NCBI GenBank assembly: GCA_947448735.1
Contig: CANFOS010000006.1
Coordinates: 1 to 64,000 of the forward strand
Origin: Comamonadaceae bacterium
GTDB lineage: Bacteria; Pseudomonadota; Gammaproteobacteria; Burkholderiales; Burkholderiaceae_C
Direction: 5' to 3'
DNA: 64,000 nucleotides
Shown here: positions 1 through 64,000 of the stretch, one piece after another
Position numbering within the stretch: position 1 is the stretch's first letter
How the letters are laid out: each line of letters begins with the position of its first letter
Made by a program: the position numbers and the translations under genes
The notes under the pieces: model-generated
What the model was told of the DNA's origin: nothing
What the model saw: only the letters and a program-made list of their open reading frames with translations
The model's database searches: none

Positions 1-630
1 AACACGGCCTCCGAGCAGGTCAACATAGGCTGCCTGTGCACCGCGGTACGGCACATGGGTGATATTGACCCCTGCCAAATGCCACAAGGCGGCTGGCAAC
101 ACGTGCTGGCCCGAACCATTGCCAGCAGATGCATAAGTCAACTTGCCGGGGTTGGCTTTGGCATAGGCGATGACGTCCTTCAGCGTTGCAAAGGGCAAGT
201 CTTTTCGCGCCATCAGGGTGTAGCTGTAGCTGACGGCCAGGCCCAGCGCTTCAAAGTCTTTCAGGCTGTCATAGGGCAGGCTGCGGTACAGCCCCGGATT
301 CAGCGCGATGTTCGAAATGGAACCGGTGAGCAGGGTGTAACCGTCGGGCGCAGACTTGGCAACAAAATCAGTGCCAATCAAAGTGCCCGAGCCTGGCTTG
401 TTCTCAACCACAAAGCCTTGCCCCAGTTGCTTGCCAAGGCGATCTGCCAACAAACGGCCTACAAAGTCAAACCCGCCGCCTGGCGGCTGCGGCACGATGA
501 CCTTGATCAGTTTGTTGGGGTATGCGTTTTGCGCATGCGATATCGACGACAGGGGCAACATGGCCACGCAGACCAGCGGCATTAACAGGGCTTTGCACAG
601 CCGCCAGGTAGAGGTTTTAAAAATCATCAT
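1..630 (-). CDS. Bug-family TTT solute-binding receptor, 3' end cut by window
   Basis: Reading the minus strand from ATG at 630 gives an open frame of 210 codons that runs off the window start, so the C-terminal third is missing. The N-terminus is a signal peptide (hydrophobic LLMPLVCVAMLPL, then SHAQ). It is followed by the Bug/TctC signature: YPNKLIKVIVPQPPGGG, VVENKPGSGT, GTDFVAKSAPDGYTLL, and later TYASAGNGSGQH and ITHVPYRG. These periplasmic receptors deliver carboxylated or aromatic solutes to a tripartite tricarboxylate transporter. It is the last readable gene of the minus-strand catabolic run, 4 bp after the SnoaL-like gene. The ligand cannot be named. A second Bug receptor lies at 10937-11911. 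Confidence 0.9.
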   Translation of the reverse strand, partial: MMIFKTSTWRLCKALLMPLVCVAMLPLSSISHAQNAYPNKLIKVIVPQPPGGGFDFVGRLLADRLGKQLGQGFVVENKPGSGTLIGTDFVAKSAPDGYTLLTGSISNIALNPGLYRSLPYDSLKDFEALGLAVSYSYTLMARKDLPFATLKDVIAYAKANPGKLTYASAGNGSGQHVLPAALWHLAGVNITHVPYRGAQAAYVDLLGGRV

Positions 631-634
631 GGGT

Positions 635-1252
635 TTAACGCTCCAGCTCGCCGCCAGCTAACCAGCGCGCGCCCCTGGCGTACAGCGCGTCAACCACCGG
701 GCCTTTGAGCATCGGCATGTCAAGCTTGACGGTATAGCCGATGCGGGTCTGAATGTAAGCCAGGTGCCGGTAGCCTTCAGGAAAGCCCGCCAGAGCCTGC
801 TGGTCCAGTTTCACCACCGCGGCAGAGTCAACAGGATCAATGCGGTCTTTTTCATAAATCGGCTGGCGGTGCAGCAACTTCCACTGCCCCTCGTGTTTTT
901 GCACAAAGTCATAAAAGCGGCCAGTACACACCACATCGCACAGCACCGGGCCAGCCTCGCCTTCGACCATGCCGCGCTGCGATATTGTCATTTTGGTCTG
1001 CGCGATGGCGCGCTCGCCTGCCACATCAATGGCCGACCCGCCGAGGAAGTGCAATATGCTGACGCCTTTGGCCCAGCCTTCTTGTGTCACGCGAATGAAG
1101 TCAGCATAGGGGCCTTGAAACCAGGTAGCCATCATCACCCCCTGAGGGTGCCACACCGTTGCAAAACGCTGCCAGTCGCCGGCGTCGCGCCAGACCGCCC
1201 AGCGCTCGACCATTTGCCGTATCAGCAGCTCATCCTGCAGGTTGTCCTTCAT
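635..1252 (-). CDS. SnoaL-like (NTF2-fold) protein of the catabolic cluster
   Basis: The protein has 205 residues. I use ATG at 1252, which has GGAG 8 bases upstream, rather than the in-frame TTG at 1276. The single domain fits the SnoaL_4/NTF2-like fold: an N-terminal helix (ELLIRQMVERWAVWRD) followed by alternating strands with GDWQRFATVWHP, and RFYDFVQKHEGQWKLLHR near the middle. Members include ring hydroxylase small subunits, dehydratases and cyclases. No specific catalytic set is recognisable. It follows the Dabb gene by about 20 bp in what looks like one operon with hydroxyquinol dioxygenase, so a role in aromatic catabolism is inferred from context only. Confidence 0.75.
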   Translation of the reverse strand: MKDNLQDELLIRQMVERWAVWRDAGDWQRFATVWHPQGVMMATWFQGPYADFIRVTQEGWAKGVSILHFLGGSAIDVAGERAIAQTKMTISQRGMVEGEAGPVLCDVVCTGRFYDFVQKHEGQWKLLHRQPIYEKDRIDPVDSAAVVKLDQQALAGFPEGYRHLAYIQTRIGYTVKLDMPMLKGPVVDALYARGARWLAGGELER

Positions 1253-1272
1253 GCTTTGTCTCCGTTCATTTG

Positions 1273-1581
1273 TCAATTCGTCGCTACCGCATAGTCGACC
1301 TGGTGGCGGGCAATACGCAGGTCAGCCAGTTCTTGTTTGACCCGCAGGTGCTCTGGGTGCGACGCATAGGCATCGAGCGCTGCCTGGCTTTCAAATTCCG
1401 AGTAGAGCACCACATCGCAGGCGTAGTCAATTCGGCTGCTGTCCACGCCTACTTCCATGTGGACAATACCGGGTATCAGGCTGCGCAGTTCGTCAAAGCT
1501 GCATTTGAGCTTGTCGATGGCTGCGGCCTTTGCAAGCGGCGTGTCGCCGCGGATATTCCACATCACGATGTGCTTGATCAT
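1273..1581 (-). CDS. Dabb-domain (stress-responsive alpha/beta barrel) protein
   Basis: A 102-residue ferredoxin-like protein. It has the Dabb hallmarks: IKHIVMWNIR at the N-terminus, a central LIPGIVHMEVGVD, DVVLYSEFES, and the ALDAYASHPEHLRV segment near the C-terminus. Dabb proteins are small dimeric barrels. Several sit in aromatic or polyketide clusters as cyclases or as helpers of unstable ring intermediates. It lies 30 bp downstream of hydroxyquinol dioxygenase on the same strand. The family call is firm. A catalytic role here is inference. Confidence 0.85.
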   Translation of the reverse strand: MIKHIVMWNIRGDTPLAKAAAIDKLKCSFDELRSLIPGIVHMEVGVDSSRIDYACDVVLYSEFESQAALDAYASHPEHLRVKQELADLRIARHQVDYAVATN

Positions 1582-1611
1582 GCGTGAGCCCTCCTCATAT
1601 GCCGAGCCTGG

Positions 1612-2448
1612 TCATGCGCCTGTCTTGGGGTTCAGCACAAAGTCATAGTGCAGACTGTAGGTGCCATCGGGCTGCTTGATCCAATCGGCCACCAGCGACT
1701 GACGCACGCCAAACACCACGTCGGAGTCCAGATACTGATCATGGTCGCGAAACACATGGGTGATCAGGCGCTCGTAGCCCGGTGCGTCGATCATGAAGTG
1801 AAGGTGCGCAGGCCGCCACGGATGGTTTTTGGTGGCTTTGAGCATCGCACCCACGGGACCATCGGAGGGAATTGGGTAAGCCTCTGCCAAAATGGTTTTG
1901 AAATGGTAGTTGCCGCTGGCGTCAGCGTTCATGATGCCGCGTGCCTGGGGCTTGGCCAGGTGCGCGTACTGCACGTCGTAGTTGCCGTCGGCATCGGCCT
2001 GCCAGACATTGATCAGGGCATTCGGGATCGGCGTGCCGTCCAATGCCTTGATGCTACCGCTCACCATGCAGGGCTCGCCCTTGGCACCACCGCCCACATC
2101 TGCGCCCAGTTCAAAACGCGGTGCGTCTTCCAGAAAAAAGGGTCCAAAAACAGTGGGTTCGGTGCAGCCCAGGGGCTTGTCATTGTTCATGGCGACCGTC
2201 AACATCGACAGGCCCAGTGTGTCGCTGAGCAAAATAAATTCCTGCCGCTTGGCGTCGCACATCTGCCCAGTTGCGGTTAAAAATTCAATGCCCTGCATCC
2301 ACTCAGGTTCGGTCAGCTTGACCTCGCGCGCAAATGCGTGGAGGTGCTGCACCAGGCTGGTCATGATTTCTTTCAGACGGGCGTCTGGCGTGGTTGCCAA
2401 GCGGGCCAATACGGCTTGTGTAATGGTGTCCTGGTTCAGATTGCGCAC
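1612..2448 (-). CDS. hydroxyquinol 1,2-dioxygenase (intradiol)
   Basis: A 278-residue intradiol dioxygenase, the usual family length. It starts at GTG 2448 with AAGGA about 7 bases upstream. An N-terminal helical dimerisation domain (residues 1-95) is followed by the catalytic beta-sandwich. The Fe(III) ligands are visible: Tyr157 (ADADGNYD), Tyr191 (ILAEAYPIPSDGPVG), and His215 and His217 (RPAHLHF). The GTEP-type segment reads GCTEPTVFGPFF at about 94-105. The family cleaves benzene-1,2,4-triol to maleylacetate, or catechol to muconate. Maleylacetate reductase at 4696-5757 strongly favours hydroxyquinol. It is transcribed divergently from the LysR gene at 2613, its likely regulator. Confidence 0.9.
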   Translation of the reverse strand: MRNLNQDTITQAVLARLATTPDARLKEIMTSLVQHLHAFAREVKLTEPEWMQGIEFLTATGQMCDAKRQEFILLSDTLGLSMLTVAMNNDKPLGCTEPTVFGPFFLEDAPRFELGADVGGGAKGEPCMVSGSIKALDGTPIPNALINVWQADADGNYDVQYAHLAKPQARGIMNADASGNYHFKTILAEAYPIPSDGPVGAMLKATKNHPWRPAHLHFMIDAPGYERLITHVFRDHDQYLDSDVVFGVRQSLVADWIKQPDGTYSLHYDFVLNPKTGA

Positions 2449-2510
2449 GCTGGTTCCTTCAGTTGGGGTGTCGAAGCTTATGCGAGAAATATAGACGGCG
2501 CCCCGGCATT

Positions 2511-2551
2511 ATGAAAGTGCGCCGCTGTAAATGACTTTTTCATGCGGCGCA
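2511..2551. promoter_or_regulatory. candidate LysR operator between dioxygenase and regulator
   Basis: The 164-bp divergent gap holds a perfect 8-bp inverted repeat: TGCGCCGC at 2518-2525 and GCGGCGCA at 2544-2551, with an 18-bp spacer. A second imperfect dyad overlaps it (ATGAAAG at 2511 against CTTTTTCAT at 2535). LysR regulators normally bind dyads in such divergent regions and control both genes. The assignment rests on position and symmetry only. No promoter boxes were matched convincingly. Confidence 0.35.
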
Positions 2552-2612
2552 ACAACGGCTCGGACTATTTGCCTTTCGGGCCACAATTGAGCATCAACGC
2601 AGGAGACACGAC

Positions 2613-3542
2613 TTGGACCGCTGGACTGAAATTGAATTGTTTGTGCAGGTGGCTGAAACCGGCAGCCTGAGCCGCGCCGCCGAAGCGCTTGACTTGTCCA
2701 ACGCCGCGGCCAGCCGCCACCTGTCAGCCCTGGAAGCGCGACTGGGCGCGCGGCTGGTCGAGCGCAATACGCGCCGCCTGTACCTGACAGAAACCGGGCA
2801 GGAGTTTTTTTCCAGGGCCAAAGGTATTTTGGTCGACCTGAAGGATGCCGAGTCCGCGGTGAACGCCACCTCGCTGAACCCGACGGGCGTGCTGCGCATC
2901 ACCACATCGCTGTCGTTTTCCTTGCATCACGTGGCGCCACTGCTGCGCGAATATACCCAGCGCTACCCCAACGTGACCGTGCACATTGAAGCGGCCAACC
3001 GCTATCTGGACATCATCGACAACAACATTGACGTCGCCATTCGCACGCGTGAGTTTGAGCCAGACTCCAACATCACCATCCGCCGCCTGGCTGAAACGCG
3101 CCGTATTTTGACCGCATCACCCCGCTACCTTGCGCAATACGGTATCGCCAAAACATTGGCCGATTTGCAGCAGCACCAGATGCTGATCTACACCCACGCC
3201 AACAACCCCAATGAATTGCGTTTTAGCAAGGACGGCAGCGTCACAACCGTGAACGTCAAGGGTGTGCTCGATGCCAATGACGGCCAGATACTGCGTGTGG
3301 CGGCGCTCGACGGGCTGGGTATTTTGGTGCAACCGTCATACATTGTTTATGACGACATCGTGGCTGGCCGCTTGGTGCCTGTGCTTGACGACTGGGATTT
3401 GCCGCGCCTGCAAGTCAACCTGGCCTACCCCAGCCGCAAACATCTGTCAGCCAAGGTGCGCACCTTTATCGACTTCATGGCCGAGCATTTTGTCAAGATG
3501 GACTATGAGCGCAAATGGACGGGGCGGTTTGGGGTGTATTGA
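2613..3542 (+). CDS. LysR-type transcriptional regulator of the catabolic cluster
   Basis: A 309-residue LysR regulator starting at TTG 2613, with AGGAG about 8 bases upstream. Residues 1-62 form the winged helix-turn-helix (ELFVQVAETGSLSRAAEAL, NAAASRHLSALEARLGARL). The rest is the periplasmic-binding-like effector domain (GVLRITTSLSFSLHH, later RFSKDGSVTTVN). It is the only plus-strand gene in the first 14 kb, divergent from hydroxyquinol dioxygenase and convergent with the amidohydrolase. Control of the neighbouring aromatic genes is the standard expectation. The inducer is unknown, and in hydroxyquinol systems it is often the ring substrate. Confidence 0.9.
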   Translation: MDRWTEIELFVQVAETGSLSRAAEALDLSNAAASRHLSALEARLGARLVERNTRRLYLTETGQEFFSRAKGILVDLKDAESAVNATSLNPTGVLRITTSLSFSLHHVAPLLREYTQRYPNVTVHIEAANRYLDIIDNNIDVAIRTREFEPDSNITIRRLAETRRILTASPRYLAQYGIAKTLADLQQHQMLIYTHANNPNELRFSKDGSVTTVNVKGVLDANDGQILRVAALDGLGILVQPSYIVYDDIVAGRLVPVLDDWDLPRLQVNLAYPSRKHLSAKVRTFIDFMAEHFVKMDYERKWTGRFGVY

Positions 3543-3550
3543 GGCCGGTT

Positions 3551-3617
3551 TTAGTTAAAAAATCTTCTACCCCAATAAAAACCTAGCCGAGCAGCTCTTT
3601 TATTGATAGCAAAAGGC
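3551..3617 (-). repeat. AT-rich dispersed repeat, copy 1 (intergenic)
   Basis: This fills the gap between the convergent LysR and amidohydrolase genes. Read on the minus strand from 3610 it shows the family pattern: GCTATCAATAAAAGAGCTG, then a T-rich stretch, then TTGGGGTAGAAG. It matches the copies at 34263 and 45350 in order and spacing of these blocks. The last blocks are more diverged than in other copies. Confidence 0.6.
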
Positions 3618-3618
3618 T

Positions 3619-4677
3619 TCAGGTATTCCATTTCGGCATCAGCCGCACAGCGTTGCCGCGCTCAATCGCGCGCAAATCTGCGCCTGAAAAGCCGTACTCG
3701 TACAAGCCCTTGACGTTGTCTTCGCCTGTGCGGTACGGGTAGTCCGAGCCCAAAAGGATTTGCGACACATCGACCAGTTTGGTCAATGATGCCAGCGCGC
3801 CAGGATGCGCGGCCCAGGCGGTGTCGTAGTAAAAGCGCTTGAGCTCATGCAAAACGCCATTGGGCACGCGCGCCACCAGCTTGGGGTCCAGCACTGGCAT
3901 TTTGATCAAGCGCTCGGTGATGAAAGGCAGCGTGCCACCGGCGTGCGAAAAGATGAATTTCACATCGGGGCAGCGGGCTGCCGTGCCAGAAAACACAATG
4001 TCGGTGATGGTACGGGTGGTGTCGGTGCCAAACTCAATGACCGTGGGCGGTACGTCGGCCAGCAGGTTGTTGCAGCAGTTGGCCGATGTGGGATGGGTGT
4101 ACAAAATGGCTTTGCGGCGGTTCAGCTCGTCCATGACGGGCGCGAACGAGGGGTGGCCCAGCCACTTGTCGCCATAGCTGGTCAGCAGGCCAATGCCGTC
4201 AGCTTTGAGCACATCCATGGCGTATTCAAGCTCTTTTAACGCAGCGTCCATGTTGTGCATGGGCAGCATGGCAAATGAACCGAATCGGCCTGGGTAGTCT
4301 TTACCCACTTTGGCTGTCCACTCGTTGCTTTCACGGGCAATCCTGATGGCACTTGCAGCCTCAAACACGCCCACCTGCGGTGTGGTCACCGACAGGATGG
4401 ATGTTGCAATGCCAGCTTTGTCCATGTCGCCAATGGTTCTTGCCAGCGACCAGTTGCGCACAATGGGCGGTGCCTGGTTGACCTTGGCCAGTTCTGCCAC
4501 GTAGGCCGGCGAAAACAGGTGGTGGTGCGTGTCGATGCGCTTGCTTGTGGCGGCTGGCGCAGTGCTGCCAGTGCTGGTACAGCCGGGCAAAACGGCGCTT
4601 GCGCCCAGCGCCAGCAAGCCGCTTAAAAAACCGCGCCGTGGCGTGGCGCAGCCACATGAAGGGTTCAATACCGGCAT
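3619..4677 (-). CDS. exported ACMSD-type amidohydrolase (amidohydrolase_2)
   Basis: A 352-residue protein with ATG at 4677 and GGAG 5 bases upstream. Residues 1-38 combine a twin-arginine motif (RRGFLSG, Arg14-Arg15) with a lipobox ending in Cys33 (AVLPGC), suggesting a Tat-exported lipoprotein. The TIM-barrel domain carries THHH (His51 and His53), His195 (YTHPTS), His245 (FIFSHAGG) and Asp312 (GSDYPY). This is the metal site of the aminocarboxymuconate-semialdehyde or gamma-resorcylate decarboxylase family. A C-C decarboxylase or a hydrolase are both possible. Next to maleylacetate reductase (18 bp gap), decarboxylation of a hydroxybenzoate feeding the hydroxyquinol route is an attractive but unproven role. 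Confidence 0.8.
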   Translation of the reverse strand: MPVLNPSCGCATPRRGFLSGLLALGASAVLPGCTSTGSTAPAATSKRIDTHHHLFSPAYVAELAKVNQAPPIVRNWSLARTIGDMDKAGIATSILSVTTPQVGVFEAASAIRIARESNEWTAKVGKDYPGRFGSFAMLPMHNMDAALKELEYAMDVLKADGIGLLTSYGDKWLGHPSFAPVMDELNRRKAILYTHPTSANCCNNLLADVPPTVIEFGTDTTRTITDIVFSGTAARCPDVKFIFSHAGGTLPFITERLIKMPVLDPKLVARVPNGVLHELKRFYYDTAWAAHPGALASLTKLVDVSQILLGSDYPYRTGEDNVKGLYEYGFSGADLRAIERGNAVRLMPKWNT

Positions 4678-4695
4678 GTCATCTCCTTTGATTTG

Positions 4696-5757
4696 TTAAC
4701 GATTCGGCCTGACCCCATCAAACGCGTCTTGGAGCAGTTGCCGAATGGCAACGCGCTCTAGTGGTCGCGGATTGGGGTACTGGTTTTGCATGGCGATGCT
4801 TGCGGCTTTGTCCAGGTCCGACTCTTGCATGCCAACGTCTTTGAGCGCTGTGGGCGCGCCATTGTTTTTGGCCAGATCAAACACCGCCTGAGCCGCGCTG
4901 CTGCCGCCCAGGGCTTCGGCGATCATGCGCATGGCATCTGGGGCTGCTGCCGCGTTGTAGGCCAGCGCATGCGGCAGCACAATCGTATGGGTCTCGGCAT
5001 GCGGCAAATTAAAGCTGCCGCCCAGTGTGTGGCACAGCTTGTGGTGCAGCGCCATGCCGACATTGCCCAACACCGTGCCGCACAGCCAGGCACCGTACAG
5101 CGCGTCGCTCCTGGCTTGGAGATCATTTGCTGCGGTTTTAATAGCTGGTAGCGCACGTGCCATCGCGGCCATACCCTCTTTGGCGATCAAATTCATGACC
5201 GGGTTGCTGTCCGTTGCATACAAACCTTCTGCGGCATGGGCAATCGCATTGATGCCGCTGGTCACGCTCATCGCCAGGGGCAAACCCAGTGTCAACTCAG
5301 GGTCATAAATGACCACACGCGGCAACACGCGCGGGTCCTTGCCGGTTTTTTTCATGCCCGCTTCAGTGATGCCGTAGATCGGCGTCACTTCTGACCCGGC
5401 GTAGGTGGTGGGTATCGCCAGAATCGGGAGCCCTGAATCAAGCGCAATCGCTTTTCCCAGACCCGTCGTCGAGCCACCACCAATGGCCACCGCGCAATCG
5501 GCACCCAGTGTTCTGGCCATGTCCCGAGCCTCACGAGCAGTTTCTATCGGCACATGCATCACGGCTCTGGCAAACACACCCGCAGCGCGGCTGCCCAACA
5601 AATTGGCAACCATTTCTGCTGACGCATGCTGCTCGGGCGTCGACAGCACCAGCGCTTTTTTGGCACCCAGTGTGTCGATCTCCCGCGCCAGATGCTGCAA
5701 GCTTCCTGCGCCAAACACGACGCGTGCCGGTTGGCCGTTGTAGATAAAACTTTTCAT
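4696..5757 (-). CDS. maleylacetate reductase
   Basis: A 353-residue iron-containing alcohol dehydrogenase-like enzyme of the maleylacetate reductase subgroup. It reduces maleylacetate to 3-oxoadipate with NAD(P)H. The N-terminal Rossmann half contains the dinucleotide loop AIGGGSTTGLGK (residues 91-102) and IPTTYAGSEVTPIYG. The C-terminal helical half has the conserved histidines in ALHHKLCHTLGG (His238, His239, His243) and LPHAETH (His253, His257). Together with the dioxygenase at 1612 it completes the lower hydroxyquinol pathway. Codons around 5128-5160 (AIKTAAND, residues 205-212) resemble part of the AT-rich repeat. RBS sequence is weak. Confidence 0.92.
   Translation of the reverse strand: MKSFIYNGQPARVVFGAGSLQHLAREIDTLGAKKALVLSTPEQHASAEMVANLLGSRAAGVFARAVMHVPIETAREARDMARTLGADCAVAIGGGSTTGLGKAIALDSGLPILAIPTTYAGSEVTPIYGITEAGMKKTGKDPRVLPRVVIYDPELTLGLPLAMSVTSGINAIAHAAEGLYATDSNPVMNLIAKEGMAAMARALPAIKTAANDLQARSDALYGAWLCGTVLGNVGMALHHKLCHTLGGSFNLPHAETHTIVLPHALAYNAAAAPDAMRMIAEALGGSSAAQAVFDLAKNNGAPTALKDVGMQESDLDKAASIAMQNQYPNPRPLERVAIRQLLQDAFDGVRPNR
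5128..5163 (+). repeat. possible partial AT-rich repeat inside maleylacetate reductase
   Basis: The stretch TTTTAATAGCTGGTAGCGCA at 5137-5156 resembles the first third of the AT-rich repeat (T-run, TAGCT, AGCGCA). The downstream TTGGCCTGCAGG block is not recognisable. It falls in a loop of the protein that varies between homologues. It could equally be chance. Confidence 0.3.
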
Positions 5758-5770
5758 GGTGTCAGGTTCT

Positions 5771-6649
5771 TCAGGAGTGCAGGTCAGTGCTCAGCCCCGC
5801 GCTGCGCTCAACTGTTTTGATGATGGCCGCATAGTCGTCCCCTGCATCGCCCTGGGCCATGGCAGACTGCATCAGCTGCAGCGTCATGGCAGTTTGTGGC
5901 AGCGGTGCATGCACGGCTTGCCCGGCCGCCAAAATAAGCGTCAGGTCTTTGACCATTTGCTCTACCGTAAAGGTCGGTGTGAAGTCGCGCTTGGCCAGCT
6001 GAACCGACTTGGCTTTCAGGATGGGCGATGCCACCGCACTGGCACACAAGACCTGCCACATGTCTTGCCAGTCCAGGCCACCTTTGCGGCCCAGCGCAAG
6101 GCCTTCGGACAGCATGGCGCTGGTCTGCGCAATCATCAGGTTGACGACCAGCTTCATCAGGCGGGCTTCTTCTCCAGCCCCTAGGAAAAATTGATGCGGA
6201 CCCAGCAGCTTGAGCAGGGGCAGTACCGTTTCGTAAGAGGCGCGTGGGCCAGACGCCATCACCGTGAGCAAAGCCGCTTCGGCCATGTGGTTGTTGCCCG
6301 ACACGGTGGTGCGCAGGTAGGCGATGCCGCTTTCTTGCAGCAGACCCGCCACCTGAAGCGATGCGAGTTGCGACACCGTGCTGGTGTCCACAAATGTTGC
6401 GCCCTTGCGCGCAGTCGCCGCGACCTGGGCTGCGACCGCAAGCAATGCGGCGTCGTGTGGCAACGATGAAAAAATGATGTCAGCCAAGGACATGGCTGTT
6501 GCGTCAGCGGCCAGTGTCAAACCCTTGGCAGTGGCCAGCGCCAGCCGCTGTGGATCGGTATCACTGACACTGATCACATGCCCTGCAGCCAGAAAATGGC
6601 AGGCCATCGGCAAGCCCATTTTCCCGACGCCAATGACGTGAATGTTCAT
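5771..6649 (-). CDS. NAD(P)-dependent beta-hydroxyacid dehydrogenase family oxidoreductase
   Basis: A 292-residue member of the 3-hydroxyisobutyrate dehydrogenase family. The Rossmann start is HVIGVGKMGLPMACHFLAAGH, the substrate loop includes TTVSGNNHMAE, and the catalytic lysine region is EEARLMKLVVNLMIAQ. The family oxidises or reduces 3-hydroxyacids, tartronate semialdehyde or imines. The neighbours are maleylacetate reductase (13 bp downstream) and the carboxymuconolactone-decarboxylase-like gene (7 bp upstream), so it is cotranscribed in the catabolic operon. Its substrate is unknown. A paralogue lies at 13541-14464. Confidence 0.82.
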   Translation of the reverse strand: MNIHVIGVGKMGLPMACHFLAAGHVISVSDTDPQRLALATAKGLTLAADATAMSLADIIFSSLPHDAALLAVAAQVAATARKGATFVDTSTVSQLASLQVAGLLQESGIAYLRTTVSGNNHMAEAALLTVMASGPRASYETVLPLLKLLGPHQFFLGAGEEARLMKLVVNLMIAQTSAMLSEGLALGRKGGLDWQDMWQVLCASAVASPILKAKSVQLAKRDFTPTFTVEQMVKDLTLILAAGQAVHAPLPQTAMTLQLMQSAMAQGDAGDDYAAIIKTVERSAGLSTDLHS

Positions 6650-6656
6650 CGGGTGC

Positions 6657-7250
6657 CTAAGCTGCTTTTTGCGCTGCCAGGCCTGGCGCCAAGCCGCCAG
6701 AAGTACCGGCCATGAATTGGCTGTGCTGCATGTTGATGAGCCGGTTCCAGCGCTGCTGGCCCATGGTCAGGCCGATAAAAAACCCAAGCTCCACAATCTG
6801 GTCAGTTTCAAAATGGTCATACAGTCCCTGCCACAGCTCGTCGGTAGATTCAAGGCCCCAGGTGATGGCTTCGGCCAGACGCAGCGCCGCTTTTTGGCGT
6901 GCTGTAAAACGAACCGATTTGTCAAAATCAAGCAAGTCTTTGATGTCGTCTTCCAGCAAACCTTGCTCCTGCGCCTTGACCGAACGCTGGTTACCGCAGT
7001 AGTTGCAATTGACGGCCTGCGAGACATACAGTCGGCACAGCTCCTTGATGGCGTGGTCACAAACGCCGTCCACAAAAGTGGTGTTCCAGGCGTTGGTGAA
7101 TGCCCAGAAAACGGCGGGCACATTCGCGCGGATGGCATGGCTTTCAGGCCGCGGCGCGCCGTCACGGGCAGCGCGCTCAAACTCGGCCATCATGGCCGGG
7201 TCTGTGATGGCTGAAAAATCGATGTAGGGCAAGCGTTGCGGGGCGACCAT
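6657..7250 (-). CDS. carboxymuconolactone decarboxylase/AhpD-like protein
   Basis: A 197-residue helical protein starting at ATG 7250 with AAGGAG upstream. The core matches the CMD fold: HAIKELCRLYVSQAVNCNYCGNQRS followed by KDLLDFDKSVRFTARQKAALRLAEAIT. A redox pair CxxC is at Cys82 and Cys85, but the usual histidine four residues later is Arg89. Family members are AhpD-like peroxidatic disulfide reductases or lactone decarboxylases. The missing histidine argues against a canonical AhpD relay. It sits between a dehydrogenase and an NMT1-like protein in the operon. Function is not assigned. Confidence 0.75.
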   Translation of the reverse strand: MVAPQRLPYIDFSAITDPAMMAEFERAARDGAPRPESHAIRANVPAVFWAFTNAWNTTFVDGVCDHAIKELCRLYVSQAVNCNYCGNQRSVKAQEQGLLEDDIKDLLDFDKSVRFTARQKAALRLAEAITWGLESTDELWQGLYDHFETDQIVELGFFIGLTMGQQRWNRLINMQHSQFMAGTSGGLAPGLAAQKAA

Positions 7251-7261
7251 GGGTTACTCCT

Positions 7262-8170
7262 TTATGGCGTTGTGTTGACTGCTTTGTCGTAGTACGTCAA
7301 ATCAAGGTATTTGCCGGGCGCAGGGGGTGTGCCTCCCCACATGCCTTCCATCTCTGCACGTATTGCCAGCATGGCTTTGAACCCTTCTGCGTTCAAGCGC
7401 GCGTCTGGTGCCAGTCCGGAGCCAGGCTTGACCAGCGCAGCATAGGTGCCGTCTGCCGCGTCCTGAGTCAGCTTGAAGCGGGTCATCAGCAACGCCACCA
7501 TCTCGGTTCGGTTGGCCGGGTTCAGCACGTGGCGCTGACCTTCGATATACGCCGCGAGATACTGTGTCAGCACCTCGGCATGCAATGCTGCCCACTGGCG
7601 CATGACAAATGTGCCAGTGGCCTGGTAGGGGCCAAGCAGGTCAAATTGGGAGCCCAGGCTCTTCAGGCCTTTGTCCAGCACGGACAACGAAAATGGCGGG
7701 TTGATCATGCCCGCAGCCAGTTCTGGGTCGGCCACCATGGCGGCTGCGCGGGGGCCGGTACCGCCCGCCAGTTTGACGGTGTAGTCGCGGTTTTCAAGCA
7801 GGCCATTTAACTTGAGGATTTTTTTGGCGGCCAGCGCATAAGCCGTGTTGGGTGCATCAACGGCCAGCAATTTGCCGCGCAGGGCCTGGATGGAATGGAT
7901 CTCGTCGCGCACCATGAAATCATTCATGCCTGCGTCCCCGCCAGACACAATCACGACATCATGACCCGCTTCAACCATCGCCACGGCGTTGTCGACCGCA
8001 GCATGGGCAATCTCAAACTTGCCAGACGACAGGCCGGCACGCTGCTCGTCTGAATTGGGGGTGTTTTGAGTTTCAATCGTCAGTCCGCGCTTGCCGAAAT
8101 AACCTTTGTCCACGGCAGCCAGCAAGGGCAGGTTGCTGGAGGTGTTGAAAATATTGACGCGTAGCAGCAC
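7262..8170 (-). CDS. NMT1/SsuA-like substrate-binding protein lacking a signal peptide
   Basis: A 302-residue protein of the NMT1/THI5/SsuA type-2 periplasmic-binding fold, seen in LPLLAAVDKGYFGKRGL, FEIAHAAVDNAVAMVEAGHDV and MINPPFSLSVLDKGL. It starts at GTG 8170, 2 bp after the stop of the molybdenum hydroxylase gene, with GAGGAA upstream. Unlike normal ABC receptors it begins directly with the mature fold (LLRVNIFNTSS) and has no hydrophobic leader. No ABC permease or ATPase gene is nearby. It may act in the cytoplasm, or the true start may be misjudged. The tight coupling ties it to the hydroxylase. Confidence 0.65.
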   Translation of the reverse strand: MLLRVNIFNTSSNLPLLAAVDKGYFGKRGLTIETQNTPNSDEQRAGLSSGKFEIAHAAVDNAVAMVEAGHDVVIVSGGDAGMNDFMVRDEIHSIQALRGKLLAVDAPNTAYALAAKKILKLNGLLENRDYTVKLAGGTGPRAAAMVADPELAAGMINPPFSLSVLDKGLKSLGSQFDLLGPYQATGTFVMRQWAALHAEVLTQYLAAYIEGQRHVLNPANRTEMVALLMTRFKLTQDAADGTYAALVKPGSGLAPDARLNAEGFKAMLAIRAEMEGMWGGTPPAPGKYLDLTYYDKAVNTTP

Positions 8171-8172
8171 TA

Positions 8173-10317
8173 TCAGCTTTCCTCAGCCAGAGCGGCTTTG
8201 GTGATGGCGTCCATGGTGAAGGGCATCTGGCGTACCCGAACATCGAGGGCATTAAAAATGGCATTGGCAATTGCTGCCGATACTGGGCCGTTGGTGGCCT
8301 CGCCGGCCCCTAAAGATTTTTGCTCTGGCCTGTCAATCACCTCGACCTGCACAGCGGGCACTTCTGAAAACCGCAAAATCGGGTAGGTTTCCCAGGTGGT
8401 GCTGGTGATGCGGGTACGGTCAAATTGCGCCGCTTCCTTCAGGGTCCAGCTGACCGCTTGAATCGCGCCGCCTTCAATCTGGTTAACGATGCCATCCATG
8501 TGCACAGCGCGGCCCACGTCAACGGCGATCCATAAATTTTTGACGCGCAGCTCGTGTCCTGCATCAACCAAAGCCACCACAGCGCACCAGGCACCGGTGT
8601 TCTTGTAACGGGCAAAGGCGATGCCTACCCCACGCCCTTCAACCTTCGTGCTTCTCAAACTGTGCCAATCGGCCATGCCTGCAACGGCAGTCAGCACATC
8701 TTTGGCGCGTGGATCCGTCAGGTGACGTAGTCTGAACTCAAGCGGGTCAACGCCCAGTCCGCTGGCTATTTCATCAAGAAATGATTCGCTCGCAAAAACA
8801 TTGCAATGCGCACCCAGCGAGCGCAGTGAAGAGGTGCGAATCGGCATGCTCAGGCAGCGGTGGCTGATGGCTCGCCATGCGGCAAAGTCGTAGGTCGGCA
8901 CAGAGTTACGCTCTGCCCCGCCGCCGCTTGCCAGCGGCATGTTGATAGCGACCTGTCTCTCATAGGGTTTGGCCAGATGGGTGGCGGCCAGCAGCACGGG
9001 TGTTTTGCTGCGACCAGGCCGCATGCTGTGTCCGTTTGACCAGACCTCATGTTGCCAGTCGACGATCCGGCCGTCGCTGGAAACTTCAGCTTTGACGTCA
9101 ACTGCCATCGCCGCACCCAAGGGCGAATGGCCGAGTTCGTCCTCGCGCGTCCACTGCACCCGAACAGCGTGTCCCGGCACGGCGCGTGCCAGCAGCGCCG
9201 CGTCGCAAGCCACATCGTCAGCGCCGTTGTGGCCGTAGCTGCCCGCGCCTTCTGCGTGTTGCACGCTGACTTGGCCTTCCTGCAGGCCAAATACCGTTGC
9301 CAGGTCAGCACGCAGATTAAAAATGCCTTGGCTGTGTGTCCATACCTCCAGCAAGTCAGGGCTGTAACGGGCGACAGCGCAAGACGGTGCGGCGGATGCC
9401 TGGGCTATGAAAGGCCGGGCGTAACTGGCCTGAAATTGCCTTGTGACGCCCGCTGCTGGCTCAGACGTTTTCTCGCCCACCAGCATCGTGTCGTGTAGCT
9501 GCTCACGCAAAAAAGCAGGCAGCTCGTGCATGTCCGGCAAGGTTTCCGACTCTTGCCAGCTGGCCAGGGCAGCCAGCTTTGCAAGCGCCTTGACAGCAGC
9601 GTGTTCATCATTCGCGAGCACGCCCAAAAAGCTGCCGTCGCGTACTGTTGCCACCACGCCAGGCAGCGCGTCAACCATGGCCAGGTCAATGCCCAACAGC
9701 GTGGCACGGGGCGATGGTGGGTGCAGCACACGCCCAAACAGCATGCCGGGCAGCATCATGTCATGCACAAAGCGCGGCCTGCCCGTGACTTTGTCGGGGA
9801 TGTCAAGGCGCTGCATGGCCGCTGTTGAGCCAACGTTTGCGGGCTTGACCAAGCCGGTTGCGTCGCGGTCCAGCAGCGCCTGGCTGGCCAGTGTCCAGTA
9901 GCTGCTGATGGCCTCGCCGCTGCTGGTTTGAATGCTGCCGTCAACCACAGTGAGCCTGGCGGTATCGCTGTCAGAAAGATGGCACTCAAGCGCGGCCGCT
10001 TGCAGGTAGATGGCCCTGGCCTCAGCACACACCTGCCGCAGCGCGCCGCCCGAGTCGTGAACCGACATGCTGCCCGCAGTCACGCCTTCGTTGGGGCTGG
10101 CCGCCGTGCTGGCTGCCACCATGCGGATGCGCGAGGCAGCCACACCCAATTCTTCGCAAGCAATTTGCGCGAGCGCGGTGGCGATGCCCTGGCCAAGCTC
10201 CACTTTGCCGGTGCGTACCGTGACCGTGCCATCCGGGTTGATGGCCAGCCACTGCGACAGGCGGCGATTGGCGTTCAGGCTGCCGGGCAGACTGACTGGG
10301 GTCGGTGTTGTCGTCAT
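8173..10317 (-). CDS. molybdenum hydroxylase large subunit (IorB-like)
   Basis: A 714-residue xanthine-dehydrogenase-family molybdopterin subunit. ATG 10317 overlaps the small-subunit stop as ATGA, so the longer frame to 10383 is rejected. Landmarks are the N-terminal WLAINPDGTVTVRTGKVELGQG, EGAGSYGHNGADD in the middle, RSLGAHCNVFASESFLDE, and the C-terminal GAGEATNGPVSAAIANA with the expected catalytic Glu. This is the isoquinoline 1-oxidoreductase or aldehyde oxidase type, which hydroxylates N-heteroaromatics or aldehydes using water. No FAD subunit gene is adjacent, as in two-subunit IorAB enzymes that pass electrons to a cytochrome or other acceptor. Substrate unknown. Confidence 0.88.
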   Translation of the reverse strand: MTTTPTPVSLPGSLNANRRLSQWLAINPDGTVTVRTGKVELGQGIATALAQIACEELGVAASRIRMVAASTAASPNEGVTAGSMSVHDSGGALRQVCAEARAIYLQAAALECHLSDSDTARLTVVDGSIQTSSGEAISSYWTLASQALLDRDATGLVKPANVGSTAAMQRLDIPDKVTGRPRFVHDMMLPGMLFGRVLHPPSPRATLLGIDLAMVDALPGVVATVRDGSFLGVLANDEHAAVKALAKLAALASWQESETLPDMHELPAFLREQLHDTMLVGEKTSEPAAGVTRQFQASYARPFIAQASAAPSCAVARYSPDLLEVWTHSQGIFNLRADLATVFGLQEGQVSVQHAEGAGSYGHNGADDVACDAALLARAVPGHAVRVQWTREDELGHSPLGAAMAVDVKAEVSSDGRIVDWQHEVWSNGHSMRPGRSKTPVLLAATHLAKPYERQVAINMPLASGGGAERNSVPTYDFAAWRAISHRCLSMPIRTSSLRSLGAHCNVFASESFLDEIASGLGVDPLEFRLRHLTDPRAKDVLTAVAGMADWHSLRSTKVEGRGVGIAFARYKNTGAWCAVVALVDAGHELRVKNLWIAVDVGRAVHMDGIVNQIEGGAIQAVSWTLKEAAQFDRTRITSTTWETYPILRFSEVPAVQVEVIDRPEQKSLGAGEATNGPVSAAIANAIFNALDVRVRQMPFTMDAITKAALAEES

Positions 10318-10787
10318 GCCGCGACCTTGCTTGCAGCGCGCAGCACAGCGCGCACGATGCGGTTGTGCGATCCGCAGCGGCACAGGTGCTTGTCGAGTGC
10401 CGCGCGCACATCGGCTTCAGTCGGCTGGGGGTTTTTTTGCAGCAGTTCGGTCGCGCTGATCAGGATGCCGGAGATGCAGTAACCACACTGCGCAGCCTGC
10501 TCATCGATGAAGGCTTGCTGCAAGGCACTCAATTCACCGGATTGGCTCAAGCCTTCAACCGTGACGATGGCCTTGCTCGCAGCAGACCACAAGGGCGTGT
10601 CGCAAGACGGCACAGACACCCCATCGATCAGCACATGGCACGAGCCACATTGCGCAGCGCCGCATCCAAAGCGCGTGCCCTTCAAGTTGCATTCATTGCG
10701 CAGCACATACAGCAGGGGCGTGTTTTCTTCGGCGTCCACCGCACAAACACGACCGTTCAGGTTTAACTTAATTTCGCGAGATGTCAT
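10314..10787 (-). CDS. molybdenum hydroxylase [2Fe-2S] small subunit (IorA-like)
   Basis: A 157-residue small subunit. I use ATG 10787. TTG 10790 is directly before it and no strong RBS decides. The N-terminal plant-type [2Fe-2S] domain has GCGAAQCGSC with a further Cys in VPSCDT. The C-terminal helical [2Fe-2S] domain has QCGYC and CRCGSH. It overlaps the large subunit by 4 bp (ATGA), so the two are translationally coupled. It shuttles electrons from the molybdenum site to an external acceptor. Confidence 0.92.
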   Translation of the reverse strand: MTSREIKLNLNGRVCAVDAEENTPLLYVLRNECNLKGTRFGCGAAQCGSCHVLIDGVSVPSCDTPLWSAASKAIVTVEGLSQSGELSALQQAFIDEQAAQCGYCISGILISATELLQKNPQPTEADVRAALDKHLCRCGSHNRIVRAVLRAASKVAA

Positions 10788-10845
10788 CAAGGCACCATAA
10801 CCATCGTAAAAGGACCTTGGAGCGGGCGGTACCCCTTCAAGCAGG

Positions 10846-10934
10846 GGCCGCGGAACTGGCTTTGCCAGGCCGCAGGCGCAGCGGCCCCCTCGGGGGGCAG
10901 GGCGCTAAACGAAGTGGGCAACCGTGGGGGTGTC
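10846..10934 (+). repeat. GC-rich dispersed repeat, copy A
   Basis: This occupies most of the 149-bp gap between the Bug gene and the hydroxylase genes. Its core reads CCCCCTCGGGGGGCAG, then ACGAAGTGGGCAACCGTGGGG. The same two blocks recur at 13366, 13453 and, inverted, 51568. The upstream third is more diverged than in the other copies. Confidence 0.75.
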
Positions 10935-10936
10935 AT

Positions 10937-11911
10937 TTATTTAGGGGCTGCTTTCATGATGGCACCGAGCGTGTTGAATTCTTCCTTGACATAGCTGTCA
11001 AAGCGCTCTGGCGTCATGGGCATCGGTTCTGCGCCCAATTTGCTCAGGCGCTCCAGCACATCAGGCTGTGCCAGGACTTTTCGCACTTCGGCATTGAGCT
11101 TGTTGACAATCGGGCGTGGCGTTTTTGCGGGTGCCAGCAGGCCAATCCAGAAATCAAAAACGAAGCCCGGCAAGCCTGCTTCGGCCACTGTGGGTACATC
11201 GGGCAGCGCGCTTGAACGCTTGGCCGTGCTGACAGCCAGAGCTCGCATCCGGTTTTCACGAATCGACGGAATGGACGCCAGCACGGGCGTGAACATCAGG
11301 TCAACCCGGCCAGAGCTGACTTCAACAATGGTTTCAGGCGTGCCTTTGAAAGGAATGTGGGTGATTTGCGTGCCGGTGAGGGCGCGGAATTTCTCAGCGT
11401 TCACGTGGGTTGCACTGCCCACCCCGGCAGACGCGTAATTGAGCTGGCCAGGTTTGGCCTTGGCCGCAGCAATCAGCTCGGCCATGGTCTTGAAAGGGCT
11501 ATTGGCCGCCACCACCAGCATATTGGGCAGTGAAGCCAGCGGCGTGACGCCCGCAAAGTCAGCCACCGTGTCATAGGGCAAGTTGCCGTATAGCGCTGGA
11601 TTGACGACGTGGCCGGTGGACACCACCAGCAGCGTGTAACCGTCAGGCTCGCTTTTGGCAACTTGCGCCGCGCCCAATGTGCCACCGGCGCCGGGCCGGT
11701 TTTCAATCACCACGGGCTGGCCCATGCTGGCGGTCAGGCGCTCACCCACAATGCGCGCCATGATGTCTGTGGCACTGCCTGCGGTAAACGGCACGATGAT
11801 TTTGATGACCTTGCTGGGGTAGTCGGCTGTCTGGGCATGAACAGGTGCGCTGGCCAATACCACGGCAGTCAGCAAAGCCACTGTTGATAGCGTAAAAAGT
11901 CTTTTTTTCAT
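10937..11911 (-). CDS. Bug-family TTT solute-binding receptor
   Basis: A 324-residue periplasmic receptor, full family length. Residues 1-26 are a signal peptide (MKKRLFTLSTV, hydrophobic core, APVHAQ). The Bug signature is complete: YPSKVIKIIVPFTAGSATD, VVIENRPGAGGTLG, PDGYTLLVVSTGH, LNYASAGVGSATH and THIPFKGTPE. It is encoded among catabolic genes without its own membrane subunits. A tctB-tctA pair without a receptor lies at 29476-31516, and the two could work together, but that is inference. A copy of the AT-rich repeat lies just upstream. Confidence 0.92.
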   Translation of the reverse strand: MKKRLFTLSTVALLTAVVLASAPVHAQTADYPSKVIKIIVPFTAGSATDIMARIVGERLTASMGQPVVIENRPGAGGTLGAAQVAKSEPDGYTLLVVSTGHVVNPALYGNLPYDTVADFAGVTPLASLPNMLVVAANSPFKTMAELIAAAKAKPGQLNYASAGVGSATHVNAEKFRALTGTQITHIPFKGTPETIVEVSSGRVDLMFTPVLASIPSIRENRMRALAVSTAKRSSALPDVPTVAEAGLPGFVFDFWIGLLAPAKTPRPIVNKLNAEVRKVLAQPDVLERLSKLGAEPMPMTPERFDSYVKEEFNTLGAIMKAAPK

Positions 11912-11934
11912 GATTTTGTCTCCAAACTACCTGT

Positions 11935-11990
11935 TAAAAAGGCCTCCAAGTCAATGAAGACGAGGGCTAAAAGCTCCTAAATAAATAGCA
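11935..11990 (-). repeat. AT-rich dispersed repeat, copy 2 (intergenic)
   Basis: Read on the minus strand from 11989, the blocks are GCTATTTATTTAGGAGCT, then TAGCCC, then TTGACTTGGAGGCC. Order and spacing match the copies at 45350 and 52100. It lies in the 94-bp gap upstream of the Bug receptor start. Confidence 0.7.
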
Positions 11991-12005
11991 AAAACCGCTT
12001 CCGCA

Positions 12006-13343
12006 TCAAAGCCCTAAAGCCGCCACGATTTTCTCGCCCGAGGCTTGCAGCGCCGCAAGTTTGGGTTTCAAGTCAACATTGAGCAACTGGCCATGGCGTT
12101 TTTTCCACTGGCCTGCCACCATCACACTGTCAATATTCGACAAACTGGTTTGCATCACCACCGTACTGACCGCATCGTGCACAGGCTGCATGTTCAGGTC
12201 ACTGGCCCGCACCATGACCAGATCGGCCTGCTTGCCGGCAGCCAGCGAGCCAATCCGGTGCGATGCTTTAAGCATACGCGCGCCTTCGACCGTGACCCAC
12301 GCCAGCGCTTCGCGGGTGGTGACGGTCGATGTTGGCGGAATGCCGCCATGCGCGCCGCGAAAGGCAAAATTGTCCAGGCTGCGCTGCATGCCGAGTGCCA
12401 CACGCGCCTGGGTCAGCATGTCGCCGCTGAGCACACATTCCAGGTCGACACCCAGCGAGGGTGCTTTGCCGATTGCTTTGAGCCGCCCGGTGATGGGAAA
12501 GCCGTGGCCCTGGCTCATTTCACTTTCAGCCGCAGCTGAAAAGCTCATCCCCAGATCGCAAAAGCGTTTGAGCTGCTCGTCAGTCAGTGCATGGCCATGC
12601 ACGATGTTGATGTTGTCGCCCAGCAGGCCTGCCGCCTCCAGTTTTTCCCAGCCGTCTGGCGTGCGGGCAGGACCGCCCCCCTGATGCAGGGAAGCAATCA
12701 GCCCCAGGTCCTTGGCCATTGCAAAGTCATGCATGGCAACGCTCAGGGTAGAGTAATGCGGCCCCAGCACGGCGGCCTGCACGCTCAACAGCGGCTGGCC
12801 CTGGTGGGCTTTGAGCAGCCGCTCAACTTCAGCTCGTGGATGCGGCACTTCCCAAAACGGTGTCTGACCCGGCTTGGGGTCAGGCTTGGCGGTGCCATGA
12901 AAAAACGCGGCGCGTATGCCTGACTCAAGCAGGCCGCTGATGGCTGCGTCGTTGTGATCGGGCGTGGGGTTGTTGTGGCACCAGTCGGCCAGTGTGGTGG
13001 TGCCGCAGTTGATCTGGTTCAGCGCGCCCATCAGCGTGGCGATGTACAGGTCTTGCGGGGTGAAAACGGTGGCCAGGCCGGCATGCATCTTCTGGAAGTA
13101 CTCCATCAGCGTCCAGTTGGCCGCCAGGCCGCGCAGCGCTGTTTGCCAGGTGTGCATGTGGGCGTTGATCAGGCCCGGAATGATGATGAAACCCGTGCCA
13201 TCAACGACCGCAGCGTCATCGGCATGAATGACGGGCGCGATCTCGGTCAGCCGGTCACCCGTGACCAATATGTCGCCCTGCGGCAAATCACCCTGCGCAT
13301 CCATCGTGATGATGGTTGCGCCTTTGATCAAGGTACGAATCAT
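12006..13343 (-). CDS. TRZ/ATZ-type amidohydrolase (cytosine-deaminase-like)
   Basis: A 445-residue metal-dependent hydrolase starting at ATG 13343 (MIRTLIKGATIIT). The frame is open further upstream only because it runs through a GC-rich repeat, so that extension is rejected. Metal-site residues are His62 and His64 (NAHMHTW), His220 (SLHQGGG), His249 or His251 (VHGHALTD) and Asp300 (LGVDLECVLSGDML). A C-terminal composite beta-sandwich includes GKQADLVMVRASDL. Relatives hydrolyse amino or chloro groups from triazines, or deaminate purine-like rings. In this cluster it may strip a ring substituent or open an N-heterocycle. The substrate is not assignable. Confidence 0.82.
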   Translation of the reverse strand: MIRTLIKGATIITMDAQGDLPQGDILVTGDRLTEIAPVIHADDAAVVDGTGFIIIPGLINAHMHTWQTALRGLAANWTLMEYFQKMHAGLATVFTPQDLYIATLMGALNQINCGTTTLADWCHNNPTPDHNDAAISGLLESGIRAAFFHGTAKPDPKPGQTPFWEVPHPRAEVERLLKAHQGQPLLSVQAAVLGPHYSTLSVAMHDFAMAKDLGLIASLHQGGGPARTPDGWEKLEAAGLLGDNINIVHGHALTDEQLKRFCDLGMSFSAAAESEMSQGHGFPITGRLKAIGKAPSLGVDLECVLSGDMLTQARVALGMQRSLDNFAFRGAHGGIPPTSTVTTREALAWVTVEGARMLKASHRIGSLAAGKQADLVMVRASDLNMQPVHDAVSTVVMQTSLSNIDSVMVAGQWKKRHGQLLNVDLKPKLAALQASGEKIVAALGL

Positions 13344-13365
13344 TTGACGATCCCAGACGCGACAA

Positions 13366-13450
13366 GCGGCCGCCGCGATGGGCCGCCCCAAGCTAGGCCA
13401 GCTCCCTCGGGGGGCAGCGCAGCACACGAAGTGGCAAGCGTGGGGGCCAT
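13366..13450 (+). repeat. GC-rich dispersed repeat, copy B
   Basis: First of two near-tandem copies in the 197-bp gap between two minus-strand genes. The blocks in order are CCGCCGCGATGGGCCGCCCC, AGGCCAGC, CCCTCGGGGGGCAGCG, ACACGAAGTGGCAAGCGTGG. It is nearly identical to copy C over its whole length. Confidence 0.85.
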
Positions 13451-13452
13451 GT

Positions 13453-13536
13453 CAAGCCGCCGCGATGGGCCGCCCCAAGCAAGGCCAGCCCCCTCGGGGG
13501 GCAGCGTATTACACGAAGTGAAAAGTGTGGGGGCCA
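13453..13536 (+). repeat. GC-rich dispersed repeat, copy C
   Basis: Second copy, starting about 3 bp after copy B, in the same orientation. It has the same blocks (CCGCCGCGATGGGCCGCCCC, CCCCCTCGGGGGGCAGCG, ACACGAAGTG, GTGGGGGCCA). The two copies differ mainly in the short spacer after GGCAGCG. It ends 4 bp before the stop of the next gene. Confidence 0.85.
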
Positions 13537-13540
13537 CGTG

Positions 13541-14464
13541 CTAGCTTTCCAAGCCGTCGCTCATCTTGACGTTTTCAGACTTCAATTCCAGCCCGGCGTC
13601 TTTGGCTGTTTCGGCCAGCAGCACGGCAAAGTCAATGTGGTCGTGGCCACGACCCACCATGCGAGATACAGACTCGCGCGTCGCCGCAGCGGCCGGCATG
13701 GCGACACCGTAACTTTTGGCTGCTGCCATGCCCAAGTCCATGTCTTTAAGGAGCAACTTCGGCGTGAAGGTCACCTGGTCAAACGTCAGGTTGGTCAGCG
13801 TGGGGGTTTTGTAGCGGGTGTACATCGAGCCCAGCACCGAGTCATTGATGCTTTCCAGAAACACATGGCGCGGAATGCCGGCTTTTTCAGCCAACACCGT
13901 GATCTCGCACAGGTTTTGAATGACCACGCCAAACATGGTGTTGTGCGCAATCTTCCAGACCCGCGCCAGCTCGCCTTCGCCAACCCACATCACCTTGCGG
14001 GCCATCGCCTGCAAGAAGGGCTCGACCTGGTCATACAGGGCTTTGGGGCCGCTTGAAACTGTGAGCAACTTGCCCGCCTTGGCCACTTTGGCGTTGCCGG
14101 AAACGGGGGTACACAAATAGGCCACGCCAAGCGCTTCAAGCTGCACACGAATGTCTGCTGAACCTTCTTGGGAAATGGACGAGCTGTCCACCACCACTTT
14201 GGGCTTGACGCTGCCCGACACCAGGCCGCCAGCGCCAAATAAAACCTCTTTCAAATCGTCCGTCGTCGACACCATCGTGAAAACCACATCGCAGCTGGCC
14301 AGGGCCAGCTTGCTGGGGGCGATGGTGGCACCGTATTCAAGCAGCGGCTCGGCCTTGGCGGCGGTGCGGTTCCACACGCTGACCGGGTGCCCGGCCTTGA
14401 GCAGCCGTTTGACCATTGCCTCGCCCATGCGGCCTAAACCAATCCATCCTATCGTGCTTGCCAT
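13541..14464 (-). CDS. NAD(P)-dependent beta-hydroxyacid dehydrogenase family oxidoreductase
   Basis: A 307-residue protein starting at ATG 14464 with AAGGAC upstream. The Rossmann motif is GWIGLGRMGEAMVKRLLKAGH, the substrate loop contains TPVSGNAKVAKAG, and the catalytic lysine lies in ARVWKIAHNTMFG. It belongs to the 3-hydroxyisobutyrate or tartronate-semialdehyde reductase family and is a paralogue of the gene at 5771. It is the first gene of the long minus-strand run, separated from the amidohydrolase by two GC-rich repeats. Substrate unknown. Confidence 0.82.
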   Translation of the reverse strand: MASTIGWIGLGRMGEAMVKRLLKAGHPVSVWNRTAAKAEPLLEYGATIAPSKLALASCDVVFTMVSTTDDLKEVLFGAGGLVSGSVKPKVVVDSSSISQEGSADIRVQLEALGVAYLCTPVSGNAKVAKAGKLLTVSSGPKALYDQVEPFLQAMARKVMWVGEGELARVWKIAHNTMFGVVIQNLCEITVLAEKAGIPRHVFLESINDSVLGSMYTRYKTPTLTNLTFDQVTFTPKLLLKDMDLGMAAAKSYGVAMPAAAATRESVSRMVGRGHDHIDFAVLLAETAKDAGLELKSENVKMSDGLES

Positions 14465-14725
14465 GTCTCATGTCCTTTGAGTTTGATGGTTCAAGTGTCC
14501 GCAGCTTGGGCCAGAGTATCAAGTGATGTGCGGGAAATGAGTTTTTCTTTTGGTGAAAAAGCGATAGATCAGTAAAAAGGACAGGGCCGCCGCCGTCGAT
14601 TTCGGCTTTGCAGAGCGATGCCGCATCCACCTTGCTGGCCACCACCTGACGGGTCAGGATGGTCGCCATGACACCCTGGTTTTCAGGTCAGAGCCATGTG
14701 TCCTGCAGGACGGCAGCCTTCAATG
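14465..14725 (-). other. gene-poor 261 bp with a possible gene fragment
   Basis: No complete gene is supported between purN and the dehydrogenase. On the minus strand from ATG 14669 a short run (MATILTRQVVASK, then AASLCKAEIDGGG) has GC-rich third positions like a real coding region. It then dissolves into AT-rich sequence and continues only as a shadow of the dehydrogenase gene. It may be a decayed gene end. I do not recognise the family. Confidence 0.3.
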
Positions 14726-15346
14726 TCAACTGGTGGACCTTGTGCGCTGTTGCAACAAGCTTCGAACCGCCTGCGGGTACAGAATATGCTCCTGGCTGAG
14801 CACCCGGGCAGCCAGTGCGTCTGCAGTGTCGCCCGGCAGGATGGGCACCACTGCCTGCGCCACGATGCGGCCGTGGTCAAGCTCGGTCGTGACCCAATGC
14901 ACCGTGGCCCCGGCGACCTCACAGCCCGCATCGATGGCGCGTTGGTGGGTATGAAGCCCTGTAAATGCAGGCAGCAGGGAAGGGTGGATATTGATCAGCC
15001 TGCCCGCATAGTGCGCCACAAAACCGGGCGTCAAGATGCGCATGAATCCCGCCAGCACCACTAAAACGGGCTGGTAGCAGTCGACGGCGGTTTGCAAGGC
15101 CGCATCAAAAGCCTCCCGCGAATTGAATTGCTGGTGGTCAATGACCTGAGTGGCGATGCCAAGCTGGGCGGCAAGCGCCAGCCCATGCGTACCAGGCCGG
15201 TTGCTGATGACGCACGCCAGGCGGACCCCCAGCGTGTCGTGCCACTTTTCCGTTTGCGCGGCGTGGGCAATGGCCATCATGTTGGAGCCGGTGCCCGACA
15301 TCAAAATGACGATATTTTTGATCGGTGAAGGGGCGACTGAAGTCAT
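14726..15346 (-). CDS. purN: phosphoribosylglycinamide formyltransferase
   Basis: A 206-residue GAR transformylase, the usual length, starting at ATG 15346 (MTSVAPSPIKN). It catalyses the third step of purine synthesis, moving a formyl group from 10-formyl-THF to GAR. Motifs seen are ILMSGTGSNMMAI for phosphate binding, VISNRPGTHGLALA, FMRILTP, and the catalytic INIHPSLLPAFTG with HWVTTELDHG. The longer frame to 15430 runs through the upstream gap and is rejected. It is divergent from the acyl-CoA dehydrogenase at 15464 and not part of the catabolic block. Confidence 0.95.
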   Translation of the reverse strand: MTSVAPSPIKNIVILMSGTGSNMMAIAHAAQTEKWHDTLGVRLACVISNRPGTHGLALAAQLGIATQVIDHQQFNSREAFDAALQTAVDCYQPVLVVLAGFMRILTPGFVAHYAGRLINIHPSLLPAFTGLHTHQRAIDAGCEVAGATVHWVTTELDHGRIVAQAVVPILPGDTADALAARVLSQEHILYPQAVRSLLQQRTRSTS

Positions 15347-15463
15347 GGCACGCCAGATTATGACCACGCTGAAAGTGGCCAAGTCCCGACTTTGACAAGC
15401 AAAAGAGCACATTCGTGCTAAAAACAGCACCCTAGACAGCCTGCCTGATACACGGAGACATCG

Positions 15464-16645
15464 ATGGATTTAGCTTTCACCCCCGAAGAACAACAATTTC
15501 GGGAAGACATTCGCGCCTGGGTTCACGCCAATCTGCCAGCGGACATCCAGCACAAGGTGCGCAACGCCCTGCGCCAGACGCGTGAGGACATGCAGCGTTG
15601 GGCCAAAATTCTGGGCAAAAAAGGCTGGTTGGGCCACGGCTGGCCCAAAGAGTTTGGCGGCCCCGGCTGGAACGCTGTGCAAAAGCATCTGTTTGAAGAA
15701 GAATGTGCTTTGGCTGGCGCACCGCGAGTGGTGCCGTTTGGCCCGGTGATGGTGGCGCCTGTCATCATGGCCTTTGGCAATGCCGAGCAACAGCAACGTT
15801 TTTTGCCGGGTATTGCCAGCGGCGAGGTGTGGTGGAGCCAGGGCTACAGCGAGCCAGGTTCAGGTTCAGACCTGGCATCGCTCAAATGCAAGGCCGAACG
15901 CGTGGGCGACCACTACGTTGTGAATGGTCAAAAAACCTGGACCACACTGGGCCAGTACGGCGAATGGATTTTTTGCCTGGTGCGCACCAGCAATGATGGC
16001 AAGCCGCAAACCGGCATCTCTTTTTTACTCATCGACATGAAGTCGCCGGGTGTCAGCGTCAAGCCGATTGTGCTGCTCGACGGTGAGGCCGAGGTCAATG
16101 AGGTGTGGTTTGACAACGTGCAAGTGCCTGCCAACAACCTGATTGGTGAAGAGAACAAGGGCTGGACGTATGCCAAGCATTTGCTCAGCCACGAACGGAC
16201 CAACATTGCCGATGTCAACCGCAGCAAGCGCGAGCTGGAGCGGCTGAAAAAAATCGCCAAAGCCGAAGGTGTGTGGGATGACACCCGCTTTAGAGACGAA
16301 ATCGCCAAGCTCGAGGTGGATGTGGTGGCCCTGGAAATGCTGGTTTTACGGGTTTTGTCGGCTGACAAGTCTGGAAAAAATTCCCTCGATATTGCTGGCT
16401 TGCTCAAAATCAAGGGCAGTGAAATTCAGCAGCGCTATGCAGAGCTGATGATGCTGGCCGCGGGACCCTTTGCACTTCCGTTTATTCAAGAAGCCATGGA
16501 GGCTGGCTGGCAAGGCGACTATCCAGGCGGTATTTTGAGTAATGCGCCCCTCGCAAGCACTTACCTCAACATGCGTAAAACCACCATTTACGGCGGCAGC
16601 AACGAAGTGCAGCGAAATATCGTCGCGCAATTTGTACTTGGTTAA
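15464..16645 (+). CDS. acyl-CoA dehydrogenase
   Basis: A 393-residue flavoenzyme with ATG at 15464. The N-terminal helical domain is followed by WWSQGYSEPGSGSDLASL and NGQKTWTTLGQYGEW, which are the FAD and substrate loop signatures. At the C-terminus TTIYGGSNEVQRNIVAQFVLG is the family ending. It oxidises an acyl-CoA at C2-C3 and passes electrons to ETF. It is paired with a second acyl-CoA dehydrogenase 27 bp downstream. Such pairs often act as a heteromeric enzyme on steroid side chains or branched or aromatic acyl-CoAs. The substrate here is unknown. Confidence 0.93.
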   Translation: MDLAFTPEEQQFREDIRAWVHANLPADIQHKVRNALRQTREDMQRWAKILGKKGWLGHGWPKEFGGPGWNAVQKHLFEEECALAGAPRVVPFGPVMVAPVIMAFGNAEQQQRFLPGIASGEVWWSQGYSEPGSGSDLASLKCKAERVGDHYVVNGQKTWTTLGQYGEWIFCLVRTSNDGKPQTGISFLLIDMKSPGVSVKPIVLLDGEAEVNEVWFDNVQVPANNLIGEENKGWTYAKHLLSHERTNIADVNRSKRELERLKKIAKAEGVWDDTRFRDEIAKLEVDVVALEMLVLRVLSADKSGKNSLDIAGLLKIKGSEIQQRYAELMMLAAGPFALPFIQEAMEAGWQGDYPGGILSNAPLASTYLNMRKTTIYGGSNEVQRNIVAQFVLG

Positions 16646-16672
16646 TTGGCACAGACCGACAGGAGTTAGAAC

Positions 16673-17788
16673 ATGGATTTCGATTTCACCGATGACCAGG
16701 AACAACTGCGTGACGCAGTGCGCAAGTGGGTGGATAAAGGCTATGACTTCGAGCGCCGCCGCAGCATCACCCGAGCGGGCGGCTTTTCGCGCGAAGCTTA
16801 CGGCGAGATGGCTGAACTCGGCCTGACGGGCCTGTACATCCCCGAGGACGATGGCGGTATGGGCATGGGGCCCACCGAGGCGATGGTGGTGATGGAAGAA
16901 CTGGGGCGCGGCATGGCTCTGGAACCCTTGGGCCAAACGCTGATCGCCGGCGCTGTGTTGGCAGGTTACGCGCCTGCCGCGGTTAAATCTGAATGGCTGC
17001 CCAAAATTGCCAGCGGTGAAAGCCTCGTGGTTTTGGCATATCAGGAGCGCGCAGCCCGCTACAACGCCTCAAAATGCGAGGCAAAAGCGACTGCAGACCA
17101 ACAAAAATATACGCTGGTAGCTACAAAAAGCATAGTCATTGGCGGCGATCACGCCGATGCTTTGATGGTCCCGGCGATGCTGAACGGCACCATGGCGCTG
17201 TTTCTGGTGGCACGCACAGCCGCTGGCGTGACCGCCAAAGGCTATGTCACCCAGGACGGCGGTCGCGCCGCAGAAGTGATTTTTAACCATGCGCCGGCAA
17301 CTTTGATAACGCTTGATGGTCAAGCCGCTTTGGCCCATGCGATTGACATCGGTATTGCCAGCACCTGCGCCGAAGCCATTGGCGTGATGGATAAAACCCT
17401 GGCGATCACCGTCGAGTACATGAACACCCGCAAACAGTTTGGTGTGCTGATCAGCAGCTTTCAGGCCCTGCGTCACCGCGTGGCAGATATGAAAATGCAA
17501 ATCGAACTGGCCCGGTCCATGAGCTACTACGCGAGTCTGAAACTCAACGCCCCGGCAGCCGAACGCTCAGCGGCCATGGCCAGAGCCAAATACCAGTTAG
17601 GCGTGTCGATGCGGCAAGTCGGGCAAGAGGCTGTGCAGTTGCACGGCGGTATCGGTGTGACAGACGAGTACATCGTGAGCCATTACTTTAAAAAGCTGAC
17701 ACAGCTGGAAATGACATTCGGCGACACGCTTCATCATCTGGGTGAAGTATCAAGCCGCATGCAAGAAACGGCTGGCGTGTTTGCCTGA
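16673..17788 (+). CDS. acyl-CoA dehydrogenase, second of a pair
   Basis: A 371-residue acyl-CoA dehydrogenase with ATG at 16673 and AGGAG upstream. The N-terminal domain (ELGLTGLYIPEDDGGMG) and C-terminal four-helix domain (MDKTLAITVEYMNTRKQFG, QLHGGIGVTDEYIVSHYF) are clear. The central beta domain is degenerate relative to its partner. It contains a lysine-rich stretch (residues about 133-155) encoded by an AT-rich repeat copy at 17071-17137. It is likely to pair with the upstream paralogue. Whether this subunit keeps an active site is uncertain. Confidence 0.9.
   Translation: MDFDFTDDQEQLRDAVRKWVDKGYDFERRRSITRAGGFSREAYGEMAELGLTGLYIPEDDGGMGMGPTEAMVVMEELGRGMALEPLGQTLIAGAVLAGYAPAAVKSEWLPKIASGESLVVLAYQERAARYNASKCEAKATADQQKYTLVATKSIVIGGDHADALMVPAMLNGTMALFLVARTAAGVTAKGYVTQDGGRAAEVIFNHAPATLITLDGQAALAHAIDIGIASTCAEAIGVMDKTLAITVEYMNTRKQFGVLISSFQALRHRVADMKMQIELARSMSYYASLKLNAPAAERSAAMARAKYQLGVSMRQVGQEAVQLHGGIGVTDEYIVSHYFKKLTQLEMTFGDTLHHLGEVSSRMQETAGVFA
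17071..17137 (-). repeat. AT-rich dispersed repeat, copy 3 (inside acyl-CoA dehydrogenase)
   Basis: Read on the minus strand, the blocks are GCTTTTTGTAGCTACCAGCG, then TATTTTTG, then TTGGTCTGCAGTC. It lies wholly within the coding frame at 16673 and is translated as the segment around KATADQQKYTLVATKS. The surrounding sequence is GC-rich, so its AT-rich composition stands out. Confidence 0.75.
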
Positions 17789-17792
17789 ACTC

Positions 17793-18350
17793 TCAGCCGT
17801 GCAAGCGTGAGCTTTTCGGGATGTGCGCCATCAAAAACTCCATCTGGTCTGCCAGAATCCGGCGATTGCGCAGAATAAAGTCTTCCCACAGGCTAGGAAC
17901 GTAGGGTGTGTACAGCAGCGGCATGCCCGCTTGCTCGGGCGTGCGGCTGCTTTTTCGGTGGTTACAGGCGCGGCAGGCTGTGACCACGTTCATCCAGGTG
18001 TCAATGCCCTGTTGTGCAAACGGAATGATGTGTTCGCGGGTCAGATCTTCTTCGTGAAAATGCTGGCCGCAGTAGGCGCAAACATTGCGGTCGCGCACAA
18101 AGAGTTTGCTGTTGGTCAGGCCGGGCTTGAGCTCAAACGGGTTGATTTTGGGCACGCCCTTGGTGCCGATGATGCTGTTGACAACGATGATGGACTGCTC
18201 ACCTGTGATGGCATTGTGACCGCCATGAAAGGTGGCAACATGCGCGCCCATTTCCCAGCGCACCTCATCGGCGGCGTAGTGAAGTACCGCTTCTTCCAGG
18301 CTGATCCACGACTGAGGCAGCCCCTGGGCTGATAGCTTCAAGACTTTCAA
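17793..18350 (-). CDS. HNH endonuclease family protein
   Basis: A 185-residue protein. TTG 18350 (MKVLKLSAQ) is preferred because GGAGG sits 6 bases upstream, which is inside the longer frame. The zinc-supported HNH domain spans about residues 85-140: CAYCGQHF (Cys91, Cys94), REHIIP (His107) and NVVTACRACNHRKS (Cys126, Cys129). The N-terminal half carries the segment WISLEEAVLHYAADEV common to this widespread chromosomal family. Its biological target is not established. It is convergent with the acyl-CoA dehydrogenase. Confidence 0.85.
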   Translation of the reverse strand: MKVLKLSAQGLPQSWISLEEAVLHYAADEVRWEMGAHVATFHGGHNAITGEQSIIVVNSIIGTKGVPKINPFELKPGLTNSKLFVRDRNVCAYCGQHFHEEDLTREHIIPFAQQGIDTWMNVVTACRACNHRKSSRTPEQAGMPLLYTPYVPSLWEDFILRNRRILADQMEFLMAHIPKSSRLHG

Positions 18351-18477
18351 ACCTGACCTCCATTGAAAAAATGGAAACACGCTGTCACGTTGTCTTTAAT
18401 ATACAGGTAAATCATGACATGCTGCCTCCAAGCCCTCACTAAACCGCCTTGGCTGCTATTAAAACGATAATTGAGGG

Positions 18478-19488
18478 ATGAAAGTCTTTCGCAGTTTCCG
18501 CCACCCCCAGCTTGCAAGCGCCTGCGCATTGACGATTGGCAATTTTGATGGCGTACATCGCGGTCATCAGGCCATGCTGGCGCTGCTTAAAAATGAGGCG
18601 CAGCACCGGGGAGTGCCCAGTTGCGTGATGACCTTTGAACCGCATCCGCGTGACTATTTTGCGGCGCTGGCCAAAAAGCCCGAACTCGCCCCGCCTCGCA
18701 TCGCCACGCTGCGCGACAAGCTCACCGAGCTCGCGGCTTGCGGCATCGACCAGGCCGTTGTGCTGCCGTTTGATGCGCGGCTGGCAAGCCAATTACCTGA
18801 AAATTTCATTGACGAGGTGCTGGTCCAGGGCTTGGGGGTCAAGTACGTGCTGGTCGGCGACGACTTTCGCTTCGGTGCCAAACGGGCAGGTGGCTACGCG
18901 ATGCTGGACGCCGCAGGGCAGCGTATCGGTTTTGATGTGGCGCGAATGAACAGCTATGAAGTGCAGAGCACGCGCGTTTCAAGCTCGGCGGTGCGGCAGG
19001 CACTGAGCGCAGGCGACATGGTGCAAGCAGCCAGTTTGTTAGGCCGGCCTTACAGCATTTCAGGCCATGTCGTGCATGGCCGCAAGTTGGGTCGTGATTT
19101 GGGCTTTCGCACGCTGAATCTGCGCTTTTCTCACTGGAACCCGGCCGCTAGCGGCATCTTTGCGGTGCAAGTCTTTGGCTTGGGCCCCAAGCCACTGATC
19201 GGCGTGGCCAATCTGGGCATACGCCCGTCGATAGACGCCAACGATGTGAACGGCGGGCGTGTGCTGCTGGAGACCTACTGCCTGGACTGGCCCGACACGC
19301 TGGGCAGCGAAGGTGGGTACGGTAAAATCGTGCGTGTGGAACTGCTGCACAAATTGCATGAAGAATTGAAATACGACGGTCTGGATGCGCTTAAAACAGG
19401 CATTGCGAAGGACTGTGACGACGCACGTGAGTTTTTTGCCAACATGCACAACGAGTGCGCCCGCCAAACCACGCGCGACCGAATTTAG
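18478..19488 (+). CDS. ribF: bifunctional riboflavin kinase/FAD synthetase
   Basis: A 336-residue RibF that makes FMN and then FAD. The N-terminal nucleotidyltransferase has [10 protein letters not shown] (21-30), [18 protein letters not shown] (127-133) and the [13 protein letters not shown] motif. The C-terminal flavokinase has [15 protein letters not shown] (201-215) and [10 protein letters not shown]. The usual flavokinase GFPTAN motif reads GFRTLN here, keeping Thr and Asn but not Pro and Ala. ileS and lspA follow, the classic order. ATG 18478 has no strong RBS in view. Confidence 0.93.
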
Positions 19489-19545
19489 ACGATCCACCCA
19501 TGCGGGCCAGGCCCGTCATTTTTCGTCTCTTTCCCAGATTCCCGG

Positions 19546-19566
19546 ATTGCGGACCCAGTCCGCAAT
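19546..19566. repeat. hairpin-forming palindrome before ileS
   Basis: ATTGCGGA (19546-19553) and TCCGCAAT (19559-19566) form a perfect 8-bp stem with a 5-base loop, 19 bp before the ileS start. Together with the flanking ATTCCCGG and CGTCATT it resembles the short palindromes common in proteobacterial intergenic DNA. It could affect ribF-ileS coupling. No T-box or other riboswitch is visible. Confidence 0.5.
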
Positions 19567-19585
19567 GACACCTCAAGCGATTGCC

Positions 19586-22432
19586 ATGACCGATATAACA
19601 CCAGACTCGACAAAGACCGACTACCGCAGCACCCTGAACCTGCCCGACACGCCTTTTCCGATGCGCGGCGATTTGCCAAAGCGCGAGGCGGGCTGGGTCA
19701 AGGGTTGGGAAGATCAGGGCATTTATAAAAAGCTTCGTATCGCCCGTGCGGGTGCGGTCAAGTTCGTGCTGCATGACGGCCCGCCGTACGCCAACGGCAA
19801 GATCCATATTGGTCACGCGGTCAACAAAATTTTGAAAGACATGATCGTCAAGGCGCGTCAGCTCAAGGGCCTGGACGCGATCTACGTGCCGGGCTGGGAC
19901 TGCCATGGTTTGCCGATTGAAAACGCGATTGAAAAGTTGCATGGCCGCCATCTGTCCAGAGACGAAGTCCAGGCCAAAAGCCGCGCCTTTGCGACCGAAC
20001 AAATCGCCGGTCAGCTGGAAGACTTCAAACGCCTGGGCGTTCTCGGCGAATGGGACAACCCCTACCGTACGATGGACTACGCCAACGAGGCCAATGAGAT
20101 ACGCGCCCTCAAACGCATCATGGAGCGCGGGTTTGTGTACCGGGGCTTGAAGCCGGTCTACTGGTGTTTTGACTGCGGCTCGTCGCTGGCTGAGTTCGAG
20201 ATTGAATATGCCGACAAAAAATCACAGACGCTGGATGTGGGTTTTAAAAGCGCCGAGCCCGACAAGCTGGCTGCTGCGTTTGGCCTGAAGCACCTGAGTA
20301 AAGACGCGTTCGCCGTCATCTGGACCACCACCGCCTGGACGATTCCCGCCAACCAGGCGCTGAACCTGAATCCTGAACTCAGCTACGCGCTGGTGGACAC
20401 CGAACGCGGCATTTTGATGCTGGCTGAGTCGCTGGTCGACAAGTGCCTGGAGCGTTACCAGCTCACCGGCCAGGTGATCGCCACCACCCAGGGTAAAAAC
20501 CTCGATTTGCTCAAGTTCATGCATCCGTTTTATGAGGTCAATGAGGGCTACAGGCGCTTGAGCCCGGTCTTTCTGGCCGACTACGCAACAGCCGATGATG
20601 GCACGGGTATCGTGCATTCGTCACCGGCTTATGGCGTCGAAGACTTCAACTCCTGCGTGGCCAATGGCATTGCGACCGACGACATCCTGAACCCAGTGCA
20701 AGGCAATGGCCGCTATGTCGATGACCTGCCGCTGTTTGGCGGCTTGAACATCTGGAAGGCGGCGCCGCTGGTGATTGACAAACTGCGCGAACATGGCCGC
20801 CTGTTTGCCACCGTCAACATCGAGCACAGCTACCCCCATTGCTGGCGGCATAAAACGCCCGTCATCTACCGTGCAGCCGCGCAGTGGTTTGTGCGCATGG
20901 ACGAAGGTGAAGGCGTTTTTACCAAAGACAAAGCGTCTAAAACGCTGCGTCAGCTGGCACTCCATGCCATTGAGCAAACCAAGTTCTACCCCGAAAACGG
21001 TCAAGGCCGTCTGCGCGACATGATTGCCGGCCGGCCCGACTGGTGCATCAGCCGCCAGCGCAACTGGGGCGTGCCGCTGCCGTTTTTCATTCACACGGCG
21101 ACCGGCGAGCTGCACCCGCGCACCATGGAAATCATGGACCTGGCTGCCAGCATGGTCGAAACCGGTGGTGTGGAGGCTTGGAGCAAGGCCACCAGCGAAT
21201 CCATCATTGGCGCAGATGGAGAACATGGCGCCCCCAACTACATCAAAAGCACCGACATCCTGGACGTGTGGTTTGACTCCGGCACCACGCATGACCACGT
21301 CCTCAAACACAGCCACGCCGCGCAATCGACCTGGCCTGCTGACTTGTATCTGGAAGGCCATGACCAGCACCGGGGCTGGTTCCACTCCTCATTGCTCACA
21401 TCCTGCGCCATGTATGACCGAGCGCCCTACAAAGGCTTGCTGACACACGGCTTCACGGTTGACGGCAAGGGCCGCAAGATGAGCAAGAGCGAGGGCAATG
21501 TGGTGGTGCCGCAAGAGGTCTCGGGCAAGCTGGGCGCCGAGATCATTCGCCTGTGGTGCGCCTCCACCGACTACTCGGGCGACCTTGGCATTGACGACAA
21601 AATCCTGGCGCGCGTGGTCGACAGCTACCGCCGCATCCGCAACACACTGCGCTTTTTGATGGCCAACGTCAGCGACTTTGACCCCGTCAAACACGCTGTA
21701 CCGTTTGACGAGCTGCTGGAGATTGACCGCTACGCCTTAAGCCGTGCGGCCCAATTGCAAGCCGACATCCTGGGGCACTATGAGGCCTATGAATTTCAGC
21801 CCGTGGTGTCCAAATTGCAAATTTATTGCAGCGAAGACTTGGGCTCGTTTTACCTCGACATTCTGAAAGACCGGCTGTACACCACCGCAGCCGGCTCACA
21901 CGCACGGCGTAGCGCGCAAACCGCCTTGCACCAAATCACCCACGCCATGCTGCGCTGGATGGCACCTTTTTTAAGCTTCACCGCTGAAGAGGCGTGGGCA
22001 AGCTTTGGTGCGTCCGAATCGATTTTCTTGGAGACCTATGCCGACTTGAAGCCGCAAGATGATGCCCTGCTGGCCAAGTGGTCGCGTATCCGGGAAATTC
22101 GTGACGCGGTGAACAAGGACATTGAAACGCTGCGCGCCGATGGCAAAGTTGGCGCGTCGCTGCAAGCGGAGGTGACACTGGAAGTCAATGCCGATGACCA
22201 TGCACTTTTAGCCAGCCTGCGCGACGATCTGAAATTCGTGTTCATCACGTCCGCTATTAATTTGGTAGCTACTGGCGTCTATAAAACATTGGTTTCAGCC
22301 AGTTTAAACACCAAATGCGATCGCTGCTGGCACTACGTTGCAGATATCGGTGTCGACCCGGCTCACCCGACCATTTGCGGCCGCTGCACCAGCAACCTGT
22401 ACGGCGAAGGCGAAACCAGGAACTTTGCATAA
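19586..22432 (+). CDS. ileS: isoleucyl-tRNA synthetase
   Basis: A 948-residue class I synthetase counted from ATG 19586 ([20 protein letters not shown]). The frame is open back to 19385 inside ribF, but the family begins at this motif. It has [11 protein letters not shown] (HIGH), the editing domain with [28 protein letters not shown], and KMSKSEGN. The C-terminal zinc site is CDRCWHY and CGRCTSNL. The variable linker just before the zinc site ([18 protein letters not shown]) is encoded by an AT-rich repeat copy. The stop abuts the lspA ATG. Confidence 0.97.
22253..22318 (+). repeat. AT-rich dispersed repeat, copy 4 (inside ileS)
   Basis: Blocks in order: GCTATTAATTTGGTAGCTAC, GGCGTCTATAAAAC, TTGGTTTCAGCC, AAACACC. 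It is in frame and falls between the anticodon-binding domain and the zinc finger, a region variable in length between bacteria. The copy runs in the sense direction. Confidence 0.75.
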
Positions 22433-22933
22433 ATGGCCAAAACCACTTTCACCAAATCATCTAGCGCCCTGCTGCCATGGCTCGGTCTGGCGCTGTTGAT
22501 CCTGATGGCAGACCAGTTCACCAAGGTGTTGATCCTGGGCTACTACCAGTTGGGTGATGCGACTTATGTGACGCGCTTTTTCAACGTTGTTCGGGTTCAC
22601 AACAGCGGCGCTGCATTTTCGTTTCTGGCCAATGCGGGCGGCTGGCAGCGCTGGTTGTTCACTGGCATTGGCATCGCAGCGGCCTTGTTCATTGTGTGGA
22701 TGTTGAAATCACACGCCGGGCAAAAGCTGTTTTCTTTGGCGCTGGCCTGTATTTTGGGCGGCGCCATCGGCAACGTGATCGACCGCTCACTGTACGGCTA
22801 TGTGGTGGACTTTCTCGATTTTCATTACGCAGGCTGGCACTTTCCAGCCTTCAATATTGCTGACAGCGCCATCACCATCGGCGCTGTTTGTTTGATTCTT
22901 GACGAGTTGCTGCGGGTTCGCCGAAGCCGCTAA
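22433..22933 (+). CDS. lspA: lipoprotein signal peptidase (signal peptidase II)
   Basis: A 166-residue inner-membrane aspartic protease that cleaves prolipoproteins after lipidation. Four transmembrane helices can be seen. The conserved boxes are [31 protein letters not shown] and [11 protein letters not shown], with the two catalytic Asp in the last two. Its ATG directly follows the ileS TAA, so the two are translationally coupled. It would serve the many lipoproteins expected, including the Tat/lipobox amidohydrolase at 3619. Confidence 0.97.
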
Positions 22934-22970
22934 ATCGCTGGGCCTCTGAACCTTTGCACCTTTGAACCGA

Positions 22971-23768
22971 TCAGGGCAATTTCATCAGGGAGGCCATGAT
23001 GAGTGACGCCTCCAGCGTGAACTCGCCGCCCTGCATGCCAGCGACCAGCCGGGCCTCATCCATCAACGCAAACTGGGCTACCTCACCGTCCTGGTTGATG
23101 GGCATCAAACCATCGGGTATGGTGGCCACGTACCACTCGATGAACTCTTGCATGTAGCCTGCTGCACCGTCGCTTGAGGGGCGACAGTTGCTTTGGCGGC
23201 CGCCGTAGCGCAAATTCTGCAGGTCGGCAACATTCAATCCGGCCTCTTCCCAGGTTTCCCGCTCAAGTGCGGTTTCAACCGTGTCCTCAGCGCTCACCAT
23301 GCCGCCCATCAGGGTGTCCCATTTGCCCGGGTCATTTGGCTTGTCAAAGGCACGCTGCTGCACCCAAAACCGGCCATCGGTGCTTTGCCCGACCAGATGC
23401 ACCGCCAGTGTGGCAATGCCCAGTGGCCGCACCGCGCCACGCTCAACCGTGCCAATTTGTGCGCCTGATGCGTTGCGAACAGCCAGTTGCTCGTTGCGCC
23501 ACGCGCCAGCCAGACCTGCATCACGCAACAGGTCAGCGAGTTGGTTCAAACCGGTGGTCACATCGCTTTGACCCAGCATCAAGTGCCAGCCAGATTGCTC
23601 TTTTTTCAGGAGCTGGTAACCCAGGTATTCTTTAGCTTTATTGGCTAAACCGTGCATGAAAGCTGGCTCCACAGAGCCAATGTTCATGTTTTGAGCGTAA
23701 AAAGGCACTCTGGGCAGTGCGGGTGGCCGCTGGGCCTCAGCCTGGAGTCGTGCCAGCCAATCTGCCAT
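22971..23768 (-). CDS. Nudix hydrolase with N-terminal DUF4743 domain
   Basis: A 265-residue protein. An N-terminal DUF4743-type domain (about 1-115) precedes a Nudix domain with WDTLMGGMVSAEDTVETAL and RETWEEAGL. The Nudix box keeps REtxEExGL, with Asp in place of one conserved Glu. This architecture is shared with YJR142W-like proteins, which act on thiamine diphosphate-like or other nucleoside diphosphate compounds. It is convergent with lspA and 3 bp downstream of the quinone oxidoreductase gene. Confidence 0.88.
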   Translation of the reverse strand: MADWLARLQAEAQRPPALPRVPFYAQNMNIGSVEPAFMHGLANKAKEYLGYQLLKKEQSGWHLMLGQSDVTTGLNQLADLLRDAGLAGAWRNEQLAVRNASGAQIGTVERGAVRPLGIATLAVHLVGQSTDGRFWVQQRAFDKPNDPGKWDTLMGGMVSAEDTVETALERETWEEAGLNVADLQNLRYGGRQSNCRPSSDGAAGYMQEFIEWYVATIPDGLMPINQDGEVAQFALMDEARLVAGMQGGEFTLEASLIMASLMKLP

Positions 23769-23771
23769 CTT

Positions 23772-24767
23772 CTACAAGGTCAAAATCGTGCAGCCGGTGG
23801 TCTTGCGTGCTTCCAGCGCGCGGTGTGCGTCAGCCACATCTGCCAGCGCAAAGGTCTGGTCAATCGGGATGGTGACCTTGCCACTTGCCACCATGGCAAA
23901 CAAATCGTCGGCCATGGCCTGGGTGGATTCACGGTTCGCGATGTGGGTGAACAGCGTGGGGCGCGAGACGTACAGCGAGCCCTTGGCGGCCAGCAAGCCA
24001 ATGTCCAGCGGCTCGACCTTGCCTGACGCATTGCCAAAGTTGGCCAGCAGGCCAAACGGGCTGAGGCAGTCCAGAGACTTCAAAAACGTGTCTTTGCCGA
24101 CCGAGTCATAAACCACGCTCACGCCTTTGCCGCCAGTGATCTCTTTGACGCGTGCGACAAAATCTTCAGTCGCGTAGTTGATGGCATGCGATGCGCCATT
24201 GGCAAGGGCCAGCGCACATTTGGCGTCTGATCCTGCGGTACCAATCAATTGCAGGCCCAAGGCTTTGGCCCACTGGCAGGCAATCAGGCCAACGCCGCCG
24301 GCAGCCGCATGAAACAGCACAAAGTCACCGGCCTTCAAACCGGACTGCGGCAGGGTCTTTTTGAGCAGGTACTGGGCCGTCAGGCCCTTGAGCATCATGG
24401 CCGCGCCGGTTTCAAAGCTGATGGCGTCGGGCAACTTGCACACGCATTTGGCCGGCATCACGCGCAGCTCGCAGTAGCTGCCCGGCGGCTGGCTGGCGTA
24501 GGCCGCGCGGTCGCCCACTTTGAGGTGCGTGACACCTTCACCCACGGCTTCGATCACGCCCGAGGCCTCCATGCCCATGCTCAGCGGCATCGGCAGCTTG
24601 TACAGGCCGGCGCGCTGGTAAATATCGATGTAGTTCAGGCCGACCGCCTTGTGGCGGATCCGAATCTCGCCAGCACCGGGTTCGCCCACCTGCACATCCA
24701 CCAGTTTGAGTTCTTCAGCGCCACCGTGCTGGTTGATGTGGACGGCTTTGGAGGTTTGACTTGTCAT
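23772..24767 (-). CDS. quinone oxidoreductase (zinc-independent MDR family)
   Basis: A 331-residue medium-chain reductase starting at ATG 24767 (MTSQTSKAVHI). The longer frame to 24833 crosses the divergent promoter and is rejected. Landmarks are GLNYIDIYQRAGLY, GMEASGVIEAVGEGV, the cofactor loop AAAGGVGLIACQWAKALG and VYDSVGKDTF. No structural zinc cysteines are seen, which fits QOR1-type NADPH:quinone reductases. It is probably cotranscribed with the Nudix gene. Confidence 0.92.
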   Translation of the reverse strand: MTSQTSKAVHINQHGGAEELKLVDVQVGEPGAGEIRIRHKAVGLNYIDIYQRAGLYKLPMPLSMGMEASGVIEAVGEGVTHLKVGDRAAYASQPPGSYCELRVMPAKCVCKLPDAISFETGAAMMLKGLTAQYLLKKTLPQSGLKAGDFVLFHAAAGGVGLIACQWAKALGLQLIGTAGSDAKCALALANGASHAINYATEDFVARVKEITGGKGVSVVYDSVGKDTFLKSLDCLSPFGLLANFGNASGKVEPLDIGLLAAKGSLYVSRPTLFTHIANRESTQAMADDLFAMVASGKVTIPIDQTFALADVADAHRALEARKTTGCTILTL

Positions 24768-24853
24768 GGTTTTTCTCTTTAAAACTGTATTGAAGGTTGT
24801 GATTGATACGTACAGGTAGCGATTATGTTTCAAGCCTTGTTAAAGTGCAGCAC

Positions 24854-25753
24854 ATGAATCAACGATTGACGCTGCCCACCGCCCTGCTCTTGACTGTACC
24901 GCCCTTGATGTGGGCGGGTAACGCCGTCGTGGGCCGCGTGGTGGTTGACTTGATCGCGCCCATGACACTGAACTTTTTTCGCTGGGCCATCGCTTTTCTC
25001 ATGTTGTTGCCATTTGCCTGGCAGGTGCTCCGCGCCAACAGCAGTCTATGGCGAAATTGGCGGCGTTACGCCACGCTCGGCTTGCTGGGGGTAGGTTGCT
25101 ACAACGCGCTGCAATACCTGGCGCTGCACACTTCTACACCGCTGAACGTCACCCTGGTAGCCGCCAGTATGCCGATGTGGATGCTGGCCATAGGCGCACT
25201 GTTTTTTGGCCAACGCATCAAACGTATGCAGGCGGTTGGTGCAGTGCTGTCCATGGCGGGGGTACTTGTCGTGCTGTCACGCGGGCAGTTGGACATGTTG
25301 GCCAAGGTCCAATTCGTACCTGGCGACTTTTACGTTGTTTTGGCCAGTATCGCCTGGGCGTTTTACAGCTGGCTTCTGGCGCAACCCAAAGACGCACCTG
25401 AAATTCGCCAAGATTGGGCTGCCTTTTTAATGGCACAAATGGTCTTTGGCCTAGGCTGGTCTGGTCTGCTGGCAGGCGGCGAATGGACCTTGACAAGCGC
25501 CACCATCACCTGGGGCTGGCCCCTGGCTGCCGCGCTGCTGTATGTGTCGGTGGGCCCGGCCCTGCTGGCCTACCGCTCCTGGGGCCTTGGCGTGCAGCGG
25601 GTGGGCCCGGCCATTGCCGGGTTTTTCTCCAACCTCACCCCGCTGATTGCCGCTGTGCTGTCTGCCGCGTTTTTGGGCGAACTGCCCCACCTGTACCACG
25701 TCGCCGCTTTTGTGCTGATCGCAGGCGGGATTGTGGTGTCCAGCAAGCGCTAG
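24854..25753 (+). CDS. EamA-family (DMT) exporter
   Basis: A 299-residue membrane protein from ATG 24854 with about ten hydrophobic segments in two EamA repeats (for example MWAGNAVVGRVVVDLIAP, FALGQRIKRMQ-like FFGQRIKRMQ, and GFFSNLTPLIAAVLSAAFLGE). DMT exporters move amino acids, purines or other metabolites. The substrate is unknown. It is divergent from the quinone oxidoreductase and convergent with the SDR gene. Confidence 0.88.
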   Translation: MNQRLTLPTALLLTVPPLMWAGNAVVGRVVVDLIAPMTLNFFRWAIAFLMLLPFAWQVLRANSSLWRNWRRYATLGLLGVGCYNALQYLALHTSTPLNVTLVAASMPMWMLAIGALFFGQRIKRMQAVGAVLSMAGVLVVLSRGQLDMLAKVQFVPGDFYVVLASIAWAFYSWLLAQPKDAPEIRQDWAAFLMAQMVFGLGWSGLLAGGEWTLTSATITWGWPLAAALLYVSVGPALLAYRSWGLGVQRVGPAIAGFFSNLTPLIAAVLSAAFLGELPHLYHVAAFVLIAGGIVVSSKR

Positions 25754-25758
25754 CCGGT

Positions 25759-26553
25759 TTAAAACGTGCCTGAATAAGCGCCGCCGTCGGCCAGCACGTT
25801 TTGCCCTGTCATGTACCCAGCATGGGTGCTGCACAAAAAGGCACAAATCGCACCAAACTCAGCCGGCGTGCCAAAGCGTTGGGCCGGGATGGTTTTGCGG
25901 CGTGCGTCCATCACGGCCTCGATGGGCTGGCCCGTCTTTTCGGCCGCGCCTTTCATCGTGGTTTTCAGGCGGTCGGTGTCAAATGCGCCAGGCAGCAGGT
26001 TGTTGATGGTCACGCCTTGGGCGGCCAGCTTGCTGCGCGACACACCAGCGACAAAACCCGTCAGACCGGTGCGTGCGCCGTTGCTCAAGCCCAGAACATC
26101 AATCGGCGCTTTCACGGCGCTTGACGTGATGTTGATGATGCGTCCAAACCCCCGCGCGGCCATGCCGTCGACGGTGGCCTTGATGAGTTCAATCGGCGTG
26201 AGCATGTTGGCATCCAGCGCCTTGATCCAGGCATCGCGCTCCCAGCTGCGAAAGTCGCCAGGCGGTGGGCCGCCTGCGTTGGTCACGACGATGTCAAAGT
26301 CCTTGCGCACGGCAAATACCGCCGCACGCCCTTCAGCGCTCGTGATGTCAGCTGCAACGCAATGCACGCTCGCGCCAGAATCAGCAACATCCTCGGCGAT
26401 CAGTTGCGCAGCCGCCGCCTGCAGGGCCTGGGCACCGCGCGCCACGATCAGCACATGCACCCCTTCGCGCACCAGCGCCTGCGCACAGCCCAACCCCAAT
26501 CCCTTGCTGGCACCGCATACCAGCGCCCATTTGCCTTTGATGCCTAAATCCAT
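25759..26553 (-). CDS. short-chain dehydrogenase/reductase
   Basis: A 264-residue SDR. The cofactor motif is CGASKGLGLG near residue 14, and the VTNAGGPPPGDF segment is typical of one 3-oxoacyl reductase-like subgroup. The catalytic region has INITSSAVKAP, but the usual Tyr-x-x-x-Lys reads LSNGARTGLTGF. The Tyr and Lys are therefore absent at the expected place, as in some divergent SDRs. The C-terminus GQNVLADGGAYSGTF is standard. The substrate is unknown and classical activity is uncertain. Confidence 0.82.
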   Translation of the reverse strand: MDLGIKGKWALVCGASKGLGLGCAQALVREGVHVLIVARGAQALQAAAAQLIAEDVADSGASVHCVAADITSAEGRAAVFAVRKDFDIVVTNAGGPPPGDFRSWERDAWIKALDANMLTPIELIKATVDGMAARGFGRIINITSSAVKAPIDVLGLSNGARTGLTGFVAGVSRSKLAAQGVTINNLLPGAFDTDRLKTTMKGAAEKTGQPIEAVMDARRKTIPAQRFGTPAEFGAICAFLCSTHAGYMTGQNVLADGGAYSGTF

Positions 26554-26579
26554 GTTGAATCCTTGATAACGTCAAACCG

Positions 26580-27521
26580 CTATTTTGACTGGCTGAACAC
26601 GTAAATACCGGCGATGACCAAAGTTGTACCGGCTGCAATCCACAGCGTGAAAGGCTCTCCCAGAATAAGCACACCCATCAGGATGGTAGAGATGGCACCC
26701 AGCATGCCAGTTTGGGCGGTCATGCTGGCGCCAATGCGTTCAATCGCCATCATGACCATCAGCACGGGTAGCACGGTGCACACCGATGCATTGAGCAGCG
26801 ACAGCCACAGCACTTCAGGCGCAACCAGCGCCGCATCAAGCGGCCTGAGCAGCACAAACTGAAGCAGGCAGCACAGGCATGCCACGGTGCTGGCCAGCCC
26901 CACCAGCCGCATAGAGCCCACACGCTTGACGATCTCACCGCTGTAAACCAGATACAGCGCATAGCTGACGGCGCTCAGTAAAACAAGCAGCGCGCCCCAA
27001 ACGGCGTCTTTGCCCTGGATGGTGATTTCATGGCCAAACACCAGCACCACACCGCTGTAGCTGATGGCCATCGCCACCAGCTGCCTGCGCGTGGTGCGAC
27101 GCTTGAACAGCAGCAGCCCGAGCAGCATGACGAGGGTTGGGTTCAAATACAAAATCAGCCGTTCTAGCGAGGCGCCGATGTAGACCAGACCGGCAAAGTC
27201 CAGAAAGCTGGACAGGTAATAACCGCTGAAACCGAGCAGGAAAACCCCCACCCAGTCTTTGCGCGCCAGCCGGGCCTGTCCGCGGCTGGCCCACCAGGCC
27301 ATGACGATGAACACCGGCAATGCGAACAGCATGCGCAGCATGATGAGCGTGACCGCATCGACCCCGTGGCGATAAGCCAGTTTGACAATAATGGCTTTGC
27401 CGCTGAAGCCCAGCGTTCCGACGACCGCCAGCGCCAAGCCGGGCAGTAAAGATGGGTTAATTGCTATTTTTTTTATAGCTAATTGCCCAGGAATTTCTGG
27501 GTCTGGAGATTTGTTCGGCAC
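26580..27521 (-). CDS. EamA-family (DMT) exporter with repeat-derived N-terminus
   Basis: A 313-residue ten-helix DMT transporter (LGFSGKAIIVKLAYRHG, LLGFSGYYLSSFLDFAGL, LNASVCTVLPVLMVM, MGVLILGEPF). The only start upstream of the first helix is GTG 27521, which has no RBS. The codons from there to about residue 20 lie inside an AT-rich repeat copy at 27463-27527. The native start may have been displaced, or translation may begin at an internal TTG near residue 30. Substrate unknown. Confidence 0.82.
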   Translation of the reverse strand: MPNKSPDPEIPGQLAIKKIAINPSLLPGLALAVVGTLGFSGKAIIVKLAYRHGVDAVTLIMLRMLFALPVFIVMAWWASRGQARLARKDWVGVFLLGFSGYYLSSFLDFAGLVYIGASLERLILYLNPTLVMLLGLLLFKRRTTRRQLVAMAISYSGVVLVFGHEITIQGKDAVWGALLVLLSAVSYALYLVYSGEIVKRVGSMRLVGLASTVACLCCLLQFVLLRPLDAALVAPEVLWLSLLNASVCTVLPVLMVMMAIERIGASMTAQTGMLGAISTILMGVLILGEPFTLWIAAGTTLVIAGIYVFSQSK

Positions 27522-27527
27522 CTAAAA
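27463..27527 (+). repeat. AT-rich dispersed repeat, copy 5 (5' end of EamA gene)
   Basis: Blocks: GCTATTTTTTTTATAGCTAA, TTGCCCAGGAATTT, CTGGGTCTGGAG, GGCACC. It covers the annotated start codon and first codons of the minus-strand EamA gene, in antisense orientation to it. Confidence 0.7.
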
Positions 27528-27562
27528 CTGACCCCGAAAGAGCGGTTTTGTGGTTTCGAAGC

Positions 27563-29173
27563 TCAAAATCCGACCGCCTGGCCATCGCGCCGCGAATCAC
27601 TGGCCGCGACGTAACCTTCTACCTTCGGGTCACCCGCGAGCCAGATGAACTGGCCGGCACCAAAGTCCTGGTAAGAGTCATTGATCACCTCCATCCGGTG
27701 CCCCCGTTCAGCGAGTCCCTGTACGGTGGCCTGGTTCATGGCTGACTCCACATTGATCTCAAAACCAGCGTTGTAGCGCCAGCGCGGTGCGTCGCAGGCT
27801 GCTTGCGGGCTTTGGCCATAGTCCAGCATGCGCACCAGGGTTTGCATGTGGCCTTGTGGCTGCATGTTGGCCCCCATCACGCCGTAGCTCATCACGGGTT
27901 TGCCGTCTTTGGTCACGAAGGCTGGAATGATGGTGTGAAACGGCCGCTTGCCAGGGGCGACCTGGTTCAGGCCTTCGTCCAGACTAAAACCATGGCCGCG
28001 GTTTTGCAGGCTGATGCCAAATTCAGGCTCCACACAACCTGAGCCAAAACCCATGTAGTTGCTTTGGATAAAACTCACCATCATGCCGTCCTCATCTGCG
28101 GTGCTGAGGTAAATCGTGCCACCCCTGACGGGGTTGCCCGCACCAAAATCCTGCGCCTTTTTCATGTCAATCAGTTTGGCACGGCTGGCCAGATAAGCGT
28201 CATCCAGCATTTGCTCGGGCGTCACCGTCATGGACGACGGCTCGCCCACGTATCGGTACACATCGGCAAAAGCCAGTTTCATGGCTTCGATTTGCAAATG
28301 CTGGGAGTCCACGCCGTCCACCGCCAGGCTGGCCAGATCGAACTTGTCCAGAATCCCCACCGCTATCAGCGCAGCAATGCCCTGGCCGTTGGGCGGAATC
28401 TCATGCAGGGTATGGCCTCGGTAATTCTTGCTGATCGGCTTGACCCATTCGGGTTGGTAGTCAGCAAAGTCCTTGAGCACATGGCTGCCGCCGTTGGCCT
28501 CTGAGAATTTGACCAGCGCGGCCGCCATTTCGCCGCCGTACAGTGCTTTGCCTCGGGTCGCGGCTATCGCGCGCAGGCCTTTGGCGGCCGCCTTGAACTT
28601 GAACAACTCACCGACATTCGGAGCACGGCCCCAGGGCAAAAAGCTGTCGGCAAAGCCGGGCAGGCCTTGCAGCTCGGGCGTGGCAGCGGCCCACTTTTCC
28701 TGCACCAGGGGTGTTAGCAAATAGCCGCGCTCGGCAATGTCGATGGCCGGCTGCATCAGTTCGGCAAATGGCAGCTTGCCAAAACGCTCGCTCAAAGCGG
28801 CCCAGCTGGCCACGGCGCCAGGCACGGTCACGGCATCCATGCCGCGCTTGGGCGGAGCGATGCTGCCGGGGTACTTGCGTTTGAAGTAATTGGGCGTCCA
28901 GGCCTGAGGCGCCCGCCCTGACGCGTTCAAGCCATGCAGTTCCTTGCCGTCCCAAATCAAACAAAACGAGTCACTGCCCAGGCCGTTGCTGACCGGCTCG
29001 ACAACCGTCATGGTCGCCGCAGCAGCAATGGCTGCATCGACAGCATTGCCACCCAACAGCCCCATGCGAAGCCCAGCCGTCGACGCCAAGGGGTGCGAAG
29101 TGGACACGACATTGCGGGCAAAAACCGGCGTGCGGGTGGTGGTGTAAGGGTTGTTGAAATTGAAGTTCATCAT
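27563..29173 (-). CDS. gamma-glutamyltransferase-like Ntn hydrolase
   Basis: A 536-residue protein taken from ATG 29173 (ATG 29170 is equally possible, and no clear RBS is present). The family signature is strong: VSTSHPLASTAGLRMGLLGGNAVDAAIA, EPVSNGLGSDSF, NGQGIAALIAVGIL. The region around the nucleophilic Thr reads RGGTIYLSTADEDG, followed by SNYMGFGSGCVEPEFGI. It lacks an obvious signal peptide, unlike secreted GGT, which is common in this subgroup. Autocleavage would release a small subunit starting at that Thr. The substrate may be a gamma-glutamyl compound or a related amide. Confidence 0.87.
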   Translation of the reverse strand: MMNFNFNNPYTTTRTPVFARNVVSTSHPLASTAGLRMGLLGGNAVDAAIAAAATMTVVEPVSNGLGSDSFCLIWDGKELHGLNASGRAPQAWTPNYFKRKYPGSIAPPKRGMDAVTVPGAVASWAALSERFGKLPFAELMQPAIDIAERGYLLTPLVQEKWAAATPELQGLPGFADSFLPWGRAPNVGELFKFKAAAKGLRAIAATRGKALYGGEMAAALVKFSEANGGSHVLKDFADYQPEWVKPISKNYRGHTLHEIPPNGQGIAALIAVGILDKFDLASLAVDGVDSQHLQIEAMKLAFADVYRYVGEPSSMTVTPEQMLDDAYLASRAKLIDMKKAQDFGAGNPVRGGTIYLSTADEDGMMVSFIQSNYMGFGSGCVEPEFGISLQNRGHGFSLDEGLNQVAPGKRPFHTIIPAFVTKDGKPVMSYGVMGANMQPQGHMQTLVRMLDYGQSPQAACDAPRWRYNAGFEINVESAMNQATVQGLAERGHRMEVINDSYQDFGAGQFIWLAGDPKVEGYVAASDSRRDGQAVGF

Positions 29174-29475
29174 GCGGGTGAAAGAAAAAAGCAGTGCTTC
29201 GCCGTCCAGTTTCAAAAAACGTTGTTGTGTTCAGGCCCAAGCCATCAGCCAACCACTGTCGCCACCCCGGAGACGGCCATCGCGGTGGTGGTGATCACCG
29301 CAAGGCACAGGCTTTCAAGGTCGCGTTGCCATGCTATCGGCAAGCTCTGGCCCCCGGGAAGGAGTTCAGAAACATGCTGGGCTCCTTGCCCCTGTATTGT
29401 GGCGCAGGCGGTTGCTGGTTTTCAAAGGCCATAAAAAAAGCACCCGAAGGTGCTTTTGGTGGCATGCAGCCTGCG
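29174..29475. other. 302-bp gap between tctA and the GGT-like gene
   Basis: No gene is supported here. It contains the tctA terminator at 29436-29457. It must also hold the promoter of the GGT-like gene, since both neighbours are on the minus strand and a terminator separates them. No clear -35/-10 pair was found. Confidence 0.5.
29436..29457 (-). terminator. intrinsic terminator of the tctB-tctA operon
   Basis: On the minus strand AAAAGCACC and GGTGCTTTT pair as a 9-bp stem around a TTCG tetraloop. A run of seven T follows the G-C core. It lies 18 bp after the tctA stop. The C(UUCG)G loop and the U-run are textbook Rho-independent terminator features. Confidence 0.9.
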
Positions 29476-30987
29476 TCATTCTTCGACGAAGGCCTCTTCC
29501 CGTTTGTTTTTAACCGACGGCAGCAGCACGATGATCAGCATCAGCAAGCCAGCTGCCAACAAACCAGCCGACAGCGGACGGGTGACAAACACGCTCCAGT
29601 CGCCGCGGGACAACAGCAGCGCCCGGCGCAAATTTTCTTCCATCATCGGGCCCAGGATGAATCCCAGCAGCAAGGGGGCTGGTTCACAGCCAAGTTTGAC
29701 AAACAGGTAGCCGATCACGCCAAACGCGCCCACCGTCCAGATGTCAAAGGCGTTGTTGTTGGTCGAATACACGCCAATCGCACAGAACAGCACAATCGAC
29801 GGGAACAGATAGCGGTAAGGCACGGTCAGCAGCTTGATCCACATGCCGATCAGCGGCAGGTTCAGAATGATCAGCATCGCGTTGCCAATCCACATCGAGG
29901 CGATCAGACCCCAGAACAACTGGGGGTTGCTGGTCATGACCTGTGGGCCGGGCTGGATGTTGTGAATCGTCATGGCGCCAACCATCAACGCCATCACGGC
30001 GTTGGGTGGAATACCAAGGGTGAGCAGCGGGATAAACGAGGTTTGAGCGCCTGCGTTGTTGGCGGACTCAGGACCGGCCACACCACGAATATTGCCTTGA
30101 CCGAAAGGGACTTCGCCCGGCTTCATTTTGATTTTCTTTTCTAGCGCATAAGCGGCAAAAGCCGCCAGCAAGGCGCCGCCGCCCGGCAAAATGCCCAGCA
30201 TGGAACCCAGGGCCGTGCCGCGCAACATGGCCGGAGCCATGTTCTTGAAGTCTTCCTTGGTTGGCATCAGGCCGGTCACTTTGGCGGTAAACACTTCACG
30301 GTCGTCCGAAGGCGTGGCCAGATTGCTGATGATCTCGCCATAACCGAACACGCCCATAGCGATCACCACGAAGCCAATGCCGTCGGTCAGTTCTGGAATG
30401 TCAAAGCTGAAGCGGGCCACACCCGAGTTCACGTCCGTTCCGACCAAGCCCAGCAACAGACCCAGCACAATCATGGAAATGGCTTTGAGCAGCGATCCAG
30501 ACGCCAGCACCACAGCGCCGATCAGGCCCAGCACCATCAGTGCAAAATATTCGGCAGGACCGAATTTGAAGGCCAATTCAGTCAGAGGAGGTGCGAACGC
30601 AGCCAAAATCAATGTGCCCACGCAACCTGCGAAAAACGAGCCCACGCCAGCTGCCGCAAGTGCCGGTCCCGCTCGGCCTTTTCGGGCCATCTGGTAGCCG
30701 TCAATACAGGTCACGACCGACGATGATTCGCCCGGCAAGTTGACCAAAATCGCGGTGGTAGAGCCGCCGTACTGAGCGCCGTAGTAAATACCCGCCAGCA
30801 TGATGAGCGCCGACACAGGCGGCAGCGCATAGGTCGCTGGCAACAGCATGGCGATGGTGGCCACCGGGCCAATGCCGGGCAGCACCCCGATCAGGGTGCC
30901 CAGCAGGCAGCCGACAAAAGCGTAGAGCAGGTTGATGGGCGTGAACGCCACGCCAAAACCTAGCGAAAGATTTGAAAGCAGATCCAT
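29476..30987 (-). CDS. tripartite tricarboxylate transporter large permease (TctA)
   Basis: A 503-residue membrane protein starting at ATG 30987 with AAGGA upstream. It has about twelve hydrophobic segments and TctA hallmarks: GVLPGIGPVATIAMLLP, YYGAQYGGSTTAILVNLPGE, GILPGGGALLAAF, and PNAVMALMVGAMTIHNIQPGP. It is the transport channel of a TTT system powered by a cation gradient. It follows tctB by 40 bp. No receptor gene is adjacent, so a Bug protein encoded elsewhere must supply substrate. Confidence 0.95.
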   Translation of the reverse strand: MDLLSNLSLGFGVAFTPINLLYAFVGCLLGTLIGVLPGIGPVATIAMLLPATYALPPVSALIMLAGIYYGAQYGGSTTAILVNLPGESSSVVTCIDGYQMARKGRAGPALAAAGVGSFFAGCVGTLILAAFAPPLTELAFKFGPAEYFALMVLGLIGAVVLASGSLLKAISMIVLGLLLGLVGTDVNSGVARFSFDIPELTDGIGFVVIAMGVFGYGEIISNLATPSDDREVFTAKVTGLMPTKEDFKNMAPAMLRGTALGSMLGILPGGGALLAAFAAYALEKKIKMKPGEVPFGQGNIRGVAGPESANNAGAQTSFIPLLTLGIPPNAVMALMVGAMTIHNIQPGPQVMTSNPQLFWGLIASMWIGNAMLIILNLPLIGMWIKLLTVPYRYLFPSIVLFCAIGVYSTNNNAFDIWTVGAFGVIGYLFVKLGCEPAPLLLGFILGPMMEENLRRALLLSRGDWSVFVTRPLSAGLLAAGLLMLIIVLLPSVKNKREEAFVEE

Positions 30988-31027
30988 TTTTTATTCCTTG
31001 GTAGCCGTGTTCGTGATGGGCCGGTCT

Positions 31028-31516
31028 TTAACGTGTGAAGAAAACAGGCCACACCGGAAACTGCAGCTTGAGAATCACCACAAACGCGATGTAACTGCCA
31101 ATGGCCAGGATCGTCGAGAGGATGAAGGTGTTTTTGACTTTCCAGCCGGGTTCGGCCATGCTGGCAATAAAGGTCAGCACATAAATGCCCGCAATCATGC
31201 CCATCGCTGGCAGCTTGATGCTGGGCAAACCGGCCAGCAAGACACCAAAAGACAGGTTGGCCAGAATGATGAAAATCAGTGGTTTCCAGGCCCAGGAGCC
31301 GACCTTGTCGCCGCCTGCGGTTTCAACCACCAGCGACTTGAAGGTGATGACAGCGCCGAGGACGGCCAGCAGCACCCCGAGCATCAAGGGAAAGTAACCC
31401 GGGCCCATGCGCGCGCCAGTGCCCACGCTGTACTTGGTGGCCCCCCACGCAAACGCTGCACCGACGCTCATGAACATGAGGCCGGAGAAAAAGTCTTTTT
31501 GACTCTTGATATTCAC
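31028..31516 (-). CDS. tripartite tricarboxylate transporter small permease (TctB)
   Basis: A 162-residue protein with four hydrophobic helices and the DUF1468/TctB pattern (FFSGLMFMSVGAAFAWGA, GARMGPGYFPLMLGVLL, FGVLLAGLP). GTG 31516 is chosen because GAGGAG lies 7-8 bases upstream. The longer frame starting at TTG 31531 would include that RBS as coding sequence. It is paired with tctA as the small membrane subunit. Confidence 0.92.
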   Translation of the reverse strand: MNIKSQKDFFSGLMFMSVGAAFAWGATKYSVGTGARMGPGYFPLMLGVLLAVLGAVITFKSLVVETAGGDKVGSWAWKPLIFIILANLSFGVLLAGLPSIKLPAMGMIAGIYVLTFIASMAEPGWKVKNTFILSTILAIGSYIAFVVILKLQFPVWPVFFTR

Positions 31517-31626
31517 AACTGCTCTCCTCAATAGGTAAATTGAATGACGAGATTGTGCATATTTTTTTCCCGGTCCACCATGTGGCTTTCACCTATAGGC
31601 CGTTTCGGCCCGGTTAAACCCAGGCG

Positions 31627-33423
31627 CTAGGCCATCGGCGGCGTCGAGGCCAGTATTTCGTCAATCGTGGTCAGGCCCTCGGCGACCTTGAGCGCCCCGG
31701 CCAGGCGCAGCGGCCGCATGCCGTCCGTCACGGCTTGGCGGCGCAGGCCATCCATGCTGGGCTCTTTGGACACTTTGTCCTTGAAGCCCTCTGTCACGGT
31801 CAACAGCTCATACAGCCCCAAGCGGCCTTTGAAGCCCGTCAGTCGGCAGTCGACACAGCCGACCGGCTTAAACGGCCGGTACCCACCATGGAGCTGCCAC
31901 GGTTTGACGAGTTCCATCAGCGCCTCGCGCGGTGTGCCATCGTCTTTTTCACGGCAATTGCTGCACAGCGTGCGCACCAAGCGCTGGGCCAAGACACCCA
32001 GCAGGGTGGCGTTGATGAGGTAGGCCGGTACACCCAGCTCCAACAGCCGCGACACAGCCGATGGCGCGTCGTTGGTGTGCAGGGTGCTGAAGACCAGGTG
32101 TCCCGTCAAGGCGGCCTGCACGGCCATTTCTGCGGTTTGCAAGTCCCGGATTTCACCGACCATGATGATGTCCGGGTCTTGCCGCATCAGGGCGCGCAGG
32201 CCTTCCGGGAAGTCAAAGTCAAGGTGCGGTTGTACCTGCGTCTGGTTAAACGAGGGCTCAATCATCTCGATCGGGTCTTCAACCGTGCTGACGTTGACCG
32301 CCTCGGTTGCCAGGCGTTTGAGCGTTGAATACAGCGTGGTGGTTTTGCCGGAGCCGGTTGGCCCGGTCACCAAAATAATACCGTGCGGCCGCTGCACCAG
32401 TTGTTCCCAGCGCTTGGCGTCATGGTCGGCAAAGCCCAGCGCGTCCAGGTCCTTGGCGGTCGAGTCCGGGTCAAAAATACGCATGACCATTTTTTCGCCA
32501 AACGCGGTCGGCAGGGTGGACAGACGCATTTCAATCTCGTCGCCGCGCGGGTTGCGGGTTTTGATGCGGCCGTCTTGCGGACGGCGCTTTTCAACCACGT
32601 CCATGCGGCCCAGCAGTTTGATGCGCGCTGTCATGGCACTGTGCACCGCCATGGGCAACTGGTAAACCAGGTGCAGTTTGCCGTCGATGCGAAAACGGAT
32701 CACGCCCTGTTCGCGGCGCGGCTCCAGATGGATGTCGCTGGCCCGCTGGTCAAAAGCGTATTGCCACAGCCAGTCCACCACCTGCACCACGCCCTGGTCG
32801 TTGGCATCGAGTGGCTTGTTGGTTTTGTTGAGTTCCACCAGTTGTTCAAAGCTGGTACCGCCTGCATTGCCGCCCGATTTGATGGCCGCCTTGACCGATT
32901 TGGCCAGCGAGAAAAATTCAGCCGTGTACTTGGTGATGTCCAGCGGGTTGGCGACCACCAGGCGAACGCTGCGCTTGGCCTGGCGCTCGACCTCGCTGAC
33001 CCAGTCGGTGATGAAGGGCTCAGACGTGGCAACCACCACTTCAGTGGGTGTGACCTGCACCGGCAGCACCTTGTGGCGCTCGGCGTAGATGGCGGACATG
33101 CTGTCAGCCACCTTGCCGACATCGACCTTGAGCGGGTCAATCCGCAGGTAGTTGAGCTTGGCCCGGCCCGCCAGCCACTGGGTCATGGTTTCAATGTCCA
33201 GCGGTTTGCCGTCAGACACTCGGGTCATGCTGACGCTGGCCAATCGAACCAGCGGTGCCTGCGCGCTTTGCACCTGTGAGCAGCGGCTGATGGTGCGGGT
33301 CGCCTCGGCGATGCTGATCACGCCATCTTGGCTCAGCCACTCGACCAGCTTGCGCCAGTCCAGCGGGCCCGCATGTGGCGCGCTGGCGGCTTGACGCGGT
33401 GACGTGCTGGGGGTGGCGCTCAT
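31627..33423 (-). CDS. GspE/PilB-family secretion or pilus ATPase
   Basis: A 598-residue type II/IV secretion ATPase. An N-terminal GspE_N-like domain (about 60-190) precedes the RecA-like ATPase. Walker A is GPTGSGKTTTLYSTL, the Asp box is VEDPIEMIEPSFNQTQV, Walker B is DPDIIMVGEIRDLQTAE, and the His box is GHLVFSTLHTNDAPSAVSRL. A tetracysteine zinc motif follows (CSNC and CVDC). No other secretin or pilus gene is adjacent, so which machine it powers is unclear. A stand-alone PulE-like role is possible. Confidence 0.92.
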   Translation of the reverse strand: MSATPSTSPRQAASAPHAGPLDWRKLVEWLSQDGVISIAEATRTISRCSQVQSAQAPLVRLASVSMTRVSDGKPLDIETMTQWLAGRAKLNYLRIDPLKVDVGKVADSMSAIYAERHKVLPVQVTPTEVVVATSEPFITDWVSEVERQAKRSVRLVVANPLDITKYTAEFFSLAKSVKAAIKSGGNAGGTSFEQLVELNKTNKPLDANDQGVVQVVDWLWQYAFDQRASDIHLEPRREQGVIRFRIDGKLHLVYQLPMAVHSAMTARIKLLGRMDVVEKRRPQDGRIKTRNPRGDEIEMRLSTLPTAFGEKMVMRIFDPDSTAKDLDALGFADHDAKRWEQLVQRPHGIILVTGPTGSGKTTTLYSTLKRLATEAVNVSTVEDPIEMIEPSFNQTQVQPHLDFDFPEGLRALMRQDPDIIMVGEIRDLQTAEMAVQAALTGHLVFSTLHTNDAPSAVSRLLELGVPAYLINATLLGVLAQRLVRTLCSNCREKDDGTPREALMELVKPWQLHGGYRPFKPVGCVDCRLTGFKGRLGLYELLTVTEGFKDKVSKEPSMDGLRRQAVTDGMRPLRLAGALKVAEGLTTIDEILASTPPMA

Positions 33424-33460
33424 GGTTTGGACTTTAACGCATCGCCGCCCCGTTCATCAC

Positions 33461-34252
33461 TCACATCACGGGCCTGAAAAGCCGCAGCCACTTTCTGGCA
33501 GGCAAGCCCCAGCGCGACTCAATGTCAGAGGCCTTGAGCAGCAAATCATCCCGCTCGGGGCGGGTTGGCTCGCGCTGGGCCAGCACCACGGTATTGCCTT
33601 CTTTGGTCGGGGTGAAAGCCCACACCGCCTGCGGGCCAAAGGCCTCGGCTATTTTGCTCAGAGACTTCTCGTAGCTGGCGTTGCGGCCAAACAGGTTGAC
33701 TGTCATCACACCGTTTTCAGCCAGCAACTGGTAGCAGTGGTCGTAAAACGCCTGGCTGTCCAGCACCGGGGCGGCGGCCTCGTGATCGTACAAATCGACA
33801 TGCAGCATGTCCACCGTTTCAATATGCTGCGGTTTTTGAATTTCCAGTCCGGCATCGGCCTGGATCACGGTCAGCCGTTGGTCGTCTTTGGCCAGCTTGA
33901 ACCAGGTGCGGCAAGCGGTGATGACCTGCGGGTTGATCTCGATGGCGGTGGTGGTCATGCGCAGTTTTTTGTGGCAAAACTTGGTCAGTGTGGCTGCGCC
34001 CAGGCCCAACTGCATGGCGCGCAGCTTGGGTACGGCAAGGGGTTCAAAAAACAGCAGCCCCGCCATCATGCGCTGCACGTATTCCAGCTCGATCTCATAG
34101 GGCTCGTCGAGCAGCATGGATCCTTGTACCCACAGGGTACCCAGGTGCAGGTAACGCACATCGCCGTAGTCGGAGAAGTTGACTTCGGGCAAGGTCGGGA
34201 GGGTGGGGCTTGATTTTTTGTCTGTCAAAGTAGGTTTTGATGTGTAACGCAA
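33461..34252 (-). CDS. spermidine-synthase-like methyltransferase-fold protein
   Basis: A 263-residue protein of the spermidine synthase (SpeE) superfamily. The SAM-type loop is AMQLGLGAATLTKFCHKKL, followed by TAIEINPQVITACR, VIQADAGLEIQ and DMLHVDLYDHEAAAP. The N-terminal strands seen in true SpeE are short. Many such proteins in Burkholderiales are annotated only as spermidine synthase-like. The enzymatic role is unproven. The sequence upstream of its ATG holds an AT-rich repeat. Confidence 0.82.
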   Translation of the reverse strand: MRYTSKPTLTDKKSSPTLPTLPEVNFSDYGDVRYLHLGTLWVQGSMLLDEPYEIELEYVQRMMAGLLFFEPLAVPKLRAMQLGLGAATLTKFCHKKLRMTTTAIEINPQVITACRTWFKLAKDDQRLTVIQADAGLEIQKPQHIETVDMLHVDLYDHEAAAPVLDSQAFYDHCYQLLAENGVMTVNLFGRNASYEKSLSKIAEAFGPQAVWAFTPTKEGNTVVLAQREPTRPERDDLLLKASDIESRWGLPARKWLRLFRPVM

Positions 34253-34262
34253 GCTTCTGGTT

Positions 34263-34319
34263 GCTATTTATATAATAGCAGGTTGCGCATATTTTGATTG
34301 GCCTGCAGCCTGAAAATGC
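34263..34319 (+). repeat. AT-rich dispersed repeat, copy 6 (intergenic)
   Basis: Blocks: GCTATTTATATAATAGCAGG, TTGCGCATATTTTG, TTGGCCTGCAGCC, AAAATGC. It lies between the SpeE-like start and the tatD stop. Its final GAAAATGC pairs with GCATTTTC at 34350-34357, inside the tatD 3' end, giving a possible long hairpin. Confidence 0.75.
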
Positions 34320-34330
34320 AAAAAAGACAC

Positions 34331-35197
34331 CTAAAACCGGTTTTTTTCGGCATTTTCAAGCAGTCCAGCCAGTTTCGGCAGGGCTTGCAGGGCGTTGGCG
34401 GTGGTGGCACCGGCCAATTCGATAAGCGGCATGGCGCGCAGATCTGCCACCTGCTGGGCAATGCGGGGCAACTCGGCAGGCTCGTTGCGGCCTTGGGGTG
34501 TGCCCAATGCCCGCTCGCTGGCGGTGGTGTACAGCCAGTGCGGAGGAATGTCAGGCGAATCAGTCTCCATCACCAGTGCGGTTAAAGGTAGTTCAACCGC
34601 CAGCCGCCGCAATTGCAGGGCGGTTTCAAAAGTGACCGCGCCGCCAAAACCGAGTTTGAAGCCCAGCTTGATGAATTCTTCAGCCTGCTGGCGGCTGCCG
34701 TTGAAGGCGTGGGCGATACCGTGCCAGCCGCCACCAGGGGCCAGCTCACGCAAGTGTTTGAGCAGACTGTCCGCCGATCGGCGCACATGCAGGACGACGG
34801 GCAGTTGGTGTTTTTTCGCCAGCTTGAGCTGCTCCCGGTAGAAAAACGCCTGCCGCTCGCGCATCGGGCTTGTTTGCAGTTCAGGCACAAAATAATCAAG
34901 ACCGATTTCACCGACAGCCACCAGACGGGGGTCTGACTGCCGCAAGGTCAGTTCCTCATCGAGCCTTTTTAAGTCCGCTTCTTTTGTCTGGGGCACACAC
35001 AAGGGGTGAATGCCCAGCGCGTAGCTGTAACCAAAGCGGCCTGCAGTCAGGCGGACCGCGTCAAAATTGCTCACATGGACAGCCGGCAGCACGCAATGCC
35101 TGACTCCGGCGGCCAGCGCACGCGCTGCCACTTCTGCCAGGTCGCCGCCCAACTCGGGCGCGTCCAGGTGGCAATGGGTGTCAATCCAGAAGCTCAT
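34331..35197 (-). CDS. TatD-family metal-dependent DNase
   Basis: A 288-residue TIM-barrel hydrolase. Metal ligands are in WIDTHCHLDAPELGG (His8 and His10), GEIGLDYF, VVLHVRRS, IAHAFNGS and ETDSPDIPP. TatD proteins are 3'-5' DNA exonucleases and may act on other phosphoesters. It starts at ATG 35197. Its C-terminal codons lie just past an AT-rich repeat. Confidence 0.93.
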   Translation of the reverse strand: MSFWIDTHCHLDAPELGGDLAEVAARALAAGVRHCVLPAVHVSNFDAVRLTAGRFGYSYALGIHPLCVPQTKEADLKRLDEELTLRQSDPRLVAVGEIGLDYFVPELQTSPMRERQAFFYREQLKLAKKHQLPVVLHVRRSADSLLKHLRELAPGGGWHGIAHAFNGSRQQAEEFIKLGFKLGFGGAVTFETALQLRRLAVELPLTALVMETDSPDIPPHWLYTTASERALGTPQGRNEPAELPRIAQQVADLRAMPLIELAGATTANALQALPKLAGLLENAEKNRF

Positions 35198-35283
35198 TTG
35201 TTCATGGGGTTGCGACTGTCAAAGTCAGGTGCAAAGATTGAAAAATCGTGATACGGTAGATGCTCATTGTCACAGGTGCACCG

Positions 35284-36177
35284 ATGAAAAGACCCGCCCT
35301 TTACAGCAGATCTGCCACAGCACAACCCGCAGCCAGTTCGGTGCCTGCCGAGGTTACGCCAAGGCGCTGGCGAATGTCGGCGCTGCGCAAGCAACTGGCT
35401 GACAAACAGCTACATCTGCTTTGGTCAGTGGTGGGTTTGCTGGCCTTGCTGCTGACGGCGAGTCTGGTTCACAGAACGCAGGGCGAGCGCAAGCTGACCC
35501 AGGAAGACATCAATGCAGCGGTGTTGAAAACCCTGGAAACCACACAGTTGCCCTCGGCGGCGGCCAAAGCCTATGACCTGATCAGTCCCTCGGTGGTGCG
35601 GGTGGTCGGTTACGTCAAAGACAAGAACGGCGAGCCCTCCGAGCGCAGTGTGGGCACCGGCGTGGTGATTGTTGACAAAGGCATCATCCTGACCAATCTG
35701 CACGTGGTGCAAGGCGCTGAAACCATCCACATCACTTTTGCTGATGGCCTGACAACCACCGCCTCCATCACTGGCGCACAGCCCGAAAACGACCTGGCCG
35801 TGCTGCAGGCCCACAAAATTCCCGACGACATGATTGCCGCCACCATGCGCTCGACGGCCGACTTGCGGCCCGGCGATCAGGTGATGGCGGTCGGCTACCC
35901 GTTCGGTATCGGGCCGTCTGCATCCAGCGGTATTGTGTCGGGACTGAAGCGAACATTTCGCTCGCCAGAAGGCCAGCAAGAGATGCGCAACCTGATTCAA
36001 TTTGATGCCGCCGCCAACCCCGGCAATTCCGGCGGGCCCCTGGTCACGATGGACGGTGAGGTGGTGGGCATCGTGACTGCCATTTACAACCCGAACCAGC
36101 AGCGCACGTTTGTGGGCATCGGTTTTGCTGTTCCCATCGAGAACGCCGCGTCGGCTGTCGGCATGCCTCCTTTTTAA
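35284..36177 (+). CDS. membrane-anchored trypsin-like serine protease, no PDZ
   Basis: A 297-residue S1C protease from ATG 35284. One hydrophobic segment (LLWSVVGLLALLLTASLV, about residues 42-59) anchors it, with the protease domain probably periplasmic. The triad is visible: His in ILTNLHVVQ, Asp in ENDLAVL, Ser in NPGNSGGPLV. It ends shortly after the catalytic domain (GIGFAVPI) and lacks the PDZ domain of HtrA proteins. It lies 25 bp upstream of moxR and may belong to that envelope-stress operon. Confidence 0.87.
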   Translation: MKRPALYSRSATAQPAASSVPAEVTPRRWRMSALRKQLADKQLHLLWSVVGLLALLLTASLVHRTQGERKLTQEDINAAVLKTLETTQLPSAAAKAYDLISPSVVRVVGYVKDKNGEPSERSVGTGVVIVDKGIILTNLHVVQGAETIHITFADGLTTTASITGAQPENDLAVLQAHKIPDDMIAATMRSTADLRPGDQVMAVGYPFGIGPSASSGIVSGLKRTFRSPEGQQEMRNLIQFDAAANPGNSGGPLVTMDGEVVGIVTAIYNPNQQRTFVGIGFAVPIENAASAVGMPPF

Positions 36178-36202
36178 CTTTTTATCTTCAACAAATACAC
36201 CC

Positions 36203-37201
36203 ATGCAAGATACGAACCAAAACACCGCCCAGCTCATGGAGCAAATCCTTTACGAAGTCAAACGCGTCGTCGTCGGGCAAGACAAGTTTTTGGAGCGCGT
36301 GATGGTCGCCATCCTCGCCCAGGGTCACTTGCTGGTCGAAGGCGTGCCGGGGCTGGCCAAAACACTCACCGTCAAAACGCTGGCCAACACTGTCACGGGC
36401 GACTTCAAACGCATCCAGTTCACGCCCGATTTGGTGCCTGCGGATTTGATTGGCACGCGCATTTACAACCAGAAAACCGGCGAGTTCAGCACCTCACTCG
36501 GCCCGGTGTTCACCAACCTGCTGCTGGCCGACGAAATCAACCGTGCACCGGCCAAGGTGCAAAGCGCTTTGCTGGAGGTGATGCAGGAAAGGCAAGTCAC
36601 GATTGCCGGCGTGACACACAAAGTGCCGTCGCCCTTTCTGGTGATGGCCACACAAAACCCGATTGAAACCGAGGGCACCTACCCGCTGCCCGAAGCGCAG
36701 GTGGACCGCTTCATGATGAAGGTTTTGGTCGATTACCCGACGAATGAAGAAGAATTTGTGATTGTCCAGCGCGTGATCGGGCCAGCCGTGGCGGTGTCTG
36801 CCGTGGCCACTACCGCGCAACTGGCCGCCCTGCAAGCCCAGTGCCGTCAGGTGTATGTCGACCCATCGCTGGTGCAGTATGCGGTTCAGCTGGTGTCCGC
36901 AACGCGTGACCCAGACCGGCACGGCATGAAAGAGCTCGCCCGCTTCATCACCTTTGGAGCCAGCCCGCGTGCCACGATTAACTTGACCGAGGGCGCGCGC
37001 GCGCTGGCCATGCTGCGCGGCCGCAGCTACGCGCTGCCTGAAGACATGACCGACCTGGTGCCTGATGTGCTGCGGCACCGTCTGGTGCTCTCATACGAGG
37101 CGCTGTCTGAAGGCTTGACTGCCGATGCTGTGGTCAGCAAGATCATGGCGAAAATTCCGCAACCCGCAAAACCGTTAGCGCATGAGCAGCTCCCAACCTA
37201 A
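36203..37201 (+). CDS. MoxR-family AAA ATPase
   Basis: A 332-residue AAA ATPase starting at ATG 36203 (MQDTNQNTAQLM). The longer frame from 36110 runs through the previous gene. Walker A is LVEGVPGLAKTLTVKTLA, Walker B is LLLADEINRAPAKVQSALLEVMQE, sensor 1 is MATQNPIETEGTYPLPEAQVDRF, and a C-terminal lid follows (GASPRATINLTEGARAL). MoxR ATPases act as chaperones with VWA proteins in maturation of envelope or metal enzymes. It overlaps the DUF58 gene by 20 bp. Confidence 0.94.
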   Translation: MQDTNQNTAQLMEQILYEVKRVVVGQDKFLERVMVAILAQGHLLVEGVPGLAKTLTVKTLANTVTGDFKRIQFTPDLVPADLIGTRIYNQKTGEFSTSLGPVFTNLLLADEINRAPAKVQSALLEVMQERQVTIAGVTHKVPSPFLVMATQNPIETEGTYPLPEAQVDRFMMKVLVDYPTNEEEFVIVQRVIGPAVAVSAVATTAQLAALQAQCRQVYVDPSLVQYAVQLVSATRDPDRHGMKELARFITFGASPRATINLTEGARALAMLRGRSYALPEDMTDLVPDVLRHRLVLSYEALSEGLTADAVVSKIMAKIPQPAKPLAHEQLPT

Positions 37202-38132
37202 ACACAAGGAAGGTGCAGAGCAGCTTCTGCGTCGTCTGGAATGGACGGTGCTGCGCCGCCTCGATGGCCTGCTGCAGGGCGACTACCGCACACTGCTGCG
37301 CGGCACCGGCATGGACCTGGCCGACCTGCGCGAGTACCAGCACCACGACGACGTGCGGCACATGGACTGGAACGTGACGGCCCGCTTGCAGCAACCGCAT
37401 GTGCGGGTGTTCACGGAAGACCGTGAAATGAGCGCCTGGTTTTTGCTCGACCTGAGCCCGTCGATGGACTTTGGCTCGGGTGACCAGCGCAAGCGCAGCT
37501 TGTCGGCAGAGTTTGTCGCGGTACTGGCGCGCATGCTGACGCGACACGGCAACCGTGTGGGCGCCATGTTATACGGCTCCGGGGTGGACACCGTCATCCC
37601 CGCACGGGGCGGCAGGCACCACATTTTGCAGCTGCTACATACCCTGCAAATACGTCCTGAAGCCGCGCAGGCGGGCCCGACCAAGCTGCATGAGTTGCTG
37701 GCTTCAGCAGCGCAGACGGTGCGCAGGCGCTCAACGATTTTTGTGGTGTCTGACTTCATCAGCGAGTCGGGTTGGGAAAAACCGCTGGGTAGGCTCGCGC
37801 AGCGGCACGAAGTCGTTGCCGTGCGGCTGCTCGACCCGATGGAGCTGCAACTGCCTGACCTCGGCTTGATCCCCATCCTTGACGCGGAGACCGGCGAACA
37901 ACTGCTGGTCGATACCAGCGACAAGGGCTTTCGCCAACGCTTTGCCCGCATTGCGGCACAGCGTGAGGCCGACTTGCGGCAATCGCTTGCCAAAGCCGGC
38001 GTGGACACGCTGGAGCTGTCCACCGATGGTGACCTGGTGGACTGCTTGACACGCTTTATCGACTTGCGAAAGCGCCGCGCCAGAGCCTCTGGCGGCGACC
38101 GATTGCCGGCCCATTTGGCGCAGGCTGCATAA
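37182..38132 (+). CDS. DUF58 domain protein of the MoxR operon
   Basis: A 316-residue DUF58 protein. The family motif is DLREYQHHDDVRHMDWNVTAR at about 46-66, followed by a degenerate VWA-like domain (TEDREMSAWFLLDLSPSMDFG, with the DxSxS-like metal site). The start overlaps moxR, implying coupling. Between residues 147 and 161 (HHILQLLHTLQIRPE) the DNA weakly resembles the AT-rich repeat. It works with MoxR and the downstream VWA protein. The client is unknown. Confidence 0.92.
   Translation: MSSSQPKHKEGAEQLLRRLEWTVLRRLDGLLQGDYRTLLRGTGMDLADLREYQHHDDVRHMDWNVTARLQQPHVRVFTEDREMSAWFLLDLSPSMDFGSGDQRKRSLSAEFVAVLARMLTRHGNRVGAMLYGSGVDTVIPARGGRHHILQLLHTLQIRPEAAQAGPTKLHELLASAAQTVRRRSTIFVVSDFISESGWEKPLGRLAQRHEVVAVRLLDPMELQLPDLGLIPILDAETGEQLLVDTSDKGFRQRFARIAAQREADLRQSLAKAGVDTLELSTDGDLVDCLTRFIDLRKRRARASGGDRLPAHLAQAA
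37623..37666 (+). repeat. weak match to the AT-rich repeat inside the DUF58 gene
   Basis: ATTTTGCAGCTGCTACAT is followed by TGCAAATACGTCCTGAAGCC. The distance between AGCT and the CTGnAGC block is about the same as in clear copies. The first block is missing, so chance is possible. Confidence 0.3.
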
Positions 38133-38152
38133 ATACCTATCAAGGACCAGCG

Positions 38153-39223
38153 ATGACCGCCCCCATGACCTTCCTGTGGCCCCAATTTCTGTGGCTGTTG
38201 TTACTCTTGCCGCTGCTGGTGCTGCTGTACGTCTGGCTGCTGCGCCGCAAGAAAAAAATGGCGCTGCGCTACGCCAGCCTGTCCATCGTGCGCGAGGCCA
38301 TGGGCAAAGGCCAGAGCTTCAAGAGGCATATACCGCCGCTGCTGTTTTTATTGTCTTTGGCGGTCATGCTGCTGGCGTCCAGCCGGCCCTTTGCCGTCAT
38401 CACCTTGCCGTCAGATCAGCAAACCATCATGCTGGCGATGGATGTGTCAGGCAGCATGCGGGCAACCGATGTCAAACCCAACCGACTGGTGGCAGCACAA
38501 GAAGCTGCCAAGGCGTTTTTGACGCAACTGCCGCGCAACGTTCGCGTGGGTATTGTGGCGTTTGCTGGCACCGCCTCGGTGGTGCAGCCGCCCACACTGA
38601 GCCGTGAAGACCTGGTGGCCGCCATTGACAAATTCCAGATGCAGCGCGGCACGGCGATTGGCAATGGCATTGTGGTGTCGCTGGCTGAGCTGTTCCCCGA
38701 TGCGGGCATCGACATTGCGTCCATGCAATCAGGCCGGGACCGCCAACGCGGCGTTGCGATTGACCAGCAGCCCGCAGCCGGTAAAGACGGCAAAGAAAAG
38801 AAGCCTTTTGTGCCTGTAGCTCCCGGTTCCTATACCTCCGCCGCTATCATTTTGTTGACCGACGGCCAGCGCACAACAGGCGTTGATTCCATGGATGCCG
38901 CCAAGGTCGCTGCTGACCGCGGCGTGCGCATTTACACCGTCGGCGTCGGCACGGTCGACGGCGAAACAATTGGTTTTGAAGGCTGGTCCATGCGCGTCAA
39001 GCTCGACGAGGAAACCCTCAAAGGCATTGCACGCAACACCCAGGCTGAATACTTTTATGCGGGCACGGCAGGCGACTTGAAGAAGGTTTACGAGTCACTC
39101 AGCTCGCGATTGACGGTGGTGAAAAAAGAAACCGAAATTTCCGGACTGCTGGCGCTGGTCGCTGCCGCCTTTGCGCTGGTGTCTGCAGGTTTGTCGCTCG
39201 CCTGGTTCAACCGGATTCTTTAA
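38153..39223 (+). CDS. membrane VWA-domain protein (BatA-like)
   Basis: A 356-residue protein starting at ATG 38153 with AAGGA upstream. Two N-terminal hydrophobic helices (FLWLLLLLPLLVLLYVWLL-like, then LLFLLSLAVMLLASS) precede a VWA domain with the metal site AMDVSGSMRATD and later LLTDGQRTTGVD. A C-terminal helix (LLALVAAAFALVSAGLSLAW) re-enters the membrane. The linker before the TDGQ strand is encoded in part by an AT-rich repeat copy. It completes the MoxR-DUF58-VWA set. Its last 17 bp overlap the convergent VOC gene. Confidence 0.92.
   Translation: MTAPMTFLWPQFLWLLLLLPLLVLLYVWLLRRKKKMALRYASLSIVREAMGKGQSFKRHIPPLLFLLSLAVMLLASSRPFAVITLPSDQQTIMLAMDVSGSMRATDVKPNRLVAAQEAAKAFLTQLPRNVRVGIVAFAGTASVVQPPTLSREDLVAAIDKFQMQRGTAIGNGIVVSLAELFPDAGIDIASMQSGRDRQRGVAIDQQPAAGKDGKEKKPFVPVAPGSYTSAAIILLTDGQRTTGVDSMDAAKVAADRGVRIYTVGVGTVDGETIGFEGWSMRVKLDEETLKGIARNTQAEYFYAGTAGDLKKVYESLSSRLTVVKKETEISGLLALVAAAFALVSAGLSLAWFNRIL
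38801..38855 (-). repeat. AT-rich dispersed repeat, copy 7 (inside the VWA gene)
   Basis: Read on the minus strand: AAAATGATAGCGGCGGAGG, then TATAGGAACC, then GGGAGCTACAGGC. The final block fits the GGGCTACAGGCC form of the copy at 52100. The first part is diverged. It is in frame and codes for part of the VWA domain loop. Confidence 0.5.
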
Positions 39224-39773
39224 AGGGCTTCGTCGCCCGCTCAGCCCGCCACTGCTGCTTGCGTGCCGTCCATTCGGCCAGTCGGGCATGCACGGTGCTG
39301 CTTTCTTTTTGCATCTGCACCTCGTCGGCCAGTTGGGCGGTCAGCTCCAGCCGCACACCGTTCGGGTCAAAAAAGTAAATGCTTTTGAAAATGTGGTGGT
39401 CGGTCACGCCCAGCACGGCAATGCCCTCGGCCTGAAGCCGGGTTTTCATGGCCTCCAGCTCAGGCACGGTGTTGACGCGAAACGAAATGTGATTCACCCA
39501 CGCCGGCGTATTGGGCGATGGCAGCGCGGCCTCATCGTCACCCAGGTCAAAAAACGCAATGAACGAACCGTCTTGCAGCCTGAAGAAAAAGTGGGTGTAG
39601 GGGCAGTATTCACCGGTACTCGGCACGATGTCGCTCTGGATGATATGAAACAGCGGCAGGCCCAGAATGTCCTCATAAAAATGTCGCGTTTCCTCAGCGT
39701 CTTTGGCGCGGTAGGCGTAATGGTGCAGCTGCTGGATGGGGGCAGGCGGGGGCAGCTTGTCAAAGGGTGTCAT
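39207..39773 (-). CDS. VOC-family (glyoxalase/dioxygenase fold) protein
   Basis: A 188-residue single-module VOC protein: LHHYAYRAKDAEETRHFYEDILGLPLFH at the N-terminus, HISFRVNTVPELEAMKTRL, then DHHIFKSIYFFDPNGVRLEL. The metal-binding pattern His, Glu/His, Glu is compatible with a metal-dependent lyase or dioxygenase. It ends inside the convergent VWA gene. The substrate is not known. Confidence 0.82.
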   Translation of the reverse strand: MTPFDKLPPPAPIQQLHHYAYRAKDAEETRHFYEDILGLPLFHIIQSDIVPSTGEYCPYTHFFFRLQDGSFIAFFDLGDDEAALPSPNTPAWVNHISFRVNTVPELEAMKTRLQAEGIAVLGVTDHHIFKSIYFFDPNGVRLELTAQLADEVQMQKESSTVHARLAEWTARKQQWRAERATKPFKESG

Positions 39774-39912
39774 TTTTTGAGTTTTTTCACTGTTTACCTA
39801 TTCGTAACGAGTTTACTGTATCGTAATTTTGCGGGGCTGCAAAGCTGTACCAACCGCCAGCAGACGACGGGCTGAAGTAAAGTCAGGACACTTTTCATCC
39901 ACACCTCAAACC

Positions 39913-40689
39913 ATGTTGTTTTTACTGTCCCCGGCCAAGTCACTTGACTACGACACGCCCCCACAAGTGAGCAAACACACCCAGCCGCTGTTTACCCGCC
40001 AGTCGGCGGCGCTGATCGAGGTGCTCAAAACCAAAACCCCGCAAGACATCAGCAGCCTGATGAAGCTGTCGGATGCCTTGTCGGGGTTGAACGTGGGGCG
40101 CTACCAGGCATGGTCTGAGAAATTCACCTCGAAAAATGCCAAGCAGGCGCTGCTGGCCTTCAATGGCGATGTGTACGAAGGCCTGAATGCCCAAACCCTG
40201 AGCGCGGCACAACTTGACTGGGCGCAAGACCACGTTTGCATCCTCAGTGGCTTGTACGGTGTGCTGCGGCCGCTTGACCTGATGCAACCGTACCGGCTGG
40301 AAATGGGCACCGCCCTGGCCACGCCCAAAGGTAAAAATCTCTACCAGTTCTGGGACGCGCAACTGTCAAGTTACCTGAATGAAAGAGCGGCAGCCGACAA
40401 AGCGCCTGTCGTGGTCAATCTGGCGAGTGAGGAGTATTTCAAGGCGGTGGACAGGACTGCCCTAAAAGCCCGTGTGGTGAGCTGCGTGTTTGAAGACTAC
40501 AAGAATGGGCGCTACAAAATCATCAGCTTTCATGCCAAGCGCGCGCGGGGATTGATGGCGCGCTACGCGATTGACAAAAAAGTGGGCAGCGTTAAGGCAC
40601 TCGAGGGTTTTAACAGTGAGGGCTGGCGCTTTGAAGCCGCCTTGTCTGGCTCCGACCGCCTGGTCTTTCGGCGCAAGCTGCCAGAATGA
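39913..40689 (+). CDS. yaaA: peroxide stress protein YaaA (DUF328)
   Basis: A 258-residue protein, the family length, starting at ATG 39913 (MLFLLSPAKSLDYD). The signature PAKSLDY is at the N-terminus, with FNGDVYEGLNAQTL, ILSGLYGVLRPLDLMQPYRLEMGT, VVNLASEEYFKAV and FHAKRARGLMARY further on. YaaA limits intracellular iron and DNA damage during peroxide stress and has a DNA-binding fold. An alpha/beta hydrolase gene follows 4 bp downstream. Confidence 0.93.
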   Translation: MLFLLSPAKSLDYDTPPQVSKHTQPLFTRQSAALIEVLKTKTPQDISSLMKLSDALSGLNVGRYQAWSEKFTSKNAKQALLAFNGDVYEGLNAQTLSAAQLDWAQDHVCILSGLYGVLRPLDLMQPYRLEMGTALATPKGKNLYQFWDAQLSSYLNERAAADKAPVVVNLASEEYFKAVDRTALKARVVSCVFEDYKNGRYKIISFHAKRARGLMARYAIDKKVGSVKALEGFNSEGWRFEAALSGSDRLVFRRKLPE

Positions 40690-40693
40690 ACCC

Positions 40694-41587
40694 ATGAAAA
40701 TCACCGCCAACAACATTCAGATTGAAGTTGAAGACAGCGCGCCTGGCGCGAGCCATCTGCCCGTCGTGCTGCTCATCATGGGCCTGGGCATGCAACTGGT
40801 AGCCTGGCCGCCGGGGCTGGTGCGCGGCCTGGTCAACGCCGGCTTTCGTGTGGTCCGGTTTGACAATCGCGACATTGGCCTGAGCGAGAAGTTTCACCAT
40901 CTGGGCTTGCCCAACATGCTCTGGCTGGGCCTGAAGTACAAACTCGGTCTGACGGTTGCCTCGCCTTACAGTCTGGGGGACATGGCACGCGACACGTTGG
41001 GGGTGCTCGATGCCTTGAGCATTGACAGCGCGCACATCGTTGGCTTGAGCATGGGCGGCATGGTGGCCCAGCGCGTGGCCTTGTTGGCGCCGGACCGTTG
41101 TTTGAGTTTGACCAGCATCATGAGCTCCAGCGGCGCCCGCGGCCTGCCAGCGGCCAAACCGGCTGTCACGCGCTTGCTGCTGAGTCGGCCTGCCGACAAG
41201 AGCCTGGACGCCGCCATTGCGCACAGCGTCAAGGTGTTCAAGGCCATTGGCGGCCCGGCGTTTCCCATCGACGATGAAGACCGGCGCACGGCGGTTGCGT
41301 ACAGCCTCAAGCGCAGCCATTACCGGCACGGCATCCTGCGGCAAATGACGGCGATTTTGGCTGACCATCGGCGGGCTGACGAGCTGGCAAGTATCAAGCT
41401 GCCAACGCTGGTGGTGCACGGCAAGGCCGACCCGCTGGTGCCTTTCGCCTGCGGCGAGGACACCGCCCGGCGCATACCCGGTGCCAAACTGGTGGGTATT
41501 GACGGCATGGGCCACGACCTGCCACCCGGGGTGGTCGAGCGCCTGCTGCCTTTGCTGACGGCACACATGCAAGCAACACACACTTGA
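40694..41587 (+). CDS. alpha/beta hydrolase
   Basis: A 297-residue hydrolase from ATG 40694. The fold is clear: VVLLIMGLGMQLVAWPP (oxyanion region), RFDNRDIGLSEKF, nucleophile elbow GLSMGGMVAQRVA, Asp in HGKADPLVPFACG and His in GMGHDLPPGV. Relatives include esterases and lactonases. The substrate is unknown. It is probably cotranscribed with yaaA and queF. Confidence 0.9.
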   Translation: MKITANNIQIEVEDSAPGASHLPVVLLIMGLGMQLVAWPPGLVRGLVNAGFRVVRFDNRDIGLSEKFHHLGLPNMLWLGLKYKLGLTVASPYSLGDMARDTLGVLDALSIDSAHIVGLSMGGMVAQRVALLAPDRCLSLTSIMSSSGARGLPAAKPAVTRLLLSRPADKSLDAAIAHSVKVFKAIGGPAFPIDDEDRRTAVAYSLKRSHYRHGILRQMTAILADHRRADELASIKLPTLVVHGKADPLVPFACGEDTARRIPGAKLVGIDGMGHDLPPGVVERLLPLLTAHMQATHT

Positions 41588-41602
41588 ATCGACCTGACAT
41601 TC

Positions 41603-42430
41603 ATGAACACCCCAGAACAATCCCAGTTGGGCAAAGCGGCCAGCTATGAAGACCAGTACGATGCGTCGCTGCTGTTCCCGATGCCACGGGCCAGCAAGCG
41701 CCACGACATCGGCGTGGCCGATGCCGCACCATTTTTTGGTGCCGACATGTGGACGGCCTACGAGCTCGGCTGGCTGAACTTGCGCGGCAAGCCACAAGTG
41801 GCGCTGGCCCAGATCACCGTGCCGTGCGAGTCGCCCAACATTGTCGAAAGCAAGTCCTTCAAGCTGTACCTGAACAGTTTTACCAACACCCGTTTTGCCG
41901 ACGCCCGCGATGTGCGCGAACGGATACGCGCCGACATCAGCGCCGCGACCGGCAGCGGTATTGGCATCAAAACCATCGGTCCCGAGTTGTTTGACCGCGA
42001 GCCGATCCATGAAATGGACGGGCTGAACCTGGACCGGCTGGATGTTGAGTGCATTCACTACACGCCCACGCCTGAGCTGCTGTTCGCCGAGTTTGACGAG
42101 CCGGCCGTGACGGAAACGCTGACCAGCAATCTGCTCAAAAGCAATTGCCTCGTGACTGGCCAGCCCGACTGGGGCAGTGTGCAAATCGCCTACTCAGGCC
42201 CAGCCATCAACCAGGAAGGCCTGCTGCAATACCTGGTGAGCTACCGCAACCACAACGAGTTTCATGAGCAGTGCGTAGAGCGAATTTTTATGGACGTGTG
42301 GACGCGCTGCAAACCGATCAAGCTGTCGGTGTACGCACGCTACACCAGGCGTGGCGGACTGGACATCAACCCGTTTCGCACCAGTTACCCGCAGCAGTTG
42401 CCGTTGAACGTGCGGACCGCGCGGCAGTGA
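41603..42430 (+). CDS. queF: NADPH-dependent 7-cyano-7-deazaguanine reductase
   Basis: A 275-residue two-domain (E. coli-type) QueF. It reduces preQ0 to preQ1 in queuosine synthesis. Motifs are [18 protein letters not shown], the QueF box [12 protein letters not shown], the catalytic Cys in [14 protein letters not shown], and [12 protein letters not shown] with [10 protein letters not shown]. The stop codon directly abuts that of the convergent TPR gene. Confidence 0.95.
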
Positions 42431-42913
42431 TTATTTGGCTGCAGGCTTGTAAGCTGCAATGGCTTTGGCCAGGTCGGTGGTTTCTTCGCAGCTGGTGCAA
42501 ATGGCCTTGAGCCTTGCCAGTTGCGCTTCGGCCTTTTCCTTTTGGTTCACTTTCAGATACGCCACACCCGAATACTCAAGCGCACCTTTGTGCTTCGGGT
42601 CGAGCGCCAGCGCTTTGTCGTAGGCCGCAAAGGCCTCGTCGTACTTGCCCAGCCAGCGGCTGGCGTAGCCCAGCAGGTTGTAGCCATCCGCGTTTTTAGG
42701 ATTGTCTGCCACCACTTTTTTAAAGCTTTCGGCAGCCAGTGACCAGTTTTTGGCTGCCAGGGCTTTTTTACCGATGGCGAAGTCGTCGGTTTTGGCACTT
42801 TCTACCGGCGTGGGGGAGGTGTCGGCAGCCAGGCTCAAGGCGGGGCAGCCGAGTGTCATCATAGGCAGGGAAATCAGCAAGCGGGTAAAAAGACGGGTCA
42901 TGGCAGGTTTCAT
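42431..42913 (-). CDS. exported tetratricopeptide-repeat protein
   Basis: A 160-residue protein. A signal peptide (RLFTRLLISLPMMTLGCPALSLAA) precedes two to three TPR units (AAKNWSLAAESFKKVV, ADGYNLLGYASRWLGKYDEA, AYDKALALDPKHKGALEYSGVAYL). A Cys pair (CTSCEETT) lies near the C-terminus. ATG 42901 (MTRLF) is an alternative start. TPRs mediate protein contacts. The partner is unknown. Confidence 0.85.
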   Translation of the reverse strand: MKPAMTRLFTRLLISLPMMTLGCPALSLAADTSPTPVESAKTDDFAIGKKALAAKNWSLAAESFKKVVADNPKNADGYNLLGYASRWLGKYDEAFAAYDKALALDPKHKGALEYSGVAYLKVNQKEKAEAQLARLKAICTSCEETTDLAKAIAAYKPAAK

Positions 42914-43007
42914 GGTGATGTGATGAATGAGGACAGCGCGAGATTACCGTGACGCCAGCAGATCGTCAAACCGGTCGGCTTGCCACCCTTTGAGCTGCGC
43001 TGCTCGG

Positions 43008-44276
43008 TCAAAACAGCTGGTCGCCTGACGATTCGTTTGCTACATTTTCAGGAGCTACTCGTGCAGTATTTGCTTGGTCTGCTGTCCGATTTGACACCTG
43101 AAACGTGTCTTTCTCAGAAATTTTTGACAAATATTCAGACTTTTCAAGCGTTGCGGCCCGCACGCCCAGCAACCGCAATTTTTTGTCCAGCGGGATGCGC
43201 TTTAAGCACTGCCCGGCGACTTGCCGGATCGTTTTGGCGTCCATCGTGTAGCCGTCCAGCGTCTGGTCGCGGGTGGCGATCCTGAAGTCGTCATAGCGCA
43301 GCTTGATGCCAATCGTTTTGGCGGCGTAACCCTTGCGTGCCAAGTCACCAGCCAGCTTGTTGCACAGTTCGGTGAAGATCGCGCCCAGCGCGGCCTTGTC
43401 GCGCACCGCATGCAGGTCACGCTCGAAGGTGGTTTCCCGGCTCATGCTGACCGGCTCGCTGCTGGTGACCACCGGCCGGTCGTCGCGGCCCCAGGCCACC
43501 TCGTGCATCCACGCGCCCGTGGCCTTGCCAAATTTGGCGATCAAAAAAGACGGGTCTTGTGCGGCCAGCTCGCCAATCGTCTGGATGCCGAGCGCGGCCA
43601 GTTTTTCATCGGCCTTGGGACCAATGCCGTTGATCTTGCGGCACTTCAAGGGCCAGATTTTGCCTTGCAGATCTTCTTCATGAACGATCGATATACCGTT
43701 TGGCTTGTTGAACTCGCTCGCCATTTTGGCCAGGAGCTTGTTGGGCGCCACGCCGACCGAGCAGGTCAAGCCGGTGGCCTCGGTGATTGCCTTTTGAATC
43801 AGCCTGGCCAGCACCCGCCCCCCTTCGCGCTGGCCGCCCGGCACCTCGGTGAAATCAATGTAGACCTCGTCCACACCCCGGTCTTCCATCAGTGGCGCAA
43901 TCTCCAGAATCGTGCTTTTGAACAGCCTGGAGTATTTGCGCACCTCGTCAAAGTCAACCGGCAGCACGATGGCCTGCGGGCACAGCCTGGCCGCCTTCAT
44001 CATGCCCATGGCCGAACCCACACCAAACTGCCGCGCCGCATACGTGGCGGTGGTGATCACCCCGCGGCCGACATAGTCCTTGAGCAAGGGGAAGTCTGCA
44101 ACGGGAATAAAGCGCGGGTCGCGCGCGGGCTGCGCGGCCAGCAAGGCATCGTCGACCTTGCGCCGCCCGCCGCCAATCACCACCGGCAGGCCCTTGAGCT
44201 GCGGGTAGCGCAGCAACTCGATGGACGCAAAAAAAGCATCCATGTCGAGGTGGGCAATACGTCGTAGGGGGCGCAT
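43008..44276 (-). CDS. dinB: DNA polymerase IV (Y-family)
   Basis: A 422-residue translesion polymerase. The palm has HLDMDAFFAS and GVDEVYIDFTE (catalytic acids), with GVAPNKLLAKMASEFNKPNG and the helix-hairpin-helix KINGIGPKADEKLAALGI. The little finger extends to LRLLGVRAATLEK. The last roughly 40 residues (ISEKDTFQVSNRT onward) are encoded through an AT-rich repeat. They end in SSGDQLF, which resembles a beta-clamp binding motif (QLxLF type), so clamp contact may have been kept or reformed. Confidence 0.93.
   Translation of the reverse strand: MRPLRRIAHLDMDAFFASIELLRYPQLKGLPVVIGGGRRKVDDALLAAQPARDPRFIPVADFPLLKDYVGRGVITTATYAARQFGVGSAMGMMKAARLCPQAIVLPVDFDEVRKYSRLFKSTILEIAPLMEDRGVDEVYIDFTEVPGGQREGGRVLARLIQKAITEATGLTCSVGVAPNKLLAKMASEFNKPNGISIVHEEDLQGKIWPLKCRKINGIGPKADEKLAALGIQTIGELAAQDPSFLIAKFGKATGAWMHEVAWGRDDRPVVTSSEPVSMSRETTFERDLHAVRDKAALGAIFTELCNKLAGDLARKGYAAKTIGIKLRYDDFRIATRDQTLDGYTMDAKTIRQVAGQCLKRIPLDKKLRLLGVRAATLEKSEYLSKISEKDTFQVSNRTADQANTARVAPENVANESSGDQLF
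43039..43105 (+). repeat. AT-rich dispersed repeat, copy 8 (3' end of dinB)
   Basis: Blocks: GCTACATTTTCAGGAGCTAC, GTGCAGTATTTGC, TTGGTCTGCTGTCC, TTTGACACC. It is antisense to dinB and in frame, and replaces what is usually the short variable polymerase tail. Confidence 0.75.
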
Positions 44277-44323
44277 TGCCGAATCCTCAGCTTTCCGCTT
44301 TACTTTCCGTTTTGCTTTCGGTC

Positions 44324-44764
44324 TTATTTTCCGTTAATGGCCAGCAGTTCCACCTCAAACACCAGCGTGGCATTCGGCGGAATCACGCCGCCCGCACCGC
44401 GCTGGCCGTAGGCAATCGCCGATGGGCAGGTCAGCTTGGCCTTGCCGCCAGTTTTCATCAGTTGCACGCCTTCGGTCCAGCAGGGGATCACGCCGTTCAG
44501 CGGAAACTCGGTCGGCTCGCCACGCTTGTAAGAGCTGTCAAACTCCCTGCCGTCAGGGAAGCTGCCCTTATAATGCACCTTGACCCGGTCGGTGGCGGCC
44601 GGGCTGCTGCCCGTGCCGTCTTTCAGCGACCGGTAAACCAGACCGCTTTTGGTGACTTGCGCGCCGGGCTCTTTGCTGGCGGCGGTCAAGGTGGCATCGG
44701 TTTGTGCCATCGCAGTGGTGGCGACGAGCCATGACAAAACACTGGCAATGATGGTGGAACGCAT
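44324..44764 (-). CDS. periplasmic FKBP-type peptidyl-prolyl isomerase
   Basis: A 146-residue protein from ATG 44764 with AAAGG upstream. The longer frame to 44851 is rejected because a signal peptide begins at this Met (STIIASVLSWLVATTAMAQ). The FKBP domain includes VKVHYKGSFPDGREFDSSYKRG, FPLNGVIPCWTEGVQLM, IAYGQRGAGGVIPPNATL and FEVELLAI. It catalyses prolyl isomerisation during folding of exported proteins. Confidence 0.93.
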   Translation of the reverse strand: MRSTIIASVLSWLVATTAMAQTDATLTAASKEPGAQVTKSGLVYRSLKDGTGSSPAATDRVKVHYKGSFPDGREFDSSYKRGEPTEFPLNGVIPCWTEGVQLMKTGGKAKLTCPSAIAYGQRGAGGVIPPNATLVFEVELLAINGK

Positions 44765-44875
44765 TGGAAAACCTTTCAATGGGCGGAGCTGGATGTGAAT
44801 GGGGGTGTGAAGATAACGTGTGAAACACAGAAATGTTAATCGTTCGTTCATCGTTCGTTCATCTTTCGTGAATCG

Positions 44876-45328
44876 TTAGGGTGGCGGCTCGCGTTTAAAG
44901 GGGCCATAGCACTGAGCCAGTGTGGCACTTTTGCAGACAATCAAACGGTCTTTGGCGGGGTTCAGCTGAATGTACCGGGTGGCCAGAAGACCTTCTTCGT
45001 CCACCACATCGCCGTAACAGTCTTTTTTGCCGTTGTAGCGGGTTGAGGTCTCCATCACCTTGTAAAAGCCCTGTGTGCTGGGGGCCGCGTCCGCGCTGTA
45101 GCGCCAGGCTGTCACGGCATCGCCGCTGGTGCTGAGCAACACGCCATCGGGCCGGTACTGCAAGGTCTCTGTGCACTGGCCGTTAAACAGCGTCCAGCTC
45201 CAGCTGCCCACCAGGGTGTGGGCGGGGCCTGCATTGGCGGTCTGGGCCTTGCCGTCTGGCAGGCAGGCCAGCAGCAGCAGAGCAAGCGCACCAGTCCGCC
45301 GCAGGCAAGAGATTTTGAAAGAGGTCAT
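44876..45328 (-). CDS. small exported protein of unknown function
   Basis: A 150-residue protein from ATG 45328. A signal peptide (LRRTGALALLLLACLPDGKAQ) contains a Cys but no good lipobox. The mature part has LVGSWSWTLFNGQCTETLQYRPDG, TSTRYNGKKDCYGD and CKSATLAQCYGPF, with five cysteines that could form disulfides. The LVGSW-start and strand-rich pattern resemble lipocalin-like or DUF-type domains. I do not recognise the family. The longer frame to 45475 crosses an AT-rich repeat. Confidence 0.7.
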   Translation of the reverse strand: MTSFKISCLRRTGALALLLLACLPDGKAQTANAGPAHTLVGSWSWTLFNGQCTETLQYRPDGVLLSTSGDAVTAWRYSADAAPSTQGFYKVMETSTRYNGKKDCYGDVVDEEGLLATRYIQLNPAKDRLIVCKSATLAQCYGPFKREPPP

Positions 45329-45349
45329 GGTCCGAATTTGACTTGAATC

Positions 45350-45414
45350 GCTATAAATAAAGGAGCTAAAGGCGTAGATTTTTATTAGCCTGCAGGCCAA
45401 TTTAATGCCTAAAA
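45350..45414 (+). repeat. AT-rich dispersed repeat, copy 9 (intergenic)
   Basis: One of the best copies. Blocks: GCTATAAATAAAGGAGCTAA, GGCGTAGATTTTTA, TTAGCCTGCAGGCC, AATTTAATGCC. It fills most of the gap between the helicase stop and the start of the small exported protein gene. Confidence 0.85.
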
Positions 45415-45429
45415 GGTGCTTGATCATGC

Positions 45430-47769
45430 TCAGGCTTTTTCGGCCAAGACCTGGGTCACCTGCGCCACCCGCCACCAGCCTGGCAGCAGGCTTTGCACGT
45501 CGGGCCGGGTGAAGCGGTCGTCCATCAGGTAAACCACGCCGGTGTCCTGCTGGGTGCGTATCACCCGGCCAGCGGCCTGCACTACTTTTTGCAGGCCGGG
45601 GTAGAGGTAGGTGTAGTTGTAGGCTTTGTCGCTGCTGGCGTCGTCCTGTTCAAAGTAGGTCGCCATCCGGGTTTTAATTTCTTCGTTCACGGCATTGACC
45701 TGCGGCAAGCCCAGCGTGGCAATGAAGGCACCAATCAGCCGGCTGCCAGGCAGGTCAATGCCCTCAGCAAACGCACCGCCCAGCACGGCAAAGCCAATGC
45801 CTTGCGAAGTGGCTGTGAAACGGCTTAAAAACTGATCACGCCCGGACTCGTTCATCTGCCGGGTTTGTGCCCAGGTGCTGATGTGCGGGTGGCGCTGGGT
45901 GAAGCAGTGTGCGAGCTTTTGAAGGTAGTCGTAGCTGCTGGTGAAGGCCAGATAGTTGCCAGGCGCGCGTTCGTACTGCTGCGCCATCATTTGCGTGATC
46001 AGGCCCAGCGACTGGTCGCGGTGCTGGTAGCGGGTCGACACATTGCGCACCGCTTTGACGGTCAGCTGCTCGGGCAAAAACGGCGAGGCCACGTCGATCC
46101 AGGCGGTCGTCAAAGGCAGGCCCAGGGTGTCTTTGTAAAACTGTGGCGGACTCAGCGTGGCTGAAAACAGCGCCACCGAATGGGCGGCCGTCAATCGCGG
46201 ATTCAAAAAAGGCGCCGGCACGATGTTGCGGATGTTCAGGCTGGCGCAGCCCTGGCCGCCTTGCAGCAGCCCAGCGCCAGGCTCTGCGTCGTCATGGAGG
46301 GTGATGTCAAACATCGAATGCGCCGCAAAGCTGTCGGCCATGCGCGAAAAGTGCAGCGCTTCAAAATAAAACGCCTGCAGATCAGCATCGACGCGCGTCG
46401 GGTTGGCGACCAAAAAGTCGGTGATGGTGGTGATGGCCTGCTGCAGGGCTTTTAAAAAATCAACCGGCATCTCCGGCACCACCAGGTAAGCGTCGACCTG
46501 CGTTTTATGCACGTCGTTGAAAGCGCGGTTGAGCTTGTCGAGCACGGTGCGAACCGCTTTGGGTGCGGCGCTGTGCAGCGCCTGCAACTGGCGCTGGTCG
46601 AGGCTGGCAGAGTACATGCTGCGGGCCCGCTCGACCATGTTGTGGGCTTCGTCGACCAGCACACTGACACGCCACTGGTGGTTGACGGTCAGCGCGTGCA
46701 GCAGGGCGCTGCTGTCAAAGTAGTAGTTGTAGTCGCCCACCACCACATCGGCCCAATTGGCCATTTCTTGCGCCAGGTAGTAGGGGCAAACGCGGTGGGC
46801 GAGCGCCACACGGCGGGTGGCCGCCCGGTCAAGCGTGCCGGCTTCGCTGCCTTGCACGGCAGCCAAACGCGCCTCGGGAAGCCGGTCATAAAAACCCTTG
46901 GCCAGTGGGCATGAATCACCGTGGCAGGCTTTGTCGGGGTGTTCGCATGACTTGTCTCTGGCCACGAGTTCAAGCACCCGCAGCGGCAGGCCTGGGGTAC
47001 TTTTTTCAACCAGCTCCAGGGCGTCAAGGGCCAGTTTGCGGCCCGGCGTTTTGGCGGCCAGAAAGAACAGTTTGTCCAGCCGCTGAGCCGGCATGGCTTT
47101 GAGCAGCGGGTACACCGTGCCGATGGTTTTACCGATGCCGGTGGTGGCCTGGGCCATCAGGCACTTGCCGTTGCTGGCGGTTTTATAAACCGCCTCCGCC
47201 AATTCGCGCTGGCCGGGCCTGAAGCTGGCATGCACAAAGGCCAGCTTGGTTAACGCAGCGTCCCGCGCGACGCGGTGCGCCAGTTCACGCTCGGCCCAGG
47301 CTAAAAACAGCTCGCATTGGTTTTCAAAGTAGTCTTTCAGGGCGCTGGCTGTGAAGTGTTCAACCAGGGGCGTTTCTTGGGCACTGGCAATGTCAAAGTA
47401 CACCAGCGCCAGGTTGATGCTTTTCAGGCCCTTGGCCTGGCACAGCAGCCAGCCGTAAATTTTGACCTGTGCCCAGTGCAGCCCACGTTTGTTGTCGGCC
47501 ATGTTGTGCAGGTCGCCGCGGTAGGTTTTGACTTCTTCGAGCTGGTTGCTGTCGGGGTCATAGCCATCGGCGCGGCCGCGAACCGTCAGGCTTTTGTAGT
47601 TGCCTTCCAGCGTGACTTCGCTCTGGTAGCTGGCGTCACGGCGCGACGCCACCAGCGCATGACCGGCGATGCCGTCCTGCGCAGACGGGGCTGGGGTGAA
47701 ACGCAAGTCCAGGTCGCCATGCTTGGCGGTGAACTCGCACAGGGCCCTGACGGACACGCGGTAGGTCAA
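45430..47769 (-). CDS. DinG/Rad3-type ATP-dependent helicase with N-terminal nuclease-like domain
   Basis: A 779-residue superfamily 2 helicase. It starts at TTG 47769, since a stop lies just upstream and no ATG precedes the conserved VSVRALCEFTAK. Residues 1-150 resemble a PD-(D/E)XK nuclease (DGYDPDSNQLEEVKTYRG). The helicase core has Walker A TTGIGKTIGTVYPLL, FeS cysteines (CEHPDKACHGDSCPLAKG and CPYYLAQEM), the DEAH box VLVDEAHNM, and the C-terminal GIDLPGSRLIGAF and QAAGRVIRTQQDTG. It probably acts in DNA repair or on DNA-RNA hybrids. Confidence 0.92.
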   Translation of the reverse strand: MTYRVSVRALCEFTAKHGDLDLRFTPAPSAQDGIAGHALVASRRDASYQSEVTLEGNYKSLTVRGRADGYDPDSNQLEEVKTYRGDLHNMADNKRGLHWAQVKIYGWLLCQAKGLKSINLALVYFDIASAQETPLVEHFTASALKDYFENQCELFLAWAERELAHRVARDAALTKLAFVHASFRPGQRELAEAVYKTASNGKCLMAQATTGIGKTIGTVYPLLKAMPAQRLDKLFFLAAKTPGRKLALDALELVEKSTPGLPLRVLELVARDKSCEHPDKACHGDSCPLAKGFYDRLPEARLAAVQGSEAGTLDRAATRRVALAHRVCPYYLAQEMANWADVVVGDYNYYFDSSALLHALTVNHQWRVSVLVDEAHNMVERARSMYSASLDQRQLQALHSAAPKAVRTVLDKLNRAFNDVHKTQVDAYLVVPEMPVDFLKALQQAITTITDFLVANPTRVDADLQAFYFEALHFSRMADSFAAHSMFDITLHDDAEPGAGLLQGGQGCASLNIRNIVPAPFLNPRLTAAHSVALFSATLSPPQFYKDTLGLPLTTAWIDVASPFLPEQLTVKAVRNVSTRYQHRDQSLGLITQMMAQQYERAPGNYLAFTSSYDYLQKLAHCFTQRHPHISTWAQTRQMNESGRDQFLSRFTATSQGIGFAVLGGAFAEGIDLPGSRLIGAFIATLGLPQVNAVNEEIKTRMATYFEQDDASSDKAYNYTYLYPGLQKVVQAAGRVIRTQQDTGVVYLMDDRFTRPDVQSLLPGWWRVAQVTQVLAEKA

Positions 47770-48036
47770 ACGGTGATCTTTGAAGGCATGCGTTCATTAT
47801 CGCAAGCGCTCGGTTGGCAGCCCCGTCACGCTCAGTCACGTCAAGGCAATACAGGGCCGGTTCAAGGGGTTGGTGAATGCCGTCTTTGTCGGCATCAATA
47901 GTTGGCATGTCAGATACCTGCTGCAAGCTGAGCTTGCAGTTTTTTACGAAGGTCATCACGGTGTCATTGAGTGAAATTAACTTCAGATTCCTTCTCATTT
48001 GATCAATCTTCAAGCCAAACCCCAAGGAACAAAAAT
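47770..48036. other. 267-bp divergent gap, helicase and GDPD genes
   Basis: Promoters for both flanking genes should lie here, but no clean -35/-10 pair was found. Short frames are open on both strands. The minus one carries a CDS-like run (MPTIDADKDGIHQ) that ends as a shadow of the helicase gene. I do not call a gene. Confidence 0.4.
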
Positions 48037-49266
48037 ATGCTGGACTTTGCTGCCCGCCTGCTTGCAGGAGCCGTTTTTCTGATGTTTGCCGCCAGCGTTG
48101 GGGCTCAAGACAGGCTGCCCATCAGCAATATTCAGGTCGGGCAACGACCTTTCTTTTTGGTCACTGACATGGCCCCCAGCCCGCTGAAGGACAAGCTGCA
48201 AAGCTGCACCAACGGCCCGTTTTCCAAAACCGACTTTTCCATTGGCCACCGGGGCGCAGCGTTGATGTTTCCCGAGCACACCAAGGAGTCCTATGAAGCC
48301 GCCGCACGTATGGGTGCTGGCATCGTCGAATGCGACGTGACTTTCACCAAAGACAAGGCACTGGTCTGCCGCCACGCGCAAAACGACCTGCACACCACCA
48401 CCAACATTCTGGCCACACCGCTGGCCGCCAAATGCACCAAAGGCTTTACCCCGCACGACCCGGCAACCAACACCCCCGCCACGGCTGAATGCCGCACCAG
48501 CGACCTCACGCTGGCCGAGTTCAAAACTCTGCGCGGCAAGATGGACGCGGCCAACACCAAAGCCACAACCGTGGCCGAATACATGGCAGGTACCGCAAGC
48601 TGGCGCACTGACCTCTACAGCGGCCCAACCAGCGGTACGCTGATGACCCACGCCGAAAGCATTGCCCTGTTCACACGCCTGGGCGTGAAGATGACGCCCG
48701 AGTTGAAGTCGGCCAGCGTGAGCATGCCGTTTGAGGGTTTTAGCCAGGAAAACTATGCCCAAAAGATGATTGACGAGTACAAGGAGGCCAAGGTGCCTGC
48801 ATCAAGCGTGTTTGCACAGTCGTTCAACAAAAACGATGTGCTGTATTGGGTCAAAAACGAACCTGCCTTTGGCAAACAGGCAGTGTTTTTGGACAGTGCC
48901 GAAAAGCCCGCTGACCTGCCCAGCCTGGCGCAACTGCAAAGCTACAAAAAAGAGGGGATTCAAATCGTTGCCCCGCCCCTGTTTGCCTTGCTGGACACGC
49001 AAGACGGCAAGCTGGTCGCCTCAAGCTACGCCAAAAACGCCAAACTTGCCGGGTTGGGCATCATCACCTGGAGCCTTGAAAGATCAGGCGTGCTGGGCAA
49101 CGGCAACCCTGGCTGGTACTACCAGACGGTCACCTCGGCCATCAAACGCGAAGGCGACACTCTGCAGGTGCTGGATGTGCTGGCCAAAGATGTGGGCATC
49201 ATGGGCATCTTTTCAGACTGGCCTGCAACTGTGACCTACTACGCCAATTGCATGGGCTTGAAATAG
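48037..49266 (+). CDS. periplasmic glycerophosphodiester phosphodiesterase
   Basis: A 409-residue protein from ATG 48037 with AAGGA upstream. A signal peptide ([17 protein letters not shown]) precedes the GDPD domain: [35 protein letters not shown], and [15 protein letters not shown] (metal-binding Glu and Lys). The C-terminus has [16 protein letters not shown]. It hydrolyses glycerophosphodiesters to glycerol-3-phosphate and an alcohol. It is longer than minimal GlpQ owing to an insertion after DLHTTTNI. It is not linked to glp transport genes. Confidence 0.92.
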
Positions 49267-49338
49267 CGTTCAGCACAAGCCGAAAAATGGCAAGACAAAG
49301 CCGATGTTGCCGAAGACGTCACAGCGCTCGACAGGCAC

Positions 49339-50487
49339 TCAATTCGGCGTTTTGGGGCGCTGGCGTTTGGCTGGCGTCACCGAGATATCGCTGGTCTTGC
49401 CCGCCCGCTGAACGCTTAAGGGGGCGGCCACGCCTGGCTTGAGGGCCGCCACTGCGCTCAGCAGTTCTGACACATTGGCCACCGTTTTGCCGTTGACGGC
49501 CGTGATCACATCGCCGGGTTTGATGCCGGCCTGGCCGGCAGGGCCGTTTTGCAGCACGCCGGTGATGATGACGCCATCTTTGGTTTTGACGTTGAAGGTT
49601 TCCATCAGCTCCGCGTTCAGCTCTTGCGGCTCTACACCGATCCAGCCACGCGTGACCTGACCGTCTTTCACAATGCTGTCCAGCACCTGCTTGGCGGTAG
49701 ACACTGGAATAGCAAAACCAATGCCCATCGATCCGCCGGACCGGGAATAAATCGCGGTGTTGATGCCCATCAGCGCGCCGGTGGTGTCGACCAGTGCGCC
49801 GCCCGAGTTGCCGGGGTTGATCGCTGCGTCGGTCTGGATGAAGTTTTCAAAGGTGTTGATGCCCAGCCGGTTGCGGCCAAGTGCGCTGACAATGCCGCCG
49901 GTGACCGTCTGGCCCACGCCAAACGGGTTGCCAATGGCCAGCACCGGATCGCCAACCAGCAAGGTCTCCGAGTTGCCCAGCACAATCACGGGCAGCTTGT
50001 CGAGCTCGATTTTTAAAATCGCCAAGTCGGTGTCGGGGTCGGTGCCGATCACCTTGGCTTTGGCCTTGCGGTTGTCAAGCAGCACCACCTCAATCTCGTC
50101 TGCGTCTTCGACCACATGGTTGTTGGTCAAGATATAGCCGCTGGCGCTGATGATGACGCCGCTGCCCAGGCCGCCTTGCGGCTCGCCCCGGCCCTGGTCG
50201 CCGTAGAAGAACTTGAACCAGGGGTCAGCCGCATGCGGGTTTTTAGTGGCGGCTTTGCTGGTGTTGATGCTGACCACCGCTGCCGAGGCTATTTTGGCTG
50301 CCGCGCTGAAGCTGCCGGCCGGGCCAGTGCCGCGCTGCACCGCGGGCGCTTCCAGCACGGCCACCGAGCCGACCGAACCGGAAAAAGGGCGGCGCTCAAC
50401 CCATTGCGGCTTGAGCGTGGCAACCACAAAAAACGCCGCCACCAAAACGGTCACGGTTTGAGAAAACAAAAGCCAGAATTTGCGCAT
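49339..50487 (-). CDS. Do/DegS-type serine protease with one PDZ domain
   Basis: A 382-residue HtrA-family protease. One N-terminal helix (LLFSQTVTVLVAAFFVVATL) acts as anchor or signal. The protease has His in ILTNNHVVEDADE, Asp in DPDTDLAILK and Ser in NPGNSGGALVD. A single PDZ domain follows (GVLQNGPAGQAGIKPGDVITAVNG). The DegS-like layout suggests envelope quality control or regulated proteolysis. A short basic tail (AKRQRPKTPN) ends it. It is convergent with the GDPD gene and divergent from cysK. Confidence 0.93.
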   Translation of the reverse strand: MRKFWLLFSQTVTVLVAAFFVVATLKPQWVERRPFSGSVGSVAVLEAPAVQRGTGPAGSFSAAAKIASAAVVSINTSKAATKNPHAADPWFKFFYGDQGRGEPQGGLGSGVIISASGYILTNNHVVEDADEIEVVLLDNRKAKAKVIGTDPDTDLAILKIELDKLPVIVLGNSETLLVGDPVLAIGNPFGVGQTVTGGIVSALGRNRLGINTFENFIQTDAAINPGNSGGALVDTTGALMGINTAIYSRSGGSMGIGFAIPVSTAKQVLDSIVKDGQVTRGWIGVEPQELNAELMETFNVKTKDGVIITGVLQNGPAGQAGIKPGDVITAVNGKTVANVSELLSAVAALKPGVAAPLSVQRAGKTSDISVTPAKRQRPKTPN

Positions 50488-50634
50488 GGTGTGCCGGGTG
50501 TGGAATGGATCAAGTGTTGATATGGGGGCGCATGCTGCTCAATCCAATAGCCGCATATTTTGTCTCATGACGCGCAAAACCTCAAAAAGCGATAATCAAA
50601 AGCCCCCTGTCCGTCACGTCCCAAGGAGATCCGA

Positions 50635-51558
50635 ATGAAAGCTCAAAGCGTCCTGGCCACCATTGGCAACACCCCGCACATTCGCGTCAGCCGCCTGTTT
50701 GGTGCAGCCTGCCAAACGCACCACATCTACATCAAGTCCGAGCGCAGCAACCCGGGCGGCTCTATCAAGGACCGCATTGCCCTGGCCATGGTGGAGGCGG
50801 CCGAACAGTCGGGGGTTCTCAAGCCAGGGGCCACCATCATTGAACCGACCTCTGGCAATACCGGTGTGGGTCTGGCGGTGGTGGCGGCTGTGAAGGGCTA
50901 CAAACTGGTGTTGGTGATGCCTGAGAGCATGAGCCTTGAGCGCCGCCGCCTGATGCTGGCTTATGGTGCCAGTTTTGACCTGACGCCGCGTGAAAAAGGC
51001 ATGAACGGTGCGATTGCCCGGGCCAAAGAGCTGCTGGCGCAAACGCCCGGCGCGTGGATGCCCTCGCAATTTGACAATCCGGCCAACATTGACATCCATG
51101 CGCGCACCACGGCGCTGGAGATTTTGGCCGACTTCCCGAACGGGGTGGACTACTACATCACCGGCGTGGGTACCGGCGGCCACTTGACCGGCGTGGCGCA
51201 GGTGCTCAAAGCCAAATTCCCCAACACCAAAGTCTTTGCGGTCGAGCCTGCGGCCTCGCCCGTCATCAGCGGCGGCAAGCCGTCGCCGCACCCGATTCAG
51301 GGCATTGGCGCGGGGTTTATTCCGGCCAATTTGCATGTTGATTTGCTCGACGGCGTTATTCAGATCGAAGGCGATGCCGCCAAAGACTTTGCCCGCCGCA
51401 GCGCGACCCAGGAAGGCCTGCTGGTGGGTATTTCGTCCGGTGCCACGCTGGCGGCGATTGCGCAGAAGCTGCCTGAGATTCCAGCTGGCAGCACGGTGCT
51501 GGGCTTCAATTACGACACCGGGGAGCGTTACTTGTCTGTCGAGGGGTTCCTTCCTTGA
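50635..51558 (+). CDS. cysK: cysteine synthase (O-acetylserine sulfhydrylase)
   Basis: A 307-residue PLP enzyme with ATG 50635 and AAGGAG upstream. The PLP Lys lies in [11 protein letters not shown], the substrate loop is [12 protein letters not shown], and the PLP phosphate site is [11 protein letters not shown]. The [11 protein letters not shown] segment and overall length fit the CysK type better than CysM. It converts O-acetylserine and sulfide to cysteine. The stop TGA overlaps the TTG start of the NIF3-family gene. Confidence 0.92.
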
Positions 51559-52397
51559 ACAAAAAACAGACCCCCACGCTACCCACTGCGTGTGGTTCGC
51601 TGCCCCCCGAGGGGGCGTGCCTTGCTAGGGGCGGCCCGTCGCTGCGGCGTGCTGAATTGTTAGCGGCTTTTGACACGCTGCTGCAACCCGAGCGTTTCAA
51701 AGATTACGGACCCAATGGCTTGCAGGTTGAAGGCAAGGCCGACGTTCGAAAAATCATCTCGGGCGTGACGGCCAGTCTGGCCTTGATTGAGGCGGCTGTG
51801 GCAGCCCAGGCCGATGCGATCTTCGTCCATCACGGCCTTTTTTGGCGCGGCCAATCGGGCGCCGTGACGGGCTGGATGAAGCAGCGTCTGGCGCTGCTTT
51901 TAAAGCACGACATCAACCTGTACGCTTACCACCTGCCGCTGGACGCGCACCCCGAGCTGGGCAACAACGCGCAGCTGGGCTTGCAACTCGGGTTAACCGC
52001 GACGTCGCGCTTTGGTGAGCAAAACCTGGGCTTTTTGGGCGCCAAAACCGATGGCAGCAGCTTCGAGGACGCTTTGGCGCTGTCAGAACACGTCAAAAAG
52101 GTATTGAATAGGCCTGTAGCCCAGGTATTGTCTGCAGGAGTAGCTCCTAAAAAAATAGCGTGGTGCAGCGGCGGTGCGCAGGGCTATTTTGAGGCGGCGA
52201 TTGCTGCCGGGGCCGATGCCTTCATCACCGGCGAGATATCTGAGCCTCAGGCCCACTACGCGCGTGAAATGAATGTCAGTTTCATCGCCTGCGGCCACCA
52301 TGCGTCTGAGCGTTACGGCGCGCCTGCTGTGGCGGCCCACGTGGCTGCGCAGCATGGCTTGGCGCATGCGTTCATTGACATAGACAATCCGGCATGA
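51555..52397 (+). CDS. NIF3/DUF34-family protein with repeat-encoded N-terminus
   Basis: A 280-residue NIF3-like dinuclear-metal protein. Conserved segments are [93 protein letters not shown] and [13 protein letters not shown]. Its role is unclear (GTP cyclohydrolase-like or metal-related claims exist). Start TTG 51555 overlaps cysK. Residues 5-32 ([22 protein letters not shown] in part) are encoded by a GC-rich repeat, so the family domain begins only at about residue 32. TTG 51657 is an alternative start. A second insertion, residues about 183-202, comes from an AT-rich repeat. Confidence 0.88.
51568..51650 (-). repeat. GC-rich dispersed repeat, copy D
   Basis: Reverse-complement copy of the family: GCCGCAGCGACGGGCCGCCC, AAGGCACG, CCCCCTCGGGGGGCAGCG, then CACACGCAGTGGGTAGCGTG when read on the minus strand. 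It spans the first codons of the NIF3-family gene and is 10 bp past the cysK stop. It has the same sense relative to transcription as copies A-C. Confidence 0.85.
52100..52159 (-). repeat. AT-rich dispersed repeat, copy 10 (inside the NIF3-family gene)
   Basis: Read on the minus strand from 52159: GCTATTTTTTTAGGAGCTAC, TCCTGCAGACAATACC, TGGGCTACAGGCC, AATACC. It is in frame and codes for [19 protein letters not shown] in a loop just before the conserved CSGGAQG. Confidence 0.8.
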
Positions 52398-53440
52398 CGA
52401 CGTCAGCGCAACGCCCCATCCTCATCACCATGGGCGATGCCGCAGGCATTGGGCCTGAAGTCATTGCCAAGGCGTATCAGCACCATGCGGCCGATCTGGT
52501 CGGTTGTGTGGTGGTGGGCGACGTGGCGACGCTGCGCCGCGCCGCCGCCGTGGTGGCGGCACCTGTGGCTTTGCCAGTGGCGCAGCTCGATTCCTTGAAT
52601 GACGTGGCGCCGCCTCATTGCATCCCCGTGCTACAAAAATGCGAGCTAATAGCCCAAATATCCATTGGCTCGGTGAGTGCTTTGGCAGGTCAGGCGGCGG
52701 CTGAGTGCATTGTTTGGGCGGCGCAGTCGGTCTTAAACGGTCAAGCCGCCGCCATGGTGACAGCGCCGATTCACAAAGAAGCCTTGGCCGCGGCTGGTGG
52801 CTGGGCGGCGCAGTTCCCTGGCCATACCGAAATGCTGCAGTTTGAAGCAGCAAAGTTTTTGGGCAAAGAAGCAGCAGACCTGCCGGTCCGCATGATGCTG
52901 GCCAATGATCAGCTGAAAACCGTTCTGGTCAGCATTCACATGTCGTTAAAGCACGCCATTGAGGCGGTGACGTTTGACAACGTTTTGCAAACCCTGCGCA
53001 TCACCCACGCCGCCTTGAGCAAAAGCCTGGGGCACGCTCCCCGCATCGGTGTGGCGGGCTTGAACCCGCATGCCGGTGAGGGTGGTTTGTTCGGGCACGA
53101 GGAGCAAACCATCATTGCGCCGGCCATCGCCGCTGCGAAAGCCGAGGGGCTCAATGTGAGCGGCCCCTTCGCGCCAGACACCGTTTTTATGCGGGCCCGA
53201 GCCAAAAATGGCCAGCCTGGCGAGTTTGATGTGGTGGTGGCGATGTACCACGACCAGGGCCTGATACCGGTCAAATACCTGGGGGTGGAGCAGGGCGTGA
53301 ACGTCACACTGGGCTTGCCGTTGGTGCGCACCAGCCCCGACCACGGCACGGCATTTGACATTGCCGGGACTGGCAAAGCAGACCCGGCCAGCCTGGTCGC
53401 CGCGATTCGCATGGCGCGGCGGCTGGCTGCCCAAGCATGA
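52394..53440 (+). CDS. pdxA: 4-hydroxythreonine-4-phosphate dehydrogenase
   Basis: A 348-residue PdxA of the vitamin B6 pathway. ATG 52394 overlaps the NIF3 stop (ATGA). Motifs are ITMGDAAGIGPEVIAKA, VTAPIHKEAL, FPGHTEMLQFEA (metal His), VGVAGLNPHAGEGG-like GVAGLNPHAGEGGLFG, and MYHDQGLIPVKYLG (metal His), then RTSPDHGTAFDIAG. The stretch around residues 79-98 (VLQKCELIAQISIGSVS) is encoded by an AT-rich repeat and replaces a normally variable loop. Confidence 0.95.
   Translation: MTTSAQRPILITMGDAAGIGPEVIAKAYQHHAADLVGCVVVGDVATLRRAAAVVAAPVALPVAQLDSLNDVAPPHCIPVLQKCELIAQISIGSVSALAGQAAAECIVWAAQSVLNGQAAAMVTAPIHKEALAAAGGWAAQFPGHTEMLQFEAAKFLGKEAADLPVRMMLANDQLKTVLVSIHMSLKHAIEAVTFDNVLQTLRITHAALSKSLGHAPRIGVAGLNPHAGEGGLFGHEEQTIIAPAIAAAKAEGLNVSGPFAPDTVFMRARAKNGQPGEFDVVVAMYHDQGLIPVKYLGVEQGVNVTLGLPLVRTSPDHGTAFDIAGTGKADPASLVAAIRMARRLAAQA
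52630..52690 (+). repeat. AT-rich dispersed repeat, copy 11 (inside pdxA)
   Basis: Blocks: GCTACAAAAATGCGAGCTAA, TAGCCCAAATATCCA, TTGGCTCGGTG. The last block is partly diverged. It is in the sense orientation, in frame and markedly more AT-rich than the flanking pdxA codons. Confidence 0.65.
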
Positions 53441-53450
53441 TGTCCTCAGG

Positions 53451-53543
53451 CTATCCCGAATCTCGCGCAGCAGGTCCCATGATGACGCCGATGGCCAGAT
53501 CCACCATCTTGCCCCTGACTGCAAATGCCCTGAATTTCTTCAT
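53451..53543 (-). pseudogene. mscL: mscL remnant (5' end only)
   Basis: On the minus strand ATG 53543, with AGGAAG 5 bases upstream, opens MKKFRAFAVRG, KMVDLAIGVIMG, then an unrelated ARDSG and a TAG at 53451. The first 23 or so residues match the N-terminus and first helix of the large-conductance mechanosensitive channel, normally about 140 residues. The rest is missing. The break lies about 20 bp from the pdxA stop, so a deletion probably removed the rest of the gene up to pdxA. A peptide of 30 residues cannot form a channel. Confidence 0.8.
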
Positions 53544-53823
53544 TGCGCTTCCTGCGTTGTCCCTTTGTTTTGAGCTGCTTTTTGATGTGTTTTGTGGCAG
53601 AGCACCTTGGCGACCGTCCGGGACGCAACAGCACGCTTGACCACCGGAAATTTAAAATACTGGTTTTGTTGAAGGATGCCTTTTGTGCTGGCCGTCAATT
53701 CAGAGTGCTAACCGGGAATCAGCAGGTGCCCCTGAACCGGGCAGTCTGCCTCCGCTACAATGCGGGTTTGCCCCACTAACTACTCTTTAAAGCCTATTTC
53801 AAGCAAGTTCTTGAAGGATTCTC
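53544..53823. other. 280-bp upstream region of the bc1 operon
   Basis: No gene is supported between the mscL remnant and petA. The region holds a candidate petA promoter at 53732-53761. Short frames on both strands lack coding character. Confidence 0.5.
53732..53761 (+). promoter_or_regulatory. candidate promoter of petABC
   Basis: CTGAAC (53732-53737) and TACAAT (53756-53761) are separated by 18 bp and lie about 60 bp upstream of the petA start. The -10 box is near consensus and the -35 is fair. This is a sequence match only. Confidence 0.35.
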
Positions 53824-54450
53824 ATGACTCAAGCAAGTGCAAACACAGCGCCATCGGGCGCACCGATGGACAAAGACAAAAGAAACTGGATCATCGGCAC
53901 CGCTGCTGTTGGCGGCGCAGGTGTGGCCTGTGTGGCCGTGCCCTTTGTCAGCACGTTCAGCCCATCCGAGCGCGCCAAAGCAGCCGGCGCTTCGGTTGAA
54001 GTCGATATCTCCAGCATCAAGCCCGGCGAAAAAATCACCGTCGAGTGGCGCGGCAAGCCGGTCTGGATCGTCAAGCGTACCCCCGAGCAAATCGCCGAAT
54101 TGCCGAAAAACGACGCATTGCTGGCTGACCCCAAATCGGCCCGCAAACCCAGCGAGCTGACGCCGGCTTACGCACGCAACGAAAACCGCTCCATCAAGCC
54201 AGAAATGCTGGTTGTGGTCGGCATTTGCCCGCATCTTGGCTGCTCTCCTTCCGACAAGTTCGTGCAGGGCGCCCAGCCATCCCTGCCCGACAACTGGGCC
54301 GGTGGCTGGCTCTGCCCGTGTCACGGATCAACTTTTGACATGGCAGGTCGCGTTTACAAAAACAAGCCTGCGCCCGACAACCTCGAAGTGCCCCCCCACA
54401 TGTACCTTTCAGACACACGGCTGCTGATTGGTGAAGATAAAAAGGCCTGA
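53824..54450 (+). CDS. petA: ubiquinol-cytochrome c reductase Rieske iron-sulfur subunit
   Basis: A 208-residue Rieske protein of the cytochrome bc1 complex. An N-terminal anchor helix (WIIGTAAVGGAGVACVAVPFV) is followed by the periplasmic cluster domain with CPHLGC and CPCHGS, which supply two Cys and two His ligands plus the bridging Cys pair. It moves electrons from ubiquinol to cytochrome c1. It is first of petA-petB-petC, with a 175-bp gap before petB in which I see nothing. Confidence 0.97.
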   Translation: MTQASANTAPSGAPMDKDKRNWIIGTAAVGGAGVACVAVPFVSTFSPSERAKAAGASVEVDISSIKPGEKITVEWRGKPVWIVKRTPEQIAELPKNDALLADPKSARKPSELTPAYARNENRSIKPEMLVVVGICPHLGCSPSDKFVQGAQPSLPDNWAGGWLCPCHGSTFDMAGRVYKNKPAPDNLEVPPHMYLSDTRLLIGEDKKA

Positions 54451-54625
54451 AAACGGCGATTTGTTCCAAAATCAACAGACCAACGTTTTCAAAAGACCCT
54501 GCCGACCGTGCTTGAAGTCCTTGCTGATTCTTGCCAACGCCCAACCCGTTGGTCAAATCCTCAGACCTGACTGATGGACCTGATTTAAGCAATCGCTAAA
54601 ACCCTTATCCGTACAGGACAACCTT

Positions 54626-56038
54626 ATGGCTGCCGAATTCAAAGAAGTCTCCCCCAACGCCCCATTAGGCGAAAAAGCCCTGAACTGGCTGGACAACCGC
54701 TTTCCTGCCAGCAAGCTCTACAACGAGCATCTGGGCCAGTACTACGCCCCTAAAAACTTCAATTTTTTCTATATTTTTGGGTCATTGGCACTGCTGGTTC
54801 TCGTGATCCAAATCACCACGGGCATCTTTTTGACCATGCACTACAAACCTGACGCTGCCTTGGCGTTTGGTTCGGTCGAGTACATCATGCGTGATGTGCC
54901 TTGGGGCTGGCTGATTCGCTATATGCACTCCACCGGCGCGTCGGCGTTTTTTGTGGTGGTTTACATGCACATGTTCCGCGGCTTGATTTACGGCAGCTAT
55001 CGAAAGCCTCGTGAATTGATCTGGGTTTTTGGCTGCGCGATTTTCTTGTGCCTGATGGCCGAAGCTTTCATGGGTTATCTGTTGCCATGGGGCCAGATGA
55101 GCTACTGGGGCGCTCAGGTGATCGTGAACCTGTTTGCCGCGATCCCTTTCATCGGGCCGGACCTGGCCTTGCTCATTCGCGGCGACTACGTTGTCGGTGA
55201 CGCCACCTTGAACCGCTTTTTTGCCTTCCACGTCATCGCTGTGCCCCTGGTGCTGCTGGGCCTGGTCGCAGCGCACATCATCGCGCTGCACGAGGTCGGC
55301 TCCAACAACCCCGACGGTGTTGAAATCAAAGCACCGGGCGCACCCAAAGACGCCGAAGGCCATCCGCTCGACGGCATTCCGTTTCACCCTTACTACACGG
55401 TGCACGACATCTTTGCCGTCAGCATGTTCCTGATGGTGTTCACGGCCATCATATTTTTGGCGCCTGAGTTTGGTGGTTACTTTCTCGAATACAACAACTT
55501 CATTCCGGCTGACCCGCTGAAAACACCCGCACACATTGCGCCCGTCTGGTACTTCACGCCTTACTACTCCATGCTGCGCGCGATCACTGGCGAGTTCATG
55601 TATGTGCTGATGGCCAGCGTCATCGCAGGCGCTGCGGTCTTGGTGGCCAAAGTAAAAATGCCGGCCGTTTTCAAAGCAGTGATTGCAGCTGGCGCTTTGG
55701 CGGTAGTCGCTGGCATGTGGGCCTTCGACGCCAAGTTCTGGGGCGTTGTCGTCATGGGCGGTGCGGTCGTGATCTTGTTTGGTCTGCCGTGGCTCGACCA
55801 CAGTGAGGTGAAGTCGATTCGCTATCGCCCAAGCTGGAACAAGTACCTGTACGGCGCGTTTGTCCTGAACTTCTTCATCCTCGGTTATCTGGGTGTGCAG
55901 CCTCCGTCAGCGATTGGCGAGCGCGTGTCCCAAGTCGGCACCTTGTTTTACTTTGGCTTTTTCCTGCTGATGCCCTGGTGGAGCAAGCTAGGGACGTTTG
56001 GCAAAGTGCCAGACCGGGTCGTTTTTGCAGCCCATTGA
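54626..56038 (+). CDS. petB: cytochrome b of the bc1 complex
   Basis: A 470-residue integral membrane cytochrome b. Haem ligands are visible as paired histidines: RYMHSTGAS with YMHMFRGL, and FFAFHVIAVPL with AAHIIALHEVG. The Q-site PEWY-type motif reads APVWYFTPYYSMLRA, so it is PVWY here, as is common in betaproteobacteria. The extra C-terminal helices explain its length. ATG 54626 follows a weak AGGACA. Confidence 0.97.
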   Translation: MAAEFKEVSPNAPLGEKALNWLDNRFPASKLYNEHLGQYYAPKNFNFFYIFGSLALLVLVIQITTGIFLTMHYKPDAALAFGSVEYIMRDVPWGWLIRYMHSTGASAFFVVVYMHMFRGLIYGSYRKPRELIWVFGCAIFLCLMAEAFMGYLLPWGQMSYWGAQVIVNLFAAIPFIGPDLALLIRGDYVVGDATLNRFFAFHVIAVPLVLLGLVAAHIIALHEVGSNNPDGVEIKAPGAPKDAEGHPLDGIPFHPYYTVHDIFAVSMFLMVFTAIIFLAPEFGGYFLEYNNFIPADPLKTPAHIAPVWYFTPYYSMLRAITGEFMYVLMASVIAGAAVLVAKVKMPAVFKAVIAAGALAVVAGMWAFDAKFWGVVVMGGAVVILFGLPWLDHSEVKSIRYRPSWNKYLYGAFVLNFFILGYLGVQPPSAIGERVSQVGTLFYFGFFLLMPWWSKLGTFGKVPDRVVFAAH

Positions 56039-56053
56039 GATTGGGATTTTGAT

Positions 56054-56812
56054 ATGAAAAAATTAATCATCGGTTTGGTGGCGGCATGGGGTTTGGTCGC
56101 GGGTGTGCAGGCCAGCGAAGGCGGCATGGCTTGGGACAAGGCTCCCAATAAAACAAATGACATGGCGGCCTTGCAAAACGGCGCCAAGATTTTTGTCAAC
56201 AACTGTCTGAACTGCCACTCGGCCGCATACATGCGGTTCAATCGGCTCAAAGACATTGGCCTGACGGAGCAGCAGATCAAAGACAATCTGCTGTTCACCA
56301 CCGACAAGGTCGGCGACACGATGAAGGTCGCGATGGACCCCAAGAACGCCAAAGACTGGTTTGGCGGCGTGCCGCCAGACTTGTCTCTGGTAGCCCGTTC
56401 GCGAGCTGACTTTGGCAAAGGTTCTGGCGCAGACTATCTGTACACCTACTTGCGCACCTATTACCGTGACGATACCAAAGCGACCGGCTGGAACAATTTG
56501 GCCTACCCCAATGTCGGTATGCCTCATGTGTTGTGGGAACTTCAAGGCGAGCGCAAACCCATTTATACCGAGGTTGAGCAGCACGGCCATACGGTATCCG
56601 TGTTTAAAGGCTGGGAGCAAATCAAGCCCGGCTCCATGACACCACTGCAGTTTGATCAAACCATTGGTGATTTGGTCGGTTACATGCAGTGGATGTCCGA
56701 ACCCGGGCAAAACAACCGTGTGCAGATTGGCGTTTGGGTGTTGTTGTTTCTGTTGCTGTTGACTTTCTTTGCGTGGCGTCTGAACGCGTCGTTCTGGAAA
56801 GACGTCAAGTAA
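56054..56812 (+). CDS. petC: cytochrome c1 of the bc1 complex
   Basis: A 252-residue cytochrome c1. A signal peptide (MKKLIIGLVAAWGLVAGVQA) precedes the haem site CLNCH (NNCLNCHSAAYMRFNRLK). The axial Met is probably in the SEPGQ/QWMSEP or VGMPHVL region. A C-terminal helix (VWVLLFLLLLTFFAWRL) anchors it to the membrane. It follows petB by 15 bp and completes the complex that feeds terminal oxidases. Confidence 0.96.
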   Translation: MKKLIIGLVAAWGLVAGVQASEGGMAWDKAPNKTNDMAALQNGAKIFVNNCLNCHSAAYMRFNRLKDIGLTEQQIKDNLLFTTDKVGDTMKVAMDPKNAKDWFGGVPPDLSLVARSRADFGKGSGADYLYTYLRTYYRDDTKATGWNNLAYPNVGMPHVLWELQGERKPIYTEVEQHGHTVSVFKGWEQIKPGSMTPLQFDQTIGDLVGYMQWMSEPGQNNRVQIGVWVLLFLLLLTFFAWRLNASFWKDVK

Positions 56813-56897
56813 TTTTCTCGCCGGGGCGTGTTTCCGGCATCTTCTGGAGTGGACGCTCAATGCGTGTCCACTCCTTTGCATTTAGGAGTTCCCAGCC

Positions 56898-57509
56898 ATG
56901 ATGGTTCTTTATTCAGGCACAACCTGCCCCTACTCACACCGTTGCCGCTTTGTGCTGTTTGAAAAAGGCATGGACTTCGAAATCCGCGATTTCGACCTGT
57001 ACAACAAGCCGGAAGACATCAATGTGATGAACCCTTACGGCCAGGTGCCAATTCTGGTCGAACGCGATTTGATCTTGTATGAGTCCAACATCATCAACGA
57101 GTACATTGACGAGCGCTTTCCGCACCCGCAGCTCATGCCCGGCGACCCGGTAGACCGCGCCCGCGTTCGCCTGTTTTTGCTGAACTTTGAAAAAGAGCTC
57201 TTCGTGCATGTCAGCACGCTCGAATCGCGCGCCTCCAAAGGCAACGACAAGGCGCTTGAAAAAGCCCGCGCGCACATCAAGGATCGCCTGACACAGCTCG
57301 CACCGATTTTCCTGAAAAACAAGTTCATGCTGGGTGACAACTTCTCGATGCTCGACGTCGCTATCGCCCCGCTGCTTTGGCGTTTGGATTACTACGGTAT
57401 TGATTTGTCGAAAAACGCCGCGCCGCTGCTGAAATATGCAGAGCGCATTTTTTCGCGTCCTGCCTATATTGAAGCGCTGACGCCTTCAGAAAAAGTGATG
57501 CGCAAATAA
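56898..57509 (+). CDS. sspA: stringent starvation protein A
   Basis: A 203-residue GST-fold RNA-polymerase-associated protein with two adjacent ATGs (56898, 56901) and GGAG upstream. The N-terminal thioredoxin-like domain has LYSGTTCPYSHRCRFVLFEKG and NPYGQVPILVERDLILYESNIINEYI. The C-terminal helical domain includes LAPIFLKNKFMLGDNFSMLDVAIAPLLWRLDYYGI. SspA affects transcription in stationary phase and stress. sspB follows, the conserved order. Confidence 0.95.
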   Translation: MMVLYSGTTCPYSHRCRFVLFEKGMDFEIRDFDLYNKPEDINVMNPYGQVPILVERDLILYESNIINEYIDERFPHPQLMPGDPVDRARVRLFLLNFEKELFVHVSTLESRASKGNDKALEKARAHIKDRLTQLAPIFLKNKFMLGDNFSMLDVAIAPLLWRLDYYGIDLSKNAAPLLKYAERIFSRPAYIEALTPSEKVMRK

Positions 57510-57647
57510 ATGTCCCTCACGCTTGTCACTTCGCGTTCTGCGTTGCCTCCTGACTGGGCTTTGAGTGTGCGGCTTGTAGAAGCCGCTGTGCCAGCCTCTG
57601 CTTGTGAAGAGGCCGTCGGGGTGATCTGCTGGACTTGGTTTGGCTGA
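57510..57647 (+). CDS. possible 45-residue ORF between sspA and sspB
   Basis: ATG 57510 directly follows the sspA TAA, and the frame reads MSLTLVTSRSALPPDW, then RLVEAAVPASACEEAVG, ending at TGA 57647, 4 bp before the sspB ATG. The arrangement would couple sspA, this ORF and sspB. No RBS of its own and no recognised domain support it. It could simply be leader sequence. Confidence 0.25.
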   Translation: MSLTLVTSRSALPPDWALSVRLVEAAVPASACEEAVGVICWTWFG

Positions 57648-57651
57648 TTTC

Positions 57652-58143
57652 ATGAACGTGCTTGACGCCACGTCTACTCGTCCGTACCTGATCAGGGCAC
57701 TTTACGAGTGGTGCGTCGACAACGGTTTGACGCCTTATGTGGCCGTTTCGGTAGATGATTCCGTTCAGGTGCCGCGTGAATATGTCAAAGACAACGAGAT
57801 TGTGCTGAACATCAGTTTCGATGCAACTTCGTCCCTCAAGCTGGGCAATGATTTTATTGAGTTCAAGGCACGCTTTGCGGGCAGTTCGCGTGACATCATG
57901 GTGCCCATTGATCGTGTGAGTGCGATCTATGCGCGTGAAAATGGTCAGGGCATGGCCTTTCCGATGGGTACGAAGTCGCAGCAGGAAGAGCCGTCTGCCA
58001 ACTCGCAAGTAGGCTTGTCGGCTGTGTCTGCGTCGCCGGCCGCATCTCCTGAGGGAAAAGTGGTTCAACTGGTGTCAAGTGACGATCAGGACCCACCAAA
58101 ACCGCCCTCAAGTCCACGTCCGGCTCTCAAGCGTGTGAAGTAA
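57652..58143 (+). CDS. sspB: ClpXP protease specificity-enhancing factor
   Basis: A 163-residue SspB from ATG 57652 (MNVLDATSTRPYLIRALYEWC). The TTG 57640 upstream would add four residues and is less likely. The substrate-binding domain (1-110) has PYVAVSVDDSVQVPREYV, EIVLNISFDATSSLKLGND and VPIDRVSAIYARENGQGMAFP. An acidic, Ser/Pro-rich linker leads to a basic ClpX-binding tail (RPALKRVK). It delivers ssrA-tagged proteins to ClpXP. Confidence 0.95.
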   Translation: MNVLDATSTRPYLIRALYEWCVDNGLTPYVAVSVDDSVQVPREYVKDNEIVLNISFDATSSLKLGNDFIEFKARFAGSSRDIMVPIDRVSAIYARENGQGMAFPMGTKSQQEEPSANSQVGLSAVSASPAASPEGKVVQLVSSDDQDPPKPPSSPRPALKRVK

Positions 58144-58196
58144 ATGCGTGGATGACCACCAGATACGCTCAAAGCTTCAAGTAAAATCAAACCCGT

Positions 58197-58272
58197 GCCG
58201 ATTTAGCTCAGTTGGTAGAGCAACCGCCTTGTAAGCGGTAGGTCATCAGTTCGATTCCGATAATCGGCACCA
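58197..58272 (+). tRNA. tRNA-Thr(TGT)
   Basis: A 76-nt cloverleaf. The acceptor stem GCCGATT pairs with AATCGGC, the discriminator is A, and CCA is encoded. The D arm is TAGCTCAGTTGGTAGAGCA. The anticodon stem ACCGC/GCGGT encloses the loop CTTGTAA with anticodon TGT at 58230-58232, reading ACA. The T arm has TTCGATTC. Confidence 0.97.
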
Positions 58273-58297
58273 CCTCTCCCCCGCCACGTCCTGTAAA

Positions 58298-58636
58298 CTA
58301 GGTTTTTCGCGCTACTAATATCTTTAGCCGAATGGAAGTAACCTTTATCCCCTTACCAACCAGCCTGGAAAGTATCAGCGGCGAAAGCTGGCGAAGTTTG
58401 GCTGCTGTTGCGCTGGACGAGACAAGTAAACACCAAGTTGTGCCATCAATAGGGCCAGCATGTACAGATGCCCGCAGTGCGTCGGGTATCAATGATTGAA
58501 CCGACGTCAGGCGATCATTTGATTCTCTTGCCTGTCCGGCCAGCATGTCCAAAGTGGGCGAGTTGCTGACGGCTTGGGAAATCGGTATCGCCCGCTGCGT
58601 GGGGCTTGCTGTGAGAGGACGGTAATTTGAGTTCAC
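58298..58636 (-). CDS. DUF721/DciA-like protein
   Basis: A 112-residue protein. GTG 58636 is preferred, since the longer frame to 58705 overlaps the divergent peptidase gene. The DUF721 core is present: LTSVQSLIPDALRASVHAGP followed by TWCLLVSSSATAAKLRQLSPLIL. DciA-type proteins load the replicative helicase DnaB in bacteria without DnaC. Whether this short member does so is uncertain. It sits next to secA and an M23 peptidase, as in related genomes. Confidence 0.8.
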   Translation of the reverse strand: MNSNYRPLTASPTQRAIPISQAVSNSPTLDMLAGQARESNDRLTSVQSLIPDALRASVHAGPIDGTTWCLLVSSSATAAKLRQLSPLILSRLVGKGIKVTSIRLKILVARKT

Positions 58637-58658
58637 AGCGCATGACAAAGGATGGTAG

Positions 58659-59600
58659 ATGCAGTTAATTATCACTGATGCCTGGATGGCAAAAAGCCGT
58701 GCCATTTATTTGAGTGGAACACGTCTTGTTGTCGCTGGATTCGTGGCGGCATTGGCTCTGATGGTGGTGGCTGCAGGTCTGTACCACTGGGTGTTTCTAA
58801 AGGGCGCGCGCGAAGGCTGGCCGGTTGTTGGGGCACTCGTCAAGCTGATGGTCAAGGACGAATTCGATCAGCGCGACCGGTTCATGCGTGAGAACCTCGA
58901 TGTCATGGCCAAAAGATTGGGTGAAATGCAGGCCAAGATGGTGCAGCTCGAAGCTCTTGGCGAGCGTGTCGCGGGTCTTGCGGGGGTCAGCCCGAAAGAG
59001 ATCAAATCAAGTGTGGGAAGCGGGGGCGCTCTGGTCGGCAGCCGTTCGTTGACCATGGAAGAGCTTCAAGCCACGCTGGCCGATCTTGACAAAATCACGG
59101 ACCAGCGGGCTGACCTGATGACCCTGATGGAGTCACGCCTGTTTGATCTCAAAATTAAAAAACTGATGGTGCCAACCCAGCAGCCTGTTTTCGGTGCTTT
59201 GGGCTCGTCGTTTGGCTGGCGTATCGACCCCGTGAACGGGCAGTCTGCCCTGCATACCGGGCTTGATTTTCCAGCCGGGCAGGGTACGACGATTGTGGCT
59301 GCGGCCGGTGGTGTGGTGGTGACGCAGGAGTATCACCCAGCCTACGGCAACATGCTGGAAATTGATCACGGCAATGACCTGATCACGCGTTACGCACATG
59401 CCTCAAAAGTATTGGCCAAAAAAGGCGATCTGATCAAACGCGGTCAAAAAATCGCAGAAGTTGGATCCACGGGTCGTTCGACGGGCTCGCATCTGCATTT
59501 TGAGGTACTGGTTCAAGGCGTGTTTCAAGACCCACAAAAATTTCTGACGGCAGGACAGAACCTGCCGGCCATCACCGGGCAAGCACAAGGCCCAAAATAA
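58659..59600 (+). CDS. M23-family (LytM) metallopeptidase
   Basis: A 313-residue envelope peptidase. A membrane helix (LVVAGFVAALALMVVAAGLYHWVF, about 24-47) is followed by a coiled coil (about 70-165) and an M23 domain. Zinc ligands lie in ALHTGLDFP and SHLHFEVL, with HASKVLAKKGD between. It probably cleaves or regulates cleavage of peptidoglycan crosslinks in the periplasm. Its position upstream of secA is conserved in betaproteobacteria. Confidence 0.93.
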   Translation: MQLIITDAWMAKSRAIYLSGTRLVVAGFVAALALMVVAAGLYHWVFLKGAREGWPVVGALVKLMVKDEFDQRDRFMRENLDVMAKRLGEMQAKMVQLEALGERVAGLAGVSPKEIKSSVGSGGALVGSRSLTMEELQATLADLDKITDQRADLMTLMESRLFDLKIKKLMVPTQQPVFGALGSSFGWRIDPVNGQSALHTGLDFPAGQGTTIVAAAGGVVVTQEYHPAYGNMLEIDHGNDLITRYAHASKVLAKKGDLIKRGQKIAEVGSTGRSTGSHLHFEVLVQGVFQDPQKFLTAGQNLPAITGQAQGPK

Positions 59601-59739
59601 GCAAGATACCGCAGGTAAAATCTCGCGCTAGTGCATGGTTGAACCCGACCGGCCCGCCCTCAGTTTCAGACAGAACTCATTTAAGGAATTCAAGCCGCAT
59701 CGGTCGACTCAGGGGAGTTGAACGGGCGGCCCTGCATGT

Positions 59740-62520
59740 ATGGCCACCAATTTCCTGACCAAAATCTTCGGCAGCCGCAATGACAGGCTACTTAAAACCT
59801 ACCGTAAAACCGTTGCCCAGATCAATGCGCTGGAGCCGGCGTATGAAAAACTGAGCGACGACGAACTCAGGGGTAAAACAGAAGAATTCAAAACCCGAAT
59901 GGTGGGCGGTGAAAGCTTTGATGCCATCTTGCCAGAAGCGTTTGCAGTGGTGCGCGAAGGCAGCAAACGCGCGATGAAAATGCGCCACTTTGACGTTCAG
60001 TTGCTGGGCGGCATGTCGCTGCACAACGGCAAGATTTCTGAGATGGGCACCGGCGAAGGAAAAACGCTCACGTCCACCTTGCCGGTGTACCTCAATGCGC
60101 TGACGGGCAAGGGCGTCCACGTGGTCACCGTGAACGATTACCTTGCCAACCGTGACGCGCAGTGGATGGGCAAGCTGTACAACTTTCTGGGTTTGACAGT
60201 CGGCATCAATTTGCCCTCCATGTCGCGCGAAGAAAAGCAGGCCGCGTACCGCTGCGACATCACTTACGGCACCAACAACGAGTACGGTTTTGACTATCTG
60301 CGCGACAACATGGTGTACGAGGTGGCTGACCGTGTACAGCGCGGCTTGAACTTCGCCATCGTTGACGAGGTCGACTCTATTTTGATTGACGAGGCACGCA
60401 CACCGCTCATCATCAGTGGCCAGGCCGAAGACCACACGGCGATGTACATCGCCATGAACAAGGTTGTACCGCTGCTGACCAAGCAGGAAGGCGAAGCGGA
60501 CCCCCGCACGGGTGAAGGCGTGACCAAGCCCGGCGACTTCACGCTGGACGAGAAAACACACCAGGTCTTTTTGACTGAGCAGGGCCATGAAAATGCCGAG
60601 CGCATCCTGTTCAACCTGGGCCTTATCCCGGAAGGCGCGACGCTTTATGATCCGGCCAACATCACACTGGTCCACCACCTGTACGCAGCACTTCGCGCCA
60701 ATCATCTGTACCACCGCGACCAGCACTATGTGGTGCAAGACGGCGAGAGCGGCACAAAGGAAATCGTCATTGTTGACGAGTTCACCGGCCGCCTGATGTC
60801 AGGGCGGCGCTGGAGCGATGGTTTGCACCAGGCGGTGGAGGCCAAAGAAGGCGTGCCGATCCAGGCTGAAAACCAGACGCTGGCGTCGATCACTTTCCAG
60901 AACTATTTCCGCCTGTATGCCAAGCTCGCTGGAATGACCGGTACGGCCGATACTGAAGCGTTTGAGTTCTCGGAAATTTACGGTCTGGAAACCACCATCA
61001 TTCCGCCCAACCGCGTCAGCAAGCGCGAAGACCAGCTGGACCGGGTTTACAAAACCACGCGTGAAAAGTACGAAGCTGCCATCAAGGACATTCGCGAATG
61101 CTATGAACGCGGCCAGCCGGTGCTGGTGGGAACCACGTCCATTGAAAACTCCGAGATCATTGACGAGTTGCTCAACAAGGAGAAGCTGCCGCACCAGGTG
61201 CTCAATGCCAAGCAGCATGCCCGCGAAGCGGATATCGTGGCCCAGGCGGGCCGGCCCAAAATGATCACGATCGCCACGAATATGGCAGGCCGTGGCACTG
61301 ACATCGTGCTGGGCGGCAATGTTGAAAAACGCATTGAAGCAGTTCAGGCTGACGAGGCCCTCAGCAGCGCTGACCAGGAAAAGGAAATTGCACGGCTGCG
61401 TGCCGAGTGGGCCCAAGAGCACGAGCAGGTGATTGCCTCTGGAGGCCTGCGCATCATCGCGACCGAGCGCCATGAGTCACGCCGCATTGACAACCAGTTG
61501 CGCGGCCGTTCGGGTCGGCAGGGTGACAACGGTTCGTCCCGCTTTTACCTGAGTCTTGATGATTCGCTGATGCGCATTTTTGCCGGCGAACGCGTGAAGT
61601 CCATCATGGACAGGCTGAAAATGCCTGATGGTGAAGCGATTGAGGCGGGCATTGTCTCGCGCAGCATTGAATCTGCCCAGCGCAAGGTCGAAGCACGAAA
61701 TTTTGACATTCGCAAGCAACTGCTGGAATACGACGACGTGGCTAATGATCAGCGCAAGGTGATTTACCAGCAGCGCAACGACATCATGGATGCCGCCAGT
61801 CTGACCAGCCAGATCGCTTCGCTGCGCGAAGGCTGCTTTACGGATTTGACACGACAGTACGTGCCGGTCGAAAGCGTTGAAGAGCAGTGGGATATTGCCG
61901 GGCTCGAGAAAGTCCTGGCCGGCGAATGGCAAATCGATGTGCCTCTGGCCAGGGACATTGAAGGCGCGGCGGCTGTGACCGACGAAGACATTCTGGAGAA
62001 GGTTCTTGCCGCTGCCAATGCTGCATTTGCCGCCAAACTGGAACTGATTGGTGAAGAAAACTTTTTGCAGTTTGAGCGCATGGTGCTGCTGCAAAGTATC
62101 GATACCCACTGGCGTGAGCATTTGAGCGCACTCGACTACCTGCGTCAGGGCATTCACCTGCGCGGCTATGCCCAAAAGCAGCCCAAGCAGGAATACAAGC
62201 GCGAAGCATTTGAGCTCTTCGGTCAGCTGCTGGACAGCGTGAAAAACGAAGTGACCAAGACGTTGATGACCGTCAAGATCCAGTCCAGCGAAGAACTCAA
62301 CCAGGCCGCTGAAGCGATTGAAAATCGCGGCGAGAACATTTCCAACGTGACCTACACAGCGCCCACGGAAGGCGGCGACGTTGAAGTGCGGACGAAAGAA
62401 GCTGCACAGCTTGAGTCGCCCGGCTTGTCGGCGGAGTTGATGCAGCGCACCGGACGCAACGACCCTTGCCCTTGTGGGTCGGGTAAAAAATTCAAACAGT
62501 GCCACGGCAAGTTGAGCTGA
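59740..62520 (+). CDS. secA: protein translocase ATPase SecA
   Basis: A 926-residue SecA, full length. The N-terminal motor has [20 protein letters not shown] (Walker A), [11 protein letters not shown] and [14 protein letters not shown] (DEAD box). NBD2 has [14 protein letters not shown] and [21 protein letters not shown]. The C-terminal zinc motif is [14 protein letters not shown]. It drives preproteins through SecYEG. The start ATG 59740 has a poor RBS, and a GGGGAG lies about 25 bases upstream, so translation control may be special. Confidence 0.98.
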
Positions 62521-62557
62521 AGTCAATCAGGTTTTTTGGTTTTTTGGAAGGTCAGTG

Positions 62558-63799
62558 ATGCCTGTGAATTTTGTTGCCACGCCCTCGGCGGACCTGTTTC
62601 CTGTTCCCGGCACGCGCTGGGGAATCACGCAAGCAGGTATTCGCAAGGCCAATCGCAAAGACTTGAGCGTCTTGCTGCTCGATGAGGGCGCATCCGTCGG
62701 TGCCGTCTTCACGCAAAACAGGTTTTGCGCCGCACCGGTGCAAATCTGTCGCGAGCATCTGGCCCGAAACAGCGGCCAAAGTTTGGGTATTCGCGCCATG
62801 GTCATCAACACGGGCAACGCCAATGCGGGCACGGGTGAAGACGGCTTGACCAGAGCTCAGGCCACCTGCATTGCATTGGCGCGCGAGTTGAACTTGTCGC
62901 CTGAGCAAATCCTGCCGTTTTCAACCGGCGTGATCATGGAGCCGCTGCCTTACGAACGCATTGAAGCGGGTTTGCCCGCCGCTATTGCCGATGCCAAGGC
63001 TGACAACTGGGGCCATGCTGCTGAAGCCATCATGACTACCGACACGGTGGCCAAAGCATTTTCAAAGCGCATCACCTTGGGCGGCGTTGCGGTCACCATC
63101 ACCGGCATCAGCAAGGGCGCTGGCATGATTCGCCCCAACATGGCCACCATGCTGGGTTTCATGGCCACCGATGCCTGCGTTTCCCAATCCATCATGGGAC
63201 AACTGGCGCATGAACTGGCTGAAGGCTCTTTTAACCGTGTCACTGTCGACGGCGACACGTCCACCAACGACTCGTTTGTGGTGATTGCCAGCAACCATGC
63301 CAAACACACGCCCATCACCTCGCTTGCCAGTGCCGATGGTCAGGTATTGCGCGCAGCCATGATGGCCGTCGCCCAGCAGTTGGCTCAAGCCATCGTGCGC
63401 GACGGCGAAGGCGCGACCAAGTTCATCACGGTTTGTGTAGAAGGCGGCAAGACCGGCGACGAGTGCCGCAAGGTCGCCTATGCCATCGCCCATTCTCCGC
63501 TTGTGAAAACGGCTTTCTTTGCCAGTGACCCCAACCTGGGCCGTATCCTTGCTGCCGTCGGCTATGCAGGTCTAGACGATCTGGACCAGACCCAAATCGA
63601 TTTGTATCTGGACGATGTGATGGTTGCCAAAAACGGCGGCAGACATCCTGACTACGCGGAGGCTGATGGCCAGCGCGTGATGAAGCAAAGCGAAATCACC
63701 GTGCGCGTCGTTTTGGGCCGAGGCGCGGCGGTGGACACCGTCTGGACATGCGATTTGTCTTACGACTACGTGAAAATCAATGCAGACTACAGAAGCTGA
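62558..63799 (+). CDS. argJ: bifunctional glutamate N-acetyltransferase/amino-acid acetyltransferase
   Basis: A 413-residue ArgJ of the arginine cyclic pathway. ATG 62558 is chosen, with GGAAGG upstream, rather than the in-frame GTG before it. Autoproteolysis before Thr197 in [15 protein letters not shown] yields the two chains. Other motifs are [29 protein letters not shown] and [12 protein letters not shown]. It transfers the acetyl group from N-acetylornithine to glutamate. It follows secA by 37 bp. Confidence 0.96.
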
Positions 63800-63807
63800 T
63801 ACCCGAT

Positions 63808-64000
63808 ATGAACGAACATTTTGAACGCCTGATGGTCCGTGCCGAAGCGCTGATCTCCCGCATCGAATCGGTCTTGCCACAGCCACTTACCGCGCCTGAC
63901 TGGTCAAGCTCGGTTGCTTTTCGCTACCGCAAGCGCAGCTCAGGCCACGGCAGTCTGGAGCCAGTCAGACACGTCGGCCATATGGCACTGGGTGACCTGA
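63808..64000 (+). CDS. DUF815-type ATP-binding protein, 5' part only
   Basis: ATG 63808 opens 64 codons that run off the window. The N-terminus (MNEHFERLMVRAEALISRIE, later VAFRYRKRSSGHGSLEPVRHVG) matches the start of the DUF815 AAA-type ATPases that follow argJ in related genomes. The Walker motifs lie outside the window. Confidence 0.75.
   Translation, partial: MNEHFERLMVRAEALISRIESVLPQPLTAPDWSSSVAFRYRKRSSGHGSLEPVRHVGHMALGDL

Follow-up and report, generated by a model that had tools for sequence, protein, structure and literature searches.

A long, dyad-symmetric repeat motif in Comamonadaceae whose tested in-gene copies arose by substitution in place

In-place motif drive has been documented for two bacterial families, and the sequences concerned in DUS/USS systems have a core of only ~9–12 bp. 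A different route into coding DNA is represented by the Rickettsia palindromic elements, which are in-frame insertions in protein-coding genes. The DUS of Neisseriaceae are described as having dialects and copy-free relatives (PMC3630211), molecular drive is proposed for DUS/USS (PMC1939737), the betaproteobacterial repeat element (BRE) is given as ~90 bp long, with a GC content of 69% in Bordetella and frequent tandem arrangement (PMC3110155), and the GTAG-tagged REPs with their RAYTs are portrayed as short, dyad-containing, multi-copy and mostly intergenic (PMC3733652). The motif family reported here was found under no name and in no description in searchable papers, in agreement with the initial annotation, which gave no named family, and the curated Rfam models at gathering score matched only a tRNA in the window, i.e., the whole 64,000-nucleotide stretch analysed.

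The motif repeat family is real. A profile built from 26 copies of the same genome outside the window, which had first been located using the window's copies, recovered ten of the eleven copies initially called clear (eight at E ≤ 1e-7, that at 22253 at 6e-5 and that at 52630 at 1e-4), while the one at 38801 was not recovered; the best E value in the reversed window with the same profile was only 0.67. This window-free profile also detected an overlooked copy at 23593–23647 (E 7e-6), and of two copies described as weak, that at 5137 was marginal (E 0.07) and that at 37623 was not found. A pattern search of the genome gave one match vs. two in the backward control. The claims of both orientations and of AT-richness hold for the confirmed copies (37–51% GC in ten of them vs. 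58% for the window), whereas the count of seven clear copies in genes was too high: five are confirmed there, in an acyl-CoA dehydrogenase gene, ileS, the 3′ end of dinB, nif3 and pdxA, and by our own gene calls the overlooked copy (23597) and the weak one (5129) are further in-gene copies. The sites in the window, with E values from the window-free profile, are as follows:

3550–3612, minus strand: intergenic copy (E 6e-8; 39 bits)
5127–5190, plus strand: weak, doubtful copy in an amidohydrolase-type gene (4696–5757, minus; E 0.07; 24 bits with a later genome-trained profile)
11929–11991, minus strand: intergenic copy (E 1e-11)
17077–17138, minus strand: copy antisense in an acyl-CoA dehydrogenase gene (16673–17788, plus; E 1e-7; orthologue length unchanged)
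22251–22313, plus strand: copy in sense in ileS (19385–22432, plus; E 6e-5)
23593–23655, plus strand: overlooked copy within a gene call or at its 5′ end (22971–23708, minus; E 7e-6; 35 bits)
27461–27523, plus strand: copy intergenic by our own gene calls (E 6e-10)
34261–34323, plus strand: intergenic copy (E 1e-12)
43037–43099, plus strand: copy antisense at the 3′ end of dinB (43008–44276, minus; Pfam IMS; E 4e-13)
45348–45410, plus strand: copy intergenic by our own gene calls (E 1e-13, the best in the window)
52099–52161, minus strand: copy antisense in nif3/DUF34 (51555–52397, plus; E 2e-8; no insertion); the motif is also at this site in other Comamonadaceae
52628–52690, plus strand: copy in sense in pdxA (52394–53440, plus; E 1e-4); a rare CTA codon makes GCTAC in relatives

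Genome-wide, all 150 scored candidates (from 1627 first-look candidates) reached E < 1e-5 with the first profile, and an iterated profile found 64 copies at E < 1e-4 in 460 kb vs. a best E of 0.41 in reversed sequence. The density is one copy per 6–8 kb (~7 kb), i.e., ~530 copies per genome by extrapolation, with a strand split of 26:17 on C1. Although 87–90% of the sequence is called coding, 44 of the 64 copies are intergenic, 9 lie partly in genes and 11 inside them. The repeat, linked initially with Comamonadaceae, is lineage-restricted, with matches in 80 of 299 genomes sampled from the family and zero copies in 397 kb of one genus member. The carriers are soil and water bacteria. A blastn search gave one partial match among 72,556 plasmid records (Delftia, 53% of the query) and none among 50,697 phage records, but such a search has low sensitivity when its query is a single degenerate copy of 66 bases, and it therefore says little.

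The motif is ~62 bp long and two-part: GCTAT-N7 is followed by ATAGC, GTAGC or GGAGC, then by a second dyad (e.g., GCCCA-N9-TGGGC) and a short AT tail. Different species have different dialects; ATAGC is used in G014, G141 and G163, and GTAGC is internal and in part of one dialect. Both arms of the second dyad shift together between dialects, whereas no covariation was found within a genome, where columns are independent and pair counts equal those of shuffles. An RNA or single-strand hairpin function, considered since cross-species copies seemed to covary, was rejected because within-genome pairing equals the shuffles. The motif carries 51–56 bits over about 60 positions vs. 13.5–13.8 bits needed to address the sites, a ~4-fold excess that is somewhat inflated as good copies alone were scored. 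Among 87 copies the mean pairwise identity is 57% and the best 81% (over a partial copy), near column-shuffled values, with no near-identical pair or subfamily, and the G141 and G163 copies show the same pattern. In each of the three sets tested, the pairwise spread is slightly above that of all shuffles, and the G014 copies are over-dispersed (sd 5.1 vs. 3.0 expected); therefore, some history or heterogeneity exists.

The initial annotation proposed a mobile element that tolerates insertion in genes, and suggested comparing orthologous loci with and without a copy. This comparison showed no insertion at nif3, ileS, pdxA or the acyl-CoA dehydrogenase gene, with no ~20-residue block missing from orthologues: equal length was observed in 71 of 80 nif3 orthologues (the other 9 being longer by 1–6 residues), in 14/14 for ileS and at 3 acyl-CoA dehydrogenase loci (2 genomes), and 76 pdxA orthologues were within −5 to +6 residues. 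The nif3 loci were fetched with six peptide patterns, one of them inside the copy, giving a mild bias to similar genes, and one further protein alignment was usable for 5/9 genomes, the loci of the other four having been misread in frame or strand. Neither an insertion border at the motif copies nor, at the four in-gene sites, the empty sites without the block that identify a MITE were found. The nif3 of nine other Burkholderiales families differs by 0 to −3 residues and has no motif. In-frame mobile insertion was rejected for the in-gene copies tested, which were shown to have arisen in place by substitution; intergenic copies might still have come in by insertion. Rare ATA and CTA codons often make up the motif: ATA precedes AWC of nif3 in 20/27 Polaromonas loci vs. 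5.4% background, and CTA is used in PVLQ of pdxA in 6/14 Polaromonas and 6/13 other loci vs. 1.1% and 2.5%, respectively. The informative positions are conserved between species, with differences between orthologous copies at 61/316 high-information vs. 32/78 low-information positions for G012 (Fisher p 0.0002) and at 21/224 vs. 12/56 for G015 (Fisher p 0.02). The G015 orthologues score lower than those of this genome at 7/7 sites, and at 5/6 distinct sites when found from the G015 side. Extra residues occur in AceE (12 at its copy), YggS (7 after its copy), TruB and FolC (4 each), and 522 of 2997 flank pairings look almost closed at sites lacking the copy, a redundant tally partly from an intermediate profile (REL) contaminated by nif3 orthologues and used for this tally alone.

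We conclude that the motif probably evolves in place and is maintained. That the in-gene copies seem to have originated by ordinary mutation in place suggests a DNA-recognition system whose dialect differs from species to species, in which a dimeric protein would read the motif as double-stranded DNA and its specificity would drift between species, giving rise to the dialects. Uptake or transfer might favour motif-bearing DNA, which would then enter the chromosome by recombination, and copies would accumulate through the kind of molecular drive that has been suggested for DNA uptake sequences in Neisseriaceae and Pasteurellaceae. Such an uptake or transfer bias is the likeliest driver, yet it is put forward tentatively, at somewhat less than even chances. 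Counted for this explanation as a whole, in-place origin included, were the absence of a 20-residue gap, rare codons, the lack of near-identical copies, arm change between dialects with no covariation inside a genome, conserved informative positions, excess information and the parallel with DUS in dialects and copy-free relatives; counted against it were the comEC distribution, motif length and sparsity, G014 over-dispersion, the lower G015 scores, the extra residues in AceE, YggS, TruB and FolC, and the nearly closed flanks. Among 11 genomes tested, comEC is present in ten, the four copy-free members of the genus among them, and is missing only from an incomplete copy-rich one; carrying competence genes thus does not appear to go with carrying the motif. 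Copy depletion near atypical genes is absent in G000 (rho −0.03, p 0.55) and weak in G014 (rho −0.17, p 0.002).

The main rival, rather unlikely in our estimate, is a chromosome-architecture or regulatory site, at which a dimeric protein (a nucleoid or partition protein, or a transcription factor) would bind at hundreds of places, each of in-place origin likewise and kept by ordinary selection. The dyad symmetry, the arms changing together between dialects only and the independence of columns are consistent with it, as are the near absence of intergenic copies between divergent genes (1/55 in G000, 5/48 in G014) and, in G141, a slight skew of orientation that differs between the two halves of the chromosome (13:25 vs. 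30:16 among copies listed; G163 gave 23:10 vs. 15:18 among copies listed). However, the excess information and the copy-free 397 kb of a genus member speak against it, and even spacing was not evident (CV 0.81 in G000, null 0.80–1.16; 1.01 in G014). A mobile family resembling MITEs or REPs, old and no longer active and perhaps inserted between genes only, would fit the high copy number, the dyad parts, the intergenic preference and the spacers that are shorter at some intergenic sites without a copy, but it is improbable, being contradicted inside genes and at odds with the dissimilarity of the 87 copies, the conserved informative positions and the lineage dialects at shared sites; a Y1 transposase gene (Y1_Tnp) counts for it in occurring in 11/11 genomes tested (irrespective of RAYT status), and against it in that the four copy-free ones are among them. 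More improbable still is template-driven replacement, a form in which the "gene-converting element" of the initial annotation survives and in which a single-stranded or reverse-transcribed donor would anneal to partial matches and overwrite them without length change: nif3 of L108 (94% protein identity) does differ from the window at 12 positions clustered in a stretch of about 37 bases inside the copy, between identical flanks (25 bases left, >30 right) and with no indel, but no copy is near any template (identity to the consensus averages 68% and reaches 80% at most), and the changes of G000 vs. G015 or G012 are spread out and favour weak positions.

Maintained in-place evolution under uptake or transfer bias, if true, would be a further case of in-place motif drive, in Burkholderiales and with a far longer, dyad-symmetric motif; the copy-free relatives in one genus would offer a natural experiment on the drivers of such motifs, and the case would bear on the remodelling of conserved proteins (IleRS, for example) by motifs and on the isolation of species by dialects. 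For annotators, it warns that a dispersed palindromic repeat is not necessarily mobile. It is conceivable, with more doubt than attaches to the driver itself, that the motif is an as yet undescribed type of duplex self-recognition signal: ~62 bp long, made up of two dyads that each evolve on their own, recognised by a dimeric protein, driven in place through nearly a third of the family's sampled genera, and with dialects favouring or barring gene exchange between species.

Compared with the known systems, the motif resembles the Rickettsia palindromic elements in being palindromic sequence within coding genes that keeps the frame open, but it has no inserted block at the genes tested. Like the GTAG-REPs with RAYTs, it is short, dyad-containing, multi-copy and mostly intergenic; however, most of its dialects have no terminal GTAG, and there is no hairpin covariation, no near-identical copies and no insertion of the in-gene copies, and this candidate was set aside in view of the tag, of covariation and of the genomes in which the transposase occurs. 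BRE is likewise dispersed in Comamonadaceae with some copies in coding sequences, in contrast to which the present motif is AT-rich and its copies are single. DUS/USS share with it a copy number in the hundreds or above, occurrence in both orientations, in-place origin in genes, dialects and relatives without copies, whereas the dyad symmetry, the ~62-bp length and the spacing of one copy per 6–8 kb set it apart; to our knowledge, every DUS/USS is much shorter and much more densely distributed. Its information is spread over about 60 positions, and the motif is therefore placed beside DUS rather than filed among them.

A profile built from ten window copies and searched against the window's genome (G000) gave E < 1e-5 for all 150 scored candidates, which were drawn from 1627 first-look candidates. 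A second profile, made from 26 copies of the same genome, all outside the window, recovered ten of the eleven clear copies of the initial annotation, missing that at 38801, and found an unlisted copy at 23593. The proposed repeat family was borne out by 64 copies at E < 1e-4 in a profile search of 460 kb of the genome, versus a best E of 0.41 in the reversed sequence of the same 460 kb; extrapolation gives ~530 copies per genome. The sole Rfam match in the window is a tRNA gene (58197-58269). Dyad 1, the first inverted pair, is common to the four consensuses below, and dyad 2, the second, differs in both arms by dialect, i.e., the species-specific version of the motif.

Motif consensus by genome
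G000 (the window's genome): TTTGCTATTAATTTAGTAGCTGCTAGCCCATGTATTTATTGGGCTACAGCCCTATTTGATA
G014 (compared genome): TTGCTATnAATTTAATAGCTGCTTGCGCCCGTnnTnATTGGGCTAGAGGCnTATTT
G141 (compared genome): TTGCTATtAaTTTaATAGCTaaaaGCCcAggtagcgaaTGGGCTgGAG
G163 (compared genome of a different genus): TGCTATatatTtaATAGCTgCTTgCGCTTttTttAcAAGCGCTAgAG

Among 87 of the ~530 copies, pairwise identity averages 57% and peaks at 81% (over 52 bases), compared with a mean maximum of 77% in column shuffles; the spread of pairwise identity is 0.065 versus 0.055 in the shuffles (largest 0.060). Since the spread lies just above the shuffles and the best pairs lie at about their level, the copies show slight shared history or heterogeneity, without subfamilies of recent copies. 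The best pairs of G141 and G163 are likewise no better than shuffles, with a spread slightly over all 50, and the G014 copies are clearly over-dispersed. At 10 sites orthologous in G012, differences from G000 amount to 61/316 at high-information positions, 32/78 at low-information positions and 285/1164 in the flanks; the values for 7 sites of G015, the closest relative, are 21/224, 12/56 and 67/840. At 5 of the 6 G012 sites with few gaps, the orthologue's motif score at least equals that of G000, whose score the G015 orthologues miss by 2-9 bits at all 7 sites. Judged by sequence, the motif is apparently maintained, though without fresh copying.

Among same-genus relatives, 14 of 18 carry matches at E ≤ 1e-4 and 4 have none; a profile search of 12 genomes of other families gave no match. 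Family-wide, another profile matched at least 80 of 299 genomes, in at least 43 of 141 genera, at E ≤ 1e-6, these being lower bounds with 17 candidates scored per genome. Copies at E < 1e-4 in named loci number 65 in 27 loci of Polaromonas, 6 in 4 of Rhodoferax, 2 in 1 of Acidovorax and 1 in 1 of Paracidovorax, with others in unclassified members. No copy at this threshold was found in 16 Variovorax and 8 Ramlibacter loci; dyad 1 is nonetheless kept in three nif3 genes of Variovorax/Ramlibacter. By nif3, the closest named relatives are metagenome-assembled genomes of Polaromonas (loci L108 and L041, 94% and 87% protein identity), which would put G000 in or near that genus. The nif3 copy at 52099-52161 differs from L108 at 12 positions within ~37 bases, with both sides identical.

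The copies in coding genes had been read as insertions, a reading that fails for those tested, none of which is a 20-residue insertion. Equal length is found in 71 of 80 nif3 orthologues (nine are longer by 1-6 residues), in 14/14 ileS orthologues and in all three acyl-CoA dehydrogenase loci (two genomes); the 76 pdxA orthologues fall mostly at +2 (46), 0 (12) and +3 (12), with six more between -5 and +6. The same motif DNA did not turn up at the same site in distant families: nif3 of nine other Burkholderiales families (matched in 9 of 12 genomes searched) lacks the motif and differs in length by 0 to -3 residues. Solved relatives agree, and the comparison with them covers five further in-gene copies, namely those in the dipeptide ABC ATPase (1 residue), TruB and FolC (+4 each), YggS (0 within the copy, +7 after it) and AceE (+12); the WaaA copy falls outside the aligned part. 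Some in-gene copies occupy loops that have grown. Rare codons often build the motif in both nif3 and pdxA, where the counts come from related, hence not independent, loci. In the 77 of 80 nif3 loci with AWC, the preceding codon is ATA in 20/27 Polaromonas loci (5.4% of Ile codons), 12/27 other loci (4.4%) and 4/23 Variovorax/Ramlibacter-type loci (1.0%). In the 46 of 76 pdxA loci with PVLQ, Leu is CTA in 6/14, 6/13 and 0/19, respectively, versus backgrounds of 1.1%, 2.5% and 0.7%.

Motif copies would build up if DNA were admitted to the chromosome with a preference for certain sequences, and we tentatively propose such an uptake or transfer bias as the driver, a reading that we hold to be close to evenly balanced. 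It would fit the origin of copies in place, their independently varying columns, the dialects, the surplus of information and the existence of copy-free relatives. No receptor for the motif was found, and competence-gene presence did not separate copy-rich from copy-free genomes. A possible, rather unlikely alternative is a chromosome-organising protein, with copies kept by direct selection, which accounts for the dyads as well as uptake bias does, but less well for the information excess. In comEC, one and the same linker has a copy within it or next to it in 6/6 copy-rich genomes (comEC loci L342, L344, L345, L346, L341, L340), and comEC of copy-free G003, G013 and G018 has none scoring below E 0.8. 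The G014 linker (L346) holds tandem, in-frame, near-identical peptide repeats coinciding with GC-rich repeat matches.

At intergenic sites, insertion or deletion of the motif may have occurred. Among 15 sites of G000, read where the alignment passes through, G015 aligned through 7 (all lengths within 1 base), G012 through 9 (-10 to +15) and copy-free G013 through 4 (-12 to 0); none of these aligned sites shows a clean 62-base gap, though a large gap could itself break the alignment and so escape detection. A wider flank tally of 2997 redundant pairings, partly from a contaminated profile, gave 1600 equal within 6 bases, 522 nearly closed, 372 shorter and 503 longer. By our own gene calls, convergent genes flank 15 copies in G000 (in 5.6 kb of sequence of that kind), codirectional genes 39 (33.9 kb) and divergent genes 1 (11.5 kb), and 15 lie in genes; G014 has 19 (14.1 kb), 24 (49.4 kb), 5 (18.7 kb) and 21, with two unplaced. 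Copies between codirectional genes point with and against those genes about equally often in G000 (20:19); in G014 the split is uneven (7:17). For the listed copies in two chromosome halves, set without a located origin, the orientation counts are 13:25 and 30:16 in G141, and 23:10 and 15:18 in G163. Opposite-orientation pairs within ~200 bases occur in G014 (L206:15805-16008 and L213:14643-14821). A ~1.1-kb segment with an amidohydrolase gene (3547-4662), with copy 3566 at its border, is absent from G015, where its sides stand 5 bases apart.

A selected hairpin was rejected, as it would show arm covariation within a genome, and none is seen in G014 (paired cells 83.3% vs 83.5% in shuffles) or G000 (61.2% vs 61.3%), which is what base-by-base reading by a symmetric protein would give.

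No description of the motif was found in the literature searched, which took in few subscription papers and no bioRxiv preprints, and a term look-up gave no match in PMC12306157. A second GC-rich repeat of ~100 bp (10832-10936) recurs in many places in G011, G012, G014 and G015. The GC-rich ~85-bp repeats at 13369-13539 (tandem) and 51571-51651, whose relatives are numerous in G014 and other genomes, resemble the published description of BRE (PMC3110155). The motif itself would resemble DUS/USS (PMC3630211, PMC1939737) in the sequence-specific bias on incoming DNA that is proposed here.
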